Shown here: piece by piece, positions 1-64,000 of the stretch | How the letters are laid out: each line of letters opens with the position of its first letter | Numbering within the stretch: the first letter of the stretch is position 1 | Assembly: GCF_000212735.1 (NCBI RefSeq) | Contig: NC_015510.1 | Coordinates: 5,209,001 to 5,273,000, forward strand | Direction of reading: 5' to 3' | Length of the DNA stretch: 64,000 nucleotides | DNA from: Haliscomenobacter hydrossis DSM 1100 | GTDB lineage: Bacteria > Bacteroidota > Bacteroidia > Chitinophagales > Saprospiraceae | Program-made: the position numbers and the translations under genes | Notes under the pieces: model-generated | The model's input: only the letters and a program-made list of their open reading frames with translations | Told to the model about the DNA's origin: nothing | The model's database searches: none

Positions 1-434
1 CCGCTGAGGGGGTTCGGCCGGTCCAGGACAATCAAAGGAACCTGGGCAGCATGGCAGGCTTCCATCAGGTAGGAAAGGGTCCAGATGTAGGTATAAAAAC
101 GTACCCCGACATCGGGTAAATCAAATAAAATGCCATCCAGGTCTTGCAAGACCTCAGCAGGGGGCCGCAAGTTATCGCCGTATAAACTAAACACGGGCAA
201 GCCAGTCAAGGCATCCGTCTGATGGGCCATCTTGGCGCCATCTGCTCCCACGACTTGCAGGCCATGCTCGGGTGAAAACAAACGTACCAATTGGAAGCCC
301 TTTTTCAGTAGGGCTTGGCGTACGGGTACAAAATCATGGGTAAAAACGGCGTCGTTGGTGACCAAACCCCAACGTTTGGTTTTGTCCTGCTTTGTTTGCA
401 AAAAATGATCAATACCGAAAAAAATCCGAGCCAT
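1..434 (-). CDS. DUF1343 / NamZ-like exo-beta-N-acetylmuramidase, N-terminal part
   Basis: The first 144 codons are present and the rest lies beyond the left edge (family members are usually about 390-430 aa). It starts MARIFFGIDHF and has the family hallmarks GLVTNDA, LFSPEHGL, LPVFSLYG, LFDLPDVGVRFYTYIWTL and VLDRPNPL. NamZ-type DUF1343 proteins remove terminal MurNAc from peptidoglycan fragments; that function is family knowledge. No signal peptide is seen at this start, although characterised members are often exported. The ATG at 432-434 is followed at once by conserved sequence, so the start looks right. Confidence 0.85.
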   Translation of the reverse strand, partial: MARIFFGIDHFLQTKQDKTKRWGLVTNDAVFTHDFVPVRQALLKKGFQLVRLFSPEHGLQVVGADGAKMAHQTDALTGLPVFSLYGDNLRPPAEVLQDLDGILFDLPDVGVRFYTYIWTLSYLMEACHAAQVPLIVLDRPNPLS

Positions 435-584
435 TTAGTACCAAAAATTTTAGACATGCTCTAAGGGTTTTAAAAAAACCGAGGCTCCCCTAAGGTTTCT
501 CTAAAGTATCTGTCGATTACCCACAAAAATGCTTTTTTTCACGGACTATTGGGATAACGAAGAATTGGCATCAAGCATTCGATA

Positions 585-1628
585 TCACAATTTCCCGTAT
601 TCCGCCGCCAAAACGTTGATCTCCTCATCACTCAATTTCCCGGAAGCGATGACCATGCGGTACTTAAACGTGACCGATTGCCCCGGCGCCAACTTCAGAT
701 TCAGCGCATCTTTGCCATTTGAAAAAACCTTTGCACCCAGTGGATTGGCCGCAAACAAGCCATACCCACGGGCATGCCAATAGGTAGGGTACTTTGGATT
801 TTGGGGGTGATCGATCAAACACACCGCAATATCTTCACTGCCAATACGCCCACTCAGGTTCACCCAGCGTGCCCGGGTACTCCACACTGCATCACCTTCA
901 ATGCCTTCGCTGCTGCGGTAGCGGCCAGTGATGTTGCTGTTGTCCATTTTTTCTACGCGGGTTACAATGCCGTTGGCATCCACAAAATTATCTGCCTGGT
1001 TAGAAGGGTGTTCCAGTTCACGCGCTAATCGAACCGCAAAAAAGCCATCTTTGACGTCCTTAAAATAGACGGTATCCGCATTTGCCCGGAGTGTAGTGCT
1101 GCGGTCGATGATGCGGATTTGCTTGCGGGCATAGAAATTGAAGTGGGTATTTTCATTGAGTACGTGCTTGCCTTTGCCATCCTCCAGGTACCAGTCTGCG
1201 CTTACACTTAATGCGCCTTTTCCTTTGCCGCTTTTGGTTTTGATCACCTCCCGATGTTTGATGGTGCCATATTTAGAGCGGTTTTTGATGGCGGTTGAAT
1301 TGTTCCAAAAATCATTGCCATTGACCGACTCGTAGTTCAACCAGGCCCCTACGTGGTGCGGGTGATCTACCCTTTCTCCGGCACGCGGTGCCATTGGATA
1401 CCCACGGGTAACCGCAGTGCCTTGTGCCGTATGAATGGGGAAAAGTACGGGTTTTTTCAACACCGAATCGCTCGGATAGATGTAAGCCGTAAAAGGCTTT
1501 CCATCTACCAAAATGTCTACTTTGCGTTCCGCAGGTTTGGAAATAACACTTACTTTTTGAGCAAACAAGCTCCCCATTGAATTCATAAAAAGTGCCACAA
1601 AAAGTAAGTTGATCGTACTGTTTTTCAT
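585..1628 (-). CDS. DUF6807 (PmoA-like) family secreted protein
   Basis: A 347-aa protein. I chose the start at 1628 (MKNSTINLL) because it gives a clean signal peptide ending near SLFAQ; the reading frame is open further upstream but without a plausible leader. The body has the DUF6807 pattern: FTAYIYPSDSVLKKPVLFPIHTA, then RVDHPHHVGAWLNYESVNGNDFW, then HPQNPKYPTYWHARGYGLFAANPLG. The family was once named after PmoA of methane oxidation, but members in Bacteroidota are usually near carbohydrate-degradation genes and have no proven activity. It lies 71 bp downstream of the esterase on the same strand, so the two are probably one transcript. Substrate unknown. Confidence 0.8.
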   Translation of the reverse strand: MKNSTINLLFVALFMNSMGSLFAQKVSVISKPAERKVDILVDGKPFTAYIYPSDSVLKKPVLFPIHTAQGTAVTRGYPMAPRAGERVDHPHHVGAWLNYESVNGNDFWNNSTAIKNRSKYGTIKHREVIKTKSGKGKGALSVSADWYLEDGKGKHVLNENTHFNFYARKQIRIIDRSTTLRANADTVYFKDVKDGFFAVRLARELEHPSNQADNFVDANGIVTRVEKMDNSNITGRYRSSEGIEGDAVWSTRARWVNLSGRIGSEDIAVCLIDHPQNPKYPTYWHARGYGLFAANPLGAKVFSNGKDALNLKLAPGQSVTFKYRMVIASGKLSDEEINVLAAEYGKL

Positions 1629-1699
1629 AAATGACTGTTTATAGTAGAGACGCTTTACAGCGCATCTTACCTGTACAAGAGACAAAAAAACCAATCCTA

Positions 1700-2608
1700 T
1701 TACAGCGTCTTCAACCAGTTCCCCAGACGTTCAAACCACTTGTCGCTGGTCGTTGGATTGTTCATGCCGTAGCCATGCCCCCCCTTGGGATAAAGGTGCA
1801 TCTCCACCGGGATTTTGTACTTGTGGCAGGCCAGGTAATAGGCAATGCTGTTTTCAACCTCAACCGTCTTATCGTCGGCAGAATGCACCAAAAAAGCCGG
1901 AGGTGAGGCCGCAGTGACTTGCTGCTCGTTTGAAAACCTGAATTTTTGCACTTCCGTGTAATTTTTACCCAATAAATTGCCCCGCGAACCGCCATGTGCC
2001 AATTCGTCATTGAAACTGATGACCGGGTAAATCAGAATGGCAAAATCCGGGCGTACGCTGGTGGTGTCTTTTTCAGCAGGGTCAGCATTTTCGAAAAAAT
2101 GTGTGGCCGCAGTTGAAGCCAGGTGCCCCCCAGCCGAAAATCCCATGATCCCGATTTTACGCGGATTCACTTTCCATTGCTTCGCGTTCTGGCGCACCAG
2201 TCGAATGGCTTGTTGTGCGTCTTGTAATGGTGCGATGCTTCTATCGATACAGGAGGTATCCAGAGGCATGCGGTATTTGAGTACAAAAGCCGCAACCCCT
2301 AAGGCGTTAAAAGCTTTGGCAACGGCAAGGCCCTCATGATCGATGGCCGTTCCTGAATACCCGCCACCCGGGCAAATGACGACACCTTGCCCATTGGGTT
2401 TCGGTGGGATAAAAGCAGTTAGGGTTGGTTGAGTCGTTCCAATAATGAACCGGGTTCCATTGGGACGCGTATCTACTCTTTCCCTGGCCGCCGTGGGTTT
2501 TGAATTGGGGATGGCTCCCTTGTACAAGGGCATTTCGCCCGGTATTTGAGCAGTCAACATAAAGCCAATCAAGTTGAGCAAAATTCCAATTAGAAGAATT
2601 CTTAGCAT
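1700..2608 (-). CDS. Secreted alpha/beta hydrolase, acetyl-xylan-esterase-like
   Basis: A 302-aa exported hydrolase with an N-terminal hydrophobic leader (residues 1-20, ending LTAQ). The oxyanion-hole stretch is CPGGGYSG, the nucleophile elbow is GFSAGGHLAS, the acid is probably the Asp in HSADDKTVEVENS and the histidine is in GGHGYG, so the triad is complete. This is the pattern of BD-FAE/Abhydrolase_3-type carbohydrate esterases. Its partner downstream is the DUF6807 protein. Which ester it cleaves (acetyl groups on xylan or pectin are common) cannot be read from the sequence. It is divergent from the tyrosinase gene across 127 bp. Confidence 0.82.
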   Translation of the reverse strand: MLRILLIGILLNLIGFMLTAQIPGEMPLYKGAIPNSKPTAARERVDTRPNGTRFIIGTTQPTLTAFIPPKPNGQGVVICPGGGYSGTAIDHEGLAVAKAFNALGVAAFVLKYRMPLDTSCIDRSIAPLQDAQQAIRLVRQNAKQWKVNPRKIGIMGFSAGGHLASTAATHFFENADPAEKDTTSVRPDFAILIYPVISFNDELAHGGSRGNLLGKNYTEVQKFRFSNEQQVTAASPPAFLVHSADDKTVEVENSIAYYLACHKYKIPVEMHLYPKGGHGYGMNNPTTSDKWFERLGNWLKTL

Positions 2609-2735
2609 GATGTAGGGATGTATTTAGTGCTTAGCTAAGGTACAACAAAGCTTCTAATTTTGCCTATTGATCAGGGATTGACTTTGTCATAAAAAGCATT
2701 TATCTTTAAAAATCAAAACCTTATGCCCATTAACC

Positions 2736-4205
2736 ATGAAAGTTTACACACACCCTCTCAGCATCTTCGTGGTGCTCATCGGCGTTTTATACGCAATTAC
2801 CAAGTACCCTGCTACCCGTGCTACCGAAAAAACCAGCGATGAAGTGTTGATGTGCGCAACTGAAAAAAATACCGCCTTACCCGCAAGCAATTTTACACCA
2901 AATTTAAAAGCATCACCAGCACCATTGGTGCGCAAGAACATCTACTCTCTGAGCCCTGCGGAGATCAATTCCATCAAAACCGGAATTGCCGCCATGAAGG
3001 CTTTGCCCATTACCAACAAGACCAGCTGGCTGTACCAGGCCGCTATCCATGGCACCACTGCTGGTCCCCCTCAGCCATCCTGGAACACTTGTCAACATGG
3101 AACCCAGTTTTTCTTCTCCTGGCACCGCATGTACTTGTATTATTTTGAACGCATTTTAAGGGCCAAATCCGGCAATCCCAATCTTACTTTGCCCTACTGG
3201 GATTATCAAACCAATCCGGCTTTGCACCCGGATTACCGCAACAGCGCACCAGGCAACACCTTGTACGATGGAACCCGCAACGCATCGATCAATGCCGGGG
3301 GATCACTTCCTGCGTCCATTTCTACCTCGATCAATACCGCCATGACGAAAATTCCCTTCAATACCTTCCAATCAGGTATCGAAGGTCCACATGGCTCCGT
3401 TCACGTATCCATTGGTGGAAATATGGGGTCAGTCAGCAGAGCGGGTCAGGATCCCTGCTTTTGGTTGCACCATACCAATGTTGACCGGCTTTGGTCGAAG
3501 TGGATCAAGATGTGCGGCGGGCGCGAAAATCCAACTTCCGACAATGCCTGGATGAACCAAACCTACACCTTCTTTGACGAGAATGGCAACGCGGTGAACA
3601 TGACGAGCAGCCAGGTGATCAACACGGCAGCTAACCTCAATTACGTATATGATCTACCTGCAAGTTTGCCTTGCAATTTCAAGTTCCCTTACCTGGAATG
3701 GGTAGTGATCCGCCCTTACAAGTTTCCCCGGCCATTGGCCTTTAATCAGAACCTGTTACGGGCGTCGTTTACTGAAGCAAAAGCAACGGAAGACCTCAAA
3801 AAAATGTCCAATTTAACGCTCAATCTGAACAACCAGGAAATGCCCGATCAGGTTTTGGTTGATCTGAACAACGTCAGAATAGACAAACTACCGGAGGGCG
3901 TAATTGAAATCTACCTCAATTTGCCCACCAACGAAAAGCCCAGCCCACAAAGCCGTTCATTTGTGGGTGTACTCGATTTATTTTCTGCTGCTGCACATGC
4001 TACCCACACCCGAAAACAAGTGCCAGTTCGGGTCAATATTTCCGATGCCGCCGCACGTTTGGGCCTCAAAGCTGCTGATTTGAGCAAAATTGATTTGAGT
4101 TTCGTCGTACGGGGAAATACCGTTAGAGGACAAACCATTGATACGCGCAGTGCCATTAACATTGGTGACATGGACCTCGTCATTGAGCGTCCGGTAAAGA
4201 GATGA
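2736..4205 (+). CDS. Secreted tyrosinase / polyphenol oxidase with plant-like C-terminal domain
   Basis: A 489-aa type-3 copper oxidase. Residues 1-25 form a hydrophobic leader. CuA ligands are His105 (AAIHG), His121 (CQHGT) and His130 (SWHRMYLYYFE); CuB ligands are His219 and His223 (GPHGSVH) and one of His245/246 (CFWLHHTNVDRLW). Known members oxidise phenols or catechols to quinones. After the catalytic core, residues about 335-489 form a beta-rich domain containing LPEGVIEIYL, FVGVLDLF, VPVRVNIS and IDLSFVV, which resembles the KFDV-type C-terminal domain that shields the active site in plant polyphenol oxidases. The next gene encodes a similar domain on its own. Phenol substrate is unknown. 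Confidence 0.92.
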   Translation: MKVYTHPLSIFVVLIGVLYAITKYPATRATEKTSDEVLMCATEKNTALPASNFTPNLKASPAPLVRKNIYSLSPAEINSIKTGIAAMKALPITNKTSWLYQAAIHGTTAGPPQPSWNTCQHGTQFFFSWHRMYLYYFERILRAKSGNPNLTLPYWDYQTNPALHPDYRNSAPGNTLYDGTRNASINAGGSLPASISTSINTAMTKIPFNTFQSGIEGPHGSVHVSIGGNMGSVSRAGQDPCFWLHHTNVDRLWSKWIKMCGGRENPTSDNAWMNQTYTFFDENGNAVNMTSSQVINTAANLNYVYDLPASLPCNFKFPYLEWVVIRPYKFPRPLAFNQNLLRASFTEAKATEDLKKMSNLTLNLNNQEMPDQVLVDLNNVRIDKLPEGVIEIYLNLPTNEKPSPQSRSFVGVLDLFSAAAHATHTRKQVPVRVNISDAAARLGLKAADLSKIDLSFVVRGNTVRGQTIDTRSAINIGDMDLVIERPVKR

Positions 4206-4219
4206 TCGATTTTTGAAGT

Positions 4220-4266
4220 CCCGCTGGTTAAAGAAATACGATACTAGTATCCTTTTGTCCAGCGGG
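4220..4266. repeat. Short inverted repeat after the tyrosinase gene
   Basis: CCCGCTGG at 4220-4227 pairs with CCAGCGGG at 4259-4266 around a 31-base loop. It may be a weak transcription end or stabilising hairpin for the tyrosinase mRNA. There is no U-run after it, so it is not a classical intrinsic terminator. Confidence 0.4.
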
Positions 4267-4283
4267 CCCCACTCCTCAATCTC

Positions 4284-4305
4284 AGAGCATGTTTAAACAT
4301 GCTCT
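4284..4305. promoter_or_regulatory. Perfect 22-bp palindrome upstream of the small tyrosinase-associated gene
   Basis: AGAGCATGTTT is followed directly by its exact reverse complement, with no spacer. It ends 15 bp before the ATG at 4321. The perfect dyad and position suggest a dimeric repressor or activator site, but no cognate regulator is visible nearby. It could also fold as an mRNA hairpin over the ribosome entry region. Confidence 0.45.
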
Positions 4306-4320
4306 CAAAAGAACTCTGCT

Positions 4321-4878
4321 ATGCGTCCTGTATTTTTTCTCACCCTCATCGCTTTGGAAGCAACTTGTTGGAGGAACATTACCCCCACTGCTTCTGGCAC
4401 ACCGAGCCACATCCAATCGGATACAACCGTAATTGCAGCTTACAATCCAACGCTCATTTTAGACAACTCCAAAGACTGGCTGGCAGTTTCCTTTAACCTG
4501 GCCCCAGATTTTTGGTTCGACAACCAGAAAACCTACTTGCTTTACATCAAGTCGGTGATTCCTCATGCGTTACCAGAAGGAGTATATGAAGTTTACTTAA
4601 GTAGCGGAAAAAAAACCAGCCCACACAAATGGATACCCTCCAGCACTGACTTTGTGGATTTGATCAACTTATATGGAGCCAGTGTGGAAGCCCCCCTATC
4701 CCCCCTGGTTTTGGATATAACAAAAAATTTGAGCTATAAAGCCAGAATGGATGAGGATCCTATTTTCAGCCTGAAAGTCGCCATTGTGTTTCAGGGAAAT
4801 CAAATGCCCGATGGCAGCCTGATCCACCATGAAGGCAAGTTGGAACTGAAAAAAATAAGTTTGCTGGAAATAAAGTAA
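4321..4878 (+). CDS. Stand-alone homologue of the tyrosinase C-terminal domain
   Basis: A 185-aa protein with a short hydrophobic N-terminus and one Cys at about residue 16; the lipobox is poor (LEATC). Its body aligns by eye with the last 150 residues of the tyrosinase next door: LPEGVYEVYL against LPEGVIEIYL, FVDLINLYGA against FVGVLDLFSA, FSLKVAIVFQGN against IDLSFVVRGN, and a final beta strand. It has none of the copper-binding histidine motifs. Tyrosinases elsewhere need either a C-terminal shielding domain or a separate caddie protein (MelC1 in Streptomyces), so a chaperone or regulatory role is a reasonable inference, not a demonstrated one. Confidence 0.65.
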   Translation: MRPVFFLTLIALEATCWRNITPTASGTPSHIQSDTTVIAAYNPTLILDNSKDWLAVSFNLAPDFWFDNQKTYLLYIKSVIPHALPEGVYEVYLSSGKKTSPHKWIPSSTDFVDLINLYGASVEAPLSPLVLDITKNLSYKARMDEDPIFSLKVAIVFQGNQMPDGSLIHHEGKLELKKISLLEIK

Positions 4879-4993
4879 GGGGCGATAAAAAATAAGTGTT
4901 CATTTTGCTAAAGGATTAGATAAGTAAACGTTTCATTTTAAGTGTCTTATCTAATCCTTTGGCTCAGAGAAAATGAACACTTATTTTTGCCCC
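4879..4993. repeat. Long imperfect inverted repeat (about 46-bp arms)
   Basis: It begins ggggc at 4879 and ends gcccc at 4993. The left arm (4879-4924) and right arm (4946-4993) share ataagtgttcattt and aaaggattagataag in inverted orientation, leaving a loop of about 20 bases. It starts directly after the stop codon of the preceding gene. It could act as a terminator or be a small MITE-like element; the G/C-capped ends suggest the latter. No ORF inside. Confidence 0.75.
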
Positions 4994-5055
4994 ACTACTA
5001 AGGAACGGAAATGAACTAAACCCCTATTTTTTATTCCCGTTTGTAGAAAATCGCC

Positions 5056-5084
5056 TACCTTTGCATACGAACATTCATTCGTAT
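5056..5084 (+). promoter_or_regulatory. paaZ promoter element with overlapping operator-like palindrome
   Basis: TACCTTTG at 5056-5063 matches the Bacteroidota -7 consensus TAnnTTTG. One base downstream, ATACGAA (5065-5071) is mirrored by TTCGTAT (5078-5084) around a 6-base centre. The dyad covers the expected transcription start, where a repressor would block initiation. TetR-family PaaR regulators of phenylacetate genes bind dyads of this general type, but assigning one here is inference. Confidence 0.55.
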
Positions 5085-5113
5085 TGATTAGTCTAACCAA
5101 ATCAAACCAAAAT

Positions 5114-7168
5114 ATGTCTGCCAAGCTCCACAATTACCTTCAAGGAGCCTGGATACCCCATGATGGTGACGGTATCCCTCAGTTCGATGCCAGCGATGGT
5201 ACACTCATTGGTACCTGCGGAAGCGAAGGTTTGGATTACTCGTCCATTCTTCGTTATGCGCGGGAAGTAGGCGGCCCGGCACTACGCAAATTGAGTTTTC
5301 AGGAACGTGGGCGCATGCTCAAGGCGCTGGCGCTCTTCCTCTCCGAACACAAAGAAAAATATTACACCCTGAGTTACCGCAGTGGTGCTACCCGTGCCGA
5401 CAGCTGGATCGACATCGACGGTGGTATTGGCACCTTGTTTGCCTATGCCAGCCTGCGTCGAAAACTACCCGATACCCGTTGGTATCTGGATGGGGAGGCC
5501 GCTAAATTGTCCAAAGAAGGCAGTTTCATTGGCCATCACCTGATGGTTCCCAAGCATGGGGTGGCGATCCACATCAATGCCTTCAATTTTCCAATCTGGG
5601 GCATGTTGGAAAAACTGTCCGCCAATTTATTGGCAGGAATGCCCGCAGTGGTGAAGCCTTCCGAGGTAACATCTTATTTGAGTGAACGGGTGGTGCGCGA
5701 CATTGTCGCTTCGGGCATTTTACCCGCAGGAGCCCTACAATTGGTGTGTGGAAGTGGAGTAGGCATTTTGAACGAACTCTCCGAACAGGATGTCGTGACC
5801 TTCACTGGATCAGCCGAAACCGGCCGAGTGCTGCGCGCGTTACCCAGCATTATCCAAAACAGTGTGCCCTTCAACATGGAAGCGGATAGCCTCAATGCCA
5901 TTGTGCTGGCACCAGACGGCATCCCCGGCACGCCTACATTTGAGCTTTTTTTAAAAGAAATCCGCCGGGAAATGACCGCCAAAACCGGGCAAAAATGCAC
6001 CGCCATCCGCCGCATTTTTGTCCCCGAGACCTTAATCGACGCCGTGCAGGTTTCCCTTGGAAAAATGCTGGCGCAAACTACGGTGGGCGATCCACGCGCT
6101 GAAGGGGTACGCATGGGGCCTTTGGTAAGTAAAATTCAGCAGCAGGAAGTACGCCAAAAAGTAGCGCAATTGCTGCAACATTCCCAACTGGTCTGCGGCG
6201 ATTTGGATCAATTTGAGGTCAATAGTGCCCATAAAGAAAAAGGTGCTTTTTTTGCCCCCATTTTGCTGCGCAACGACCAACCTTTGGTGCAAACCAGTAC
6301 GCACGAAATCGAAGCTTTCGGCCCAGTGAGCACTTTGATGCCTTACCGCGATCTGGCCGAAGCCATCACCCTGGTCAATATGGGCAAAGGGTCGTTGGTG
6401 AGCACCATTGCGACCACCGATCCAGCTTTTGCGCAGGAGTACGTGATGGAAGCCGCAGCTTATCACGGTCGTATCCTCATCCTCAACGAGCAGAGTGCCC
6501 CCGAAAGCACGGGCCACGGCTCCCCGATGCCCTTGCTGAGCCATGGAGGGCCGGGGCGTGCGGGTGGAGGCGAAGAATTGGGCGGTTTGCGGGGCATTAA
6601 ACATTATCTGCAACGCACTGCCATCCAGGGCCATCCGACCATGTTGGGACAGATCACCGAAGTGTATCAAGTGGGTGGCGCACAGCCGGAGGCAAACATT
6701 CATCCTTTCCGCAAATATTTTGAGGAACTCGTCATCGGTGAAACCCTGACCACACACAAGCACACGGTAACGGAAACGGATATCGTGAATTTTGCCAATC
6801 TTACCGGTGATCATTTTTATGCCCACGTCGACGAAACCGCGTTGGAAGGTACCCCTTTCGAACGCAGGGTGGCTCATGGCTACTGGATTTTGTCAAAGGC
6901 CGCTGGAATGTTTGTCGAGCCGCGCAAAGGCCCGGTTATGCTCAACTATGGATTGGAAGAATGCCGCTTCACCAAACCCGTCTACCCTGGTATGACCATT
7001 GGGGTGCGGCTGACCGCAAAAGAAAAAATAGCGCAAGAACAGCGTGATGAGAACGATGTACCGAAAGGAATCGTTAAATGGTTAGTAGAAGTTTTTGACC
7101 AAAATAATGAGACTGTTGCCATCGCGACCATTCTCACCTTGGTCAGGAAAAAATCAAGTACCATTTAG
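5114..7168 (+). CDS. paaZ: Oxepin-CoA hydrolase / 3-oxo-5,6-dehydrosuberyl-CoA semialdehyde dehydrogenase
   Basis: A 684-aa two-domain enzyme of aerobic phenylacetate degradation. Residues 1 to about 510 are an aldehyde dehydrogenase (NAFNFP at 155-160, catalytic Glu256 in NMEAD, nucleophile Cys295 in TGQKCTA). Residues from about 535 form a MaoC-type hydratase with the GDHFYAH active-site motif near 565-570. Together they open the oxepin ring of ring-1,2-epoxyphenylacetyl-CoA and oxidise the aldehyde. I start at ATG 5114 ([11 protein letters not shown]); the upstream in-frame ATG lies inside the palindrome. The crotonase gene follows after 11 bp. The oxygenase genes paaABCDE are not in this window. 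Confidence 0.9.
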
Positions 7169-7179
7169 TAGGTAACCAT

Positions 7180-7944
7180 ATGTCAACAAACATTCAAGCA
7201 GGCCAGGTCGGCTATCACGTGGAAAATGGAATGGGCACCATCAGTTTTTACCACCCTGCCCATAACTCGATGCCTAGCCCACTGCTGCACATCCTGACCC
7301 AAACCATCGAGCAGGCGGGTGCTGATCCTGCGGCACGGGTCATTGTACTCAAAAGTGCTGGCGATCGCACCTTTTGTGCCGGAGCCAGTTTTGATGAATT
7401 GGCGGCCATCGAAGATTTTGACGCGGGAAAACGATTTTTCACGGGTTTTGCCAAGGTCATCAATGCCCTCCGTAAGTGTTCCAAATTGGTGATTGGACGG
7501 GTGCAAGGCAAAGCCGTTGGTGGTGGAGTGGGTATTGCTGCGGCCTGTGATTATTGCCTCGCCACCCAACACGCCGACATCAAGTTGAGTGAATTGGCCG
7601 TTGGCATTGGGCCATTTGTCGTAGGCCCCGCCGTGGAACGAAAAATTGGCCTTTCCGCTTTTTCTCAATTGGCCATCAACGCCACGGAATGGCATTCGGC
7701 CAACTGGGCGATGGAACGCGGCTTGTACGCCAATGTCTACAGCAACATTGCCGATATGGACGCAGCCATCCTGGAACTGGCCCAAAAACTGGCTCAATCC
7801 AGTCCCGAAGCGATGCACGAACTAAAAACCATTTTTTGGCAGGGCACCCAACACTGGGATCAGTTTTTAGAAGAACGAGCCGCCATCAGTGGAAGACTGG
7901 TGCTTTCGGAATACAGCAAAAAAGCCATTAAAAAAAATGGTTGA
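7180..7944 (+). CDS. Enoyl-CoA hydratase/isomerase family protein
   Basis: A 254-aa crotonase-fold protein. The oxyanion-hole segments are FCAGASFDEL and GKAVGGGVGIAAACDYCLA, and the region that normally carries a catalytic acid reads LSELAVGIGPFVVG. It lies 11 bp after paaZ and is almost certainly co-transcribed, so a PaaF/PaaG-like step in phenylacetate or a related acyl-CoA pathway is likely. Exact chemistry (hydration or isomerisation) cannot be told from sequence alone. Its stop codon TGA (7942-7944) lies just ahead of an intergenic repeat arm whose units also read ttgag. Confidence 0.82.
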   Translation: MSTNIQAGQVGYHVENGMGTISFYHPAHNSMPSPLLHILTQTIEQAGADPAARVIVLKSAGDRTFCAGASFDELAAIEDFDAGKRFFTGFAKVINALRKCSKLVIGRVQGKAVGGGVGIAAACDYCLATQHADIKLSELAVGIGPFVVGPAVERKIGLSAFSQLAINATEWHSANWAMERGLYANVYSNIADMDAAILELAQKLAQSSPEAMHELKTIFWQGTQHWDQFLEERAAISGRLVLSEYSKKAIKKNG

Positions 7945-7948
7945 GAGG

Positions 7949-8062
7949 GTTGAGAAAGTTGAGGAGGTTGAGGCTACCACGAGCGACATACACACTTTCA
8001 CACGAAAACCTCACACTCAAACCCATTCTTGCGGCAGCCTCAACCTCCTCAACCTTCTAAAC
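7949..8062. repeat. Intergenic inverted repeat, gttgag class, with shared core
   Basis: The left arm (7949-7983) is built from gttgag/gttgaggag units and ends in gaggctaccacgag; the right arm (8028-8062) is its near reverse complement. The loop is about 44 bases. The core GAGGCTRCCRCRAGCG recurs at 30637-30701 in another gap. It separates two co-directional genes. Confidence 0.8.
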
Positions 8063-8096
8063 TTTTACAAATACTCAGCCCGAACCAAATAAAACC

Positions 8097-10178
8097 ATGA
8101 CTGTTATCAATACCAAATTATCCATACCACAAAAGACCTTGCTTGAAGCTTTTCGCTTGATGGCTACCGCCAAAAGTATGTCCGAGTTGTACGAAGAAAA
8201 CTTCAAGCTGGTATCCAAATACGTGCACGCCACTTCCCGCGGCCACGAAGCCATCCAGTTGGCCCTGGGCATGCAATTGCTGCCCCAGGACTACCTTTTT
8301 CCCTATTATCGCGACGACGCCATGCTGCTCAGCATTGGTATGCGCCCTTATGAATTGATGTTGCAGTTGTTGGCCAAACGTGATGATCCCTTCTCGGGAG
8401 GGCGTACTTATTACGCGCATCCAAGTTTGAAAGACCCTAATAAACCCAAAATTCCGCATCAATCTTCAGCTACCGGCATGCAAGCCATACCCGCCACTGG
8501 CGTAGCCCTGGGTTTTTGGTACCGCGAAGCCCGGGCCTTGACCAAAGATTATCCGCTTGAAAAACCCATTGTGGTGTGCTCACTTGGCGATGCTTCGATG
8601 ACCGAAGGGGAAGTTTCTGAAGCCATGCAAATGGCGGTATTGAAAAAACTGCCGATCCTGTATTTGGTACAAGACAATGGTTGGGACATTTCCGCCAGCG
8701 CCGCTGAAGTGAGGGCCCAAAGTGCGGCGGAATACGCGGCAGGTTTCAAGGGTTTGGAAACCCGCAGCATTCATGGCAACGATTTTTTTGCATGCTATGA
8801 GACGCTGCGAGAAGCCATTGCAACGATGCGGCGGGAGCGGCGGCCTTTTTTGGTACACGCCGAAGTTCCGCTGTTGAACCACCATACCTCTGGCGTCCGC
8901 AAAGAATGGTACCGCGATGACCTGGAAGGGCACCTGTTGCGGGATCCCTTCCCACTGTTTTGGCAATACTTGATGGAAGATGGCATCGCCAGCGAAGCCC
9001 AACTGCAAGAGATCAACGCCCGTGCCCAAGCGCAGGTCAAGGCCGATTTTGAGGCTGCACAGCAAGCTGAAGACCCCTCTCCCGCTTCGCTCTACCTGCA
9101 TGATTTCGCCCCAACCTCGGTTACCGAAGAGAAAGGACAACGCCAGCCCGCACAAGGCTCAGAAGTGGTCATGGTGGATTGCGCGCTACACGCCGTAGAA
9201 GAATTATTACAAAAGTATCCCGAATGTTTGATGTACGGTCAGGATGTGGGAATGCGACTGGGAGGCGTGTTTCGGGAAGCCGCTACCCTGGCCCAAAAAT
9301 TTGGCAAAGAGCGCGTGTTTAATACCCCTATTCAGGAGGCATTCATCATTGGCAGCACAGTGGGCATGTCGGCCATTGGGTTAAAACCCATCGTAGAGGT
9401 GCAATTTGCGGATTACATTTGGCCAGGGCTCAATCAGTTGTTTACCGAAGTCAGCCGTTCCTGCTACCTCTCCAATGGCAAATGGCCAGTGAGTTGTGTG
9501 ATTCGGGTACCCGTTGGTGCGTATGGCAGTGGCGGGCCTTACCACAGTTCCAGCGTAGAATCGGTATTGAGCAATATCCGGGGCATCAAAATTGTGTACC
9601 CCAGCAATGGTGCAGACATGAAGGGCTTGATGAAAGCTGCTTACCACGATCCCAATCCGGTGGTCGTACTGGAACACAAGGGTTTGTATTGGTCAAAAGT
9701 AAAGGGCACCGAAGCCGCCAAAGTTGTAGAGCCCGATGTGGATTACATCATCCCTCTGGGCAAAGCCAGAATAGCCCTAGCGGCCAGTAAAGACCGTGCA
9801 GCCCATGACAATACGCTTTTTGTAGTCACCTATGGCATGGGTGTCCATTGGGCTTTGAATGCGGCCAAAAACTATCCAGGACAAATCGAAATCCTCGACC
9901 TGCGTTGCATAGCGCCGCTGGATGAAGAAGCCATTTATACCGGAGCCGAAAAACACGGACGAGTACTGGTCATCACCGAAGAACCGGTGAACAGCAGTTT
10001 TGCGCAAAGCATTGCCGCCCGGATCCAGCAGCAGTGTTTTAAGTTTTTGGATGCGCCGGTAACTACGATTGGGGCGGCGAATTTGCCGGCCATTCCGCTG
10101 AGCGAGGTGTTGGAAAAAGAGATGTTGTTGAGTGCGGAGAAGGTGGCTGTGGAGATGGGGAAGGTGTTGGGGTTTTAG
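8097..10178 (+). CDS. Fused 2-oxoacid dehydrogenase E1 alpha/beta (branched-chain type)
   Basis: A 693-aa fusion. Residues 1 to about 330 match E1 alpha, with the thiamine-diphosphate segment GDASMTEGEVSEAMQMA near 163 closing at VQDN (the usual GDG reads GDA). Residues from about 350 match E1 beta (LMYGQDVG, FNTPIQEAFIIGSTVGM, PVGAYGSGGPYHS, IEILDLRCIAPLD). It would decarboxylate branched-chain or similar 2-oxo acids and hand the acyl group to an E2 lipoyl protein, which is not in this window. The fusion is common in Bacteroidota. It follows the paaZ/crotonase genes, so all three feed acyl-CoA metabolism. Confidence 0.88.
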   Translation: MTVINTKLSIPQKTLLEAFRLMATAKSMSELYEENFKLVSKYVHATSRGHEAIQLALGMQLLPQDYLFPYYRDDAMLLSIGMRPYELMLQLLAKRDDPFSGGRTYYAHPSLKDPNKPKIPHQSSATGMQAIPATGVALGFWYREARALTKDYPLEKPIVVCSLGDASMTEGEVSEAMQMAVLKKLPILYLVQDNGWDISASAAEVRAQSAAEYAAGFKGLETRSIHGNDFFACYETLREAIATMRRERRPFLVHAEVPLLNHHTSGVRKEWYRDDLEGHLLRDPFPLFWQYLMEDGIASEAQLQEINARAQAQVKADFEAAQQAEDPSPASLYLHDFAPTSVTEEKGQRQPAQGSEVVMVDCALHAVEELLQKYPECLMYGQDVGMRLGGVFREAATLAQKFGKERVFNTPIQEAFIIGSTVGMSAIGLKPIVEVQFADYIWPGLNQLFTEVSRSCYLSNGKWPVSCVIRVPVGAYGSGGPYHSSSVESVLSNIRGIKIVYPSNGADMKGLMKAAYHDPNPVVVLEHKGLYWSKVKGTEAAKVVEPDVDYIIPLGKARIALAASKDRAAHDNTLFVVTYGMGVHWALNAAKNYPGQIEILDLRCIAPLDEEAIYTGAEKHGRVLVITEEPVNSSFAQSIAARIQQQCFKFLDAPVTTIGAANLPAIPLSEVLEKEMLLSAEKVAVEMGKVLGF

Positions 10179-10237
10179 GGCAAGTGTTTTAAATGTCTAA
10201 TTTGATTGCCACAAAATTTGCGCTTTTCCCGTTATTC

Positions 10238-10594
10238 ACTCACATTATGTATTTTTTCACCGCAGAGTAAAAGAGGACACGCGGAGTTCCGCGGAGTTTT
10301 TAGTTTTAAAGAGTTCGCCACCTTTGGTGGCTGGAGTTCGGGGTCCTGGAATATTTCGCTAAAGATCAAGTCAAGAAAAATAGGACTTCGAAGGGGAATG
10401 AACCATCCTTCAGCAATAGCGACCTCCGTGGCCTCTCCACACCGCAGGTGCCCTCAAAAAACTCCGCGGAACTCCGCGTGTACTCCGTTACTCTGCGGTA
10501 AAACAAATTGCGGTTAAATTTAAATCGCGGGATGTATCAGTGATGACCATCTTCTTACATCAGAAGTTTATGAACAGTACTACGTAATGTGAGT
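10238..10594. repeat. Nested inverted-repeat element filling a 448-bp gap
   Basis: The gap between 10179 and 10626 has no convincing gene. Outer arms ACTCACATTATGTA (10238-10251) and its near complement (10581-10594) enclose inner arms of about 44 bp (10259-10302 and 10455-10499) made of ccgcagagt / cgcggagtt units. The central loop is about 150 bp. The two nested pairs suggest a discrete element rather than a terminator. Confidence 0.75.
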
Positions 10595-10626
10595 TTCCTT
10601 ATTGATATGAAACAATTCCGAATCCA

Positions 10627-11151
10627 ATGAATACAAACTTCATCCAAATATTTATCCCCCTCTTTGCTCTACCTATTTTGCTTTCCGGGCAAAGCCCAAC
10701 GTTCACTTACGACCCACAAAGAATCAGCAAAACCGTCCGGCAAATCGCCAAAGACATTGCCAAGGAAAATGAAATCCATGGAGATGCGGTGTGGGTTGTG
10801 GCAGCAAAAACCCCTCAATACCGCCGATTTGAAGGATTGTATACAAAAGCCAGCTTAGAAGAGTTGATTGAACTGGTGGAGCACCCCAATCCCGCCGTCC
10901 GAGGGTACGCTTTTTGGGGCTTGGCCAAACGACATTATGAAAAGCTGGAAGCCATCTTTATATCTCATGCCGCCGATGAGCAGCTCGTCTACCAGATTGA
11001 GGGCTGCAAAGGGGCGAAAATACCAGTAATTGATTTTATGCGTTGGGTGGTTACACCAGAAATGATTGATTGGGATTGTAAAAAATTGGATGCTGCTGCA
11101 TTAAATAGATTAGAGGAAAGACGAAAGATGATTATGAAAACAAAAAAATGA
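10627..11151 (+). CDS. Exported HEAT-like protein of unknown function
   Basis: A 174-aa protein with a signal peptide (residues 1-22, ending LLSGQ). The middle contains a HEAT-like helix pair (LEELIELVEHPNPAVRGYAFWGLAKRHYEKL), in which charged helices are followed by the typical P-xVR-xxA turn. The C-terminus is strongly basic (RRKMIMKTKK). It overlaps the next gene by 4 bases (ATGA), which implies translational coupling. I do not recognise the family. It is likely periplasmic or surface exposed. Confidence 0.65.
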   Translation: MNTNFIQIFIPLFALPILLSGQSPTFTYDPQRISKTVRQIAKDIAKENEIHGDAVWVVAAKTPQYRRFEGLYTKASLEELIELVEHPNPAVRGYAFWGLAKRHYEKLEAIFISHAADEQLVYQIEGCKGAKIPVIDFMRWVVTPEMIDWDCKKLDAAALNRLEERRKMIMKTKK

Positions 11152-11528
11152 TTAATAAACTTGCAAAACCACAAGATCAAATGAAACAAATCCTTGACGA
11201 AATCGAGCCTGAAAAACCAATCCCCGGAAAGGTATTTTCAATTTTATCTTTTGCCTTTTCCATCCTGGCTTCATTTTTCTTTATCCTACTATTGATCCAG
11301 AGCTGGCTCTTTTTTTCAAGGAGGGAATACTATCGTCATTCACCCGAGATACTGGTTTGGAGTGTGGAAATCGCCTGTCTATTGGGGGTTACATTTGCTA
11401 CTGTTAGTCTGATTAGAAAAGAAAAACTCCGCCACTTTAAGGCAATAGGTGTATTTTTAAATTTTTTGATTTTCGGGCTGATCTTGGGCTTTTTTCTATA
11501 TGCGGTGATCCTCGACATGAACCGATAA
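11148..11528 (+). CDS. Small membrane protein of unknown function
   Basis: A 126-aa protein with a charged N-terminal stretch of about 30 residues and three hydrophobic segments (roughly residues 30-52, 68-86 and 98-120). Its ATG overlaps the stop codon of the HEAT-like gene, so the two are made together and may act together at the envelope. No recognisable motif. A shadow frame on the other strand shows no protein-like features. Confidence 0.6.
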   Translation: MINKLAKPQDQMKQILDEIEPEKPIPGKVFSILSFAFSILASFFFILLLIQSWLFFSRREYYRHSPEILVWSVEIACLLGVTFATVSLIRKEKLRHFKAIGVFLNFLIFGLILGFFLYAVILDMNR

Positions 11529-11571
11529 TAGCAACCCACGCTTATTCAATGTGTTATGAGACATTGCATAA

Positions 11572-11685
11572 CTAACCTGTTTCTGCCTCGAACATATATG
11601 CAATCACTTGCGTTACAACATTATACTCCTGCTGATGTGCTGCTGCAGCATGGTCCGTAAGTTCGAGTTTTCGGTCTTTTGCCAT
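11572..11685 (-). CDS. Possible 37-aa small protein or gene remnant
   Basis: The reverse strand encodes MAKDRKLELTDHAAAAHQQ and then EYNVVTQVIAYMFEAETG before a TAG. The composition is protein-like (helical, mixed charge) and a purine-rich stretch precedes the ATG. No family recognised; it could be the tail of a decayed gene. It is the only candidate in the 213-bp gap after the membrane-protein gene. Confidence 0.2.
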   Translation of the reverse strand: MAKDRKLELTDHAAAAHQQEYNVVTQVIAYMFEAETG

Positions 11686-11741
11686 CAAAATCTCAACAGC
11701 AAAGAACCAAAACCCACGAACCCACGAACCCTCACCTCCTC

Positions 11742-12131
11742 TCACTCATACGACACAATCGTCGTAATGTAACTGCCCGGATAACCCAATCTTTCCAGAT
11801 CAGCCTTTAGGCGCTCCGCCTCAGCTCTACTCTTGAAGGTTTTTTTCGATTCCACGATCCAAACTTGTTCACAAGGTTGATAGCGCGCTGCCAGGCTATT
11901 GTGGAAATGATAATTGCGCGGGTCGGTATCGCGCAATACCGCAACCTGTACGCGATATTCCAGTCCGGTTGTGGTGTTGAATACAGGAAGCGCCTTAGGT
12001 TTTGGTTTGGAGTCATAAGCGCTTGGCAAGTTGTCACAATACACGGGCTTGGATTTTACCGGGCTTTGTGCAAATCCTTTCAGGCTAAAAACCAAAAGGC
12101 AAATTGTTGGGAATAGGAATTTTTGAGACAT
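11742..12131 (-). CDS. Exported SPOR-like protein
   Basis: A 129-aa protein from ATG 12131 (MSQKFLFPT), with a signal peptide ending KGFAQ; an in-frame ATG lies 9 bases upstream. The C-terminal 75 residues (LEYRVQVAVLRDTDPRNY ... WIVESKKTFKSRAEAERLKADLERLGYPGSYITTI) have the length and pattern of a SPOR domain, which binds denuded peptidoglycan glycans at division sites. The match is by eye. It stands alone between two genes on the opposite strand. Confidence 0.6.
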   Translation of the reverse strand: MSQKFLFPTICLLVFSLKGFAQSPVKSKPVYCDNLPSAYDSKPKPKALPVFNTTTGLEYRVQVAVLRDTDPRNYHFHNSLAARYQPCEQVWIVESKKTFKSRAEAERLKADLERLGYPGSYITTIVSYE

Positions 12132-12303
12132 GGTCCACATTTTAACAAATGGTAAATGATTATGATTTAGCTGTTGAACTTATCTTCTCAGCAATATTAA
12201 TAAGTAGCCTCGAATTTGACGCAAAAACGCTGAAAAGTATCTACTTTTCCAACCTACAAATTCTAATTGAATAGCGTTTACTGATCATTTAAAACACATT
12301 CAC

Positions 12304-13542
12304 ATGCACAAAAAGTTGCCCTACCTTTTGATATTGTTGACCTTAGCGCTGAGTTGCTCCCGCAAAACAGCGGTTATGAAGCAATCCGACGAAGCACTGC
12401 GTACCTTAGCCGATGCACTGGCCCACAAATACATCATCATTGATGGCCACGTGGATTTGCCCTATCGCCTCAAAGTGACCAACTTTCAACTCACCCGCCA
12501 GTACATTGGGATTCCCGTAGAAACCAAAGAAGGTGACTTCGATTATGTACGCGCCAAAAAGGGCGGACTGAGTTGCCCCTTTATGTCCATTTATATTCCC
12601 TCTTCGTATCAATTGAATGGCAAAGCCAAGTTGTTGGCGGATTCGCTGATCGATATGGTAAGTGGGATTGCGCGGGAAATTCCCGACAAGTTTAAAATTG
12701 CCCTTTCTCCAGCGGAGGTCGAAGCCAATTTTAAACAAGGGCTAATTTCACTTCCCATGGGTATGGAAAATGGTGCCCCCATCATGGACGACCTGGCCAA
12801 TGTGGCCTATTTTCACCGCCGGGGTATCCGGTACATCACGCTGACTCACGGCAAAGACAACCAAATTTGTGATTCTTCCTACGACACTACGGGCACCTGG
12901 AACGGGCTAAGCCCTTTTGGTGAAAAGGTAGTCGCTGAAATGAACCGGGTCGGCATCATGGTGGATGTATCGCACATTTCGGACAGCTCCTTTTTTGATG
13001 CCATCAAAATCACCAAAGCACCGGTGATTGCTTCACATTCGTCCTGCCGCAAGTTTACCCCCGGCTGGCAGCGCAACATGAGCGATGACCAATTGATGGC
13101 CTTGAAAAAAAATGGCGGCGTCATCCAAATCAACTTTGGATCGACCTTCCTGGATTCAAAAATCCCGGAATACAACAACAAAAAGCGGGATGAATTGAAT
13201 GAATTGCTGAAAAAGGCGGGATTGAAAGATACTGACGCTGCAGCAAAACCGATCATCGAAGAGTTTGGCAAAAAGAATCCCAAACTCTACGCCGATGTCA
13301 AAACCGTAGCCGATCACATCGATCACGTGGTGAAATTGATCGGTATTGACCACGTCGGTTTGGGTTCCGATTATGATGGTGTAGGCGACTCCTTGCCCAC
13401 CGGACTCAAAGATGTATCGCAATACCCCAACCTGATTTTTGAACTGTTGAAACGCGGCTACAGCGAAGAGGACATCGCCAAGATTTGCTCGAAAAATGTG
13501 CTGCGGGTATGGAAGGCGGTGGAGAAAGTAGCGGGGAGATAA
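12304..13542 (+). CDS. Membrane dipeptidase (peptidase M19) lipoprotein
   Basis: A 412-aa zinc dipeptidase with a lipobox (LALSC, Cys18), so it is probably anchored in the envelope. Metal-binding motifs are IDGHVDLP (His49, Asp51), MGMENG (bridging Glu), DVSH, IASHSS and GIDHVGLGSDYDG, all as in renal-dipeptidase-type enzymes. These hydrolyse dipeptides, often with a D-residue at the C-terminus. It is a single gene, convergent with glgC, and the two are separated by an inverted repeat that begins at its stop codon. Confidence 0.9.
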   Translation: MHKKLPYLLILLTLALSCSRKTAVMKQSDEALRTLADALAHKYIIIDGHVDLPYRLKVTNFQLTRQYIGIPVETKEGDFDYVRAKKGGLSCPFMSIYIPSSYQLNGKAKLLADSLIDMVSGIAREIPDKFKIALSPAEVEANFKQGLISLPMGMENGAPIMDDLANVAYFHRRGIRYITLTHGKDNQICDSSYDTTGTWNGLSPFGEKVVAEMNRVGIMVDVSHISDSSFFDAIKITKAPVIASHSSCRKFTPGWQRNMSDDQLMALKKNGGVIQINFGSTFLDSKIPEYNNKKRDELNELLKKAGLKDTDAAAKPIIEEFGKKNPKLYADVKTVADHIDHVVKLIGIDHVGLGSDYDGVGDSLPTGLKDVSQYPNLIFELLKRGYSEEDIAKICSKNVLRVWKAVEKVAGR

Positions 13543-13675
13543 GTTGAAAAGTTTAGGGTTGAAAAGTATGGGTAGTACAAAATTCGAGATTTGAACTGAT
13601 GAAGGAACTTCATTTATGGCTCAGATCTCGCGTTACCCCAACTTTTCAACTTTTCAACCCCTAACTTTTCAACTT
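13541..13675. repeat. Intergenic inverted repeat, gttgaaaag class
   Basis: The left arm (13541-13575) consists of gttgaaaagtttaggg units; the right arm (13633-13675) is complementary with a few mismatches. The loop also carries cgagat against atctcg, extending the stem. It sits between two convergent genes, so here it could serve as a bidirectional terminator. Confidence 0.75.
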
Positions 13676-13679
13676 CTTC

Positions 13680-14951
13680 CTACGCCAACCCAATCTTCGT
13701 CCCGTTCGGGATCACGGCTTTTTTCTTCAGTACCACGATCCCGTCCCGGATCACGTAGGTACTGGTTTCCATGTCTCCCAAAGAATGGTGGCCTTTGATG
13801 ATCACATTATGGCCAATGCTGCAGTTTTTGTCCACGATGGCGTTCTCGATGTAACAATCTTTACCGATGCCCATGGGGATCTCCGCTGCTTCGATCTGCT
13901 CCAGCGACTCGTAATAATCGGCTCCCATGAGGATGGCATTGTTGATTTCGGTGCCCTCGCCAATGCGTGAGCGAATCCCCACGATGGCCTTGTCAATCTT
14001 TTTGGCGTGAATGATACAGCCTTCCGCTACCAGGGTACGGTTGAAGAATGTACCATAAATTTTGGAAGGTGCCAATGGCCGGGGCCGGGTGAACACCGTC
14101 GCATTTTTATCAAAAAGATTGAAGTCAGGAATTGGATCCGTGAGGGCGATGTTGGCTTCAAAGAAAGAAGCAATGGTACCAATGTCCGTCCAGTAACTGT
14201 CAAAAGCGTAGCTGGCTACTTTGAAGTTGTTGTTGATGGCGTAAGGAATGATCTCCTTGCCAAAGTCCGTCGCGTCAGGATTTTCTTCAAACAGGCGCTC
14301 CAGTACTTCTCTTTTGAAGACGTAAATACCCATAGAAGCCAGGTATTCTTTGCCCTTGGAAGTATATTTTTCCTCTAACGGCGAACGCCAGGCAGGGAGA
14401 ACATCCTTTTTGGGTTTTTCCGTAAAGTCTTCGATGTACTGATCCTGATTTACTTTGAGGATACCGAACTCCGAAGCCTCTTTTGCCACCACGGGAATGG
14501 TGGCGATGGTCAGGTCTGCCCCTTTGTCCAGGTGGTAAAAGGCCAGCTCTTTAAAATCCATTTGGTATAATTGGTCACCGGAAAGGACCAAAATGTAGTC
14601 AAAATCGTGATTGACCATGTGGTGCATCGATTGACGTACCGCGTCTGCCGTTCCTTGAAACCAGTTGGGAGAATTGGGTGTTTGTTCAGCGGCCAAAATA
14701 TCTACAAAGCCATGTGTAAACATGTCGAAGGTGTAGGTATTTTTGATGTGCTGATTGAGTGAAGCCGAATTGAATTGGGTCACCACAAACATCCTGCGTA
14801 CTCCTGAGTTCAGGCAGTTGGAAATCGGGATGTCGATCAGGCGGTACTTGCCAGCAATAGGCACCGCTGGCTTGGAGCGTTGCTCGGTAAGTGGATACAG
14901 CCGCGAGCCAGCCCCACCGCCAAGAATAAGTGCAATCATTTTCACTTCCAT
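13680..14951 (-). CDS. glgC: Glucose-1-phosphate adenylyltransferase
   Basis: A 423-aa enzyme that makes ADP-glucose from glucose-1-phosphate and ATP, the committed step of glycogen synthesis. The N-terminus has LGGGAGSRLYPLT and the activator/substrate segment RSKPAVPIAGKYRLIDIPISN; LSGDQLYQMD is the metal site, and the C-terminal third is a left-handed beta-helix with hexapeptide repeats (IGEGTEINNAILMGADYY). An internal ATG at 14939 (MIALILGGG) is an equally good start. glgA lies 86 bp upstream on the same strand, so the two are likely an operon in the order glgA-glgC. Confidence 0.95.
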   Translation of the reverse strand: MEVKMIALILGGGAGSRLYPLTEQRSKPAVPIAGKYRLIDIPISNCLNSGVRRMFVVTQFNSASLNQHIKNTYTFDMFTHGFVDILAAEQTPNSPNWFQGTADAVRQSMHHMVNHDFDYILVLSGDQLYQMDFKELAFYHLDKGADLTIATIPVVAKEASEFGILKVNQDQYIEDFTEKPKKDVLPAWRSPLEEKYTSKGKEYLASMGIYVFKREVLERLFEENPDATDFGKEIIPYAINNNFKVASYAFDSYWTDIGTIASFFEANIALTDPIPDFNLFDKNATVFTRPRPLAPSKIYGTFFNRTLVAEGCIIHAKKIDKAIVGIRSRIGEGTEINNAILMGADYYESLEQIEAAEIPMGIGKDCYIENAIVDKNCSIGHNVIIKGHHSLGDMETSTYVIRDGIVVLKKKAVIPNGTKIGLA

Positions 14952-15037
14952 ACGAATTTAGGTTGGAGTATCCAGGTTTTTAAAATTTTGTGGTAACCCC
15001 TGATTTATCAAAAAATCGATCCCCTGTAAGGTGATTC

Positions 15038-16465
15038 TTATAGATTTTCGTAAATTTCAATGTATTGCTCTGCCGCTTTTTCCCAGGAGAAATCTACCCC
15101 CATGATGCGCTGCCGAACCTGATCAAAATGAGCCTGATTGTGGTACAACTCATGCGCCCGATAAACCGCAATAGTAGCGTCATCCAATGAAAAATTGTCG
15201 AAGCGAATGCCGCGTCCAGGCAGTTCGGGTTCGGCGATATCGATGACCGTATCACTGAGTCCACCCACCGAACGCACAATGGGCACGGTTCCATAGCGCA
15301 TGGAATACATCTGGTTTAAGCCACAAGGCTCTACCCTTGAAGGCATCAAGAGGAAGTCGGCTCCGGCGTACAACTGGTGGGCCACGCCTTCATTGTAGGC
15401 CAACATCACGGCGCAACGTTTGGTGAAACGCCATTGTAAACTGGCCAAAGCCTCATGGATGTGGGGTTCACCCGTACCCAGGATCAAAAAGCTGACGCCC
15501 AACCCCTCATTTAAAACCCTTGCAATGAGATCAGGAATCAGGTCCGCACCTTTTTCGCGCACCAGTCGGCCAATAAAGGTAATGACCGGTAAATCCAGAT
15601 CAGCGTTAAAATGCTGTTGCAAAACTTGTTTGTTCCTGGCTTTAAAAGCACCAATATCACCTTCGAAATGATGTGGTAAATAGGTGTCTATGGCCGGATC
15701 CCAAACATCGGCATCAATCCCATTGAGGATGCCCACACATTTGGTCGCCTCGGCACGCAGCAATCCTTCCAGGCCATTGGAGTATTCCATTAGTTCCTTG
15801 AGGTAAGTCTGTGAAACCGTAGTCACTTTCCAAGCACATTTGATGGCCGAAGCCAATGGATTGATTCCTCCCCCCCAGTCGATCAAACCCGAAGCACTGG
15901 CCTCAAATGCGGGCAACAAGACGTGTTTGTCCCAACCAAAAGCGCCGTGGTACTCACCATTGTGAATGGTAAATACCGTAGGAATTTGGCTGATGGCCCG
16001 GTATTCCAAACTATGCTGCAGCATAAATGGGATCAAACCCGAGTGGTGGTCATGACAATGAATCACTGCCGGTTTTGCCGACATATTCAATACCCAATTC
16101 AGAATGGCTTGTTGAAAGAACACCCAACGTTCAGCGTTGTCATTGTACCAACCGGTGGTATCTCCATAAATCCCCGGCCGGTCAAATTTACCGGGAAGAT
16201 TGACTACATAGAGCGGAAAGCCCAGGCTGTCATTTTGCTCTTTTTCAATGGCAAAGGGGTAATAGATATTGTTGAGTCGGAAAGCACCAGCATACACCAA
16301 TTCAAACTGTCTGGCCATAAACCAGGGCAACTGATACTTTGGAATCACCGCTGCGGAAGCCCAGCCGCGATGACTCAGGTATTTCGGAAGAGCGCCTACA
16401 ACATCACCCAAACCGCCAGCTTTAGCCGCGGGGTAACATTCTGCACTGACGTGGAGTATTTTCAT
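15038..16465 (-). CDS. glgA: Glycogen synthase, ADP-glucose type (GT5)
   Basis: A 475-aa glycosyltransferase that extends alpha-1,4-glucan from ADP-glucose. The start at 16465 gives MKILHVSAECYPAAKAGGLGDVVGALP, in which KAGGLGDV binds ADP-glucose; the longer upstream frame is not supported. Other landmarks are THNGEYHGAFGWD, LNGIDADVWDP, FIGRLVREKGADL and the C-terminal retaining-GT motif MPSRVEPCGLNQMYSMRYG. Length is typical. It pairs with glgC downstream; no branching or debranching enzyme is in the window. Confidence 0.95.
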   Translation of the reverse strand: MKILHVSAECYPAAKAGGLGDVVGALPKYLSHRGWASAAVIPKYQLPWFMARQFELVYAGAFRLNNIYYPFAIEKEQNDSLGFPLYVVNLPGKFDRPGIYGDTTGWYNDNAERWVFFQQAILNWVLNMSAKPAVIHCHDHHSGLIPFMLQHSLEYRAISQIPTVFTIHNGEYHGAFGWDKHVLLPAFEASASGLIDWGGGINPLASAIKCAWKVTTVSQTYLKELMEYSNGLEGLLRAEATKCVGILNGIDADVWDPAIDTYLPHHFEGDIGAFKARNKQVLQQHFNADLDLPVITFIGRLVREKGADLIPDLIARVLNEGLGVSFLILGTGEPHIHEALASLQWRFTKRCAVMLAYNEGVAHQLYAGADFLLMPSRVEPCGLNQMYSMRYGTVPIVRSVGGLSDTVIDIAEPELPGRGIRFDNFSLDDATIAVYRAHELYHNQAHFDQVRQRIMGVDFSWEKAAEQYIEIYENL

Positions 16466-16616
16466 GGCAGAGTACGAGTTCGTGTTTTGTTGGAACATGG
16501 TAGTGAATACTGCTCTCAACAATCGTCAGTGCTAAAAATAGAATATTATCGGAGAAAAAAAGAAGGAAAGGGGAAATAAAATTTGGTAAAAAAAAACAAA
16601 ATTAATGATTCGAGGC

Positions 16617-16683
16617 TTAGGGCGTTCGAAGTTCGGGGGTTAGCACTTTACAAACCCTCGAACTTCGAACTTTATGACCCTAG
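16617..16683. repeat. Intergenic inverted repeat, gttcg class, overlapping the thx stop
   Basis: The left arm holds ttcgaagttcgggggtt; the right arm (from about 16650) holds the complement aaaccctcgaacttcgaa and continues into the thx stop codon (ccctag). On the minus strand it follows thx and precedes glgA, so it may end thx transcription. Confidence 0.65.
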
Positions 16684-16796
16684 GACGCTACCGTAGGTTC
16701 TTGCTTCTTGACATTTTTCCCTTTCTTTGGACGGGTGTTGCCATATGAACCCTGAAAGATTTTGCCGCGTAAGGTTCTTTTATCACCTTTTCCCAT
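16680..16796 (-). CDS. 30S ribosomal protein bTHX
   Basis: A 38-aa basic peptide, MGKGDKRTLRGKIFQGSYGN then TRPKKGKNVKKQEPTVAS. MGKGDKRT.RGKIF.GSYG..RPKK is the signature of Thx, a small 30S subunit protein that sits in the head of the small subunit; it is well known from Thermus and widespread in Bacteroidota. It is easily missed because of its size. A TACCTTTG promoter element lies 32 bp upstream of the ATG. Its stop codon overlaps the right arm of the neighbouring inverted repeat. Confidence 0.9.
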   Translation of the reverse strand: MGKGDKRTLRGKIFQGSYGNTRPKKGKNVKKQEPTVAS

Positions 16797-16827
16797 GACT
16801 TGTAATTTTTATAGTTTTAAAAGGCTG

Positions 16828-16835
16828 CAAAGGTA
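16828..16835 (-). promoter_or_regulatory. TACCTTTG promoter element of thx
   Basis: On the minus strand the sequence reads TACCTTTG, an exact TAnnTTTG match, 32 bp before the thx start codon. No clear -33 TTG motif at standard spacing was identified. Confidence 0.55.
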
Positions 16836-16934
16836 GTTGTTTTTTAAAGAAATGTAAAGACATTCCGGGGTTTCTGCTCCTTCGGTCTGGTTTTTTTATC
16901 TTTATGCTCAATTTTACACCTTAATAATAAATGC

Positions 16935-17867
16935 ATGCAAACGGCTCAAACCCATACCACCATGATTCGTGCTGAGGCCCAACGATTGGGTTTTGATCAG
17001 GTGGGCATGGCCAAGGCCGAGTTTATGGAAGAAGAAGCCCGCCACCTGGAACAATGGCTCCAGCAGGGCATGCACGGGCAGATGCACTACATGGCCAACC
17101 ATTTCGACAAACGGATAGATCCTACCCAGTTGGTGCCGGGGGCCAAATCGGTCATCAGTTTGGTGTACAATTATTACAATCCGGCCAAACAAGAGGACCC
17201 TACGGCACCAAAAATTTCGCAATACGCTTATGGAAAAGACTACCATTTTGTGGTCAAAGACAAGCTCAAAGCCTTGTTGCATTTTATCCAGCAAGAAATT
17301 GGGGAAGTGCAGGGCCGTTGTTTCGTCGACTCCGCACCCGTACTCGAACGCGATTGGGCCAAGCGTGCAGGACTGGGCTGGATTGGCCGCAATACACTCT
17401 TGATCAACCCCAAAGCGGGTTCTTATTTTTTTTTGGCGGAATTAATCCTCGATCTTGAGCTGGAATACGACGCGCCCATGCGCGATTATTGCGGCACCTG
17501 CCGACGCTGTATTGACGCCTGCCCCACGGAGGCCATTTCGCCGGAGGGGTATTTGGTAGACGGCAGCAAATGTATCTCCTATCTTACCATCGAATTGCGC
17601 GAGGCCATCCCGGATGAATTTAAAGGCAAAATGGACAATTGGATGTTTGGTTGCGACATCTGCCAGGACGTTTGCCCCTGGAATCGTTTTTCCGAACCCC
17701 ATCATGAACCTGCATTTGCGCCACATCCTGATCTATTGAGTATGCGCAAGGCCGACTGGGAGGAAATTACCCAAGAGGTATTCAACCAGGTATTTCAGCA
17801 TTCGGCAGTAAAACGCACCAAATGGGACGGACTACAACGCAACATCAAATTTTTACAAGAAGAATGA
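16935..17867 (+). CDS. queG: Epoxyqueuosine reductase
   Basis: A 310-aa cobalamin-dependent enzyme for the last step of queuosine synthesis, reducing epoxyqueuosine in tRNA. Two [4Fe-4S] clusters are indicated by [12 protein letters not shown] (about residues 186-197) and [11 protein letters not shown] (about 240-250). Upstream lie [17 protein letters not shown], with the catalytic Asp region, and [15 protein letters not shown]. The family is usually 310-380 aa, and this one lacks the C-terminal HEAT extension seen in longer members. An alternative start is ATG 16962 ([11 protein letters not shown]). Confidence 0.93.
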
Positions 17868-17869
17868 AT

Positions 17870-17877
17870 TATTTTTG
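17870..17877 (+). promoter_or_regulatory. TATTTTTG promoter element
   Basis: An exact TAnnTTTG match two bases after the queG stop codon and 90 bp ahead of the esterase start, suggesting the esterase has its own promoter. Confidence 0.4.
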
Positions 17878-17967
17878 CATAAAAACAAAAATATTCAAAC
17901 AAGCTCTAAGCAAAAAACCGTAAGTTTCCTACCTCTTTTTACCCGCTATAGCGAAAAATCGACATAC

Positions 17968-18699
17968 ATGAACCGCGAAATTCAACACTGGTACAGTCCC
18001 AACTTGAACAAACACATGGAAATTGCCATGTACGGCCACTATGGTTTTGCCCTCTTGCTCTTGCCCACTGCTGCCGCCGACTATTTGGAATACGAACGTT
18101 TTCAGCTCATTGAAACCATTCGGCCATTCATTGAAAGTGGCAAGGTGAAGGTTTTTTCCATCAACAGCATCAATTCCGAGGCTTGGCTCAACGACCACAT
18201 GAATCCGGTGCACAAGGGCATCCGTCACCAACAATTTAATGCCTATGTCGAACAGGAAGTGGTGCCTTTTATCAAAGACAATACCAGTGTCGATACGCCC
18301 ATCATTATTTCTGGGGCTTCTTTGGGTGCCTTGCACTCCGCAAATTTATTCTTCCGCAGGCCTGATTTGTTCAATGGGGTGATTGCGATGTCGGGGGTTT
18401 ATGATCTGACGGCTTACAGCAAAGGGCATTACGACGACAATGTTTATTTTAACTCTCCCTGTCACTATTTGCCCAATACCTCGGATGAACATACCTTGAA
18501 TTTGTTGCGCAGTTCTGGGCATATTCATTTGGTTACGGGATCTGGAGATTATGAAGACCCTCAAGCAAGCCGGAATTTATCCCACATTCTCAATAGCAAA
18601 GGTATTCCTCACGAATTGGACGTCTGGGGAACCGATATCAAGCACGACTGGCCAACTTGGAGACAGATGTTGCCGCATTATTTGGAGACGAGATTCTGA
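17968..18699 (+). CDS. Esterase-D-like alpha/beta hydrolase
   Basis: A 243-aa cytoplasmic protein from ATG 17968 (MNREIQHWYSPNLNKHMEIA); the frame is open further upstream but the extension is low-complexity and lies next to the promoter element. It matches the putative-esterase family (PF00756): a short N-terminal strand region, PIIISGASLGALHSANLFFRRPDLF with the nucleophile Ser in GASLG, FNGVIAMSGVYDL, and a terminal histidine in DIKHDWPTWR. Substrate unknown. It follows queG but probably has its own promoter. Confidence 0.78.
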   Translation: MNREIQHWYSPNLNKHMEIAMYGHYGFALLLLPTAAADYLEYERFQLIETIRPFIESGKVKVFSINSINSEAWLNDHMNPVHKGIRHQQFNAYVEQEVVPFIKDNTSVDTPIIISGASLGALHSANLFFRRPDLFNGVIAMSGVYDLTAYSKGHYDDNVYFNSPCHYLPNTSDEHTLNLLRSSGHIHLVTGSGDYEDPQASRNLSHILNSKGIPHELDVWGTDIKHDWPTWRQMLPHYLETRF

Positions 18700-18702
18700 A
18701 AA

Positions 18703-19317
18703 GAGTTGAGAAGGTTGAGGAGGTTGAGAGGGTTGAGAAGGTTTAGGGCTGCTGACTCTTTCTGAGGTTATTCAATAAAAAAGATACTTCTTCAACTTGT
18801 TTACGGCACCTGGCGTAATCATCTTCATTCATAAGACTAAGCTCTTTTGCAATGATTAACAAATTGAGTGTTTCGGTTAAACTACTATATGCTATCGTTG
18901 TAAAATGAGCCTGGTCCTTCGGAGTTTTTCTCGAAACGCCCTCTGAAATATTGGTCGGTACCGAAAGAGAGGATCGACGAATCTGACTGGTTATGCCAAA
19001 TTTTTCCTCATTTGGAAAATTTCGTGTACAACAATAAATTGTCTTCACTAATGCGATAGAATTTTGCCAAACTTTAAGTTTTTCAAAGCCATAAGTGTAT
19101 GCCATTGGTTCTATTTTTTCTGCAAAATGGATAAAGTGTCTCATAATAATACTACCAACTACTCCCCAAATGTACCTCTTTAGCTTTCGTAAAAAAACGA
19201 CACAAAAATTCATAACAAACTGAAAAACATAAATTTGCAAAAATATTTCTACAAGAAATCACGCGCTCCACTTCCTCAACCTCCTCAACCTCCTCAACTT
19301 TCTAAACCTTCTCAACC
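18703..19317. repeat. Inverted repeats (gttgag class) flanking the S23-type gene
   Basis: The left arm (18703-18750) is made of gttgagaaggttgaggag units and the right arm (19271-19317) of the complement ctcctcaacctcctcaac. They enclose a complete four-helix-bundle gene whose stop codon lies within the left arm. The arms are the same class as the gene-free repeat at 7949-8062. Confidence 0.75.
18743..19105 (-). CDS. Four-helix-bundle protein, 23S rRNA intervening-sequence (S23) family
   Basis: A 120-aa protein. The start at 19105 (MAYTYGFEKLKVWQNSIALV) matches the family N-terminus; the upstream extension (to 19240) is not family-like. The motifs FEKLKVWQ, ITSQIRRSSLSVPTNISEGVSRKTPKD and ARCRKQVEEVSFLLNNLRK are typical. 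Members form a pentameric four-helix bundle; the related Avd protein is the partner of reverse transcriptase in diversity-generating retroelements. In Leptospira and Coxiella such genes sit in hairpin insertions within 23S rRNA. Here it sits between intergenic inverted repeats, with no rRNA or reverse transcriptase nearby. Its function is unknown. Confidence 0.88.
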   Translation of the reverse strand: MAYTYGFEKLKVWQNSIALVKTIYCCTRNFPNEEKFGITSQIRRSSLSVPTNISEGVSRKTPKDQAHFTTIAYSSLTETLNLLIIAKELSLMNEDDYARCRKQVEEVSFLLNNLRKSQQP

Positions 19318-19333
19318 AATTGTTAATTTTTCC

Positions 19334-19341
19334 TACCTTTG
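19334..19341 (+). promoter_or_regulatory. TACCTTTG promoter element of the fucose cluster
   Basis: An exact TAnnTTTG match 19 bp before the fuconolactonase ATG and 16 bp after the right arm of the inverted repeat. Confidence 0.5.
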
Positions 19342-19360
19342 AGCAAACGAAAAATCTCTA

Positions 19361-20188
19361 ATGCGAATCGACGCCCATCAACATTTTTGGAACTATCGCC
19401 CAGACACCCACGCCTGGATCAATGACGACATGCATCTGATCCAGCGGAATTTTTTACCCCAGGATTTACAACCGGAACTAGAGCGACATCAACTGGATGG
19501 CAGCATTTTGGTGCAAGTAGATCAAAATGAGGAAGAAAACCTGTTTTTCATCGAACTGGCCCAACAAAATCCCTTCATCAAAGGAACCGTAGGTTGGGTT
19601 GATTTGCGTGCAGATAATATTGAAGAGCGACTGGCTTTTTACAAAAGTTATCCCGTATTGAAAGGGTTCCGACACATTGTTCAAGCTGAAACGGATCCTT
19701 ATTTTTTGCAAAACCCAGCCTTCCGCCGAGGCATTGCCGCCCTGGGCAAAGCAGGATATACATACGACATCCTCATTTATCCCCATCAATTGCCTGCTGC
19801 CATAGAACTGGTGCAGGCATTTCCTGATCAGACTTTTGTTCTGGATCACCTGGCCAAACCCTACATCAAACAGGGCGAACTGGATCAATGGGCGTCCTTC
19901 ATTGAGCACCTGGCCGAAATGCCCAATGTGCACTGCAAAGTCTCGGGTATGGTGACGGAAGCGAACTGGAAGAACTGGGAATTCCGAAATTTTCGGCCTT
20001 TTTTGGATAAAGTAACGGAAGCATTTGGAACCAAACGCCTGTTGTACGGATCGGATTGGCCGGTGTGCCTGGTGGCAGCCAGCTATGCCAACGTGATCGG
20101 GATTTGTGAGGCGTATTTTGATTCCTTTAGTGCCGAGGAAAAAAAGGATGTGATGGGGAGAAATGCGGTGAGGGTGTACGGGTTGTAA
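19361..20188 (+). CDS. L-fuconolactonase-like amidohydrolase
   Basis: A 275-aa TIM-barrel hydrolase of the amidohydrolase_2 family. Metal or substrate ligands are in MRIDAHQHFW (N-terminus), the central GFRHIVQAE, LDHLAKP and the C-terminal LYGSDWPVC. Members open L-fuconolactone or related sugar lactones. The next genes (an SDR of the fucose dehydrogenase type, FucP and a mutarotase) fix the pathway: oxidative, non-phosphorylating L-fucose catabolism. First gene of the cluster, directly behind a TAnnTTTG promoter element. Confidence 0.87.
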   Translation: MRIDAHQHFWNYRPDTHAWINDDMHLIQRNFLPQDLQPELERHQLDGSILVQVDQNEEENLFFIELAQQNPFIKGTVGWVDLRADNIEERLAFYKSYPVLKGFRHIVQAETDPYFLQNPAFRRGIAALGKAGYTYDILIYPHQLPAAIELVQAFPDQTFVLDHLAKPYIKQGELDQWASFIEHLAEMPNVHCKVSGMVTEANWKNWEFRNFRPFLDKVTEAFGTKRLLYGSDWPVCLVAASYANVIGICEAYFDSFSAEEKKDVMGRNAVRVYGL

Positions 20189-20281
20189 TGGGTGCTCATT
20201 TTTCTGATTTTTTTTCAAATTTAGCTTAGCTTTCCCACAAAATCAATTCTATTTTTACCGAAACCCAAACCTACATCATCA

Positions 20282-21055
20282 ATGGACTTACACCTAAAAG
20301 ACAAAGCCATCATCGTTACAGGCGGAGGGCGTGGTATCGGTGCGGGCATCGTGCATGCCCTGGCCCGCGAAGGCGCCATTCCGATCATCATCAGCCGCAG
20401 CGCAGAACACAACCTGGAAACCCTCAAAGCTATCAACAGCGAGGGGTATCAAATTGCCCTTGACTTAACCGATCCGGCCGCTTGTAAAAGTGCCGTTGAA
20501 CAAGCCCATAACATCCTTGGCCGCATCGACGGCCTGGTCAACAACGCTGGAGTAAACGATGGCGTAGGTTTGGAAAATGGCAGTTACGAAGGTTTCATCG
20601 CTTCTTTGCACAAAAACCTGGTGCACTATTACCTCATGGCCCATCACGCGCTACCGGCATTAAAGGCTTCTCAGGGTTCCATCCTCAACATTACGTCTAA
20701 AACTGCGGAGACTGGACAAGGCAATACCTCGGCGTATGCTGCTGCCAATGGAGGCCGCAATGCCCTCACCCGCGAATGGGCAGTCGAATTGCTCAAATAC
20801 GGGATCAGAGTCAACGCGGTGGTGGTGGCAGAATGTATGACGCCCTTGTATGAGTCCTGGCTCACGACCTTGGCTAATCCCGAAACCATGTTGGAAAAAA
20901 TCAAAGACAAAATCCCCCTGGGCAAACGGATGACCACGCAGGAAGAGATTGCCGATATGGTAGTATTCCTGCTCTCCTCCCGCTCAAGTCATACCACTGG
21001 ACAAATCATTCACGTGGATGGAGGGTATGTTCATTTGGATCGCGCACTACTTTAA
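20282..21055 (+). CDS. SDR oxidoreductase, L-fucose dehydrogenase-like, with Asn in place of the catalytic Lys
   Basis: A 257-aa short-chain dehydrogenase. It has TGGGRGIGAGI for NAD(P) binding (residues 13-23), NNAG (87-90), Ser139 and Tyr152. The expected YxxxK motif reads YAAAN, so residue 156 is Asn rather than Lys. The surrounding sequence (TGQGNTSAY, then LTREWAVELLKYGIRVN and AECMTPLYESW) is otherwise like L-fucose dehydrogenases, which oxidise L-fucose to the lactone used by the preceding enzyme. The substitution may be a subfamily trait. It is 93 bp after the fuconolactonase gene and followed by an inverted repeat. Confidence 0.82.
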   Translation: MDLHLKDKAIIVTGGGRGIGAGIVHALAREGAIPIIISRSAEHNLETLKAINSEGYQIALDLTDPAACKSAVEQAHNILGRIDGLVNNAGVNDGVGLENGSYEGFIASLHKNLVHYYLMAHHALPALKASQGSILNITSKTAETGQGNTSAYAAANGGRNALTREWAVELLKYGIRVNAVVVAECMTPLYESWLTTLANPETMLEKIKDKIPLGKRMTTQEEIADMVVFLLSSRSSHTTGQIIHVDGGYVHLDRALL

Positions 21056-21171
21056 GCGAAAAGCGAATAGCGAAAAGCGAATAGTAATATACCATTAGTT
21101 TTTCATTGCTTGCTTTTCACTTTTAGCTTTACGCTTTTAGCTATTCGCTTTTAGCTTTTCACTTTTCACTT
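21054..21171. repeat. Intergenic inverted repeat, agcgaaaag class
   Basis: The left arm (21054-21090) is agcgaaaagcgaatagcgaa repeated; the right arm (about 21110-21171) is the complementary tttcgctattcgctttt type, longer than the left. It lies between co-directional genes and ends 9 bp before the fucP start codon. Confidence 0.75.
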
Positions 21172-21180
21172 ACATCAGTT

Positions 21181-22422
21181 ATGACCAACAAAATCGCCTC
21201 TTACACCCTATCCTTTGTGCTGGTGACCAGCCTTTTCTTTTTATGGGCCTTCGTGCACAACCTGGAGCCCATTCTGATTCCTCACCTCAAAAAAGCTTGT
21301 GAGCTTACCGACATGCAATCGGCACTGATCGATTCGGCGGTTTATTTGGGGTATTTCATCATGGCCATTCCGGCGGGAATTGTGATGAAAAAATATGGCT
21401 TTCGGCGCGGCATCATCATCGGGTTGTTGCTCTATGCCTTCGGTGCTTTTTTGTTCATTCCCGCCGCCAGCACCCGCATGTACATCTTCTTTTTGGGCGC
21501 GCTGTTCATCATAGCTTCGGGGTGTACGTTTTTGGAAACCGTGGCCAACCCCTATGTGACCCTGCTCGGCAAGCCCGAAGGCGCCACCACACGGTTGAAC
21601 CTGAGTCAGTCCTTCAATGGCCTCGGTGCTTTTGTGGCCCCCGTCCTCGGTGGACAATTCATTTTAAGCGGCATTGAAATGAGTGATGCCGAAAAAGCGA
21701 CCCTGTCGGCTGAACAAATGAACAATTATTTGCAAAGCGAAGCAAATACCGTCCAAATTCCCTATCTGATTATTGGATTGGTGGTGTTATTGGTGGCGGT
21801 GCTGTTCATTTTCATCCGCACTCCTGAACCGGGAATCAAAGAAACCGGAACACAAGAAAAACGCAGTCTGCTGCATGCCTTACGCCATCCGCATTTGCGC
21901 AATGGGGTGATTGCCCAGTTTTTTTATGTAGGGGCACAGGTATGCGTCACCAGTTTTTTCATTCGTTTTGCCAAATTCTCCAGCAATACCCCCGAAAAAG
22001 AAGCCGCCTTTTGGCTGAGTATGGCCATGTTGGGCTTCATGCTGGGTCGCTTTTTTGGAACTTTGCTCACCAAATACATTGCACCCAACCGCCTGCTATT
22101 CCTATATTCGCTGATCGCAGCCGGTCTCTTGGGAGTAGCCATTGTAACCGGATCAAACATCGCCGTGTGGGCCATCATTTTGGTTCCCTTTTTTGAATCC
22201 ATCATGTTCCCCACCATCTTCTCCCTGGCCATCCAGGATTTGAAGGAAGACACTGAACTGGGTTCTTCACTGGTGGTGATGTCCATCGTTGGTGGTGCAT
22301 TTGCACCCTTGTTGATGGGTTGGATCTCCGATCAGTCTACCATCAAAATAGCCTATATCGTGCCCCTGGCCTGTTTATTGGTTGTAGCCTGGTATGGCGC
22401 GAGGGGATATAAAACTGCTTGA
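21181..22422 (+). CDS. fucP: L-fucose:H+ symporter, MFS family
   Basis: A 413-aa inner-membrane transporter with about 12 hydrophobic segments. FFLWAFVHNLEPILIPHLKKACELTD, SAVYLGYFIMAIPAGIVMKKYGFRRGI and GCTFLETVANPYVTLLG are hallmarks of the FucP/GalP-like FHS subfamily, including the N-terminal acidic residue (Glu in HNLEP) used for sugar/proton coupling. Length is typical. Within this cluster, import of L-fucose is the natural role. Its start codon is just after a long inverted repeat and its stop directly before another. Confidence 0.9.
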   Translation: MTNKIASYTLSFVLVTSLFFLWAFVHNLEPILIPHLKKACELTDMQSALIDSAVYLGYFIMAIPAGIVMKKYGFRRGIIIGLLLYAFGAFLFIPAASTRMYIFFLGALFIIASGCTFLETVANPYVTLLGKPEGATTRLNLSQSFNGLGAFVAPVLGGQFILSGIEMSDAEKATLSAEQMNNYLQSEANTVQIPYLIIGLVVLLVAVLFIFIRTPEPGIKETGTQEKRSLLHALRHPHLRNGVIAQFFYVGAQVCVTSFFIRFAKFSSNTPEKEAAFWLSMAMLGFMLGRFFGTLLTKYIAPNRLLFLYSLIAAGLLGVAIVTGSNIAVWAIILVPFFESIMFPTIFSLAIQDLKEDTELGSSLVVMSIVGGAFAPLLMGWISDQSTIKIAYIVPLACLLVVAWYGARGYKTA

Positions 22423-22502
22423 TTAGCGAATAGCGAAAAGTGAATAGTGAATAGCTGTCAAAATCGCTTTCACTTTTCACTTTTCGCTTTTAACTTTTCA
22501 CT
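22423..22502. repeat. Intergenic inverted repeat, agcgaaaag class, abutting the mutarotase ATG
   Basis: The left arm (22423-22454) contains agcgaatagcgaaaagtgaa; the right arm (22464-22502) contains its complement ttcacttttcgctttt. The loop is only about 10 bases. It fills the whole 80-bp gap between fucP and the mutarotase gene, so the mutarotase ribosome-binding region must lie in the arm. Confidence 0.78.
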
Positions 22503-22841
22503 ATGAAACGATTTTGCCTGGCGCTGGACCTCGTGGATGACCCAGCACTGATTGCGGAGTATGAGCAATACCACGAAAAAATTTGGCCTGAAATAACCGC
22601 CAGTATTGTGGATGCGGGGGTACATGATCTGGAAATCTACCGGATCGGAGTGCGCCTGTTTATGATTTTGGAAGTTGGTGACGCCTTCAGTTTTGAACAA
22701 AAAGCAGCCATGGATGCCGCCAATCCCAAAGTGCAGGAATGGGAAAACCTGATGTGGAAGTACCAACAGGCCTTGCCCCTGGCGCAACAGGGAGAAAAAT
22801 GGTTGTTGATGGACAAGATTTTTGACTTGAAAGTACAATAG
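22503..22841 (+). CDS. L-rhamnose/L-fucose mutarotase family protein
   Basis: A 112-aa protein of the RhaM (PF05336) family: MKRFCLALDLVDDP, the conserved YEQYHEKIWPEI with the catalytic-type histidine, GVHDLEIYRIGVRLFMILE and a C-terminal W-rich MWKYQQALP. It interconverts anomers of a 6-deoxy sugar so that the dehydrogenase gets the right one. Given its neighbours, fucose is the likely substrate. Last gene of the cluster; the later steps (fuconate dehydratase and onward) are not visible here. Confidence 0.83.
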   Translation: MKRFCLALDLVDDPALIAEYEQYHEKIWPEITASIVDAGVHDLEIYRIGVRLFMILEVGDAFSFEQKAAMDAANPKVQEWENLMWKYQQALPLAQQGEKWLLMDKIFDLKVQ

Positions 22842-22873
22842 CTACTCATTCAAGTGTGTAAAATTCAATTCCA

Positions 22874-23821
22874 ATGCTCTTACAATTTTTAATCTTTACC
22901 CTTGCGCTTACCGGACTGCTCATTGCGGCTCGCTATTTTACCACTGCCGCCGAGCAAATTGGCTTTTATTTCAAAATGCCCGCTTTCATCATCGGGGTGT
23001 TTATTGTAGGCATTGGAACCTCTTTGCCGGAATTGGTTTCGGGGGTGATTTCCGTATCAAAAGGTGTTTCGGAAATTTTGCCGGGCAATATCATGGGCGC
23101 CAATATTTCCAACATTTTACTCATTACGGGCTTGGTTGCGTACCTCAATCGCAAGGACATTGTACTTACCGAAGGGTACATTTTTGTACATCTTCATTAT
23201 TTGTTGGGTGCTTTTTTTATACTCGTAATGATGGTTTACGATGGAGAGATCAAATGGCTGGAAGCACTGGTGGGTTTGTTCGCCTTTTTGGCCTATAGTT
23301 TTTATCTGATTAAACCCGCTGAACAGGCGGGTATTGGAGATGAACTACAAGATGAACAACCTAGTAATCCATCGTTTCCTTTGAAAGCCCTGATCACACT
23401 CCTCATTGCGGGGGTAGGCATATATTTTGGTGCCAACTATACCGTATCTTCTATCAGTAATATTGCCCAAAGTTTACAGATTGCACCTTCCATCATTGCC
23501 CTGACGTTGCTATCCATTGGTACGACCCTGCCTGAACTAGCCGTCAACGTCTCAGCCATTCGCAAAGGGAATGCAGAAATGGCCATCGGGAATGTATTAG
23601 GTTCCTGTATTTTTAATACGCTAACTATCCCTGCCGTGGCCTCATGGTTTGGGCCTATCCACATACCTGGCGATTTATTGGCATTTTCCTTGCCCGTGAT
23701 GCTGGGTAGTGGCCTCTTTTTTTACCTACTGACCCAAGACAGGCGGATCTCCCGCTGGGAAGGCATTCTTTTCATGCTGATTTATGGCCTGTTTTTACTT
23801 AAGATCGCGGGTGTAGCCTAG
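22874..23821 (+). CDS. Calcium/sodium antiporter, CaCA (YrbG-like) family
   Basis: A 315-aa membrane protein with about ten hydrophobic segments and the two inverted alpha repeats that define the family: GIGTSLPELVSGVISVSKG ... GNIMGANISNILLITG and SIGTTLPELAVNVSAIRKG ... IGNVLGSCIFNTLTIP. The acidic residues in both PEL motifs are the ion ligands. It exports Ca2+ or a similar cation in exchange for Na+ or H+. It follows the mutarotase gene by 32 bp on the same strand, but nothing links it functionally to fucose. Confidence 0.9.
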   Translation: MLLQFLIFTLALTGLLIAARYFTTAAEQIGFYFKMPAFIIGVFIVGIGTSLPELVSGVISVSKGVSEILPGNIMGANISNILLITGLVAYLNRKDIVLTEGYIFVHLHYLLGAFFILVMMVYDGEIKWLEALVGLFAFLAYSFYLIKPAEQAGIGDELQDEQPSNPSFPLKALITLLIAGVGIYFGANYTVSSISNIAQSLQIAPSIIALTLLSIGTTLPELAVNVSAIRKGNAEMAIGNVLGSCIFNTLTIPAVASWFGPIHIPGDLLAFSLPVMLGSGLFFYLLTQDRRISRWEGILFMLIYGLFLLKIAGVA

Positions 23822-23931
23822 GCAAATGTCTGTTACTTGGCTTCCATATCTTAAGAAAATGTTATTCTTCTTACGATCCCCACCAAAAGCACTAGTTTTG
23901 TCGGTTTAGGAATACATACTATAGAAAACCC

Positions 23932-25290
23932 ATGAACGTGAGCATCGATACAATGCGGAAACCGCAAAAAATTGGCTGGGGCAGTGCGGCGGCAGTGGTA
24001 GTTGCCAACATGGTGGGGACGGGTGTGTTCACCAGTCTGGGTTTTCAGGTGGACATTGTACAAAATCGTTATGCCATTCTGCTTTTATGGGCCTTGGGAG
24101 GACTCAACGCACTTTTGGGTGCTTTTGCTTATGCGGAATTGGGCACCCATCTCCGGCGCTCAGGTGGAGAATACCACTACCTCAGCACGCTATATCATCC
24201 TTTTTTGGGTTACTTGTCTGGTTGGATATCGGTCACTGTGGGGTTTGGGGCTTCGGTTGCCCTCACGGCGATGGCGATGGGTTTTTACATGACCCCTTTT
24301 CTGCACCAAAATCCCACTTTCATTGCTTTTATTTCCATCGTGGTACTTTCGCTCGTTCATTCCTTTAGCATTCGACAGAGCAGTTTGGTACAAAACGGCT
24401 TGACCATACTCAAGGTCGCTTTGATTGTATTGTTGATCGTTGCAGGATGGTATCTGCCGCCTGCTGCTGGAGAGTCCTGGCAAACGGGGTCAAATAGCCC
24501 CTGGATTTGGGACTCTGCCGCATTCGCGGTCGCCCTGGTATTCGTCAATTACTCTTACTCGGGTTGGAATGCCGCAGCTTACATTGTTGAAGAAATTCGC
24601 CAACCCATTCGCAATTTACCCCGTGCGCTGATTGGCGGGGCAGCCGTAGTGAGTGTGCTTTATGTTTTGCTGCAACTTTCTTTTTTGCGGCAGGTACCAC
24701 TGGAAGTTTTGATGAAAAAAGTGGAAGTGGGGCATTTGGCGGCGGAGTCGATGTTTGGAGCCACCATCGGCAACTGGTTTAGCGTGATCATTGCCTTGTT
24801 GCTGGCTTCCAGCTTGAGTGCCATGGTTTGGGTGGGGCCACGCATCATTGGTTCTATCGCCAAAGACCACGAAAATTGGCGTTTTTTTCGAACCCAAAAC
24901 CGGCATGGCATCCCTGTTCGCGCGATTTGGTTTCAGGCGTGCATTAGTTTGGTGTTGATTCTAACGGGCACCTTTGAGCAACTGCTGCTGTACAGTGGAT
25001 TCATTTTGCAATTGTTCAATGCCTTGACAATCGCCGGGGTTTTCATCTTACGGTATAAATTTCCAGAATTGCGGGGTTATCGCAGTCCGTGGTTCCCCTG
25101 GCTACAGCTGATCTATCTGATCATCAGTGTATGGATGCTGGTATTTTTGCTGATCGACAAACCGATTGAAAGCCTGCTGGGCCTTGCCAACCTGGCCCTT
25201 GGCGCCTTAACTTTTTTCTGGGGAAAAAAACTAAGTGATTTTTATCCCAAAAGTGAAATTGAGGTCAAAAACCAACAGATACGGCCTTAA
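23932..25290 (+). CDS. APC superfamily amino-acid permease
   Basis: A 452-aa inner-membrane protein with about 12 hydrophobic segments. The first segment (VVVANMVGTGVFTSLGFQV) carries the unwound GxG motif of APC transporters, followed by GAFAYAELGTHLRRSGGEYHYLSTLYHPFLGYLSGW, and VNYSYSGWNAAAYIVEEIRQPIRNLPRALI in the middle. Substrate (amino acid or polyamine) cannot be told. ATG 23953 (MRKPQKIGWG) is an alternative start. Its stop codon shares TTAA with the convergent mqo stop. Confidence 0.87.
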   Translation: MNVSIDTMRKPQKIGWGSAAAVVVANMVGTGVFTSLGFQVDIVQNRYAILLLWALGGLNALLGAFAYAELGTHLRRSGGEYHYLSTLYHPFLGYLSGWISVTVGFGASVALTAMAMGFYMTPFLHQNPTFIAFISIVVLSLVHSFSIRQSSLVQNGLTILKVALIVLLIVAGWYLPPAAGESWQTGSNSPWIWDSAAFAVALVFVNYSYSGWNAAAYIVEEIRQPIRNLPRALIGGAAVVSVLYVLLQLSFLRQVPLEVLMKKVEVGHLAAESMFGATIGNWFSVIIALLLASSLSAMVWVGPRIIGSIAKDHENWRFFRTQNRHGIPVRAIWFQACISLVLILTGTFEQLLLYSGFILQLFNALTIAGVFILRYKFPELRGYRSPWFPWLQLIYLIISVWMLVFLLIDKPIESLLGLANLALGALTFFWGKKLSDFYPKSEIEVKNQQIRP

Positions 25291-26780
25291 TCATTCAAAT
25301 GCAGTACCGAGTTGTTGTACTTCCGCAACTCCAGCCAGCGCTTTTCATTGCCTTTAAATGCTTTGCCATAGAGTGGAATCATCTTTTTTAAGCGTTTTTG
25401 CCAAACCGAAGACTGCATTTTTTTGGCAAAACATTTTTCCAATATTTCCAGCATGATGGCCACCGAGGTTGAAGCCCCGGGTGAAGCGCCCAAAAGAGCG
25501 GCCAGACTACCATCGGCGGCGTGAATGATTTCTGTGCCAAACTCCAATACCCCACCTTCTTCTTCGTCTTTTTTGATGACTTGTACCCGTTGGCCCGCGA
25601 TGGCCAGTTCCCAGTCATCGGCTTTGGCGTGAGGATAATATTCCCGCAGCGCCTTTATCCTATCCGCATGGGAGAGGGTGGCTTGTTGAATCAAATACCG
25701 CGTTAGCGCCAGGTTATTCCATCCTGCACTCAACATGGGGATGAAGTTATCCAATTCGATAGAGAGGGGCAAATCAAAATAAGAACCATTTTTTAAAAAC
25801 TTGGTGGTAAAACCTGCAAATGGGCCGAACAACAAGGCTTTTTTGCCATCTATCAAACGGGTATCCAGGTGTGGAACCGACATTGGCGGCGCGCCTACCG
25901 AGGCTTTTCCGTACACTTTGACGTTGTGCTCCGCGATGATTGATTCATTGTTGCACACCAGCCATTGACCACTTACCGGAAAACCACCATACCCCCGCGC
26001 TTCTTCAATGTCGGATTTATCCAACAAGGGCAAAGCCCCGCCTCCGGCACCAATGAAGACAAAATCCGCCTTGACGAAGATCTTTTCATCATGCTGCAAG
26101 TTTTTGATCTTCAATTGCCAGGTATCATCTTCCTGTTTTTCCAGGTCGCGTACTTCATGCAACAAGTGCAGGTGCACGTTGGGTAAACTGGTCAAATGTT
26201 TGAATAGAACCCGCGCCAGGTTGCCAAAATTGATGTCGGTGCCAATGTCGACTTTGGTGGCGGCTACTTTTTCAGTGGCGTCACGCCCTTCCATGACCAA
26301 GGGCATCCAGGTTTTTAGCACTGCTGGATCTTCGCTGTATTCCATGCCGGCAAAGAGTGGGTGAGCTTGTAAAGCCGTGTAACGCGCCTTCAAAAAAGCG
26401 ACGTTTCCCGCTCCCCAGACAAAACTGATGTGGGGGGTATTGTTGATAAATGCTTCAGGATCAGCGAAATAATCCGCTTTGACCAGGTAAGACCAGAATG
26501 CTTTGGACAGTTCAAAATTGCTGGCAATTTTGATGGCCTTTTTGATGTCCACTTGCCCTTTCTCATCCTGTGGCGTATAATTGAGCTCACAAAAAGCGGA
26601 GTGTCCGGTGCCCGCGTTGTTCCATGCATCCGAACTTTCTGCCGCGATCTGGTCCAAACGCTCGTAGATGCTGATGTGAAAACGTGGATTCAGTTCTTTG
26701 AGCAAAATACCCAGGGTAGCGCTCATGATGCCCGCCCCGATGAGGACGATGTGTTCGGATTGATGTTCGGAATTTGTCAT
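25287..26780 (-). CDS. mqo: Malate:quinone oxidoreductase
   Basis: A 497-aa FAD enzyme that oxidises malate to oxaloacetate and passes electrons to quinone at the membrane, an alternative to NAD malate dehydrogenase in the TCA cycle. The FAD site is VLIGAGIMSATLGILLKELNP; SSDAWNNAGTGHSAFCELNYTPQ and GASPGASTSVAIMLEIL are family landmarks. Length is as usual. Its ATG overlaps the stop codon of the upstream gene (TCAT on the plus strand, ATGA on the minus), so translation of the two is coupled. Confidence 0.95.
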   Translation of the reverse strand: MTNSEHQSEHIVLIGAGIMSATLGILLKELNPRFHISIYERLDQIAAESSDAWNNAGTGHSAFCELNYTPQDEKGQVDIKKAIKIASNFELSKAFWSYLVKADYFADPEAFINNTPHISFVWGAGNVAFLKARYTALQAHPLFAGMEYSEDPAVLKTWMPLVMEGRDATEKVAATKVDIGTDINFGNLARVLFKHLTSLPNVHLHLLHEVRDLEKQEDDTWQLKIKNLQHDEKIFVKADFVFIGAGGGALPLLDKSDIEEARGYGGFPVSGQWLVCNNESIIAEHNVKVYGKASVGAPPMSVPHLDTRLIDGKKALLFGPFAGFTTKFLKNGSYFDLPLSIELDNFIPMLSAGWNNLALTRYLIQQATLSHADRIKALREYYPHAKADDWELAIAGQRVQVIKKDEEEGGVLEFGTEIIHAADGSLAALLGASPGASTSVAIMLEILEKCFAKKMQSSVWQKRLKKMIPLYGKAFKGNEKRWLELRKYNNSVLHLND

Positions 26781-28474
26781 GGTTTACCCCCCACAATTTT
26801 ATTCAACAACTTGATCGAAATCAAATAAGTCGGTTTCACTCCGTCCAAGCCCAAACTGCCTGAAGCCAGTGTCCCACCCGTTTCCAGCGGATTGTCCGAA
26901 GCATAGTAAGCGTAACGCAGCACCACATCGGCAGGGATGTTTTTACGAATGCGCGCATGCGCCTGAATGGCTTTTTGATAGTGGGCACCCTCCATTTCCA
27001 GCCCAATCGCTTTCCAGGAAGATTTGAGGAAATAGCGCAGGATGTCTTTATTTTGCAAGCTCGTGCCGAGTACCGTAATCATGGGGCCTTCAAACACCTG
27101 CAAACCCTGGCCCTCAAAGTCGGCCTTGTTGAGGTCGTTGTCGATGGGGTAATTGTCGGCAGTGCCTTCAAAAATATGGGCGTTGGGTACCATGATGTCC
27201 CCTTTGCCCCCTTCTAAAATGCCCGCTTTGCCCATAATGCCAATCGATTTGACCGGAATGACGCGGCGACCACCATCATTTTCGTAGGGTTTGAACAGTT
27301 CGTCAAAGGTTTCAAAAGCCTGCTCCCCAAAAGCGTAATCCATCACAAAAAGAAGCGGTTGTTCTTGCTGCACATGGTCCACATTCCAGCTGATCTCGGG
27401 TGAAAGGGTCTTGGGGTCGAGCTGGGCGAGGTCAAAAATTTGTGCGGGGATGTTGGTGCCACTGTGGTCGTCCAATTCGTACATGCCATGTTGGAGAGCC
27501 AGATTTCTCACCTTTTTGCGCAGTTCCCCGTTGCTTTCGATGCTCAGCTCCCGCGCCATGTCTTCAAGCTTGCTGGCGCTGGAGACTCCTTTGAGCGCAG
27601 CAGGGGCATACAGGCAATTCATGATGCTGTGGGTATTGGCGCTAATGATGTGCAGAGGGCGATTTTCCAGCTTGTTTTCGTGCAAAAACCGCTTGATGTT
27701 GGCGGACCAGGCTTCACCGAGCACGTGGTGGCCAATTTTTTCCCGCAAGGCCGACGAAAAACTGATTTCGCGATCGTTGTTGTCCCATTGCTCTTCAGCA
27801 GCTAAACGCCCCAGCCAATACGTGATGTGAAACAGGCTATTGGCATTGGAATCTGCGGCGAATCTTTTGGCAGCTTCCAGCGTTTCCTGGTACGTGCGGC
27901 CCAAAAGTACACTCAGGTAAGTATAGGCTACCTCCTCATCGATGGCTTCTCCATTCAGTTCTTTTTCCACCAGGGCTTCCAATAGTGCCCATTCCCGGCG
28001 TTTGCGGTCTTTATGGTCTTCGCTGTTGCGGCGAATTTTCTCTGCCTCGATGTACATAAAGGTCAGGTGGGTCATGATGTCGTAGATGTCGCTGCGGCCA
28101 CGCGTCATTTCCACAAACATTTGCTCGATATCAATGCGGTAACAATTGCGTTTGCGACGGGGGGGAATCAAGGGTTCAAAACCGGAGTCTTCATACCCTT
28201 CCCTCGTAATCAGGCGTACGTAACGGCATTCTTCGATACCCCGGGGCAAGCGCTGAAACACATACAGAAGGCCGTTGAGTTCAACCCTTTCTGGGTCGTT
28301 GATGGAACCGTAAATTTCGGGCTGCAGCGTTTTTAAGGCCTCAATCATCGCATCCCCCGACAGACCCAGTGGCTTGTAACTCCCCCGAATGAACAAGTGG
28401 CGCATGGCGATGTATAAACGTTGTACGGCTGCGCGGGATTCTTGAGCGCGGGTGCGGTGGGATGATGGCTCCAT
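26777..28474 (-). CDS. Uncharacterised protein with nucleoside-phosphorylase-like C-terminus
   Basis: A 565-aa protein from ATG 28474 (MEPSSHRTRAQESRAAVQRLY). The N-terminal half is mostly helical and rich in charged residues. The C-terminal half contains RVIPVKSIGIMGKAGIL, GDIMVPNAHIFEGTADNYPIDNDL, GPMITVLGTSLQNKD and GLEMEGAHYQKAI; the last resembles the EMEsa motif that binds ribose in purine nucleoside phosphorylase/MTAN enzymes. It may correspond to a Bacteroidota DUF (I recall DUF6909, unverified). It is translationally coupled to mqo by a 4-base overlap. Function unknown. Confidence 0.7.
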   Translation of the reverse strand: MEPSSHRTRAQESRAAVQRLYIAMRHLFIRGSYKPLGLSGDAMIEALKTLQPEIYGSINDPERVELNGLLYVFQRLPRGIEECRYVRLITREGYEDSGFEPLIPPRRKRNCYRIDIEQMFVEMTRGRSDIYDIMTHLTFMYIEAEKIRRNSEDHKDRKRREWALLEALVEKELNGEAIDEEVAYTYLSVLLGRTYQETLEAAKRFAADSNANSLFHITYWLGRLAAEEQWDNNDREISFSSALREKIGHHVLGEAWSANIKRFLHENKLENRPLHIISANTHSIMNCLYAPAALKGVSSASKLEDMARELSIESNGELRKKVRNLALQHGMYELDDHSGTNIPAQIFDLAQLDPKTLSPEISWNVDHVQQEQPLLFVMDYAFGEQAFETFDELFKPYENDGGRRVIPVKSIGIMGKAGILEGGKGDIMVPNAHIFEGTADNYPIDNDLNKADFEGQGLQVFEGPMITVLGTSLQNKDILRYFLKSSWKAIGLEMEGAHYQKAIQAHARIRKNIPADVVLRYAYYASDNPLETGGTLASGSLGLDGVKPTYLISIKLLNKIVGGKP

Positions 28475-28521
28475 TGCTTGGTTCTCGTTTTGTATTTTTA
28501 GGCTTATTGCAAAGATATTCG

Positions 28522-28640
28522 TAAAAGTTGAAGCGTTGAAGGGTTGAAGAGAAGTTTTAAAGTCAGTTAATAGAAAAGACCATCGTGCTTTCAACTTTTG
28601 AACTTCTTTTCAACGCTTCAACATTCCAACTCTTCAACTA
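28522..28640. repeat. Intergenic inverted repeat, gttgaag class, in a divergent gap
   Basis: The left arm (28522-28558) contains aaaagttgaagcgttgaagg; the right arm (about 28588-28640) contains the complement tcaacgcttcaac with extra units. It lies between two divergent genes, so terminator function is unlikely at this site. Confidence 0.72.
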
Positions 28641-28709
28641 GATAAGGGGTTTTTATCCAGAATTTTCCTACGTCAGTAGATTCTAGTTTACTTCCGGGTT
28701 CAGATGGCT

Positions 28710-28717
28710 TACTTTTG
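28710..28717 (+). promoter_or_regulatory. TACTTTTG promoter element
   Basis: A TAnnTTTG match 16 bp before ATG 28734. It overlaps the upstream alternative ATG at 28704, which argues for the downstream start of the next gene. Confidence 0.5.
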
Positions 28718-28733
28718 TGGAAAATTAATCATC

Positions 28734-29072
28734 ATGGCTGCAAAGTTTAAAACAACCGGATTTGCCCGATTTTTTATCATCATGTTGTTTGTAGCGCCCC
28801 TGGCGTACATCGGGGCTTCTTATTACAATGGCCAAGACGGGATTGGCAACATCAAACGTTTTTTCAAGATCGGTGAAACGGAAACGGTAGAATCCAACGA
28901 AAAGGATGGAGATGACGCTACGAGTTTCAATCCATTCAGAGGCAGCAGTCAATTGCAGCGGCAAGTGGATGAGTTGAAAGCCGAAAATGAAGACTTGCAG
29001 GAGCGTCTCCGCGAGCAGGAAATTGAAATCCAGGAATTGAAGCGGGAAATGCGCTTGTTGCGCCAACAATAA
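28734..29072 (+). CDS. Small membrane-anchored coiled-coil protein
   Basis: A 112-aa protein. Residues 10-28 form one hydrophobic helix (FFIIMLFVAPLAYIGASYY), followed by an acidic linker and a C-terminal coiled coil of about 40 residues (LQRQVDELKAENEDLQERLREQEIEIQELKREMRLLRQ). I start at 28734 (MAAKFKTTGFA) because the promoter element covers the earlier ATG. It is probably an envelope or scaffold factor with the coil on one side of the membrane. No family recognised. It is convergent with the Uma2 gene, with stop codons 2 bp apart. Confidence 0.65.
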   Translation: MAAKFKTTGFARFFIIMLFVAPLAYIGASYYNGQDGIGNIKRFFKIGETETVESNEKDGDDATSFNPFRGSSQLQRQVDELKAENEDLQERLREQEIEIQELKREMRLLRQQ

Positions 29073-29074
29073 GG

Positions 29075-29707
29075 TTAAGCGAAGAGGTTCAGGTAAATGT
29101 CCTTTAAGCGGAGGGCATTGCCTTGAATTTCGAAGCTGTCCTCCAATTTCGTGTATTCAACCTCTATCCAGCTCTGGGTACTCTGCCGTTCGAATACCGC
29201 AACAGATGGTCGATCCAGGTCGATGTACAAGATGTATTGGAGGCTGGGGATTTTTTTATAGCAAGGCAACTTCTCCCCCAAGTCGTACCTGCGGGTTGAT
29301 TTGGACAATACTTCAAACACCAAAAACGGGGTGGTCTCGGCAGTCATGCCGGGGCGATACTCAAAATAAACTGGTGGCTGAGTTACCACCGAACCATCGG
29401 GGTTATATACAGCCGATTCACATTCCACGATATAAATGGGCCGATTGGAATTGTGTACCTTGTACTGCGTATTGGTACGCGGAAAGATGCCTTTCAACAG
29501 GTGTGAAAATTCGGTCACCATTTCACTGTGGGTTTCGTTTTCATAACTCATGGCAATGGCTTCATGGTCATTATAATCTACTCGGTACTCCGCCTTTTCA
29601 AGCAATTCCCAGTACTCTTCAAAGGATATGGGGAAACGCACCAGTTCTGCACCACCGATGGTGGCGAGTTCAAGGTTGGTGAGCGGGAGTTGGGTAGCGG
29701 TAGTCAT
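29075..29707 (-). CDS. Uma2 family (DUF820) putative endonuclease
   Basis: A 210-aa protein from ATG 29707 (MTTATQLPLTNLE). The PD-(D/E)XK-like core is visible: RVDYNDHEAIAMSYENETHSEMVTEFSHLL, PFLVFEVLSKSTRRYDLGEKLPCYKKIPSLQYILYIDLDRPSVAVF. Uma2 proteins are very numerous in cyanobacteria and Bacteroidota and are predicted nucleases of unknown role. A 59-codon gene lies 72 bp upstream on the same strand behind a promoter element and may be its partner. The conserved Asp/Glu and YxK residues appear intact. Confidence 0.82.
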   Translation of the reverse strand: MTTATQLPLTNLELATIGGAELVRFPISFEEYWELLEKAEYRVDYNDHEAIAMSYENETHSEMVTEFSHLLKGIFPRTNTQYKVHNSNRPIYIVECESAVYNPDGSVVTQPPVYFEYRPGMTAETTPFLVFEVLSKSTRRYDLGEKLPCYKKIPSLQYILYIDLDRPSVAVFERQSTQSWIEVEYTKLEDSFEIQGNALRLKDIYLNLFA

Positions 29708-29779
29708 TTTTGTGGTTTGTTGGGCTAATTTAGGGGGAATTTTGGAGGAATGCAACACAGTGTCAATCACAAAATTCTT

Positions 29780-29959
29780 TCATTCGCTCAACTGACCAAT
29801 CAATTCTTCCGCAGATTGAGGAATATCGAACTCAGCTGCGAACTGGCTTAATTTCACTAAATCAGTACCTTGGTAATCCTTGTTCAACAGCGCTGCTTCT
29901 ATATCTACCGCAAAAGTCTGAAGGTATCGATCATCTGCGTCTAGCCTGATTTCTGACAT
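29780..29959 (-). CDS. 59-aa hypothetical protein upstream of Uma2
   Basis: The reverse strand encodes an acidic helical peptide starting MSEIRLDADDRYLQTFAVDI and ending EELIGQLSE, with one stop (TGA at 29780-29782). A TATTTTTG promoter element lies 14 bp before the ATG. It precedes the Uma2 gene with 72 bp between, so they may form a small two-gene unit. The acidic composition and size are antitoxin-like, but no known antitoxin fold is recognised. Confidence 0.5.
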   Translation of the reverse strand: MSEIRLDADDRYLQTFAVDIEAALLNKDYQGTDLVKLSQFAAEFDIPQSAEELIGQLSE

Positions 29960-29973
29960 GCCATTCTTTTTTA

Positions 29974-29981
29974 CAAAAATA
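29974..29981 (-). promoter_or_regulatory. TATTTTTG promoter element
   Basis: On the minus strand, a TAnnTTTG match 14 bp before the 59-codon gene. Confidence 0.45.
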
Positions 29982-30028
29982 ATGGATTAGAGGGAATGAT
30001 GCTCGGTAAAATTTTTGTCCTGCCCTCC

Positions 30029-30598
30029 TCACTCCACCACAACCCCAAACTTCCCCAACAACCCAATCACATTCTCCTTGGAAAACTTCGCCTTGGCCAA
30101 TCGGTTCTGCGTCGGGTCAAGCTCGAAGTTCCAGGCGCTCCGCAAGTCCGCAGCTTCCAGGTTGGTATTTTCAAACGTGGCACCACTCAGGTCACAATCC
30201 TCAAATACCGCACTGGACAAGTCGGTTCCCGTAAAATCCACCTCTACCAGTTTACAGCCCTTGAAGCGGGTACTTTTGAGCTTCAGTTTCTGGAAAATGG
30301 AATAATTGAGGATACAGCCTTCAAAATCGAAGGAGATCAGGAAGTCGTTGCAGTCATCGAAATGCAAACCCTGGAGTTTGCAATCTTTGAATTCGACCTC
30401 GTGGAAAGTGGTTTTGCGCAACTTGACCATGCTGAGGTCACAGTTGCTGAAGCTGCATTTGGCAAACGTGCTGCCGGACAGGTCGCCGTTGGCAAAAACG
30501 CAATGGTCAAAGTTGCAGTCTTCGTATTCTCCTCTGGGGAGTGGTGTTTCAGTGAAGTTTTGCTTGGAAAAGTCTTCACCAATTGTGTATGCATCCAT
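30029..30598 (-). CDS. Pentapeptide-repeat protein, Qnr/MfpA-like fold
   Basis: A 189-aa protein made almost entirely of A(D/N)LXX-type repeats with phenylalanine or leucine at the centre: CNFDHCVFANGDLSGSTFAKCSFSNCDLS, FKGCKLVEVDFTGTDLSSAVFEDCDLSGATFENTNLEAADLRSAWNF. Such proteins form a right-handed quadrilateral beta-helix. Qnr and MfpA members mimic DNA and protect gyrase, and chromosomal relatives are common. Size is slightly below Qnr (about 218 aa). No signal peptide, so cytoplasmic. Whether it acts on gyrase is not shown. Confidence 0.85.
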   Translation of the reverse strand: MDAYTIGEDFSKQNFTETPLPRGEYEDCNFDHCVFANGDLSGSTFAKCSFSNCDLSMVKLRKTTFHEVEFKDCKLQGLHFDDCNDFLISFDFEGCILNYSIFQKLKLKSTRFKGCKLVEVDFTGTDLSSAVFEDCDLSGATFENTNLEAADLRSAWNFELDPTQNRLAKAKFSKENVIGLLGKFGVVVE

Positions 30599-30607
30599 TT
30601 TTTTTTA

Positions 30608-30730
30608 AGTTGAGGAGTTGAGAAAGTTGATAAGTTGAGGCTGCCGCGAGCGAAAAAGGTAAAAAACTATGTCATTATGGTATGTCGCTTGCGGTAGCCT
30701 CGAACCCCCGAACAACGAACCTTCGAACCC
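30608..30730. repeat. Intergenic inverted repeat with shared core and two arm classes
   Basis: The 16-bp core (gaggctgccgcgagcg, 30637-30652) is mirrored at 30686-30701. Outside it, the left arm uses gttgag-type units and the right arm uses gaacc/cgaacc units (gttcg class), so the outer arms pair only at the GTT positions. The core matches that at 7970-8041, including the adjoining GACATAC. Confidence 0.75.
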
Positions 30731-30733
30731 TTT

Positions 30734-31864
30734 TTATGCTATTCCCAGCACTTGCGCGTACAAATCCATCATCTCCTCCGTAACCACTTCACCTCGAAAA
30801 CTTTGTGCGTATTGAAGTCCTGATTCGATCATGTTTTTGCGATAAGCATCATCACTCAAAATCCGCTCGATGCCTGCCGTGATTTGTAAGGGTTCTTCGG
30901 GATCCACCAACCAGGAAGCGGGGCCAGCGGCTTCGGGTAAGGAAGATACTTTGGAACTGATCACCGGCGTGCGGCTAAACAGGGCCTCAATCACCGGAAT
31001 GCCAAAACCTTCCAGGCGAGAGGGATATAAAAAGATCCGCGCTTTTTGGAAAATGGCGGGCAAATCATCGTTGTCGACTTGAGTAAAAATGACCAGCTGG
31101 CTCAGGCCTTCTTTTTGTAAAAAATGCAACACTTGCGCTTTGTATTCCTTGCCTTGCCCAATAACCACGAGGGGAATGCGCAGACTCGCCGGCAATTGTG
31201 ACATGGCTTGTGCAACGCCCAAGAGGTTTTTGCGCTCCGAAATGGTACCCACGTACAACATGAATTCCGTAGGCAATTGGTATTTCGCCAAAATCTGATC
31301 GATCAGCTTTGGCGATTTTTCCTGCATAAAACGTTCGTCGCAAGACTGGTAAATCACCTTGATTTTTTCAGGGGGAATGCCGTAAAAGTTGACGATGTCA
31401 TTTTTGGTGCTTTCGCTGATGGCTACAACGGCATCGGCTTGACGGCAGGCGTATTTGAATTTGATGTCGTACACGGCCCGATCGATGAGCGGGTAATAAT
31501 CGGGCCGATGTTTGAACACCAGGTCGTGAATCGTGACGACACTTTTGATGCCCATGCTGCGGATTCCAATCGGCAGTTCATTGCTCAGGCCGTGGAACAA
31601 TTGAATCTTTTGGCGCTTCAGGGCATACCGAATGCCGTAGGATCTCCACACTGGCCGTTGGTAGCGCGAAGGAATGTACAAACTAAACGAGGCGCTGGAA
31701 GTGAACAATTTGGTCTCCGGCTTGCGTTCAACTTTCGGCGAAAAAAGAAAATAGGCGTGATCAGGATAGTAGTAAGCAAGGTTTTTCAGCAAGGTACGGC
31801 TGTAGTTTCCTAAACCAGTGAAGTTGTTGAAAAGCCGTTTGGCGTCGTAGCCGAAGCGCAGCAT
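30734..31864 (-). CDS. Glycosyltransferase family 4 protein
   Basis: A 376-aa retaining GT-B glycosyltransferase. FGYDAKRLFNNFTGLGNYSRTLLKNL is the acceptor-side start, VVTIHDLVFKHRPDYYPLIDR the mid region, and the donor side carries FMLYVGTISERKNLLGVAQAM and the EX7E motif SRLEGFGIPVIEALFSRTPVI. Such enzymes add mannose, rhamnose or similar sugars to surface glycans. It stands alone here, without an O-antigen or capsule cluster, so the product is unknown. Confidence 0.87.
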   Translation of the reverse strand: MLRFGYDAKRLFNNFTGLGNYSRTLLKNLAYYYPDHAYFLFSPKVERKPETKLFTSSASFSLYIPSRYQRPVWRSYGIRYALKRQKIQLFHGLSNELPIGIRSMGIKSVVTIHDLVFKHRPDYYPLIDRAVYDIKFKYACRQADAVVAISESTKNDIVNFYGIPPEKIKVIYQSCDERFMQEKSPKLIDQILAKYQLPTEFMLYVGTISERKNLLGVAQAMSQLPASLRIPLVVIGQGKEYKAQVLHFLQKEGLSQLVIFTQVDNDDLPAIFQKARIFLYPSRLEGFGIPVIEALFSRTPVISSKVSSLPEAAGPASWLVDPEEPLQITAGIERILSDDAYRKNMIESGLQYAQSFRGEVVTEEMMDLYAQVLGIA

Positions 31865-31942
31865 GTAATGGGTTGTTGGTTATAACCCATGAAGATAAAC
31901 GGAATTGCGGGGAAATTGGAAGTTGAGGTGTTTTTTTTTGTT

Positions 31943-32036
31943 GGGGCAACCATATGGGCAACCCCGCGTGGTTGCCCTGGTTCATTGTGGGACCCACATT
32001 GGGGTGTAGGGGCATCCCTGTGTGGGTGCCCCTACG
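31943..32036. repeat. Intergenic inverted repeats, ggggcaacc class
   Basis: GGGCAACC near 31944 pairs with GGTTGCCC at 31970-31977, and GTAGGGGCA near 32007 pairs with TGCCCCTAC ending at 32036; a short TGTGGGACCCACA lies between. The right end directly touches the stop codon of the S9 peptidase gene on the minus strand. Confidence 0.7.
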
Positions 32037-32040
32037 GGTA

Positions 32041-34806
32041 TTATTTCACCCCTTTCTCGATGGCAGGCACGCCTTTTTCCATCCAAACAGGTTTGGGTGC
32101 ACCTTTCAAATAGTGCTCAAAAAACTGCAACATGCGCAATTGGAAATCCTTGCGGTTTTGGTATTTCACCAGGCCGTGGCCCTCTTCGTTGTAGTTCAGC
32201 ATCCAGGCAGGTTTACCCAAACGGCGCAGCGCCATGTAAAACTCAATCCCCTGGTACCAGGGTACAGCACCGTCTTTGTCGTTGTGCATGATCAGCAGCG
32301 GCGTGTTCACCTTGTCGATGAAGAAAATGGGCGAATTCTCCAGGTAGCGCAAAGGTTTTTCCCACAGCGTTCCGCCAATCCGGCTTTGGGTATGTTCGTA
32401 CTGGAACATGCGGCTCATGCCACTTTCCCAACGAATGCCGCCATAAGCCGAAACCATGTTGACCACGGGCGCACCCGATTCGGCGCATTTAAAAATGTTG
32501 GTTTGGGTGACCAAATAGGCAATTTGGTAACCACCCCAGCTGTGGCCCTGTACCCCCAGATTGTCTTTGTCCACAAAACCCTTGTCCACTAAGGCCGTAA
32601 CCCCCGAAATGACTGCATTGTGCGCACTTTCCCCCGGATAGCCAATGCGGTAAGGAATATCAGGAATGAACACCAAAAAGCCCCGACTGGCCAATTGCGA
32701 AAAACTGAGTACAGTACGGTTATACGCCGGCGTCCGGTGTTGGTGCAATAAGTCGGAATTCCGCTCGTAGAAATACGTAATCATCGGGTACTTTTTCTTG
32801 GGATCAAAACCAGCAGGTTTGATCAATAATCCTTGCAGGCGTTGGCCATCCAGAGCGGTCCATTCGGTCAATTCCACCGTTCCCCAATAAAACTCCGACT
32901 GCTGAGGGTTGGCCTGACTGATGGTTTTGATTTTTTGCAAATCGGAAGAGTACACCAAATCCGGAAAAGTTTGGAAGTTTTCGCGGGTGAAAATCCATCG
33001 ATCGGCGTTTTTGGCTTTCTGTACTTGACGGGAATACATAAAAGCACCTTGCTGTAGCGGGCGTTTTTTGCCACTGTGGATGTCGTACCAATAATAGCCT
33101 TCGTCTTTGGTGGTTTCGTTGGTAAAATGCAACAGCAAAGGCTTTACTTCTTCAATGGAACGTTCTTCAGGATCGGTGCGGATGTAGCGCATCTCGATTT
33201 TTTCGGCGCGCATATTGGTCAAATTGGTGGCTTTCAATTGATTGGTCGGATCAAGCAACCAAATGTCGTACCGATCGTAAGCCATGAAATAATCATCCTC
33301 AGTAGTCCAACCTGCAAAGCCGTAATCGTTTGGACTAGAGGGGCTGTCGTGCAGTTCATCAGCAAAAGAGACTTTCTGGTTGTTGCTCAGTTTGACCAGT
33401 TCTTTTTTGGCGATGTTCCAGGCCGTCCAGGCCGTATCAATGGCATTGAACCAGTATACGTATTTACCCACTGGCGATAAGGCAGGACTGCCGTGCACCG
33501 CAGTGGCTATTTTTTCTTTTTTGCCATTCGATACATCAATCAGGTATACATCATTGATGGGTTCAGCATCCCAGCTAACCTGGATCTGGTAAGGTAAATT
33601 GGAAAGCCCCAAGGCCAGATTGCCGTTTCCTTCATTGCTTAAGCGGATTTCGGGTACATCCGGGCTACCCAGTTGCACCAATTTTCCATCCGCAGTATGC
33701 AAGATACAAGTGTATGATCTTTTGCGGTCCCGATCCAACTGCACCTTCTGCATCGGGTAAATCCGTGGATCGTTGGTCGACCAAACTTCCATGTTGACAA
33801 TTTCCTCTTCCAGCAGCGTAGTGTCTTGTAAAATGGGTGGGGGGGCAATACCGAAGAACATTTTTGACCCGTCTTTCGAAAAGGAAATGGTGCCATTTTC
33901 GCTAGGCAGCCAATCTTTGGGTAAAAAACTGGCCCCTGGGCTCAATACCAATTTGGCTTTGTCGGCAGTATTTTGCCAATGATAGAGGCCAAAGGGGCGA
34001 ATGCGCGCCTTGGTGGTATCCACATCGGCAACGAATGCCAATTGATTGCCAGGACGATCAAAAACCAGTTGCTTGACGTTGCCTTTTTGGGCTAGTACTT
34101 GTTTGGTTTGGCGGGTTTCGCCATCAAAAACATACACGCCAGGCTTTTGCTCCGGGTCTCCACCCGTGGTGTACCAGGCGATTCGAGCTTTGTCCCGCGC
34201 CAATTGGTAGGTTTTTACGTAGCCAATCAGGCGTTCCTGTTTTTCTTCCAGCTCTAGCAATATCAGGCGCGTGCCGTTTTCTTCACTTTCTTTTTTCCAG
34301 ACGAAACCTGAAGTATCTTTTGCGGGTCTTTTTACGGGCTCGCGCAAATAAGCCAACCAGCCTGACCATTTTTCCGGCATCTGGTAAGATTTGACTCCGC
34401 CATATTTGCTCAAGCGTAAGGTTCTCAGGTCATAAACACCCAGGGTATCTTTGGGTAAATCCTCTTTTTTTACCTTGCGCCGACGCATGTTCATCGTGCT
34501 GTCCTGGTGCGGTTTGATGATAAAAGCCAGGTAGCGGCTGTCCTGGCTGAAATTGAGGTTTTCAGCGCGGGGTACAGGGTACGTTTTTTCGGTTTGTGCA
34601 TCGTAAAGCCGAAGTTCGCCATCTCCTTCGAGGGGTTTTACCACGTAGGCAACCCAACGGCCATCGCCCGAAATTTTAGAAGACTCAATGTTCTTCCATT
34701 TGGCAATGTCGGCATGCTCCAACATGCGTTTCGCGGTATTTTGGGAAAAACCAACTACCGGAAAAAGGAATAAAAGCAGTAATAATCTGAACATATTTGG
34801 CTTCAT
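32041..34806 (-). CDS. Secreted S9 family (prolyl oligopeptidase-like) peptidase
   Basis: A 921-aa exported serine peptidase from ATG 34806 (MKPNMFRLLLLLFLFPVVGFSQ, a clear signal peptide). The N-terminal two thirds is a beta-propeller-type region with repeated strand motifs. The C-terminal alpha/beta-hydrolase has the nucleophile in GVQGHSWGGYQIAY, the Asp in MHNDKDGAVPW and the His in NEEGHGLVKY, so the triad is complete. Members cleave after proline or glycine in peptides, or act as dipeptidyl/acylaminoacyl peptidases. It is divergent from the MATE gene across a gap with a strong inverted repeat. Confidence 0.9.
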   Translation of the reverse strand: MKPNMFRLLLLLFLFPVVGFSQNTAKRMLEHADIAKWKNIESSKISGDGRWVAYVVKPLEGDGELRLYDAQTEKTYPVPRAENLNFSQDSRYLAFIIKPHQDSTMNMRRRKVKKEDLPKDTLGVYDLRTLRLSKYGGVKSYQMPEKWSGWLAYLREPVKRPAKDTSGFVWKKESEENGTRLILLELEEKQERLIGYVKTYQLARDKARIAWYTTGGDPEQKPGVYVFDGETRQTKQVLAQKGNVKQLVFDRPGNQLAFVADVDTTKARIRPFGLYHWQNTADKAKLVLSPGASFLPKDWLPSENGTISFSKDGSKMFFGIAPPPILQDTTLLEEEIVNMEVWSTNDPRIYPMQKVQLDRDRKRSYTCILHTADGKLVQLGSPDVPEIRLSNEGNGNLALGLSNLPYQIQVSWDAEPINDVYLIDVSNGKKEKIATAVHGSPALSPVGKYVYWFNAIDTAWTAWNIAKKELVKLSNNQKVSFADELHDSPSSPNDYGFAGWTTEDDYFMAYDRYDIWLLDPTNQLKATNLTNMRAEKIEMRYIRTDPEERSIEEVKPLLLHFTNETTKDEGYYWYDIHSGKKRPLQQGAFMYSRQVQKAKNADRWIFTRENFQTFPDLVYSSDLQKIKTISQANPQQSEFYWGTVELTEWTALDGQRLQGLLIKPAGFDPKKKYPMITYFYERNSDLLHQHRTPAYNRTVLSFSQLASRGFLVFIPDIPYRIGYPGESAHNAVISGVTALVDKGFVDKDNLGVQGHSWGGYQIAYLVTQTNIFKCAESGAPVVNMVSAYGGIRWESGMSRMFQYEHTQSRIGGTLWEKPLRYLENSPIFFIDKVNTPLLIMHNDKDGAVPWYQGIEFYMALRRLGKPAWMLNYNEEGHGLVKYQNRKDFQLRMLQFFEHYLKGAPKPVWMEKGVPAIEKGVK

Positions 34807-34876
34807 TTGTGAATCGGAAAAATAAAAAATTCCATTCAAAGCATATTTTTTAGGCGACGAATGGAACGAAAAACAC

Positions 34877-34972
34877 GGGTTAAAGGTTCGGGAGTTCGTA
34901 GGTTCGGGAGTTCGGGGGTTAAGTCCGCGCTTAAGAACCTACGAACTCCCGAACCTAGGAACCCACGAACCC
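34877..34972. repeat. Intergenic inverted repeat, gttcg class, in a divergent gap
   Basis: The left arm (34877-34923) is ggttcgggagttcgtaggtt-like; the right arm (34930-34972) is its near complement. The loop is about 6 bases, so the hairpin would be very stable. It ends 10 bp before the MATE start codon and lies 71 bp from the S9 peptidase start. No TAnnTTTG element is visible between it and the MATE gene. Confidence 0.8.
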
Positions 34973-34982
34973 TTTTTCACCT

Positions 34983-36368
34983 ATGCAAAGTACACTGACT
35001 GTTATCCTCGATGCCATCAAAGGCAAGGAGCGCGATTACACTACCGGAGGATTGAATCAAGCGCTGATCATTTTGGCCATTCCAATGGTCATTGAAATGT
35101 TTATGGAATCGCTGTTTGCACTGGTCGACATCTTTTTTGTCGCTAAAATCGGGGTGGAAGCGGTTACAACCATTGGCCTGACCGAGGCGGTACTCACCCT
35201 GATTTATTCCGTAGCCATTGGTTGCAGTTCGGGGGCGACGGCGCTGGTAGCCAGGCGAATTGGTGAAAAAAATCCCGAAGCGGCTTCTTTTACAGCCTTT
35301 CAAGCATTAATGGTCGGCGTGTCATTTGGTGCCATTACGGGCATCATTGGCATTTTTATGGCCGAAGACATTCTACGGCTGATGGGTGCTACCCCGGAAG
35401 TTATTGCCACCGGAACCAATTTTGTACGCATTATGCTGGGTTCCAATGTGGTGATCATGCTGCTGTTCTTGCTCAACGGGGTATTTCGCGGCGCTGGAGA
35501 TCCCGCCATTGCCATGCGCACTTTGCTCCTTGCCAATGGACTCAACATCATTTTAGACCCCATCTTCATTTTTGGCCTGGGTCCAATACCCGCAATGGGC
35601 GTAACCGGAGCGGCAGTCGCCACTACAATTGGACGCAGCATTGGGGTGATGTATCAACTGTACAACATGTTTTGGGGCAAGGGTGCCATCCAGATTGGGC
35701 CTAAATTGATGAAAATTGATTGGGGCATCATCCGCAAGTTGATCGAGGTATCGGTTTCGGGTGCGTTTCAGTTCATCATTGCCTCGGCCAGCTGGATTTT
35801 TTTGATGCGCATTATTTCGCGTTTTGGCAGCGAGTCGGTGGCGGGTTACACCATAGCCATTCGGGTGATCATTTTTGCCTTATTGCCTTCCTGGGGATTG
35901 GCGAATGCGGCGGCTACGCTGGTGGGTCAAAATCTGGGTGCCAACCAGCCCGATCGGGCGGAACAATCGGCCTGGCGGGCGGGATATTTCAATACCATAT
36001 TCTTGTTGGTGGTCTCGGTGCTGTGTATCACTTTTGCCCCGCTGATCATGTCTTTTTTCACCGACATTCCCCTGGTGACCAAAATAGGGGTGATGACCTT
36101 GCGGATCTTTAGTATTGGCAACGTCATGTACGCCTATGGGATGGTGATCAGCCAGGCCTTCAATGGGGCTGGCGATACCCGCACGCCGATGATCGTCAAT
36201 TTCATCTGCTTTTGGTTGATTGAAATTCCGTTAGGGTATTTTCTGGCGGTGACCATGGGCTTGGAGGTGATGGGCATTTGTATTGCGGTGCCTTTCAGTG
36301 AAAGCTTATTGGCGGTGATTTTGATTGTGATCTTTAAAAAAGGGAAGTGGAAGAAGGTGAACGTGTAG
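34983..36368 (+). CDS. MATE family efflux transporter
   Basis: A 461-aa inner-membrane protein with about 12 hydrophobic segments in two similar halves. GGLNQALIILAIPMVIEMFMESLFALVDIFFVAKIG begins the first and NGVFRGAGDPAIAMRTLLLANGLNIILDPIFIFGLG is the typical MATE P/GD loop; FNGAGDTRTPMIVNFICFWLIEIPLGYFLA is the second-half counterpart. It exports drugs or cationic metabolites using Na+ or H+. Its translation start lies right after a strong hairpin. Confidence 0.9.
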   Translation: MQSTLTVILDAIKGKERDYTTGGLNQALIILAIPMVIEMFMESLFALVDIFFVAKIGVEAVTTIGLTEAVLTLIYSVAIGCSSGATALVARRIGEKNPEAASFTAFQALMVGVSFGAITGIIGIFMAEDILRLMGATPEVIATGTNFVRIMLGSNVVIMLLFLLNGVFRGAGDPAIAMRTLLLANGLNIILDPIFIFGLGPIPAMGVTGAAVATTIGRSIGVMYQLYNMFWGKGAIQIGPKLMKIDWGIIRKLIEVSVSGAFQFIIASASWIFLMRIISRFGSESVAGYTIAIRVIIFALLPSWGLANAAATLVGQNLGANQPDRAEQSAWRAGYFNTIFLLVVSVLCITFAPLIMSFFTDIPLVTKIGVMTLRIFSIGNVMYAYGMVISQAFNGAGDTRTPMIVNFICFWLIEIPLGYFLAVTMGLEVMGICIAVPFSESLLAVILIVIFKKGKWKKVNV

Positions 36369-36460
36369 GGAGCAACCCTCTGTAGTTGCCCAAATGGTTC
36401 GGAACAACCACAGCGTAAGATCATACCAGACAGGGGCAACCACAGAGGGTTGCCCTCCCC
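36366..36460. repeat. Intergenic inverted repeat, gcaaccctctg class, between convergent genes
   Basis: The left arm (36366-36392) contains gagcaaccctctgtagttgcc; the right arm (36434-36460) contains ggcaaccacagagggttgcc. The arm overlaps the stop codon of the MATE gene (TAG, 36366-36368). It may act as a bidirectional terminator here. Confidence 0.75.
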
Positions 36461-36481
36461 GATGCGCGCCCGCATCAGCGC

Positions 36482-38092
36482 TCAATGCACCACCAGTCTA
36501 TTCACTTTCAAATCATTCAAATCCAGCTGCAACTCCGCCTTGCGGATTTCTTCATCGCTGAAAAACTTTTCCCTGCGCAACTGGAATAATTCCCTGCGCT
36601 GTAGGGCATAAACTTCCCCCAAAATTTTGTGGTATAAATCAATTTCATGCTTTTCACTTTGGTCGCAGCTCAAAGAGAACAAGCATTGTTCGGCATTGAA
36701 AATTTCACTTTCCAGATTAGACTTAAAAAAGCCGAGGAGATCGTTGCTGAGCACGTCCACCGGGTATTTTTCCTCGATATACTGTAGTGCGGCTTTGTTG
36801 AGGCGAAGTTCGATCCCCATTTGTTGTTCATCCTCCGGTGCGATATTGTCCATTTCTTCAAGCTTGATTAAACGGATGACAAAAGGTAAGGTCAGTCCTT
36901 GAAAAACCAAGGTCACAAAAATGACCACAAAGGTGATGAACAGAATCAGGTTTCTTTGGGGAAAGGCCGCACCATCGGGCATCAGCAGGGGGATTGAAAG
37001 CGCTGTTGCCAGTGAAACCACCCCACGCATACCCGCCCAACTGATGATCAAGGGGCCTTTCCAGCCGGGATTAGGTTCTTGCCTAATCTTGCTACTGAGC
37101 CAACGGGGGATATGCGCTGCCGGATACACCCAAATGAAGCGCAAAGCAATCACGATGCCACTCACCAGCAAACCATATTTGATGCCATCGAGTAGGGAAT
37201 TGTGTCCCAGTCCTTCCACGATTCCGGGCAAGGCCAAACCAATCAGAATAAACACTAGGGCATTCATCACAAAAATCATCGTATTCCATACCCCCAGCAT
37301 GTTCACTCTGGTGCTGCCCGTTTGAAAAACCTCATGGGCACGGTACGACATAAACAAGCCCCCTGTCACCACCGCCATGACTCCTGAAAAATGAAATTGC
37401 TCTGCACTCAAAAACAGGATGTACGGCGTCATCACCGTGAAGGCTGCATCAATGGCGGGTGTAGTGGGTAAAAAACGATGGATCAGGTACATGATGTTGG
37501 CACCAACCAGGCCCACGACAATGCCCATTCCCGCCACCAAAAAAAACTGACCCGTAGCCTGCTGTAGGGAAAAGGTTCCCGTGGTAATGGCCAAGAGCGC
37601 AAAGCGGAACACAATCAAGGAAGAGGCGTCGTTGATCAAACTTTCCCCTTCCAAAATGGTCATGACGCGTTTGGGAACATCCATCCCTCTCATCACGGTT
37701 GCCGCCGCAATGGCATCGGGAGGCGATACAATGCCCCCCAGCAAAAAACCCAAAGCCAGCGTAAACCCCGGTATGAGGGCCGTTGAAGTATACGCCACAA
37801 TGGTGGAAGTGAAAAACACCAAACCAAAAGCCAAGAGGGCAATCGGGCGTTTCCACTTCCAAAAGTCGTTCCAGGAAGTATACCAGGCCGCTTCGTATAA
37901 AAGTGGGGGCAGAAAAATCAGAAAAATCAATTCCGGCTCAAGGTGCAGCAAGGGCACACCGGGAATAAAACTGATGCCCAAACCAGCAATGACCAAAAAA
38001 ATGGGATAGGCAATGCGCATACGTTGTGCCAACATAACCAGCAAAATCACCAGAAACAACAAGCCAAGAATTAAAAGTAGAGTATGGTGCAT
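36482..38092 (-). CDS. Na+/H+ antiporter, CPA1 family
   Basis: A 536-aa membrane protein with about 12 hydrophobic segments and a C-terminal cytoplasmic tail of roughly 130 residues. FLLGGIVSPPDAIAAATVMRGMDVPKRVMTILEGESLINDASSLIVFRFAL carries the ion-binding Asp pair (PPD and ND) of CPA1 exchangers. The tail is charged and helical, as in bacterial NhaP-like proteins. Exchange of Na+ (or K+) for H+ in pH or salt homeostasis is the family role. Confidence 0.9.
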   Translation of the reverse strand: MHHTLLLILGLLFLVILLVMLAQRMRIAYPIFLVIAGLGISFIPGVPLLHLEPELIFLIFLPPLLYEAAWYTSWNDFWKWKRPIALLAFGLVFFTSTIVAYTSTALIPGFTLALGFLLGGIVSPPDAIAAATVMRGMDVPKRVMTILEGESLINDASSLIVFRFALLAITTGTFSLQQATGQFFLVAGMGIVVGLVGANIMYLIHRFLPTTPAIDAAFTVMTPYILFLSAEQFHFSGVMAVVTGGLFMSYRAHEVFQTGSTRVNMLGVWNTMIFVMNALVFILIGLALPGIVEGLGHNSLLDGIKYGLLVSGIVIALRFIWVYPAAHIPRWLSSKIRQEPNPGWKGPLIISWAGMRGVVSLATALSIPLLMPDGAAFPQRNLILFITFVVIFVTLVFQGLTLPFVIRLIKLEEMDNIAPEDEQQMGIELRLNKAALQYIEEKYPVDVLSNDLLGFFKSNLESEIFNAEQCLFSLSCDQSEKHEIDLYHKILGEVYALQRRELFQLRREKFFSDEEIRKAELQLDLNDLKVNRLVVH

Positions 38093-38120
38093 ACCAATTA
38101 CAATTGTTTCAAATAATCAT

Positions 38121-39392
38121 TTAACTCGCTAAAGCTTTCAACGCTTTTACAAACAAATCCAACTCCTTGGTGCTCACGTACACATGTGGCGTTACCCGAA
38201 TCCCGTGCACGTTGGTGTAATCGATGGCCACGGTGAAAATTTTGTATTTTTCCATCAATTTTTTGGCCAGCTCAGCTGGTTTGATGCCCTGGATGCCCAC
38301 GTTGGCAATGCCACAGGAACGCTCCGGGGCGGTAGGCGTATTGAGGAAAATTTTGGGATGATTGCGCACCTGATCCGTCCAATAGCGCTGGAGGTAGCGC
38401 AAGCGAGCTTCCTTGCGCTGGATGCCGATCATCTCGTGAAAACGGATGGCGTCTAAAATGGCCAAGTCTGTGGCCACGGGGTGGGTACCGGTATGGTTCA
38501 GCTTGCGGATGTCATCATCAGCATACCCCATATCGCCAAACAGTTGCCAGATGTTGGCGATTTTTTCCTTGCGCACGTACAAAATGCCCGCACCCAAGGG
38601 TACCCCCATCCACTTGTGCAAACTGCTGCCGTAATAATCACAACCCAGGTCAGAAATTTTAAAGTCCAGGTGCGCAAAAGCGTGGGCGCCGTCTACCAAA
38701 ACCTCCACCCCGTGCCGATGCGCCATGTCAACAATTTTTTTGACCGGCAAAATGTGCCCCGTGATGTTGATCAGGTGGCAGATCATCAGGAGTCGGGTTT
38801 TGGACGTGATGGCCTTTTCGTACAAATCCACGATCTCTTCGTCAGAAGCGGGATTGAGCGGGACCGATACCACGCGGTTTACGATGCCGTAACGCCGAGC
38901 TTGTAGTTTGAACATGTCGAGCATCGCACCATAGTCTTGTTCGGCCATAAGTGCCTCGTCGCCGGCTTTCCAGTCGATTCCGGCAATGATGGTATCCAAC
39001 GATTCGGTGGTGTTGCGGGTGATGATCAATTCTTCGGTGGAACAGCCCAATACCCTGGCCAAGGCTTGGCGCGAGGCCAGTTTGTCATCGCTTTGGCGGG
39101 TGCGCATGTAATAAGAAGATACGGCATTGACCCGTCGAATGTGCTGGATGTATTTTTCCAATACTTCACTTGCTGCCAGAGAGTAATATCCATTTTCGAG
39201 TTGGATAAAATCTTTGGTCACTCCATACCCCGCGCGGATTTTTTGCCAAAAGGCATCGTCCTGGGCCAGTTCCTGCGGCTGGAGGTTTTCTATTTCTTGA
39301 AAAAAAGATTCCATAGATTTGCTTGGAAGTATGGCTCCCCCGCTAAGCGTGGCGATGGTTTGTAAAAATTGACGTTTGTTGAACAACTTCAT
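38121..39392 (-). CDS. Class V aminotransferase (isopenicillin-N-epimerase-like), exported form
   Basis: A 423-aa PLP enzyme from ATG 39392 (MKLFNKRQFLQTIATLSGGAIL), whose NKRQF-like N-terminus resembles a Tat leader, though without a twin arginine. The fold markers are ITRNTTESLDTIIAGIDW, DGAHAFAHLDFKISDLGCDYYGSSLHKWMGVPLGAGILYVR (PLP lysine in SLHKW, near residue 255) and GIANVGIQGIKPAELAKKL. Such proteins act as cysteine desulfurase-, epimerase- or lyase-type enzymes; the substrate is unknown. It is divergent from the DUF1684 gene over 67 bp. Confidence 0.85.
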   Translation of the reverse strand: MKLFNKRQFLQTIATLSGGAILPSKSMESFFQEIENLQPQELAQDDAFWQKIRAGYGVTKDFIQLENGYYSLAASEVLEKYIQHIRRVNAVSSYYMRTRQSDDKLASRQALARVLGCSTEELIITRNTTESLDTIIAGIDWKAGDEALMAEQDYGAMLDMFKLQARRYGIVNRVVSVPLNPASDEEIVDLYEKAITSKTRLLMICHLINITGHILPVKKIVDMAHRHGVEVLVDGAHAFAHLDFKISDLGCDYYGSSLHKWMGVPLGAGILYVRKEKIANIWQLFGDMGYADDDIRKLNHTGTHPVATDLAILDAIRFHEMIGIQRKEARLRYLQRYWTDQVRNHPKIFLNTPTAPERSCGIANVGIQGIKPAELAKKLMEKYKIFTVAIDYTNVHGIRVTPHVYVSTKELDLFVKALKALAS

Positions 39393-39459
39393 GAGTGGCA
39401 ATTTTGTTGAAACACTACTTAATCAATCGATTTTATTTTTTACCTCAAAGACTATTCGA

Positions 39460-40356
39460 ATGTTTCAATTCAACAGGTATAAACCAGGGCTTTGGATCCT
39501 TGGTGCATCCTTACTAAGTTTCAGCTACGGCACCGACCCAAAATATGTAGAAGAAATCAAAATCTGGCACAAAGCCCGCATCGAATCTTTAAAAAAAGAA
39601 GATGGCTGGCTCAATTTGGCGGGTTTGTACTGGTTGAAGCCGGGCAGCAACACTTTCGGGGATGCTGCGGACAATCAAATCGTTTTCCCCAAGGGCAAAA
39701 GCGCTGCTCGTTTGGGGCGTTTGATTTTGGAAAATGGCGAAGTTTGGGTTGAAACAACGCCAGGAGAAGAAATTTGGCAAGGCGATCAACCAATAGAAAA
39801 GCTAAAAATTTTCAGCGCTGGTAACCCTGATCCGCTGTTGTTGCGCCACCGTTCTTTGCGCTGGTACGTGATCAAAAGAGGAGACAAATACGGGATTCGT
39901 TTGCGCGATTTGGAACATCCGGCCTTGACCAGCTTTAAAGGGATTGACGCCTACCCCATCGACGCGAAATGGAAAGTGGAAGCCAAATTGGAAACTTTCC
40001 CGGAAGAACGCAAAATTCCGATTACCGATGTGCTGGGGCAAACCAGTATGCAAGTATCCCCGGGCACGCTGGTTTTTACCCTCAAAGGAAAAGAGCACCG
40101 CCTGGATGCGGTAGAAAGTGGTGATGAACTGTTCATTCTATTTGCTGACAAAACCAATCAGAAGCACACCTATCAATCGGGGCGTTTTTTGTACGCGAAA
40201 AAGCCTGCTGCTGGTGGCAAAACCACCTTGGATTTCAATAAAGCTTATAACCCGCCTTGTGCGTTTACGGAATTTGCGACTTGCCCACTACCGCCGCCGC
40301 AAAACACCTTGTCTATTGCGGTTAGTGCAGGAGAAAAACGTTACGGGGAACATTGA
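39460..40356 (+). CDS. DUF1684 family protein
   Basis: A 298-aa protein from ATG 39460 (MFQFNRYKPGLWILGASLLSFSYG), which has a signal-peptide-like N-terminus. DUF1684 landmarks are EIKIWHKARIESLKKEDGWLNLAGLYWLKPGSNTFG, RRGDKYGIRLRDLEHPALTSFKGIDAYP and the terminal NPPCAFTEFATCPLPPPQNTLSIAVSAGEKRYG. The family has no agreed function. The upstream frame extends through the divergent promoter, so the later ATG is preferred. It is followed after 81 bp by the alpha/beta-hydrolase-like gene. Confidence 0.85.
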   Translation: MFQFNRYKPGLWILGASLLSFSYGTDPKYVEEIKIWHKARIESLKKEDGWLNLAGLYWLKPGSNTFGDAADNQIVFPKGKSAARLGRLILENGEVWVETTPGEEIWQGDQPIEKLKIFSAGNPDPLLLRHRSLRWYVIKRGDKYGIRLRDLEHPALTSFKGIDAYPIDAKWKVEAKLETFPEERKIPITDVLGQTSMQVSPGTLVFTLKGKEHRLDAVESGDELFILFADKTNQKHTYQSGRFLYAKKPAAGGKTTLDFNKAYNPPCAFTEFATCPLPPPQNTLSIAVSAGEKRYGEH

Positions 40357-40437
40357 TTGACTCACTTTAAGTAGTTAGGAAGCAACTTGTTTAATTCAGG
40401 TCGCTTACGGGATTGAGTAAAAATTCAATTAACGATT

Positions 40438-41922
40438 ATGTACAAATTAAGCATCTTGGTCAGCCTATTGCTGATCGGCGTTTTTACGACTACGTCGATC
40501 GCACAGGATTTGTTGAGCAGCAACTTGACGTATGGAAAGTACCAGGTTGGTTTTAAGGCAGTACAAACGTTGGACCACACCCGGCCTTCCACAACGACTC
40601 AAAGCAGCCCGGGTCGAGCCATGCAGTTGTACATCTGGTACCCCTCCGAAAAAGTCAGTACCCAACCCATGCGGTACAAAGATTATTTGACGTCAAGGTT
40701 TGGCAACGCAAATCGGACAACATTTTTCCACAACATCGCCGAATTGGGGGCAGATACGGCTCTTTTTGTGCCCGTTTATCCCGCACTGATCCATACCCCG
40801 ACGAGGGCATACCACGCAGCTCCATTGGCCAAAGGGGTATTCCCACTGGTCATTTATCCAGATCAGGTACACTTACAGAATGTGCTCTGCGAATACTTGG
40901 CTTCTCAGGGTTTCATCGTCGTTTCACCTGTGGTCAAAGGCCCTTTTTCCGAGTCGATGCAGTACAATCCGGTGGGTATCGAAACGGGGGTTGCAGATTT
41001 GCAATTTGCCCTTGGGTACCTGCGTCAGCAGTATTCCGTCAAACGAGATTTTGCGGTCATGGGCCTTGGTTTTAGTGCTACTCTGGCGCTGGCTTTACAA
41101 ATGAGGAACACCGATGCCAAGGCCTTGGTGAGCTTGGAGGGCGGCATCACGACTGGTTTTGAAGAAGCCCTGATTCAACGCGGCCCTTATTACGATCTGG
41201 AGCGTTGCAATGCCTCCATGCTGGTCATTCATGCTCCGCACCCCGACGTAAACCCGGAGATTGTGAACAAGTACAAATACGCCGAACGGATTTTTCAGCA
41301 TTATCCTCAATCGGCGGAGTTTTATTTTTTGAATTTTGGCATCTGGGAGCGCAGCCTGAAAAACATTCTGCCCAAAGCCAATCGGGGCAACACCTGGCAG
41401 AGTTTTGAATACGCCGCCCAATCCATCCAGCATTACCTCAAGTGGAAATTGAACCAGGACGCAGCGGCCAAAACTGCCCTCCTTGATGAGCAATGGCCAA
41501 ACGACCTCGTTGAAACCTCCATCAAAACCGCTGTAGCCTTGCCTCCCAGCACTGAAACACTGTTGGACCTATTAAAAAGCAAAGGATTTGAGGCCCTGAC
41601 CAGCCTTTATGCCGAAAGAAAAAAGAGCGATCCACAACCCTTCAGCTTTGGCAGTTTTTATCAAATTGGCCAGCACTTGATCGGGCAAAGTGCTTATGCG
41701 CAACTCCTGGATTGGGCAAAGTTCTATGCAGAAGCTTTTCCCAATTCAGCCATACCTTTTACTTTGCAAGGCAGGGCAAACCTGGAACTGGGCAACAAAA
41801 CGGAAGCCAAAGCTCTTTATGAAAAGGCACTGGCCTTGTTGGAAAATGACGCGGATTTGAACACTGGCGAAAAGTCGTTTTTCAAAACTGCGATTGAAAA
41901 CCGGATCAAGAGTTTAGGATAA
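40438..41922 (+). CDS. Secreted alpha/beta-hydrolase-like protein with a degenerate active site and TPR-like tail
   Basis: A 494-aa protein with a signal peptide (residues 1-22, ending SIAQ). Residues about 60-330 look like a dienelactone-hydrolase/PAF-acetylhydrolase-type fold: AMQLYIWYPS, GVFPLVIYPDQVHLQNVLCEYLASQGFIVVSP, then DFAVMGLGFSATLALAL at 205-220. The elbow expected as GxSxG reads GLGFS, placing Gly211 at the nucleophile position with Ser213 two residues on. Residues about 430-490 form a TPR-like helix pair (FTLQGRANLELGNKTEAKALYEKALALL). It may be a non-catalytic binding protein. The M61 peptidase gene follows after 75 bp. Confidence 0.6.
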   Translation: MYKLSILVSLLLIGVFTTTSIAQDLLSSNLTYGKYQVGFKAVQTLDHTRPSTTTQSSPGRAMQLYIWYPSEKVSTQPMRYKDYLTSRFGNANRTTFFHNIAELGADTALFVPVYPALIHTPTRAYHAAPLAKGVFPLVIYPDQVHLQNVLCEYLASQGFIVVSPVVKGPFSESMQYNPVGIETGVADLQFALGYLRQQYSVKRDFAVMGLGFSATLALALQMRNTDAKALVSLEGGITTGFEEALIQRGPYYDLERCNASMLVIHAPHPDVNPEIVNKYKYAERIFQHYPQSAEFYFLNFGIWERSLKNILPKANRGNTWQSFEYAAQSIQHYLKWKLNQDAAAKTALLDEQWPNDLVETSIKTAVALPPSTETLLDLLKSKGFEALTSLYAERKKSDPQPFSFGSFYQIGQHLIGQSAYAQLLDWAKFYAEAFPNSAIPFTLQGRANLELGNKTEAKALYEKALALLENDADLNTGEKSFFKTAIENRIKSLG

Positions 41923-41997
41923 AGAGAAATTCCCCCCGTAAGGGTGAAACCATTCTCCTTATTCAATTTTACATTGGAGCTGCAAAAAATATACCGT

Positions 41998-43842
41998 ATG
42001 AAAAATGTACTCCTGACTGTAATAATGTTGTTTTTTTGTGCTTTCGCCTTTGGACAGGGCAAATACAACTTTACCATCGATTTGCTTCACGTTGCCGATG
42101 ACAAAATCAGCGTAGAACTCGTACCCCCAAAACTCAACAAAAATGAGGTGGTGTACAACTTGCCCAAAATTGTACCCGGCACTTATTCCGAAGATGATTT
42201 CGGACGCTACATCGACAACTTTGAGACTTTGGATAAAAATGGCCAACCCTTGCCCGTGGAAAAAATGGGCACCAACAGTTGGAAGATCAGCAAGGCCAAA
42301 AAGCTGGGCAAGATCCGCTACAAAGTGAACGATACATTCGACGATTTTGGCACTGGCAAAAAAGTGTTCGAACCTTGCGGAAGCAACATCCAACGGGACA
42401 CCAACTATTTGCTCAACACCCATTGTTTTGCGGGCTATTTTGATGGGATGAAACAGATGCCCTTTGCCTTTAGGGTGCAACATGCTGAAAATATCTACGG
42501 GAGCACTGCCCTCAGCGATGTAGACGCCAGCGCGACCAGCGACCTGTTTGAAGTAGAAAGTTACAACCGCCTGGTGGACAGCCCGTTGATGTATGGCGTA
42601 GCCGATACGACTACCATCATGGTGGGCAACTCTGCGGTACTGATTTCAGTGTACTCCCCCAATAAAATTGTGACCGCGGCTTACCTGGCCGGAAAAATCG
42701 ATAAATTGTTGCAGGCCCAGGGCGCTTACCTTGGCGGGGTTTTGCCCGTAAAAAAATACGCTTTTTTAGTCTACCTGAACGATAAAAGAGGGGTTTCCGG
42801 TGCTCAGGGTGCTCTGGAACATTCTTATTCTTCGGTGTATTTTATGCCCGAGGGCAACGATGACAATACGGTTCAGTTCTTTATGGATGTGGCTGCACAC
42901 GAATTTTTCCACATCCTGACGCCTTTGAACATCCACTCCGAAGAAATCCACTACTTCGATTTCAACGAACCCAAAATGTCCAAACACCTGTGGTTGTACG
43001 AGGGCACGACGGAATATCATGCACACCTGGTACAGGAAAAATACGGTCTGACCAGCAAGGAAGACTTTTTGCAGGTACTGCAACAAAAAATCACCACCTC
43101 CCGGCAACGCTACATCGACACGCTGCCCTTTACGGTCATGAGTGCCAATTGCCTGGACACCTACGCCAGACAATACGGCAATGTGTACGAAAAAGGGGCT
43201 TTGATCGCCTTGTGCCTCGACATCAAATTGCTACAACTTTCGGCGGGCAAATACGGCATCCTGAACCTCATTTCCGATTTGTCGAAAAAATATGGCAAAG
43301 ACCAACCTTTCAAAGACGAAGCCCTGTTTGCTGAAATTGGCAAGCTGACCTACCCGGAGATTCGGATTTTTCTGGAAAAATACGTAGCGGGGAGCCAGGC
43401 CTTGCCCCTGGAGGAAATCTTTGCCATCGTTGGGGTTAACTTTTCACCCCTGGTACAAGACAGCACCTTTACCCTGGGCCGAATCAGCTTTGAATTGGAC
43501 ACCGACCAGCGGCAAAGGATCTCCAATTTATCCAATATGAACGCCTTTGGCAAGGCGATGGGCTACCAGGTCAACGATGTCATCCTGAGCCTGAATGGTA
43601 CGGTAATAACCGCAAGCAACCTTGACGCAGCGATTCTGGACTTGTACAAAACCGCTAAAGTTGGTGAACCCATGCAAATGGTGGTGTTGCGCAAAAACGC
43701 TGCGGGCGAGGAGGAAGAGGTCACCTTGTCGGCGCCGATGGCCAAAGTGCCGCGAAAACGGGTGAATGTGCTGGAGTTTGATGCGAACGCGAGTGCAGAG
43801 CAGGTGGCTTTGCGGGATAGTTGGCTTTTGGAAAAAAAATAA
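41998..43842 (+). CDS. Secreted M61 glycyl-aminopeptidase-like metallopeptidase with PDZ domain
   Basis: A 614-aa protein from ATG 41998 (MKNVLLTVIMLFFCAFAFGQ, signal peptide). The zinc motif HEFFH is at 301-305, with the third ligand probably Glu335 (WLYEGTTEY). GALEHSYSSVYF and the N-terminal beta domain are typical of M61. The last 100 residues form a PDZ-like domain (GYQVNDVILSLNGTVIT). M61 members remove N-terminal glycine or alanine from peptides. Co-directional with the hydrolase-like gene upstream. Confidence 0.9.
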   Translation: MKNVLLTVIMLFFCAFAFGQGKYNFTIDLLHVADDKISVELVPPKLNKNEVVYNLPKIVPGTYSEDDFGRYIDNFETLDKNGQPLPVEKMGTNSWKISKAKKLGKIRYKVNDTFDDFGTGKKVFEPCGSNIQRDTNYLLNTHCFAGYFDGMKQMPFAFRVQHAENIYGSTALSDVDASATSDLFEVESYNRLVDSPLMYGVADTTTIMVGNSAVLISVYSPNKIVTAAYLAGKIDKLLQAQGAYLGGVLPVKKYAFLVYLNDKRGVSGAQGALEHSYSSVYFMPEGNDDNTVQFFMDVAAHEFFHILTPLNIHSEEIHYFDFNEPKMSKHLWLYEGTTEYHAHLVQEKYGLTSKEDFLQVLQQKITTSRQRYIDTLPFTVMSANCLDTYARQYGNVYEKGALIALCLDIKLLQLSAGKYGILNLISDLSKKYGKDQPFKDEALFAEIGKLTYPEIRIFLEKYVAGSQALPLEEIFAIVGVNFSPLVQDSTFTLGRISFELDTDQRQRISNLSNMNAFGKAMGYQVNDVILSLNGTVITASNLDAAILDLYKTAKVGEPMQMVVLRKNAAGEEEEVTLSAPMAKVPRKRVNVLEFDANASAEQVALRDSWLLEKK

Positions 43843-44053
43843 GGGCGTGACAAAATCAGGATATTCCTCTCCTGATGATACTGCCTACTTTCTTGTACAT
43901 TCAAGTCCCATCGTCTACCAAAAAATCCCCTTCATCCATTTTTTCTTCCACCGTACCCCAAAAAACATTTCCTTGCACCTATTCGTTAAAATAGGCGAAT
44001 GCGTGGATTTGAAGCAGATAAAATGGTACATTTCCACGCAAAACATCCAAGAC

Positions 44054-44758
44054 ATGTCATCAAAAGTCATTCAGCAACGCTTGTACGATAGCCTTTCTCT
44101 GCCTTTCAAGTTTGTGGTACTCATTTGGTTGATCCACTTTGCGCAGAGCATTTTGCACCTCAGTTTGGGCAGTTGGGGCATTTACCCTCGGGAGAGCTTT
44201 GGCCTGCCGGGCATCATCACCGCCCCCTTGATCCACGCCGATTTTCCCCACTTGTTGTCCAATACGCCACCCTTGTTTGTATTGAGTGCGATGGTGTTGT
44301 TTTTTTATCGGAGTGTCGCCATGTCCAGCATCACCTTGATTTATTTGTTGACGGGTGCTGCGGTATGGACCTTTGGAAGGCCGGTATTCCACATTGGGGC
44401 CAGTGGGGTCATCTACGGTTTGGCCGCATTTGTGTTTTTTAATGGCATCTTTCGGCGCAACCTCAAGTCGATTGCCCTGGCCTTGATCGTTGGATTTTAT
44501 TACGGCTCGATGGTGTACGGCATTTTCCCTGGCCAGGAAGGCGTGAGTTGGGAAAGCCACCTGTTGGGCGCAGTGGTGGGTGTATTCGCTTCTTTTGTGT
44601 ACAAAAACGCGATTGAAAAAGACGAACACCGCCAGATTCCTTCCTGGGAAAATGACCCGGACTACAATCAGGAAAAATTCTTTTTGGACCGCGATGCGTT
44701 TTTGAAGACGAAGGCGGAACGGGAGAGGGAGACGCGGGACAATGGGTGGTTTCGGTAG
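44054..44758 (+). CDS. Rhomboid family intramembrane serine protease
   Basis: A 234-aa membrane protein from ATG 44054 (MSSKVIQQRLYD). The catalytic Ser lies in HIGASGVIYGLAAFVFF, and the His in SWESHLLGAVVGV; both are embedded in hydrophobic helices, and HADFPHLLSNTPPLFVL is the N-terminal His/Asn region of the family. The C-terminal 40 residues are cytoplasmic and charged. It cleaves transmembrane segments; targets unknown. The frame upstream of the ATG (211 bp after the M61 gene) contains nothing convincing. Confidence 0.88.
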   Translation: MSSKVIQQRLYDSLSLPFKFVVLIWLIHFAQSILHLSLGSWGIYPRESFGLPGIITAPLIHADFPHLLSNTPPLFVLSAMVLFFYRSVAMSSITLIYLLTGAAVWTFGRPVFHIGASGVIYGLAAFVFFNGIFRRNLKSIALALIVGFYYGSMVYGIFPGQEGVSWESHLLGAVVGVFASFVYKNAIEKDEHRQIPSWENDPDYNQEKFFLDRDAFLKTKAERERETRDNGWFR

Positions 44759-44762
44759 GGAT

Positions 44763-45006
44763 CTATTTACGTAGTAGTTTTCCACTTCCTCGAATGTTGC
44801 CTTGGTAATCCTTAATCGAATAAAAGTAAATTCCAGCAGGAAGTAGTCCTGGCTCTATTCTTATGGACGAGCTACTGGTGAGGGTCTTCCTATATACAAG
44901 CTGCCCTTGAACGTTATACAACTGAAACATGCCCTTAATCAACACTGAGTTTTCGTCTATGTGTAGCAAAATTTCTTCTGAAAAAGGATTGGGGAGGAGT
45001 TGGTAC
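44763..45006 (-). pseudogene. Severed T9SS C-terminal sorting domain of the VCBS protein
   Basis: This is the 3' end of the gene whose first part lies at 46363-48646. It reads YQLLPNPFSEEILLHIDENS, GMFQLYNVQGQLVYRKTL, then a run ending PAGIYFYSIKDYQGNIRGSGKLLRK, a type A sorting domain as used by T9SS. It has no start of its own except one created inside the insertion sequence end. The 8-bp target duplication (44999-45006) marks the break. Without this domain, the upstream fragment should not be exported to the cell surface by T9SS. Confidence 0.85.
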
Positions 45007-45032
45007 GGGTGCGGCTCTAATTTGATGTACAA

Positions 45033-46088
45033 TTAGGCTCTAATTTGATCGTAAAAGGCCCAGAACTGTTCCCAGCGCCCCCTTGTACAGACGAGTTCTC
45101 TAATCAACAGCATATCTTGTACTTTATGGAGATGCCATCGCATACCTGAACCGCTCAAGCGTTGTTTGGCCAGGACTTTGCAGGCTGCCTCAGTAACTCC
45201 TGATCCAATCGGGAAGCCGTTTTTGAGGAATCGGCAGTAGTCCATTCGTTTAAGGTTGTTACTCAAGTAGGTGAGGTTGTCCAATAATACCTGCGGCGGA
45301 TGCTCACCATATTCTTTTTGTTTGGCTTGGAGCTCTCTGAATAAAAAAACCGCAGCTTTAGGTCGGTGTTTCAAGTCATGACAGGCTTCATCCAGCCACT
45401 TCTTACGTCGTTCCTCGTTTGGTTCCATCGCCACACTCACCTCGCTGAGGTGCTCAGTGGCATGGTAAAAATCCAGAACCTGCTCAGTTGTGCATCCATT
45501 GAGGTAAGTCCAGTTATTGGCTGCTCCATCGGCCAAGCCAACATACTTGGCTGAAGGGAATAAGGCTTTAATTTCCTCTACCTCTTTGTTCATGACCCGA
45601 TCAAAGCCTTCTTTACCCTTTTCGGGGGCACACGCTTTATAAATGGTATGAAGGCGATCTCCAGTTTTGTTGTACAAACTAATCGTGCCGCACATCGTTT
45701 CTCGATACCCCTGACCAATAATCGGTGTCGTCGTCCCATCTCGGCTGATCGCCACACACTTTACTACCTCTTTTAGCTCAGGTAAATCATATGACCACTC
45801 CATCTCTTTGTCCCAGGCGATCAGACCTACCTCACTCCCTATTTTTTGTACCAATTTCCGACTAATGCTTCGATGATGGTGCATTGCCATGTCCTCGCAG
45901 ACCCGCGATGCGGCTAATTGAGCGTATTTCCAACTCACCATTTTACTCAGATACGGCGTGCAATTTCCGCCAACTACCCTTGCCCCTACTTCTAATGGAA
46001 CGTATATTTTTCCTCCCCGACTCCGCTGGTAAACATGGCGACTAATGCTTACTCGACCCCAGGCGGTTTCGTAGTTTTTTTTCCTCAC
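45033..46088 (-). CDS. ISKra4-like transposase, main frame
   Basis: The 351-codon frame holds the catalytic part: VVKCVAISRDGTTTPIIGQGYRE, YVGLADGAANNWTYLNGC (probable first acidic motif), QVLDFYHATEHLSEVSVAM and GFPIGSGVTEAACKVLAKQRLSGSGMRWHLHKV. The apparent start is a GTG at 46088 in the frameshift region, so the protein is probably made as a fusion with the short upstream frame by slippage on A8. Family assignment (ISKra4, formerly grouped with UPF0236-type proteins) is from motif pattern only. No stop codon or frameshift inside. Confidence 0.82.
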   Translation of the reverse strand: MRKKNYETAWGRVSISRHVYQRSRGGKIYVPLEVGARVVGGNCTPYLSKMVSWKYAQLAASRVCEDMAMHHHRSISRKLVQKIGSEVGLIAWDKEMEWSYDLPELKEVVKCVAISRDGTTTPIIGQGYRETMCGTISLYNKTGDRLHTIYKACAPEKGKEGFDRVMNKEVEEIKALFPSAKYVGLADGAANNWTYLNGCTTEQVLDFYHATEHLSEVSVAMEPNEERRKKWLDEACHDLKHRPKAAVFLFRELQAKQKEYGEHPPQVLLDNLTYLSNNLKRMDYCRFLKNGFPIGSGVTEAACKVLAKQRLSGSGMRWHLHKVQDMLLIRELVCTRGRWEQFWAFYDQIRA

Positions 46089-46293
46089 CCCGACTACTCA
46101 GCTTTTCGTTGTTTACGATAATGCTTTCTCCTCCCGTATCGAAGCTTTTCAGCGATAGTTCGCTCGCTAGACGACCCGCCTCTGATAACGCCGCCGCTAT
46201 CTGCTCTTCTTGCTCCAGCATGCTCCCTTCTGGTTTAAAATTGAAGGTGATGCTTATACTCCCGTCTGATTCTATTTTGTATGACTTTTCCAT
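46042..46293 (-). CDS. ISKra4-like transposase, N-terminal frame
   Basis: An 83-codon frame (MEKSYKIESDGSISITFNFK) that would supply the transposase N-terminus. It overlaps the main frame and meets it at a run of eight A on the minus strand (46075-46082). Dropping one A joins GEEK to NYETAWG in one continuous frame. Either programmed slippage or a simple inactivating frameshift would explain this. Confidence 0.7.
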   Translation of the reverse strand: MEKSYKIESDGSISITFNFKPEGSMLEQEEQIAAALSEAGRLASELSLKSFDTGGESIIVNNEKLSSRGEEKKLRNRLGSSKH

Positions 46294-46362
46294 CAGCCTT
46301 TTGTTCTTGGATCACAAAATACTATTTTTATTCTTTCTCTACATCAAACTAGAGCCGCACCC

Positions 46363-48646
46363 GTTGGTACTTTAGTTGATTTTGTAAAAAATGGCTAGAT
46401 GTAGTCGAGCTCTTTACAAGGTTTTCATACCATCCAAGCTTGTTGAATTGGCGTTCAGCAAAAATCACGTCTAAATCTGCATCATTGTCTAAATCACCTG
46501 TAGCCACCAATGCACGAAGGCCTTTACCTTTGTAAATAGTTTGTTTGGTGAAATGTTGCTTGCCGTCGTTTTGGTACCAAATCACTAGATCCCCATAGCT
46601 TTCAGTTCCTACTAAAATATCCACGTCGCCATCGTTATCAAGATCTTCAATTTTTAAATCGGAAATCACGGGCTCTCTAAGATCGTTGATAAGTTGTTTT
46701 TCGACAAAATTGCCAGTGCCGTCATTTTCAAACAATAAAAATAAATTATAGGCAACAGCTACTATGTCATTGTCTTTATCCTGGTCAATGTCTACTATAC
46801 GATAGTTAAATGGTAGTCCAGGTAGACCTTTACTGATCATAGTTTGGGAGGTAAATGCACCTGCGCCCTTATTTTTGTACCATATCAAGTATCCAGGATA
46901 AATGGCAGCAACAATATCCGGCAATTGATTTCCATCTAAATCAGCCACTTGTATGCCATTTAAATTGGATAGAACGTTTTTAAAATCATCAATCTGTTGA
47001 GGGGGCAAAAACTCGCCTTTTCCATTGTTTTGGTACCAAGCCAAGACTTGCCTTGATCTAAGTCCTGTTACAATATCGTTGTCTCCATCGTTGTCCAAAT
47101 CCGTTATCACTATGTATTCCGATAAGTATTCATTGGGGTTTTTATAAATGATCAGCTCATTCGAAAAGATGCCGTTACCAAAGTTTTTATACCAGGATAA
47201 GCGAGAATCAGGGAGTTGATAATAGGTAAACAAATCCTTAATGTTGTCGCCATCCAGATCAACAGGTATGGCCAGTTTCACACCCAGTTGAGCGCTTGAT
47301 ATGATTTTTTGCTCAGAAAATTCATGCCTACCTAAATTTTTATACCAAGTCAATTTTCCATCAAATGCAGAAGTCGCAATAATATCATTTTGGCGATCAC
47401 CATCTATGTCTTCAGCAGAAATTGAGGTTATCCACCCATGTGCTGCAACTTTCAGGGTGCGAACACTATAGGCATTAGCCCCATTATTGAATCCCAGCAA
47501 GATGCCATCAAATCCTGATATACCATAGAGTATGTCCAAGTTTTGATCTTTATTAAAATCCGCAAGGTCAAATCTTACGATGTTTGAAGGAGCTGTTATT
47601 AGTACGTTTGTAGACAAAAAAGTCCCATCGCCCTCATTTTTCAGCCAAACGATATCACTCCGAAAATCAAACTCACTTACCGAATTTTTGTTGACAACCA
47701 TCAATATATCAACATCGTTATCTTTATCTATGTCTGCATACTTTATCAATTTTACACTTTCACCACCACGGATTGTAAGTGACTGAGTGAAATTTTGAAG
47801 CTTGCCACTACCCGCATTCATTTGTATGAGCAAATTTCCTGGGGTAGTATAAACTAGATCAAGGAGACCATCTTTGTTCAAATCCATCAGACCTGAAAAA
47901 CTAACGAAATTTAGGCTTTCCCTCAGTGATGGCCGTTGCAATGTAAACACCCCTGAACCGTTATTCGGTAAAAAAGCAATCTCCCAATTGACTTGATTAT
48001 AAAAATGCACCAAAATATCCAGATCTTTATCCTGATCAAAATCCTCAAGTCCTACCATTTTGACATCCGAGGCAACAATCACGCTGTAAACAGAATGAAT
48101 GAGCCCATTACCACCATTTTTATACACAAGTATTTGATCGAGGTTAGAAGCTAGTGCTACTACATCAATGTCTTGATCCCCATCAACATCTCCAAGGAAA
48201 AGTTTCTCCAGGCTAATGTTGAAATTTATAAAAAACTCAGGGTCAGAAAATGTACCATTACCCCTGTTTTTAATGAACATGAAGTGCTTGGCATTGTTCG
48301 CCACAGTTGGAGAGGAAGCTGCCCCTAAAAAATCTATATCACCATCTTTATCAAAATCAACCCATTGTCCATCAACAATACCAATAAATTTTGAACTCAG
48401 GATAATCGTATCAGAAAAATTGTTCTTCCCATCGTTCTTAAGCCAGAATAAAGCATCATTAAAATTTGTCGTCCCTACAATATCGAGATTGCCATCCCCA
48501 TTTAAATCCAATGACTGTAAGGACTGCAAGCCGCAGATTTCACATTGTGTCAATATTTTTTCTTCTCCAAACTGAGCATATAATCTAAGATTAACGCTCA
48601 GTATCAAGATGGCCAAAACGAATAGTCTATTAGTTTTTTGCATCAT
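46363..48646 (-). pseudogene. VCBS/FG-GAP repeat surface protein, interrupted by an IS
   Basis: The 5' part of the gene: signal peptide (MMQKTNRLFVLAILILSVNLRLYAQ) and about 14 calcium-type DxDxDGxxD motifs (DLNGDGNLD, DFDKDGDID, DVDGDQDID and so on), enough for two seven-bladed propellers. The frame now ends at 46349 in sequence contributed by the IS end (RVRL then TAG). Joining 46363 to 44998 in place of the element gives an in-frame protein of 839 aa ending in a T9SS sorting domain. The remaining part is otherwise intact, so the damage looks recent. Confidence 0.88.
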
Positions 48647-48705
48647 TTCTTCGTTTAAATCAAGGTATATCCCTAACTAAACGACAATGAGAGTAGAATG
48701 TTATT

Positions 48706-50649
48706 TCATTTAAGGCTCATCCCCTTAAACACCTCCAGCGCCGCCGGATTCCGCATCGCATCTTTATTCACCGAAGTCTCAATCGACTTTCCCATCAACA
48801 ACTTTTTCACCGGCAATTCCATCTTTTTCCCACTCAAAGTATACGGAATTTCTGGCACCGCAATCACCCGATCCGGCACATGACGCGGTGAAAAGTCGGT
48901 TCGCAAGGTGTTTGCAATCTTTTTTTGCAGCGCCTCATCCAAAACCACACCCTCGGCCAGCACCACAAACAGCGGCATCACCGAAGTGCCATCTTCCTGC
49001 TCAATGTTCACAATCAAACTATCGCGGATTTCGGGTAATTTTTCCACTGAGCGGTAAATTTCGCTGGTGCCAATGCGGATGCCCTGCCGATTGAGGGTAG
49101 CATCGGAGCGACCCAGGATAATCAGGCTTTGATGCGGCGTAATTTGCAGCCAGTCGCCGTGTCGCCATACGCCGGGGTAGGTATCGAAGTAGCTGGCGCT
49201 GTATTTGCTGAAGTCGGGATCGTTCCAAAATTTGATGGGCATGCAGGGCATGGGCTGGGTGATCACCATTTCGCCAACGGCATCCGTCAAAGGTTGGCCC
49301 GCTTCGTCCCAGGATTCCATGGCGCAGCCGAGGGTACGGCACTGGATCTCGCCTTCGTATACGGGCCAAAGCGGGTTGCCACCCACAAAAGCCGTACACA
49401 CATCGGTGCCTCCGCTGATGGAACAGAGCCAGAGATCCGATTTTACTTTTTCGTACACCCAGGCAAAACCTTCGTGTGGCAGTGGCGAACCCGTTACGCC
49501 CAAAGAACGTAGGCTGTTGAGGCCAAAACTGGCGGGATCAATCCCCGCTTTCATACACGATAATATATAGGCGGCGCTGGTGCCAAAATGATTCAACTTG
49601 AGCTCGGCGGCCATTTTCCACAACACGTTCATGTCCGGGTAGCCGGGGCTGCCGTCGTACAGCACGATGGTGGCACGGGCGAGCAGGGCGGCTTGAACAA
49701 AATTCCACATCATCCAACCCGTTGTGGTGTACCAGAAGAAGCGCTCGCCAGGCTGTACATCGTTGTGAAAATGGATGTATTTCAGGTGTTCCAATAACAT
49801 GCCACCGTGGCTGTGGGTGATGGCTTTGGGCAATCCGGTGGTGCCGGAGGAGTACAATACCCAAATGGGATGGTCAAAAGGCACCTGGGTAAACATCAAT
49901 GCTGCATTTTGGTTTTGCATGATCTCCGGCCAGGAACTGCTTTGGGGCAAATCCAGCGCGAATTCCTCCAAATACGGGATCAGCACCGTATTCAACAAAG
50001 AAGGCAGGTTGGCCTGTAAGTTCCGCACATCGTCCCGACGGTCAAACCGTTTGCCGCCGTAAGGATAGGCGTTCACAGCGATCAGTACTTTGGGTTCTAT
50101 CTGCACAAAACGCTCCAGCACACTGCTGGCACCAAAATCGGGCGAACAACAGGACCATACTGCACCCAACGACAATGTGGCCAAAAGCGCCACCGTGGCC
50201 TGGGGGATATTCGGTAAATAACCTACGATCCGATCACCTGGCTGTACGCCCAGACTTAACAAATGCGCACGCAGGGACGCAACCTGGCCGCGCAGCTCGA
50301 CCCAGGAAATTTCTTGTACGGGCAAATGTTCGGCTTGAAAAAGAATGGCGGGGAAACGATCATCGGCACGCTGGAAAATGGCTTCGGCATAGTTGAGCAT
50401 AGCGCCTTCAAACCAACGGGTGTGGGGCATTTCGCCCTGCATGACCTCTGAGTACGTCCAGGGCAGATCAAAGTAGTCCACCAGCGAAGCCCAAAAATCG
50501 GCGGGCTGGGTAGTTGACCATTCCCAGGCTTTTTGGTAATCGGCGGCAATCCCGTAGCCAGATTTTTGCTCCAACCACTGGAGGTAATGCGAAAGGTGGG
50601 TTTGTGCAACCCATTCGGGAGCCGGAGTCCAGAGGAGGCGGTTGTTCAT
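48706..50649 (-). CDS. Acetoacetyl-CoA synthetase
   Basis: A 647-aa AMP-forming acyl-CoA ligase from ATG 50649 (MNNRLLWTPAPEW). ATP binding is in VLYSSGTTGLPKAITHSHGG; other landmarks are WFEGAMLNYAEAIF, TTGWMMWNFVQAALLARATIVLYDGSPGYPD, SGGTDVCTAFVGGNPLWPVYEGEIQ and the C-terminal lysine region YTLSGKKMELPVKKLL. These are the marks of acetoacetate-CoA ligases rather than acetyl-CoA synthetases, although the two are close. It activates acetoacetate in ketone-body or polyhydroxybutyrate metabolism. Confidence 0.9.
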   Translation of the reverse strand: MNNRLLWTPAPEWVAQTHLSHYLQWLEQKSGYGIAADYQKAWEWSTTQPADFWASLVDYFDLPWTYSEVMQGEMPHTRWFEGAMLNYAEAIFQRADDRFPAILFQAEHLPVQEISWVELRGQVASLRAHLLSLGVQPGDRIVGYLPNIPQATVALLATLSLGAVWSCCSPDFGASSVLERFVQIEPKVLIAVNAYPYGGKRFDRRDDVRNLQANLPSLLNTVLIPYLEEFALDLPQSSSWPEIMQNQNAALMFTQVPFDHPIWVLYSSGTTGLPKAITHSHGGMLLEHLKYIHFHNDVQPGERFFWYTTTGWMMWNFVQAALLARATIVLYDGSPGYPDMNVLWKMAAELKLNHFGTSAAYILSCMKAGIDPASFGLNSLRSLGVTGSPLPHEGFAWVYEKVKSDLWLCSISGGTDVCTAFVGGNPLWPVYEGEIQCRTLGCAMESWDEAGQPLTDAVGEMVITQPMPCMPIKFWNDPDFSKYSASYFDTYPGVWRHGDWLQITPHQSLIILGRSDATLNRQGIRIGTSEIYRSVEKLPEIRDSLIVNIEQEDGTSVMPLFVVLAEGVVLDEALQKKIANTLRTDFSPRHVPDRVIAVPEIPYTLSGKKMELPVKKLLMGKSIETSVNKDAMRNPAALEVFKGMSLK

Positions 50650-50692
50650 ACAGTGGCATTTTATGTCCTCAAACAAAAAATGTTAAAAACAG

Positions 50693-50726
50693 AAGGGCAA
50701 CCCTGATCGAAACCCGAGTTGCCCTT
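50693..50726 (-). terminator. Intrinsic terminator downstream of hup
   Basis: AAGGGCAAC pairs with GTTGCCCTT around a loop of about 15 bases; on the minus strand the stem is followed a few bases later by a T-rich stretch (tgttttt). It lies between the HU gene and the ligase gene. Confidence 0.6.
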
Positions 50727-50767
50727 TTGATTCAAGCAATAATATTAACGTAGAATAATCCGCTCAA

Positions 50768-51040
50768 TTAGTTAACAGAGTCAGAAAGTTCCTTGCCAGG
50801 CTTGAATTTTACCACTTTTTTGGCGTCAATTGTGATTGTTTGACCAGTTTGTGGGTTGCGGCCAGAGCGAGCGTCACGTTTAGATACGGAGAAAGTACCG
50901 AAGCCAATCAGTGTAACTTTTCCATCTCCTTTCAATTCAGCGGCAATGCTGTCCAAAACGGCGTTAAGCGCGTCAGTTGCTTGGGCTTTGGTGATCTTCG
51001 CGCCTTCAGCAATTTTGTTAATCAGATCTCCTTTATTCAT
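50768..51040 (-). CDS. hup: HU family DNA-binding protein
   Basis: A 90-aa nucleoid protein: MNKGDLINKIAEGAKITKAQATDALNAVLDSI, then GFGTFSVSKRDARSGRNPQTGQTI with the DNA-minor-groove arm (RSGRNPQTGQ) and VVKFKPGKELSDSV. Length and sequence are canonical. It bends and wraps DNA. It has its own promoter (51074-51104) and terminator, so it is a single-gene unit. Confidence 0.95.
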   Translation of the reverse strand: MNKGDLINKIAEGAKITKAQATDALNAVLDSIAAELKGDGKVTLIGFGTFSVSKRDARSGRNPQTGQTITIDAKKVVKFKPGKELSDSVN

Positions 51041-51073
51041 CTCAAAGGGTTTTGATTAAAAAATAATTGGTGT

Positions 51074-51104
51074 CAAATTTAGGGGGTCTCAATTGTAAAA
51101 CCAA
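51074..51104 (-). promoter_or_regulatory. hup promoter with both -33 and -7 elements
   Basis: On the minus strand, TTGG (51104-51101) is followed 19 bases later by TAAATTTG (51081-51074). Both parts and the spacing fit the Bacteroidota housekeeping consensus. This is the best-formed promoter in the window. Confidence 0.65.
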
Positions 51105-51191
51105 GCTTTTTTTTGGTTAAAAACTTGAAAAACCTAGATTTTACAAGGGCTTTCGTGCGTTATACTGTCATTAACGCAAAAATCTGGACTT

Positions 51192-51413
51192 ATGATGTCA
51201 AAATCTGGAAAATCTTTCGCGCTCAAATCCAATACTGCGCTTCTCCTGTTGTGTTTGTTTTGCCTCTTGGGGACGGGCAGCAGCTTCAGTTGTAGCCGAA
51301 AATCGGGTTGCCCCGCCGTCGATACCATTAGCTCTCGTTTGTCTGGAGGTAAAGATATGCCCAAAGCCAAACGCGCTAAGGGAGGATTATTTCCTAAAAA
51401 CTTTGGCAAATAA
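51192..51413 (+). CDS. Small probable lipoprotein with CSRKSGCP motif
   Basis: A 73-aa peptide: positively charged start (MMSKSGKSFALK), a hydrophobic stretch, then FSCSRKSGCPAVD and a basic tail ending GGLFPKNFGK. The first Cys after the hydrophobic stretch is a likely lipidation site. I believe similar short proteins with a CSRKSGCPA motif and an LFPK tail occur in other Bacteroidota, but I cannot check. Function unknown. The gap around it holds nothing else. Confidence 0.55.
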   Translation: MMSKSGKSFALKSNTALLLLCLFCLLGTGSSFSCSRKSGCPAVDTISSRLSGGKDMPKAKRAKGGLFPKNFGK

Positions 51414-51544
51414 CCCCCCGGGCAAAGCCAAATGTCTTGAGCAAATGACCTGTTTTTTTGACCACAAGGAGTCCAAGTCACCAAGCACGACATTTTCCTT
51501 GGTGACTTCTTGTCTTTGTGGCCAAAAAAAAGATTAAACTAAGC

Positions 51545-51946
51545 CTAAATCGATTGACACAGTTCCAACAAAACACCGTTGGCCGACTTGGGGTGGATGA
51601 AACAAACCAGCTTATTGTCTGCACCTTTTTTGGGTTCTGTATTGAGCAATTGGAAACCTTCTGTCCGCAGGCGTTCCATTTCCGCGTGAATGTCATCAAC
51701 CTCAAAGGCAATATGGTGCAAACCTTCCGGCTTTTTTTCCAAAAATTTGGCGATGGCGCTGTCGGGATGGGTTGCTTCCAGCAATTCGATTTTCGCTTCA
51801 CCGGTTTGGAAAAACGAGGTTTTGACAAATTCGGAAGCCACTTCTTCTTCTTTATAAGGTTGCTCTCCCAATAGTTTTTCGAAGAGTTCATTGCTGGCGG
51901 CCAGGTCTTTTACGGCGATGCCAATGTGTTCAAGGCGAAGAATCAT
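51545..51946 (-). CDS. mce: Methylmalonyl-CoA epimerase
   Basis: A 133-aa vicinal-oxygen-chelate protein from ATG 51946 (MILRLEHIGIAVKDL). Metal ligands are in LEHIGIAV, GLHHIAFEVDDI and the C-terminal GVLLELCQ, with IELLEATHPDSAIAKFLEKK typical of the family. It converts (S)- to (R)-methylmalonyl-CoA in propionyl-CoA metabolism, alongside methylmalonyl-CoA mutase (not in this window). The ATG is 7 bp from the arm of a very regular inverted repeat. Confidence 0.9.
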   Translation of the reverse strand: MILRLEHIGIAVKDLAASNELFEKLLGEQPYKEEEVASEFVKTSFFQTGEAKIELLEATHPDSAIAKFLEKKPEGLHHIAFEVDDIHAEMERLRTEGFQLLNTEPKKGADNKLVCFIHPKSANGVLLELCQSI

Positions 51947-51953
51947 GATCAAT

Positions 51954-52048
51954 AAGTTGAAAAGTTGAAGGGTTTAAAGTTGAAAAGTTTGGGCAATGTA
52001 GTGCACTGCCTTAAACTTTTCAACTTTAAACCCTTCAACTTTTCAACT
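51954..52048. repeat. Near-perfect inverted repeat, gttgaaaag class, between mce and prs
   Basis: The left arm (51954-51996) and right arm (52002-52048) are almost exact complements over about 43 bp; both contain gttgaaaagttgaagggttt. The loop is only about 5-9 bases. It lies between divergent genes. It is the most regular hairpin in the window. Confidence 0.88.
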
Positions 52049-52062
52049 CAAAAAAATGCGCT

Positions 52063-52070
52063 TACCTTTG
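52063..52070 (+). promoter_or_regulatory. TACCTTTG promoter element of prs
   Basis: An exact TAnnTTTG match, 15 bp after the repeat arm and 107 bp before the prs ATG, leaving a leader of about 100 bases. Confidence 0.55.
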
Positions 52071-52097
52071 CAGCAAATTTTTAACATTGCTCAAAAA

Positions 52098-52145
52098 AAC
52101 GGCACCCGGAAGAAATGAATACTTCCGGAGCGGCGTTTTTGTTTT
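52098..52145 (+). promoter_or_regulatory. Hairpin with U-run in the prs leader, possible attenuator
   Basis: CGGAAG (52107-52112) pairs with CTTCCG (52122-52127) and flanking GC-rich bases may extend the stem; tttttgtttt follows at once. The layout looks like an intrinsic terminator within the 5' leader of prs, which would let transcription be attenuated. A short frame starting ATG at 52116 crosses it. Confidence 0.4.
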
Positions 52146-52177
52146 CATTTCAACACCTGCGTGCAATTTAACAGACA

Positions 52178-53107
52178 ATGGTTGAAGTAAAAATACTATC
52201 GGGAGCCAACTCCAGTTATTTGGCGGAAAAAATAGCTGATTATTACGGGAATCCGCTTGGTGACGTCAAAATCCATCGCTTCAGCGATGGTGAAATGCAA
52301 CCGGTGATCAATGAATCGGTACGGGGTGCCTACGTTTTTTTCATCCAATCCACTTTTCCTCCTGCTGAAAACCTGATGGAACTGCTGCTTTTGATCGATG
52401 CGGCCAAGCGGGCTTCAGCAGGTTACATCACTGCGGTGATTCCCTACTTTGGCTACGCCCGCCAGGATCGCAAAGACCAACCACGGGTGCCCATTTCCGC
52501 AAAATTGATCGCCAATCTGCTGGAGGCCGCTGGTGCCAACCGCATCATGACCATGGACTTCCACGCCGATCAAATCCAGGGTTTTTTCGATATCCCGGTG
52601 GATCACCTCAAAAGTGAAGCCATATATATACCCTACCTGCACGAACAAGGACTGGACAATGTCATTTTTGCCTCGCCTGACGTCGGTGGGGTAAAAAGAA
52701 CCCGGGCCTATTCCAAACATTTCCATACCGACCTGGTCATTTGTGACAAATACCGGGAAAAAGCCAATGAAGTAGCGGGAATGACGGTGATCGGAAATGT
52801 GGAAGGTCGGGATGTAGTGCTTGTTGACGACATGGTGGACACCGCTGGTACCCTCTGCCGCGCGGCTGAAATCATCATGAAAAAAGGGGCAACCAGTGTA
52901 CGCGCCATTTGTACGCACCCTATTTTGTCGGGCAAAGCGTACGAAAACATTGAAAATTCAGCGCTGACTGAATTGATTGTGAGCGATACCATTCCTTTGA
53001 AACAATCGTCGCCAAAGATTAAGGTGCTGTCTACGGCCAAACTTTTTGCACGGGCCATTCGGAATACGCATGAGCATCGGTCGATATCGGCGTTGTTTGT
53101 GGAATAA
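52178..53107 (+). CDS. prs: Ribose-phosphate pyrophosphokinase
   Basis: A 309-aa enzyme making PRPP from ribose-5-phosphate and ATP, needed for purine, pyrimidine, NAD and histidine synthesis. IHRFSDGEMQPVINESVRGAYVFFIQS, the catalytic flexible loop (GYARQDRKDQPRVPISAKL), MDFHADQIQGFF and the PRPP-binding loop VLVDDMVDTAGTL are all present. Length is as usual. Its leader contains a hairpin that could attenuate it. Followed by the gene for L25. Confidence 0.96.
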   Translation: MVEVKILSGANSSYLAEKIADYYGNPLGDVKIHRFSDGEMQPVINESVRGAYVFFIQSTFPPAENLMELLLLIDAAKRASAGYITAVIPYFGYARQDRKDQPRVPISAKLIANLLEAAGANRIMTMDFHADQIQGFFDIPVDHLKSEAIYIPYLHEQGLDNVIFASPDVGGVKRTRAYSKHFHTDLVICDKYREKANEVAGMTVIGNVEGRDVVLVDDMVDTAGTLCRAAEIIMKKGATSVRAICTHPILSGKAYENIENSALTELIVSDTIPLKQSSPKIKVLSTAKLFARAIRNTHEHRSISALFVE

Positions 53108-53111
53108 CACC

Positions 53112-53211
53112 CGTAGGGGCAACCCTTTGTGGTTGCCCTAGACACGCGATCCCCACGAATAAATTCGTGGGTTATATCGAGTTATTCCCCGCCCACGAAT
53201 AAATTCGTGGG
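53112..53211. repeat. Inverted repeats between prs and rplY: ggggcaacc and cacgaataaattcgtgg types
   Basis: GGGCAACC (53117-53124) pairs with GGTTGCCC (53131-53138). After it lie two copies of the 20-bp palindrome CCCACGAATAAATTCGTGGG at 53152-53171 and 53192-53211. All are in the 200-bp gap; the second palindrome copy ends 29 bp before the rplY promoter element. Confidence 0.8.
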
Positions 53212-53239
53212 TTGGTATGCGAAAAATTGACAAACTTTT

Positions 53240-53247
53240 TATCTTTG
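53240..53247 (+). promoter_or_regulatory. TATCTTTG promoter element of rplY
   Basis: An exact TAnnTTTG match 61 bp before the rplY start codon. Confidence 0.5.
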
Positions 53248-53307
53248 CGTTCCCTAAGCGCAGGCTTAGGTTATAACGTATTATTAACCATACATTTGTC
53301 TCAAATC

Positions 53308-53907
53308 ATGGAAACAATCGCTATCACGGGTCAGTCCAGAACTGGCTTAGGCAAAAAACCTTCCAAAGATTTGCGGAACGATGGCCGAATCCCGTGTGTA
53401 TTGTACGGAGGGCAGGACGTAGTTCATTTTTCAGTTACACTGAACGACGTTAAGAACCTCATCTATACACCAGATTTCCGCGTTGCAAATCTGACTGTTG
53501 ACGGTGCAACCTACCGTTGCATTGTGAAAGATTACCAGCTTCACCCACTGACCAGCCAGTTGACCCACATCGACTTTCTGAGTTTGGTAGAAGGCCAAAA
53601 GGTAAAATTGGAAGTACCCGTTCGTACCAAAGGGGTTTCACCTGGGGTTAAACTGGGGGGTAAATTGCAGATCAAACTGCGTCGGGCAAAAGTCAAAACC
53701 TTACCAGAACAAATGGTTACCGAGCTTTACATCGACATCACTTCGATGGACCTGGGTCATTCTCTACGGGTACGTGACATCATTGTTCCTGAAGGAATCG
53801 AGTTGCTGAATGCACCAAGTATTCCAGTGGTTACCATCGAAATTCCACGTGCATTGCGTTCTGCTGCTGCTGCTGAAGCAAAAGAAACAGGCAAGAAGAA
53901 AAAATAA
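53308..53907 (+). CDS. rplY: 50S ribosomal protein L25/general stress protein Ctc
   Basis: A 199-aa two-domain L25 from ATG 53308 (METIAITGQSRTGLGKKPSKDLR); the upstream open frame crosses the promoter element. The N-terminal part binds 5S rRNA (RIPCVLYGGQDVVHFSV); the C-terminal beta domain is the TL5/CTC type (VRTKGVSPGVKLGGKLQIKLRRAKVK, LRVRDIIVPEGIELLNAPSIPVVTI), ending in an Ala/Lys-rich tail. Followed by a strong terminator. The prs-rplY order is common in Bacteroidota. Confidence 0.93.
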   Translation: METIAITGQSRTGLGKKPSKDLRNDGRIPCVLYGGQDVVHFSVTLNDVKNLIYTPDFRVANLTVDGATYRCIVKDYQLHPLTSQLTHIDFLSLVEGQKVKLEVPVRTKGVSPGVKLGGKLQIKLRRAKVKTLPEQMVTELYIDITSMDLGHSLRVRDIIVPEGIELLNAPSIPVVTIEIPRALRSAAAAEAKETGKKKK

Positions 53908-53936
53908 TTGCATTGGAGTAGTTCTACTTCCCATGC

Positions 53937-53977
53937 AAGGGTTGTTTGGTGCCAATGGCATTAAACAACCCTTTTTT
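53937..53977 (+). terminator. Intrinsic terminator of rplY
   Basis: AAGGGTTGTTT (53937-53947) and its exact complement AAACAACCCTT (53963-53973) form an 11-bp stem followed by a run of T. Confidence 0.85.
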
Positions 53978-54051
53978 GTATTTTTGGAGAACGAAAAAGG
54001 CAATTGAACGTTTAAAAAAAGTGGTATAGTTATCCTAGGAAAAAATGGTAT

Positions 54052-54780
54052 ATGGCTGTTGCAATCAAAATGAAACTTAACGAAAAGCTCTTTTTGCGCG
54101 ATCCACAGGAAACCAAACTTGGGCGCAAGATCATTCAATACAGTATTTTGATGATCGATGAAAAAGGCTTTGAAGACTTCACCTTTAAAAAACTGGCTGA
54201 TCGTATTGAATCAACCGAAGCTTCCGTTTACCGGTATTTCGAAAATAAACACCGCTTGCTGCTTTTCCTATTGAGCTGGTATTGGGAATGGATCAAATAC
54301 AGCATCGAACTCAAAGTTATGAACATTGAAGATCCCAAACGCAAATTAAGAATAGCCCTGGAAACCCTAGTCGATACTTCCCACCACGACAATCCTGAGA
54401 CGGAGCACATCAATGAAGCCATTCTGCACCGGATTGTCATTGCCGAATCGGCCAAAGGATATTACACCAAACAAGTGGATGAAGAAAACCAACAAGGTTT
54501 ATTTTTGACCTACAAAGCCCTTTGCCAAACCTTTCATACCATCATGTTGGAAATCAATCCCGGTTTTCCTTACCCTCGAGCTTTGGCGAGCACCATTTTG
54601 GAAATGGCCAAAAGCCACGTCTATTTTTCTGAGCACCTTCCTTCTTTGACGGATATTAATTTCAAACAAGGCAACAGTGAAGCTCAGGTAAAACAACTCC
54701 TGATTGATTTTGCCTTTGGATTGCTAGGGAGCACCCACTTTACCGCTAAAACAGAAAATGGTCAGCTGCTTGGAGCATAA
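54052..54780 (+). CDS. TetR/AcrR family transcriptional regulator
   Basis: A 242-aa regulator. The helix-turn-helix is in FEDFTFKKLADRIESTEASVYRYFENKHRLLLFLL (about residues 42-76); the rest is an all-helical ligand domain. LRDPQETKLGRKIIQYSILMIDEKGF is typical of a Bacteroidota TetR subgroup. ATG 54070 is a possible alternative start. Its target is unknown; the OsmC gene downstream has its own promoter. The palindrome before paaZ is another candidate target, far away. Confidence 0.85.
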   Translation: MAVAIKMKLNEKLFLRDPQETKLGRKIIQYSILMIDEKGFEDFTFKKLADRIESTEASVYRYFENKHRLLLFLLSWYWEWIKYSIELKVMNIEDPKRKLRIALETLVDTSHHDNPETEHINEAILHRIVIAESAKGYYTKQVDEENQQGLFLTYKALCQTFHTIMLEINPGFPYPRALASTILEMAKSHVYFSEHLPSLTDINFKQGNSEAQVKQLLIDFAFGLLGSTHFTAKTENGQLLGA

Positions 54781-54819
54781 AATCCTGGTCTAATTAAGGG
54801 GTATCTTAAACGCATGAGG

Positions 54820-54827
54820 TATCTTTG
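54820..54827 (+). promoter_or_regulatory. TATCTTTG promoter element of osmC
   Basis: An exact TAnnTTTG match 33 bp before the osmC ATG. Confidence 0.5.
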
Positions 54828-54860
54828 CAAACATAACCATCAATTAATTCCCATTTCACT

Positions 54861-55277
54861 ATGCAAATTAAAAGATCAGCTACTGCTCGCTGGGAAGGCT
54901 CCGGCAAAACGGGCAACGGCATCATGAGCACCCAAAGCACCGTATTGCATGATGCTCAGTACAGCTACAATACCCGTTTTGAAGACGGAATTGGCACCAA
55001 CCCCGAAGAATTGATCGGTGCAGCCCACGCCGGTTGTTTTTCTATGAAACTGGCTTTTGTCCTGCAAGCCGCTGGCTTTACTGCCGATAGCATTGATACC
55101 AAAGCAACCGTGGTACTGGAAGGTGGCGGCATTACTGCCGTACAACTGGAAACTTCAGTTAAAGTACCCGGAGTGAGTCTGGCACAATTGGAAGAATTCA
55201 CGGCTGATGCCAAGGCAAACTGCCCGGTATCGAAGTTGTTGAATGCTGAAATTACGTTGACGACTATTTTGTTATAA
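54861..55277 (+). CDS. osmC: OsmC family peroxiredoxin
   Basis: A 138-aa thiol peroxidase: MQIKRSATARWEGSGKTGNG, NPEELIGAAHAGCFSMKLAFVL (peroxidatic Cys in HAGCF) and AKANCPVSKLLN (resolving Cys). These are the OsmC subfamily marks; it reduces organic hydroperoxides. It has its own promoter and a perfect terminator, and may or may not be controlled by the TetR gene upstream. Confidence 0.9.
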   Translation: MQIKRSATARWEGSGKTGNGIMSTQSTVLHDAQYSYNTRFEDGIGTNPEELIGAAHAGCFSMKLAFVLQAAGFTADSIDTKATVVLEGGGITAVQLETSVKVPGVSLAQLEEFTADAKANCPVSKLLNAEITLTTILL

Positions 55278-55291
55278 TACACCTGGTCACC

Positions 55292-55334
55292 AAAACTAGC
55301 GTTGAGGGCAAAAGCCAGCTCAACGCTAGTTTTT
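55292..55334. terminator. Bidirectional intrinsic terminator
   Basis: AAAACTAGCGTTGAG (55292-55306) and its exact complement (55319-55333) form a 15-bp stem with a 12-base loop. T-runs are available on both strands, and the site lies between convergent genes. Confidence 0.88.
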
Positions 55335-55340
55335 GCACGC

Positions 55341-57410
55341 TCAACGGATGAGCAACACTTCGCCTACTTTAAACGCCTCTTTTTCTTGCCCATTCTCTTG
55401 ATAGCGTACCCGCAAAGTCCAAATGTATACTCCCTGATTGCACCATTGGCCATTTTTGGTTCCATTCCAGCTTTGTTGAGTATCCTGGCTGCGAAACACC
55501 AGTTCTCCCCAACGATCATAAACTTCGAATTGATAAGTAAGCAGTTCTGTCCGACTGGAGAAAAAGGGATGAAGCTGGGCATTGACTGTACTGCTGGGGG
55601 ACACAACATTGGGTACGTATACTGTAAAGGATTGGCAATCTTCCAGCGTGATGTTGATTGAGTCCATCGAACTGCAATTGCCGAACCGAGCCGTCACATA
55701 ATAGCGGGTATTCCTATCCGGCTTGAGCAGGATGCTTTGACAGGTGTCACAACTCAAACCTTGAGCCGGCCACCATTTTAATTGCGTGAACCCGGGAATC
55801 GATAAATGCAGGGTGTCGCCAGCACAAATGTTGCGATCAGCCCCCAGTTCCACCTCCTTCAGAGGCTGCACATTCAAACGGATGGAATCGCTTTGCAAAT
55901 TACCACAGGTATTCCAGGTATCAACCCAATACAGCCCTGCCGAAAAAGCCGTGAGTGTGCTATCCGTCGTACCATCAGACCAGCGGTAACGGGTAAAATC
56001 AGCAGTAGTTCGGAGCAGGGTTATACTGTTGTTACACACCAATTGATCGGGACCCAAATCAAGCTTGGGTACAGCGTTACAAGTGGGATCGGCGCAATCG
56101 ATGAGCCCGTCGTCGTTGTCGTCGATGTCATTGTCACAGATTTCGGGGCAGGGATTGGCAACGCGGCATTCGATTTGGCGCATCGATGCAATGGTTTCAT
56201 AAATGATAGCGGCCGATGGGATCTCTTTAACCAAAAAATTGCTGAGCACAACTTTTCCCGGGGAAATACTAAGTTTAATGTCTTTAATACCAGGTGGAGA
56301 TCCAGGGGTAAAAAAGCATCCTTCTTCCGGTAATTGAGTATTGGAAAATTTTAATAAAAAACTTTTCGCTGGTGCTTCGAAGTTCAAATCTGGAACAAAA
56401 AATTTCCAGCCGTCCAAATACGGGGCGCCATAAGTAATACCAGAGCCTGGCTGGAATCCTTGTAGTTTTAGGCTCCACAAATAGTTACCCTGTTGATCAA
56501 AAGCCAAAGCATCGATTTTATTGAATTCATAAAATGGAAAAAAAACATCCCCATTCTTTGAGATAATTAAATCACTATTGATCCTATAATTGGGAATTTC
56601 TTTGCCCCAGACAGGAATCAAATTGGCGTCAATTTGGATCAAGCGGCCGATGTTTTGGTCGTTGATGCGGAGCATGCACGCATTGTTCGTCAACGCATAA
56701 ACCGCCCCCAAAGCCGCCTCCAAGGCGATACCATTCAGTGCATTTTGTTTAATGACATTGCCCTGGTCATTTAGCAGCAACAAGGAGGCTGTGGCTGACA
56801 CTTCCTGCGTGAGGACCAGAACCAGGCCATCAGATCGTTGCGTCCCACCCAGAAACACCCCATCCGGTAGCGTTCTGCTCCATACAAGATTACCTGCTCC
56901 ATCAAACCGGGTTAGGCTATGAAACGAGTTTAATAAAAAGCCATCGGTTTTTTCAAGCGAGATGAGTTGATTTTCAAAGGTAAAGGCGGGCTGCAAACGA
57001 AATCGGCGATTCCAAAGCAATTCACCTTCGGGGTTTATTTTGATCAATTCTACCCAATTGGTGGAGTCTCTATGCTTTTTTAGGTATACCCAATTCCCAT
57101 CAGAAAGTGGAGCAACATCCCACAGGTTCCAATCTGAACTGCTTTCTTTTTTTATCCACTCCAATTCTTCCTGGGCATTCCATTTCATAATTACAGCCTT
57201 GTAAGCTGCTGAATTGCCCCAGCCACCTGCCATTAAATCGCCATTGTTGGCTACCTTGAACCGACTAGTCAATTTTGGGACATGGTACGCATAGGAATAT
57301 TCTTGTACAACATCTCCACAAGGGGAAGGCAGGTTTTGACCATACAGAAATACTTGCCACAAGACCAGGAACAGGACATAAAAAAGAGCATGGTAGGTCT
57401 TGTGGAGCAT
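55341..57410 (-). CDS. T9SS type B surface protein (gliding-motility-associated C-terminal domain)
   Basis: A 689-aa exported protein with a signal peptide (residues 1-24, ending FLYGQ). Residues to about 420 show repeated tryptophan/beta-strand motifs with no clear family. Near 440-460, CDNDIDDNDDGLIDCADPTC is a MopE-like acidic, cysteine-flanked calcium-type repeat. Two Ig/PKD-like segments follow (LDLGPDQLVCNNSITL and ELGADRNICAGDTLHL). The end (YVPNVVSPSSTVN, then YQFEVYDRWGELVFRSQD and WNGTKNGQWCNQGVYIWTLRV) is the type B C-terminal domain recognised by T9SS. Role unknown; probably cell-surface or secreted. Confidence 0.87.
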   Translation of the reverse strand: MLHKTYHALFYVLFLVLWQVFLYGQNLPSPCGDVVQEYSYAYHVPKLTSRFKVANNGDLMAGGWGNSAAYKAVIMKWNAQEELEWIKKESSSDWNLWDVAPLSDGNWVYLKKHRDSTNWVELIKINPEGELLWNRRFRLQPAFTFENQLISLEKTDGFLLNSFHSLTRFDGAGNLVWSRTLPDGVFLGGTQRSDGLVLVLTQEVSATASLLLLNDQGNVIKQNALNGIALEAALGAVYALTNNACMLRINDQNIGRLIQIDANLIPVWGKEIPNYRINSDLIISKNGDVFFPFYEFNKIDALAFDQQGNYLWSLKLQGFQPGSGITYGAPYLDGWKFFVPDLNFEAPAKSFLLKFSNTQLPEEGCFFTPGSPPGIKDIKLSISPGKVVLSNFLVKEIPSAAIIYETIASMRQIECRVANPCPEICDNDIDDNDDGLIDCADPTCNAVPKLDLGPDQLVCNNSITLLRTTADFTRYRWSDGTTDSTLTAFSAGLYWVDTWNTCGNLQSDSIRLNVQPLKEVELGADRNICAGDTLHLSIPGFTQLKWWPAQGLSCDTCQSILLKPDRNTRYYVTARFGNCSSMDSINITLEDCQSFTVYVPNVVSPSSTVNAQLHPFFSSRTELLTYQFEVYDRWGELVFRSQDTQQSWNGTKNGQWCNQGVYIWTLRVRYQENGQEKEAFKVGEVLLIR

Positions 57411-57461
57411 AGGAATGAATACTTGATTCGTGCAAAAAATGTTTAAATGAACAGCTCACCA

Positions 57462-59114
57462 TCAATTCTTCGGCAACTGTTTCCGCGCCTCCCAGTCTAC
57501 TGTCACATCCATGTCCCAGTTGGGGCGCAGGGCATCCAGATCCCGGATGTAGATGGGTTCAGGTTGGCGGTGTTTGAAATAACTACCTGTATCCCATTGC
57601 CCATTGCGGTCCTGGTCTTCGATGAGTTTTACCTTGTACTGCGCGGGTTCCATGGTTTTGTACAAAAAACGAACCTGGTTTTTTCCACTAATGACTTCAC
57701 GTTGAACAGGTTCGGGCATCTCTCCTTGCAGTAATTCCATGACGTAGGTACGCGTAGAATCCAGGTTTTCAATCTTCAGGTCCATGTTGCCATAATTCTT
57801 GCGGGGCATGGCTTGCAGGTTATACCGTACGGTGTCTCTAAAGCCCAAACCATAGAGGTCACGCACCGCACCGGGTGCAAAGCGGATTTGGTATTTGCGC
57901 TCTTCCGCCCATTTGTATTGGATGATCAACTTTCTGGAGTTGAGGCTATCTATTTCAATCATGGATGGCGACACCTGTCGCGTGCTATCCTCTATCACCA
58001 ACAATTTACTGATATCGAAGGTGTTGAGGGGATGATTAAAGGTCAAGACCAGTGATTTTTCGGGGTTTTGTCGCTGGAATTCCTTAGAATCCGCGTTTTG
58101 CAACAGAAGTTTTGCTGTCCGCAAGTACGTTTCAGGGGCAAAAGTTTTTAGTCGGAGGGTATCCTTAAAGGTACTGTCTTTGCGCACATTGAGGAACCAG
58201 TTTGCAGCAGTCGTTTCGCCGGCGTACCAAATTTTTAGGGTGTCCTTTACAATTTCGGTACGGGTTTGAATACCCGGGGTGACCGCTGCGATTTGGATGT
58301 CTTGAGGCACTTGGTTGAACTGTAAATTGACCAATCCGTAGCGTTTGGTATCGGTGTTGAGTAAGCGTAAAGTGGGGAGTTCGGTAAAAATTCGCAGGGC
58401 AATATTGGTACTTGAATCTGGCGCAGTGCTCACCAGGGAATCAGCAAAAGCAATTTTTTCGTTGGGCGCATCATAGAGGTAAGGTTGGTTGGAATCCTCA
58501 AGGGCAAAAATTTTGAACTTTCCCCCGCGCATGTTTTTGATGTAAAATTTGCCTTCCTTGTCGGTTTTACCAAAATAAAGCGGTCTTTCTTTTTTTACAA
58601 TCGAGTCATTGAGCTGGTCATACGCCATGACCAGGATATTCTCCAATGGCTTTTGGGTGATAAAATCCCGGACTTCGCCCTGCATGCCCAGAGAATCCAA
58701 TACCGGGCCAGTTGAAAAAACAAAACGGAGATCCTTGGCGGCATTGCCTTCGCTCAGGTCTTTGATGGCCTCACCAAAATTGATGGTGTAGGTCACTTTT
58801 TCCTGGAGCACTTCCCGGTCGTCGAATTCCACAATCAAGGCTTTTCCTTTCAACTTCAATAAGGAGCTCATGTAGCGGATGGGTGGCGAAACGACGACTT
58901 GTTTGGCCACATCCTGGGGTTGTTGGATCCACTCATTGAAGATCAATTCAATGGGTTGTTTGGTAAAGTTTACCTGATAATTTGGTGTACTTCGCGCAGT
59001 GTCGATCCGCGGAGGAGTTTCGTCTTTAGGGCCACCAATGGGTGGCTGTGGGGTAGCGCAGCTGTACAATGCTGCCAAAAAAATCACCCAAACGCGGATT
59101 AGTCGTACCATCAT
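57462..59114 (-). CDS. Ig-like domain lipoprotein
   Basis: A 550-aa protein from ATG 59114 (MMVRLIRVWVIFLAALYSCAT), with lipidated Cys in LYSC. The first domain has the Bacteroidota Ig_5-like signature GGPKDETPPRIDTARSTPNYQVNF and IELIFNEWIQQ ... VVVSPPI, followed by a carboxypeptidase-regulatory-like segment (VRDFITQKPLENILVMAYDQLND) and further beta-rich domains. Members are envelope lipoproteins of unknown role. It is co-directional with the T9SS type B gene downstream. Confidence 0.83.
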   Translation of the reverse strand: MMVRLIRVWVIFLAALYSCATPQPPIGGPKDETPPRIDTARSTPNYQVNFTKQPIELIFNEWIQQPQDVAKQVVVSPPIRYMSSLLKLKGKALIVEFDDREVLQEKVTYTINFGEAIKDLSEGNAAKDLRFVFSTGPVLDSLGMQGEVRDFITQKPLENILVMAYDQLNDSIVKKERPLYFGKTDKEGKFYIKNMRGGKFKIFALEDSNQPYLYDAPNEKIAFADSLVSTAPDSSTNIALRIFTELPTLRLLNTDTKRYGLVNLQFNQVPQDIQIAAVTPGIQTRTEIVKDTLKIWYAGETTAANWFLNVRKDSTFKDTLRLKTFAPETYLRTAKLLLQNADSKEFQRQNPEKSLVLTFNHPLNTFDISKLLVIEDSTRQVSPSMIEIDSLNSRKLIIQYKWAEERKYQIRFAPGAVRDLYGLGFRDTVRYNLQAMPRKNYGNMDLKIENLDSTRTYVMELLQGEMPEPVQREVISGKNQVRFLYKTMEPAQYKVKLIEDQDRNGQWDTGSYFKHRQPEPIYIRDLDALRPNWDMDVTVDWEARKQLPKN

Positions 59115-59182
59115 TCGCTCAGCATTTATTTGGGGCGAAAATAGCAAGTAACGATGTAAAACTCCGTCTTTTATATTTTACT

Positions 59183-59190
59183 TAACTTTG
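59183..59190 (+). promoter_or_regulatory. TAACTTTG promoter element
   Basis: A TAnnTTTG match 21 bp before the start of the repeat-rich T9SS gene. Confidence 0.45.
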
Positions 59191-59211
59191 CGCTTGCCAA
59201 ACTACTAACCC

Positions 59212-61638
59212 ATGAACCGATTATTCTTACTTACACTCTTTTGGAGCATTGCTTTAATTGGACTTGCCAAGAGCACAGTACCAGTAGTGGACACTGTAAT
59301 CGTGCAACGTTACGATACCATTTGTCAGGGTGACACCCTTAAACTTTATGGCCTGAACTATATCAAAACTGGCCGTTATCAGTATATTTTTAATACAATC
59401 AAACCCATCGGGGTGACCAAAGTAGTCATCAATTTATGGGTTCGGCAAAGGGTTAAATCAGAAAGATTTGATACCCTCTGTCAAGGGGATCAGCTCATGG
59501 TCGGCAATCAACAATTTTCCAGTACAGGTACTTACAGCATTGTTTTTCCTCCTTATAAAATCCGCTGCGATTCCGTAGTTACCTTGCACCTTTTCATTTT
59601 GCCCATCTTCACGCAAAAAGTGCGAATTTCCTTATGTCTGGGCGATACGATGCAACTGGGGCCTGAAAAATTCTACTACCCGGCGATAACCACACTCCGG
59701 TACAATGCTAAAAATGGCTGCGATTCCATCATACTTTATCAGATTGATATGCTGGATACTTTCCGAACCCAACTTGCTGCCGTGGCTTGCAAAGGTGCAC
59801 GTGTCAAGGTCGGCAATACCCAGATCACCGCTAGCAATAGTGGTACTTTCCGGTATAATTTTGCGCCCACTGCACAACGTTGTGACTCTTTGGTAGAGCT
59901 GAAACTCACGGTACGCGATACCTTTTTAACCAAAGTACAAGAAGGCATTTGTGTCGGTAACACCCGTCAATTAGGGCCATTAACCTTGAGTCAAAGTGGC
60001 ATTTATCGGTATACTTTCCCCTCCAACCAGCGGCGTTGTGACTCTACCGTGGTATTGGATTTGCGGCTGATTCCTAAACAGGAAAAAAACATTCAGCCCG
60101 AGATCTGTGAAGGAGACACTCTGAAAATTGGCCCTGAACGCTTCTCCCTCGCTGGCAATTACCGGGTAAGTTTACGCACTAAAGCGGATTGCGATTCCAT
60201 CATCAACCTGAACTTGCGGGTACGTCCCCGTCTGCGCAGCAATTTATCCGCCAGCATTTGTACGGGTGAAAAGTACCCTTTTGGCTCACGTTTTTTGACC
60301 CAAAAAGGCATTTACATGGATACTTTATCCTCCCGAATGAGTGGTTGCGATTCTATTGTTCGGCTAGATCTGCAAGTAGAAAGTGTTGAACGAAACATCA
60401 TCAACCGTGCCATCTGCAAAGGAGAAAGTTATTCTTTCGATGGCAAAAGCCTGCGCACTGCCGGGGTATATGTTGATACTTTGCGCAGCACCAGTGTATG
60501 CCCGATTATTTTTGAACTGCATTTAAAAATTAATCCCGTTTTTCACGATACCATCCGGGCTACCATTTGTCAGGGAGAGGTGTATAGATTTGGCCCCAGC
60601 AATTATAGCAAAGCGGGTTTTTATCCCTACCGACTCAAAACGACACAAGGTTGTGACTCGGTCCGCTATTTGCAGCTCAAGGTTCTGCCCAGTTATCGCG
60701 ACACCATGCTTACGCCCATTTGTGTCGGAGATACTTTTCGTTTTGGTCAGCTCAAGTTTTTTAAAGAAGGGCTATATCCCATTCGCTTCAATGCCCGCAA
60801 TGGTTGTGATTCTTCGCTGGTGGTCAAAATTGTACATTATCCCCTGCAACGGGATACTTTTCCCGTTGCGCTTTGCGCCGGGGACACCTTTCGCTTGGGG
60901 CGGCTGAAATTTTTCCAAACCGGCATGTACCCCATTTCGCTGCGTGATCAAAATTCCTGTGATTCAACCTTGTACATTCAGGTTACCCGCCAACCCACTT
61001 ATCAACTGAATGTGACGCAAGCCATCTGTGGTGGCCGTAGCTTGCGTTTTGGGACACAAATCCTTTCCCGTACTGGCTTGTATACCGAAACTTTCCGTAC
61101 GCGTGCGGGTTGTGACTCCATAGTTACGCTGAGGCTCAATATGGAACAGGTAGATACCAGCGTTGCCCAAGGCGGGATTTTGTTGAGCGCCTCCACGGCC
61201 TCCAACATTCGGCGTTATGAATGGATCGATTGTGGGAGTCAACAAGTGCTGTCCCGTTTGTCGAGTCCTTTCTTTTTGCCCGAGCGCAATGGTCGCTACG
61301 CGGTGCGTTTGTACACCGATACTTGCGTGTATACTTCCGGCTGTCACAGCGTGCAGCTGAGTACGGCCACCCGGCAACTTGATTTTTCCAAACAGATCCA
61401 GGTTTATCCTAATCCCACGGCGGGGCGCATCTCCGTGGTGGTTCCGGCTCCTTTAGTGGGTTTGCACTATTTGGATTGGTATAGCGCCGAGGGGCGTCTA
61501 TTGCGGCGAGAAAAAGTCCGGCTGAATCCCTCAAATAATTTCGATTTGTCCGGTTTCTCCGCTGGTTTGTATTTGTTGCATATTCGAGACGCGGAGGGTA
61601 AGGTGATGGCTTTGGTGAAAATTTTTAAAATACTTTAA
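59212..61638 (+). CDS. T9SS type A secreted protein with twelve cysteine-containing repeats
   Basis: An 808-aa protein with a signal peptide (residues 1-20). Residues about 35 to 640 hold twelve repeats of roughly 51 aa, each starting with a (V/I)C.G(D/E) motif and closing with a CDS(I/V).L.L motif (for example TICQGEVYRFG ... GCDSVRYLQLKV), so each unit carries a cysteine pair. A short unrelated segment follows, then the type A sorting domain (QVYPNPTAGRISVVVP ... GFSAGLYLLHI). The repeats resemble extended adhesin-like structures. Two repeats deviate (the first lacks the CDS motif, the eighth has CPI). Confidence 0.85.
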   Translation: MNRLFLLTLFWSIALIGLAKSTVPVVDTVIVQRYDTICQGDTLKLYGLNYIKTGRYQYIFNTIKPIGVTKVVINLWVRQRVKSERFDTLCQGDQLMVGNQQFSSTGTYSIVFPPYKIRCDSVVTLHLFILPIFTQKVRISLCLGDTMQLGPEKFYYPAITTLRYNAKNGCDSIILYQIDMLDTFRTQLAAVACKGARVKVGNTQITASNSGTFRYNFAPTAQRCDSLVELKLTVRDTFLTKVQEGICVGNTRQLGPLTLSQSGIYRYTFPSNQRRCDSTVVLDLRLIPKQEKNIQPEICEGDTLKIGPERFSLAGNYRVSLRTKADCDSIINLNLRVRPRLRSNLSASICTGEKYPFGSRFLTQKGIYMDTLSSRMSGCDSIVRLDLQVESVERNIINRAICKGESYSFDGKSLRTAGVYVDTLRSTSVCPIIFELHLKINPVFHDTIRATICQGEVYRFGPSNYSKAGFYPYRLKTTQGCDSVRYLQLKVLPSYRDTMLTPICVGDTFRFGQLKFFKEGLYPIRFNARNGCDSSLVVKIVHYPLQRDTFPVALCAGDTFRLGRLKFFQTGMYPISLRDQNSCDSTLYIQVTRQPTYQLNVTQAICGGRSLRFGTQILSRTGLYTETFRTRAGCDSIVTLRLNMEQVDTSVAQGGILLSASTASNIRRYEWIDCGSQQVLSRLSSPFFLPERNGRYAVRLYTDTCVYTSGCHSVQLSTATRQLDFSKQIQVYPNPTAGRISVVVPAPLVGLHYLDWYSAEGRLLRREKVRLNPSNNFDLSGFSAGLYLLHIRDAEGKVMALVKIFKIL

Positions 61639-61768
61639 CGCCATTAATCACTGAAAATCATATTTCTATATTAATTTTCCTCGAAACACAAAAAATAGGT
61701 TTAACCCCCCTTTTGTTTTTTAACACATTTTTTGCATGTTTGAAGTTTTTTTACCCACTTCGAACCTA

Positions 61769-62305
61769 ATGGACACTAAAGAACTAACACGCTGGGTCAA
61801 ACCTCCCCAAGTGGAGCTTGAGCCACCCCTCCTCCAGCCCAATCCCAAAAATTGGATTTGGCTGCTGCTCATTGCTGCCACCGGTATTTTTGCCGCCATC
61901 AATTGGGAGGATTATGTGGTGGAAAAAGATGGAAAACTGGAGCTTGCGCCAAAGCGCAAGGCTAAGTTGAAGAAGGAGTTAAATGAAATCGACAATGCAG
62001 TTCAATACGCGCTAATTGCTCGAACGGCTGGAGAATATCCATGTCTGAATTGTGGCAACAGAAAAACGATTTACCTTAATGTTGGAGACGTATGGAAGTA
62101 TGGAACCACCAGATTAGGGGAAAACGGACGCTATAAGTCAGATCCTATTGATGACAGACTAAGGTTTTTACCAGAATTTGCTGGCAATTATGCAGAGTGC
62201 CTAAAGATGGAAAAAATCAAAATATACAATTATGTTTTGCTTCCAGAAAATCAAAAAAGGAAGTCACCAATTATCCGCCCTCCTGGAAATCCATACGACA
62301 TTTAA
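61769..62305 (+). CDS. Membrane-anchored protein with GIY-YIG-like C-terminus
   Basis: A 178-aa protein from ATG 61769 (MDTKELTRWVKPPQ); one hydrophobic helix (WIWLLLIAATGIFAAI) separates an N-terminal cytoplasmic tail from a lysine-rich linker and a C-terminal domain. That domain reads EYPCLNCGNRKTIYLNVGDVWKYGTTRLGENGRYKSD ... YAECLKMEKIKIYNY, ending PIIRPPGNPYD. The VWKYGTT...GRY and EKxxIxxY...RPPGN features recall GIY-YIG-type toxin tails in polymorphic toxins. The next gene is immunity-like. The assignment is by pattern only. Confidence 0.5.
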   Translation: MDTKELTRWVKPPQVELEPPLLQPNPKNWIWLLLIAATGIFAAINWEDYVVEKDGKLELAPKRKAKLKKELNEIDNAVQYALIARTAGEYPCLNCGNRKTIYLNVGDVWKYGTTRLGENGRYKSDPIDDRLRFLPEFAGNYAECLKMEKIKIYNYVLLPENQKRKSPIIRPPGNPYDI

Positions 62306-62326
62306 AAAAAAGTGTAAATTCATGTC

Positions 62327-62767
62327 ATGAATGCAATATCAACTATAACTCGATCCAATTTTGAACTCACATCCGTAATGACTCAGGAAGTAGGATTTGA
62401 AAAGGATCATACTTTGTCCCTTGGAGATTTTTTGGAAGAAAAAATCAGCTTTAGTGGGTTCGGTTCAACGGTAAATAGTATTCGATTTATCCCTATAATA
62501 GTTTCACCAGTTTTTGAAAAATTTTACCCCAACGAAATCATCTACCACCGCAGCAGACACCAACTTGGCCTCTACTGGCAAATGGATTACGAGCGCGTGA
62601 TGAAATCCACCGCTGCTGAATGCAAAGCCTACCTCGCCGAGTTCTTCATCGAAGTGCTCGAAATCGCCAAAGCCACCAAGCGCATTCGCGACTTCGATTA
62701 CGATGGGTTTATCGCTGCGGTAAAAGCCGTTTTGCCAGAATGGGTCGCATCTGAACCCGAGATTTGA
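62327..62767 (+). CDS. Possible immunity protein (Imm44-like)
   Basis: A 146-aa cytoplasmic protein directly downstream (21 bp) of the GIY-YIG-like gene. Its C-terminal half (RSRHQLGLYWQMDYERVMKST, AEFFIEVLEIAKATKRIRDFDYDGFIAAVKAVL) resembles small immunity proteins with a MDYE motif, beta strands and two helices. The proposed role is to neutralise the neighbouring gene product. I cannot confirm the family. Confidence 0.45.
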   Translation: MNAISTITRSNFELTSVMTQEVGFEKDHTLSLGDFLEEKISFSGFGSTVNSIRFIPIIVSPVFEKFYPNEIIYHRSRHQLGLYWQMDYERVMKSTAAECKAYLAEFFIEVLEIAKATKRIRDFDYDGFIAAVKAVLPEWVASEPEI

Positions 62768-62820
62768 AACAATTTTAACGTCAAAACAGCTACATTTGGG
62801 TTCCATAAATCAAGCAAGAT

Positions 62821-64000
62821 ATGAGAACCTGCATCAGCGCTTTCCTGCTATTCAGCTGCGTTGCGCAATTTGTGATTGGTCAGTCCAGAGCACCACAATT
62901 GCCGCCCAACGAAGCCAGCGAGTACATCAACACCGTACAACAACAAACCTTTAAATATTTCTGGGATTTCGCCCATCCCGTTTCGGGCCTAGCGCCCGAA
63001 CGCAACGCCACGCCCAATGTGGTGACCAGCGGCGGCAGCGGTTTTGGCATCATGGCCATTGTGGTCGGGAGCTACCGCGGCTGGATCACCCGTGCCCAAG
63101 CCGTAGATCGCATACTCAAAATCACCCGTTTTTTGGAAAAAGCCGAGCGTTTTCATGGAGCCTGGTCGCATTGGCTCGACGGATCAACCGGAAAAGTAGT
63201 GCCTTTTAGTCGATATGATGATGGTGGAGATTTGGTGGAAACCGCTTACCTGATCAACGGGCTCCTCGTGGCGCGTTCTTTTTTTGACCAAAACACCAAA
63301 GCCGAAACAGAGCTCCGCACCCGCATCAACCGACTTTGGGAAACGGTAGAATGGGATTGGTACGTCCACAACGGGCTCTTGCATTGGCATTGGAGTGCCA
63401 ACCACGGCTGGAAAATGAACCACGCGATCGGTGGCTACAACGAATGTTTCATTACTTACATCCTGGCTATGGGATCGCCTACCCATCCGATCACCCGCCA
63501 AGTATATGACGATACCTGGAAAAAAAAGGAAGCAGATCACTTTATCAATGGCAAAGACTATTTGGGGTACAAACTTCCCCTGGGTTTTGATTGGGGCGGG
63601 CCGCTCTTTTTTGCCCATTACTCCTACTTAAGTCTGGACCCGCGCTGGATGGAAGATGAACATACCAATTACTGGACCCTCAACGTAAACCAAACCATGA
63701 TCAATCGTGCACACTGCATCGAGCGAGCGCCCAATTCATACGGCTACTCGGAGCGAAACTGGGGCCTTACGGCCAGTGACGACCACCTGTTTTATGGTGC
63801 ACACCAGCCCACTGAAGACAATGGCACCATTTCGCCTACGGCCGCGTTGTCTTCTTTTCCTTATACACCTTATTATTCCTATCAAGCCATGATCTACTTT
63901 TACCGTACTCAAGGCAACCGTTTGTTCGGCGATTTAGGGTTTTACGATGCGTACAACGCCAAAGAGAGCTGGTACTCCAATCAGTACCTGGCCATCGACC
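62821..64000 (+). CDS. Glucoamylase-family protein (GH144-like), incomplete
   Basis: The first 393 codons, open to the right edge. The signal peptide is MRTCISAFLLFSCVAQFVIG. Family features are YINTVQQQTFKYFWDFAHPVSGLAPERN, TSGGSGFGIMAIVVG, FSRYDDGGDLVETAYLINGLLVAR, ECFITYILAMGSPTHPI and GYSERNWGLTASDD. Enzymes of this family (COG5368, with GH144 members) include endo-beta-1,2-glucanases from Bacteroidota; others are annotated as glucoamylases. Substrate is therefore uncertain. The frame is open from ATG 62821 without a stop up to 64000. Confidence 0.88.
   Translation, partial: MRTCISAFLLFSCVAQFVIGQSRAPQLPPNEASEYINTVQQQTFKYFWDFAHPVSGLAPERNATPNVVTSGGSGFGIMAIVVGSYRGWITRAQAVDRILKITRFLEKAERFHGAWSHWLDGSTGKVVPFSRYDDGGDLVETAYLINGLLVARSFFDQNTKAETELRTRINRLWETVEWDWYVHNGLLHWHWSANHGWKMNHAIGGYNECFITYILAMGSPTHPITRQVYDDTWKKKEADHFINGKDYLGYKLPLGFDWGGPLFFAHYSYLSLDPRWMEDEHTNYWTLNVNQTMINRAHCIERAPNSYGYSERNWGLTASDDHLFYGAHQPTEDNGTISPTAALSSFPYTPYYSYQAMIYFYRTQGNRLFGDLGFYDAYNAKESWYSNQYLAID

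Follow-up and report, generated by a model that had tools for sequence, protein, structure and literature searches.

Intervening sequences (IVSs) of rRNA genes have been known for more than 25 years. Their function and origin are called unclear in PMC4990558, where the idea is cited that the IVS open reading frame (ORF) encodes a component of mobility, and the Coxiella IVS treated there resembles the elements described below in its S23 ORF, its size in the range of 430 nt and its terminal inverted-repeat stem. A different kind of repeat, the heptamer that Rehm et al. (2015, PMC4692102) treat in Xanthomonas and Nostoc, forms mostly intergenic GGGAATC arrays, of which 70 (Xcc) and 75 (Xac) cases are convergent pairs that amount to inverted tandem-unit arms; unlike the arms considered here, the heptamers are treated as quadruplex-forming, and a term search of that paper returned no mention of S23. 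REP/RAYT systems and GTAG palindromes (PMC3733652) are likewise dispersed, extragenic, located mostly downstream of genes and thought to be mobile, but the fixed consensus and the tag of REPs are both lacking in the tandem-unit hairpins. The S23 family PF05635 resembles the DGR accessory protein Avd (PMC10053308); four of the eight S23 proteins of the genome studied here match the NCBIfam Avd model, below the model cut-off, but in contrast to a DGR the S23 elements contain no reverse transcriptase, the genome having 17 RT matches. Furthermore, the 23S rRNA IVP is listed among CRISPR-linked adaptation associations (PMC10910872), and the S23 gene of locus L258 sits between cas10/cmr2 and cmr3; one might take the tandem arms of this locus for CRISPR arrays, a suggestion of our own.

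The presence of S23 in IVSs is thus already known, and the form described here differs from the classical one (PMC4990558) in being mostly intergenic and multicopy, in having arms made of tandem units and in being accompanied by numerous relatives that lack the ORF. With a probability of roughly 70%, we take the tandem-unit inverted repeats to be mobile hairpin elements, comprising S23-encoding forms and ORF-less derivatives, and to represent an intergenic form of the rRNA IVSs; they look like mobile elements because the same kind of arms brackets S23 genes. In the open-licence literature no account linking S23 to inverted or tandem repeats was recognised, an absence that is weak given that scope, and literature searches with short repeat strings gave only unrelated matches.

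Repeat classes in the window

The window is a stretch of 64,000 nucleotides from Haliscomenobacter hydrossis DSM 1100, in which an earlier note had described inverted repeats in 15 intergenic gaps as a single palindromic family with self-matching arms. The repeats themselves are all there, some of them perfect (51955-51990/52013-52048, 36/36 bases), and the description of self-matching arms suits the tandem-unit class, in which the unit does vary from gap to gap as claimed; it does not hold as one family for all 15 gaps, an assignment ruled out by the MITE (gap 4879), the REP-like palindromes and the ACCGCAGAG class (gap 10238). The gaps divide into one with a MITE, three with GTAG/REP-like palindromes, one of ACCGCAGAG type and ten with arms of tandem 7-9 bp units. 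The features are as follows (those without a sign carry no strand; G002 and G004 are relatives, compared at the orthologous gap).

4876..5004, MITE, a separate class of about 125 bp with 20 near-complete genome copies including the window's own
7949..8062, ORF-less hairpin, GTTGAG units, core GGCTACC..GGCAGCC; GGATTTCGG units in G002 and G004
10255..10503, ACCGCAGAG..ACGCGGAG inverted repeat, a separate class with a loop of about 155 bp
13541..13675, ORF-less hairpin, GTTGAAAAG units
16624..16670, ORF-less hairpin, GTTCG units; both G002 and G004 have GTTCC units
18705..18747, + strand, left arm of the S23 element, made of GTTGAGAAG units and containing the S23 stop codon
18743..19105, − strand, gene for the S23 / 23S rRNA intervening-sequence protein (PF05635, TIGR02436 four helix bundle protein), which counted from MAYTYG is 120 aa long
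19274..19316, + strand, right arm of the S23 element, with GTTGAG units in inverted orientation
21046..21179, ORF-less hairpin, AGCGAAA units, likewise in G002; GATGAGT units in G004
22420..22500, ORF-less hairpin, AGCGAAT units, extending from the stop codon up to the following start codon; both G002 and G004 have GATGAGT units
28524..28625, ORF-less hairpin, GTTGAAG units; missing from G002 and G004
30607..30730, ORF-less hairpin with mixed arms, GTTGAG left and GTTCG right, core GGCTGCCGCGAGCG common to both
31943..31977, GGGGCAACC palindromes, GTAG/REP-like
34882..34974, ORF-less hairpin, GTTCGGGA units; G004 has GTTCC units
36372..36453, GCAACC..GGTTGC palindrome, GTAG/REP-like
51955..52048, ORF-less hairpin, GTTGAAAA units, perfect arms of 36 bp
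53112..53211, GTAGGGGCAACC palindrome, then two CCCACGAATAAATTCGTGGG palindromes, a GTAG/REP-like gap

The occurrence of REP-type and MITE-type repeats in the same gaps, together with seven Y1_Tnp matches in the genome, could suggest that all of these palindromes are REP/RAYT or ordinary MITE sequences moved by HUH or DDE transposases. This appears very improbable for the tandem-unit class, whose units vary among copies, unlike a REP or MITE consensus. The ends of these hairpins vary as well, and the junctions that were read showed no duplication of a consistent kind. The flanks of the seven Y1_Tnp loci, read by eye over about 420-520 bp, hold other palindromes and in no case (0/7) tandem-unit arms, and RAYT was rejected as the mover of these hairpins. 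A fixed, tagged palindrome beside a Y1 gene, as expected of REP/RAYT, finds a likeness only in CCCACGAATAAATTCGTGGG, whose copies at 53152 and 53192 resemble palindromes beside the Y1_Tnp gene L010. For the CACAAAG and ACCGCAGAG classes, no S23 partner was found in this genome.

S23 genes between tandem-unit arms

The gap at 18703 is the key to the elements, since its second arm is found at a distance of 526 bp and an S23 (23S rRNA intervening-sequence) protein is encoded in the loop. The earlier note listed this gap with the others, but the gap contains one arm and the partner lies across the S23 gene; that gene had been overlooked. The full element (18705-19316) carries the S23 ORF (PF05635/TIGR02436), which is lacking in the ORF-less hairpins, and it is missing from the orthologous gap of both G002 and G004. 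Domain scans of the S23 protein gave no recognised catalytic domain. Of the features expected of an S23-type IVS, an inverted-repeat stem around the ORF is found for all eight S23 genes of the genome; a position in an rRNA gene is not found for the window element, which is intergenic, and Rfam has no match anywhere in the window.

The association of S23 genes with such arms is demonstrated by scoring their flanks (mostly 600 bp, and 700 bp in the congeners). In the genome itself 8/8 S23 genes lie between inverted tandem-unit arms (score at least 21), compared with 3/356 other gene calls, and in four congeners 16 of 18 S23 matches have arms (score at least 17); the remaining two are a partial match in a 584-aa frame and one below the cut-off in a 376-aa frame. 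Scores above 14 are reached by 18 of 29 S23 loci in a Bacteroidota sample, by four of five scored plasmid loci and, with this strict cut-off, by 34/80 named S23 loci from many phyla as against 0/139 same-locus controls. The strict score is failed by 46 of the 80 named loci; among those scoring at most 14, 34/43 share more 5-mers inverted than direct (P = 3e-6), and at 20 low-scoring named loci Rfam gave no match. A phage collection contained no S23 match. A link to the rRNA IVSs is provided by an Azospirillum plasmid (L259), where an open S23 frame lies inside the LSU (23S) rRNA gene between tandem-unit arms with a score of 23.5.

As judged from sequence comparison, the arm unit follows the lineage of the S23 protein: unit similarity correlates with protein identity at r = 0.46 over 72 loci and, with a duplicate removed and identity below 60%, at r = 0.32, a value reached by 0/2000 permutations. 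Of ten S23 pairs, six allowed dN/dS to be computed, and the values of 0.04-0.11 indicate purifying selection on the protein.

Arm structure and placement

A detector scan of 464 kb around the window returned 92 inverted repeats, 86 of them intergenic and 3 coding, whereas ten per-gap Markov shuffles gave 0 at unchanged threshold and the mean under an order-3 Markov model fitted to the region as a whole was 0.33. A strict 5-mer test assigned tandem arms to 34 of the 86 intergenic repeats, compared with 2.1% of 2176 control segments. With respect to neighbouring genes, 43/91 gene ends have a stop codon within 10 nt of an arm, where uniform placement in the same gap predicts 28.3, which bears out the closeness to stop codons claimed before; for start codons the numbers are 7/73 and 14.5. 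The elements at 21054 and 22423 occupy the entire spacers between co-directional genes.

This placement, and the scarcity of tandem hairpins in divergent gaps (1/34 as against 56/256 gaps), would be in keeping with RNA elements such as terminators, mRNA stabilisers or RNase III sites under structural selection, an explanation that we nevertheless find quite improbable. On the transcript strand of co-directional gaps the transition mismatches comprise 28 G.U and 31 A.C, so there is no bias to pairs that keep an RNA stem, and the view that matching arms imply selection for RNA structure gains nothing from them; of the two possibilities offered earlier, structure selection or a copying process, the data agree better with inheritance by copying. 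The right arm is followed by a T-run in 6/86 cases, no excess over 5.6% of control positions; intrinsic terminators were rejected as a class, as the doubt about a pure terminator role had anticipated. As a separate observation, A-runs precede the left arm in 10/86 cases, a mild excess.

Dispersal and turnover among relatives

Arm-bounded copies are dispersed, and comparison of orthologous sites indicates gain, loss and replacement of units. In G003, three S23 copies at unrelated sites are 86-96% identical over 545-557 bp, and the copies L195 and L198 in sister species share 91% over 492 bp, in both cases with flanks that show no homology. Among three species about 90% identical, one S23 element is present in two and missing from the third, and G002 and G004 (91.4% identical) show clean filled and empty hairpin sites. 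The element is absent or has a different unit in a relative at 13/15 orthologous sites, scored by eye with sites lacking a recovered orthologue excluded (R413463 on G004, the G002 sequence being partial), a failure to retain the same repeats that supports the proposal of an element family and speaks against RNA elements kept by selection. At R420744 part of an arm was left behind, pointing to deletion rather than insertion at one site at least. A survey of three S23-rich relatives yielded five insertions, among which a single one was an inverted repeat, of REP-like type; no transposition was observed, and the few junctions inspected by eye revealed neither a consistent target duplication nor a defined end.

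It could be argued that replication itself makes the arms, slippage producing the tandem units and hairpin-templated copying the inverted arm, with S23 a passenger in unstable DNA. Along these lines, the in-register match of the arms beats every shift in 21 of 27 arm pairs tested, arm-to-arm differences are mainly A/G changes (31/56), and unit number varies between the G000 and G002 orthologues at 21054 as well as between copies L194 and L197. We regard this explanation as unlikely, since it leaves unaccounted for the S23-specific bracketing, the tracking of unit and protein, and the copies of about 545 bp at unrelated sites; such slippage and templated copying may act on the arms after insertion.

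For mobile S23 hairpins, the full element of about 400-600 bp would consist of 7-9 bp units arrayed on the left, the gene for S23 (IVP, four-helix-bundle, Avd-like) and an inverted array of that same unit, and the short copies, with arms and a small loop, would be non-autonomous derivatives, the rRNA IVSs being the same kind of element residing in 23S rRNA genes. The S23 protein, whose solved relative forms a five-subunit ring, may recognise its own iterated unit in the arms, as DNA or as RNA hairpin, and may serve as a mobility factor that promotes copying into new sites and acts in trans on ORF-less copies. Insertion would occur mostly just past stop codons, where transcript or gene suffers least, and copying, presumably through a nucleic-acid intermediate, could be carried out by a polymerase or reverse transcriptase of host or element. 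A broader proposal, which we put forward tentatively at slightly less than even odds, is that S23 proteins define a transposase-free class of mobile hairpins, each lineage recognising its own 7-9 bp unit, with the inverted arrays as both recognition site and ends; many heptamer-like tandem repeats of bacterial genomes that have so far lacked an explanation would belong to this class or be what is left of it, as would the classical rRNA IVSs, and when the resident S23 changed, the units at old sites would come to be replaced. If the S23 link is true, it would provide a source for one class of short bacterial tandem repeats and would account for some repeat-associated S23 annotations, S23 and its unit forming a protein-repeat pair whose specificity appears to shift often. 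The idea of IVS mobility becomes testable in one free-living genome and its relatives, because these hold dispersed intergenic elements with matching ORF-less copies.

The S23 elements and the hairpins have units in common: for 6/8 S23 units of the genome itself a hairpin in the 464 kb matches (cosine at least 0.5), compared with 7/47 foreign S23 units (P = 5e-4). The matches of those seven foreign units to local hairpins count against the mobile-element explanation, as does the unit of L082, to which no hairpin in the 464 kb corresponds. Likewise, the hairpins of G002 and G004 use GTTCC, but a search for S23 genes with this unit found none in either genome. For the GTTCG hairpin, one strict pattern has 177 overlapping matches genome-wide, and its backward control has 0.

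Inverted repeats in the window and its surroundings

A survey of the 464 kb around the window (G000:C1:5209001-5273000, in a genome of 8.77 Mb and four contigs) returned 92 inverted repeats, of which 86 are intergenic and three coding; the same detector found none in ten shuffles of the gaps. The earlier note had grouped 15 gaps of the window as a family; ten of them have arms built from tandem 7-9 bp units, and the other five belong to other repeat classes:

Gap 4879 (window 4876-5004): MITE (~125 bp; 20 near-complete copies)
Gap 10238 (window 10255-10503): ACCGCAGAG-type inverted repeat, ACCGCAGAG..ACGCGGAG, with a loop of ~155 bp
Gaps 31943, 36366 and 53112: REP-like

At a further site, R11302, the MITE family shows presence/absence in the congeners G002 and G004. 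The ACCGCAGAG..ACGCGGAG repeats with ~155-bp loops form a separate dispersed family (window 10255-10503 and inverted repeats R46721, R369405, R452941, R454954 and R457548), and none of these six sites is associated with S23, the small PF05635 protein known from rRNA intervening sequences (IVSs). Y1_Tnp genes adjoin short palindromes of their own (flanks of L010-L014), one of which resembles CCCACGAATAAATTCGTGGG of the window.

Under a strict test, tandem arms are present in 34 of the 86 intergenic repeats, compared with 2.1% of 2176 control segments. They occupy 24 co-directional, nine convergent and one divergent gap, against a background (gaps of at least 60 bp) of 166, 34 and 56, respectively. 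In the 464 kb the units run from the outside inwards, at nine sites versus none for GTTGA and 15 versus none for GTTCG; the AGYGAA pattern had no match there in either direction. A core palindrome, CTACCGC..GCGGTAG, recurs within arms of differing unit families (loops at window 7949 and 30608, R149147 and R186322, and G002/G004 sites) and may be a second element nested inside the hairpin loop. The hairpin at window 30607-30730 is chimeric, with GTTGAG units on the left, GTTCG units on the right and a single core. Arm mismatches in the 464 kb are mainly A/G (31 of 56). Selection for RNA structure is not supported, as G.U mismatches are no more frequent than A.C. Terminators were rejected as a class, T-runs after the right arm being at control level; A-runs before the left arm are slightly raised (10/86).

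S23 genes, their arms and their dispersal

The arms at 18705-18747 and 19274-19316 flank a gene whose protein belongs to PF05635 (23S_rRNA_IVP; NCBIfam four helix bundle protein), with 2gsc and 2rld as solved relatives. The genome holds eight S23 genes, all enclosed by inverted tandem-unit arms with a different unit at each (GTTGAAG, CAGCTATCAGC, GTTGAGAAG, GTTCGGGG, GTTGATGAGG, AGTGAAA, GTGTGGGTGTGA and GACGAATG). Their arm scores range from 21 to 48.5; among 356 other gene calls taken as control, eight exceed 14 and three reach at least 21.

Three S23 copies in G003 are pairwise 96%, 86% and 88% identical across 545-557 bp (dS 0.07 for one pair), and their matching stretches start and stop within the arms, with flanks lacking common sequence. 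Likewise, L195 and L198 from sister species share 91% identity over 492 bp between unrelated flanks. Of three ~90% identical species, two have an S23 element that the third lacks, and the S23 element of the window is missing from G002 and G004. For six of ten S23 pairs dN/dS is 0.04-0.11, the other four being saturated. By eye, GTGTGGG-unit S23 elements (L082, L208, L205) adjoin tRNA-like genes in three congeners. S23-like sequence of G057 (L234) has a 156-bp gap relative to L228 and L241 of two sister species.

In the four congeners (G001-G004), arms scoring at least 17 accompany 16 of 18 PF05635 matches, and the other two matches are not plain S23 genes. PF05635 occurs in 45 of 61 Bacteroidota genomes, and 18 of 29 loci newly fetched from this sample score above 14. 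The same threshold is exceeded by 34 of the 80 named loci that ranked best among the 371 of a protein scan, versus 0 of 139 same-locus controls; their hosts are Bacteroidota, Fibrobacter, Chloroflexi, Planctomycetes, Verrucomicrobia, Poribacteria, cyanobacteria, proteobacteria and others, and one locus, L113, is apparently the same gene as L193 of G002. Short degenerate arms are common at the lower-scoring named loci, where 5-mer sharing is greater in inverted than in direct orientation in 34 of 43 (P = 3e-6). Plasmid records matching S23 number 25, chiefly from cyanobacteria; of five sampled, four score above 14 and L257 scores 10. On a Picosynechococcus plasmid (L258) the S23 gene is flanked by cas10/cmr2 and cmr3, both part of a type III-B CRISPR operon.

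The more alike two S23 proteins are, the more alike are their arms (r = 0.46; 72 loci with arms of at least 17). This also holds within the genus (r = 0.53), between sets (r = 0.37) and after removal of a duplicate and of pairs above 60% identity (r = 0.32), the value being reached by 0 of 2000 permutations in each case; all four values ignore host relatedness.

Hairpins without a reading frame

Among the short hairpins of the 464 kb there is a match for seven of the eight own S23 units at a cosine of at least 0.4, and for six at 0.5 or more; at 0.5 there is one for only seven of 47 foreign S23 units (own versus foreign, P = 5e-4). Genome-wide, the strict GTTCG pattern gives 177 overlapping matches and its backward control none; the five matches in the 464 kb represent four sites. 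Several listed GTTCG-pattern loops have ATTGTGTGCAACC in common, as dispersed copies would show.

An orthologous gap was recovered for 15 tandem-unit sites of G000. At two of them every relative read has the same unit; at 13, at least one relative is without the element or has a different unit. Two of the swapped units, GATGAGT (L202) and GGATTTCGG (L203), occur with an S23 gene in relatives; for the swapped unit GTTCC no such gene was found in G002 or G004. A gap in a different genus is occupied by a GTTGAGTTAT-type hairpin in two species but by one of the CACAAAG type in the third. G002 and G004 (91.4% identical) display clean filled/empty sites, including a 112-bp insert directly 3' of a stop codon.

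Relation to rRNA intervening sequences and a putative mechanism

In L259, from a plasmid of Azospirillum lipoferum 4B, LSU rRNA spans 283-3321 and encloses a stop-free S23 frame (1501-1821) flanked by arms in which GGACAGA/GGACGGA words are repeated in inverted orientation, with a score of 23.5. Classical IVSs, according to PMC4990558, combine an S23 ORF with a 28-bp terminal stem; the intergenic S23 elements and the L259 IVS thus are of one shared design.

As to mechanism, S23 might be a ring-forming protein that binds the iterated arm units; a five-bundle assembly figures in the title of a reference in PMC10053308. S23 is similar to Avd, the DGR accessory protein, which is essential to retrohoming according to PMC10053308. 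A putative reverse-transcriptase partner for the S23 elements is possible, because the genome contains 17 reverse-transcriptase matches.
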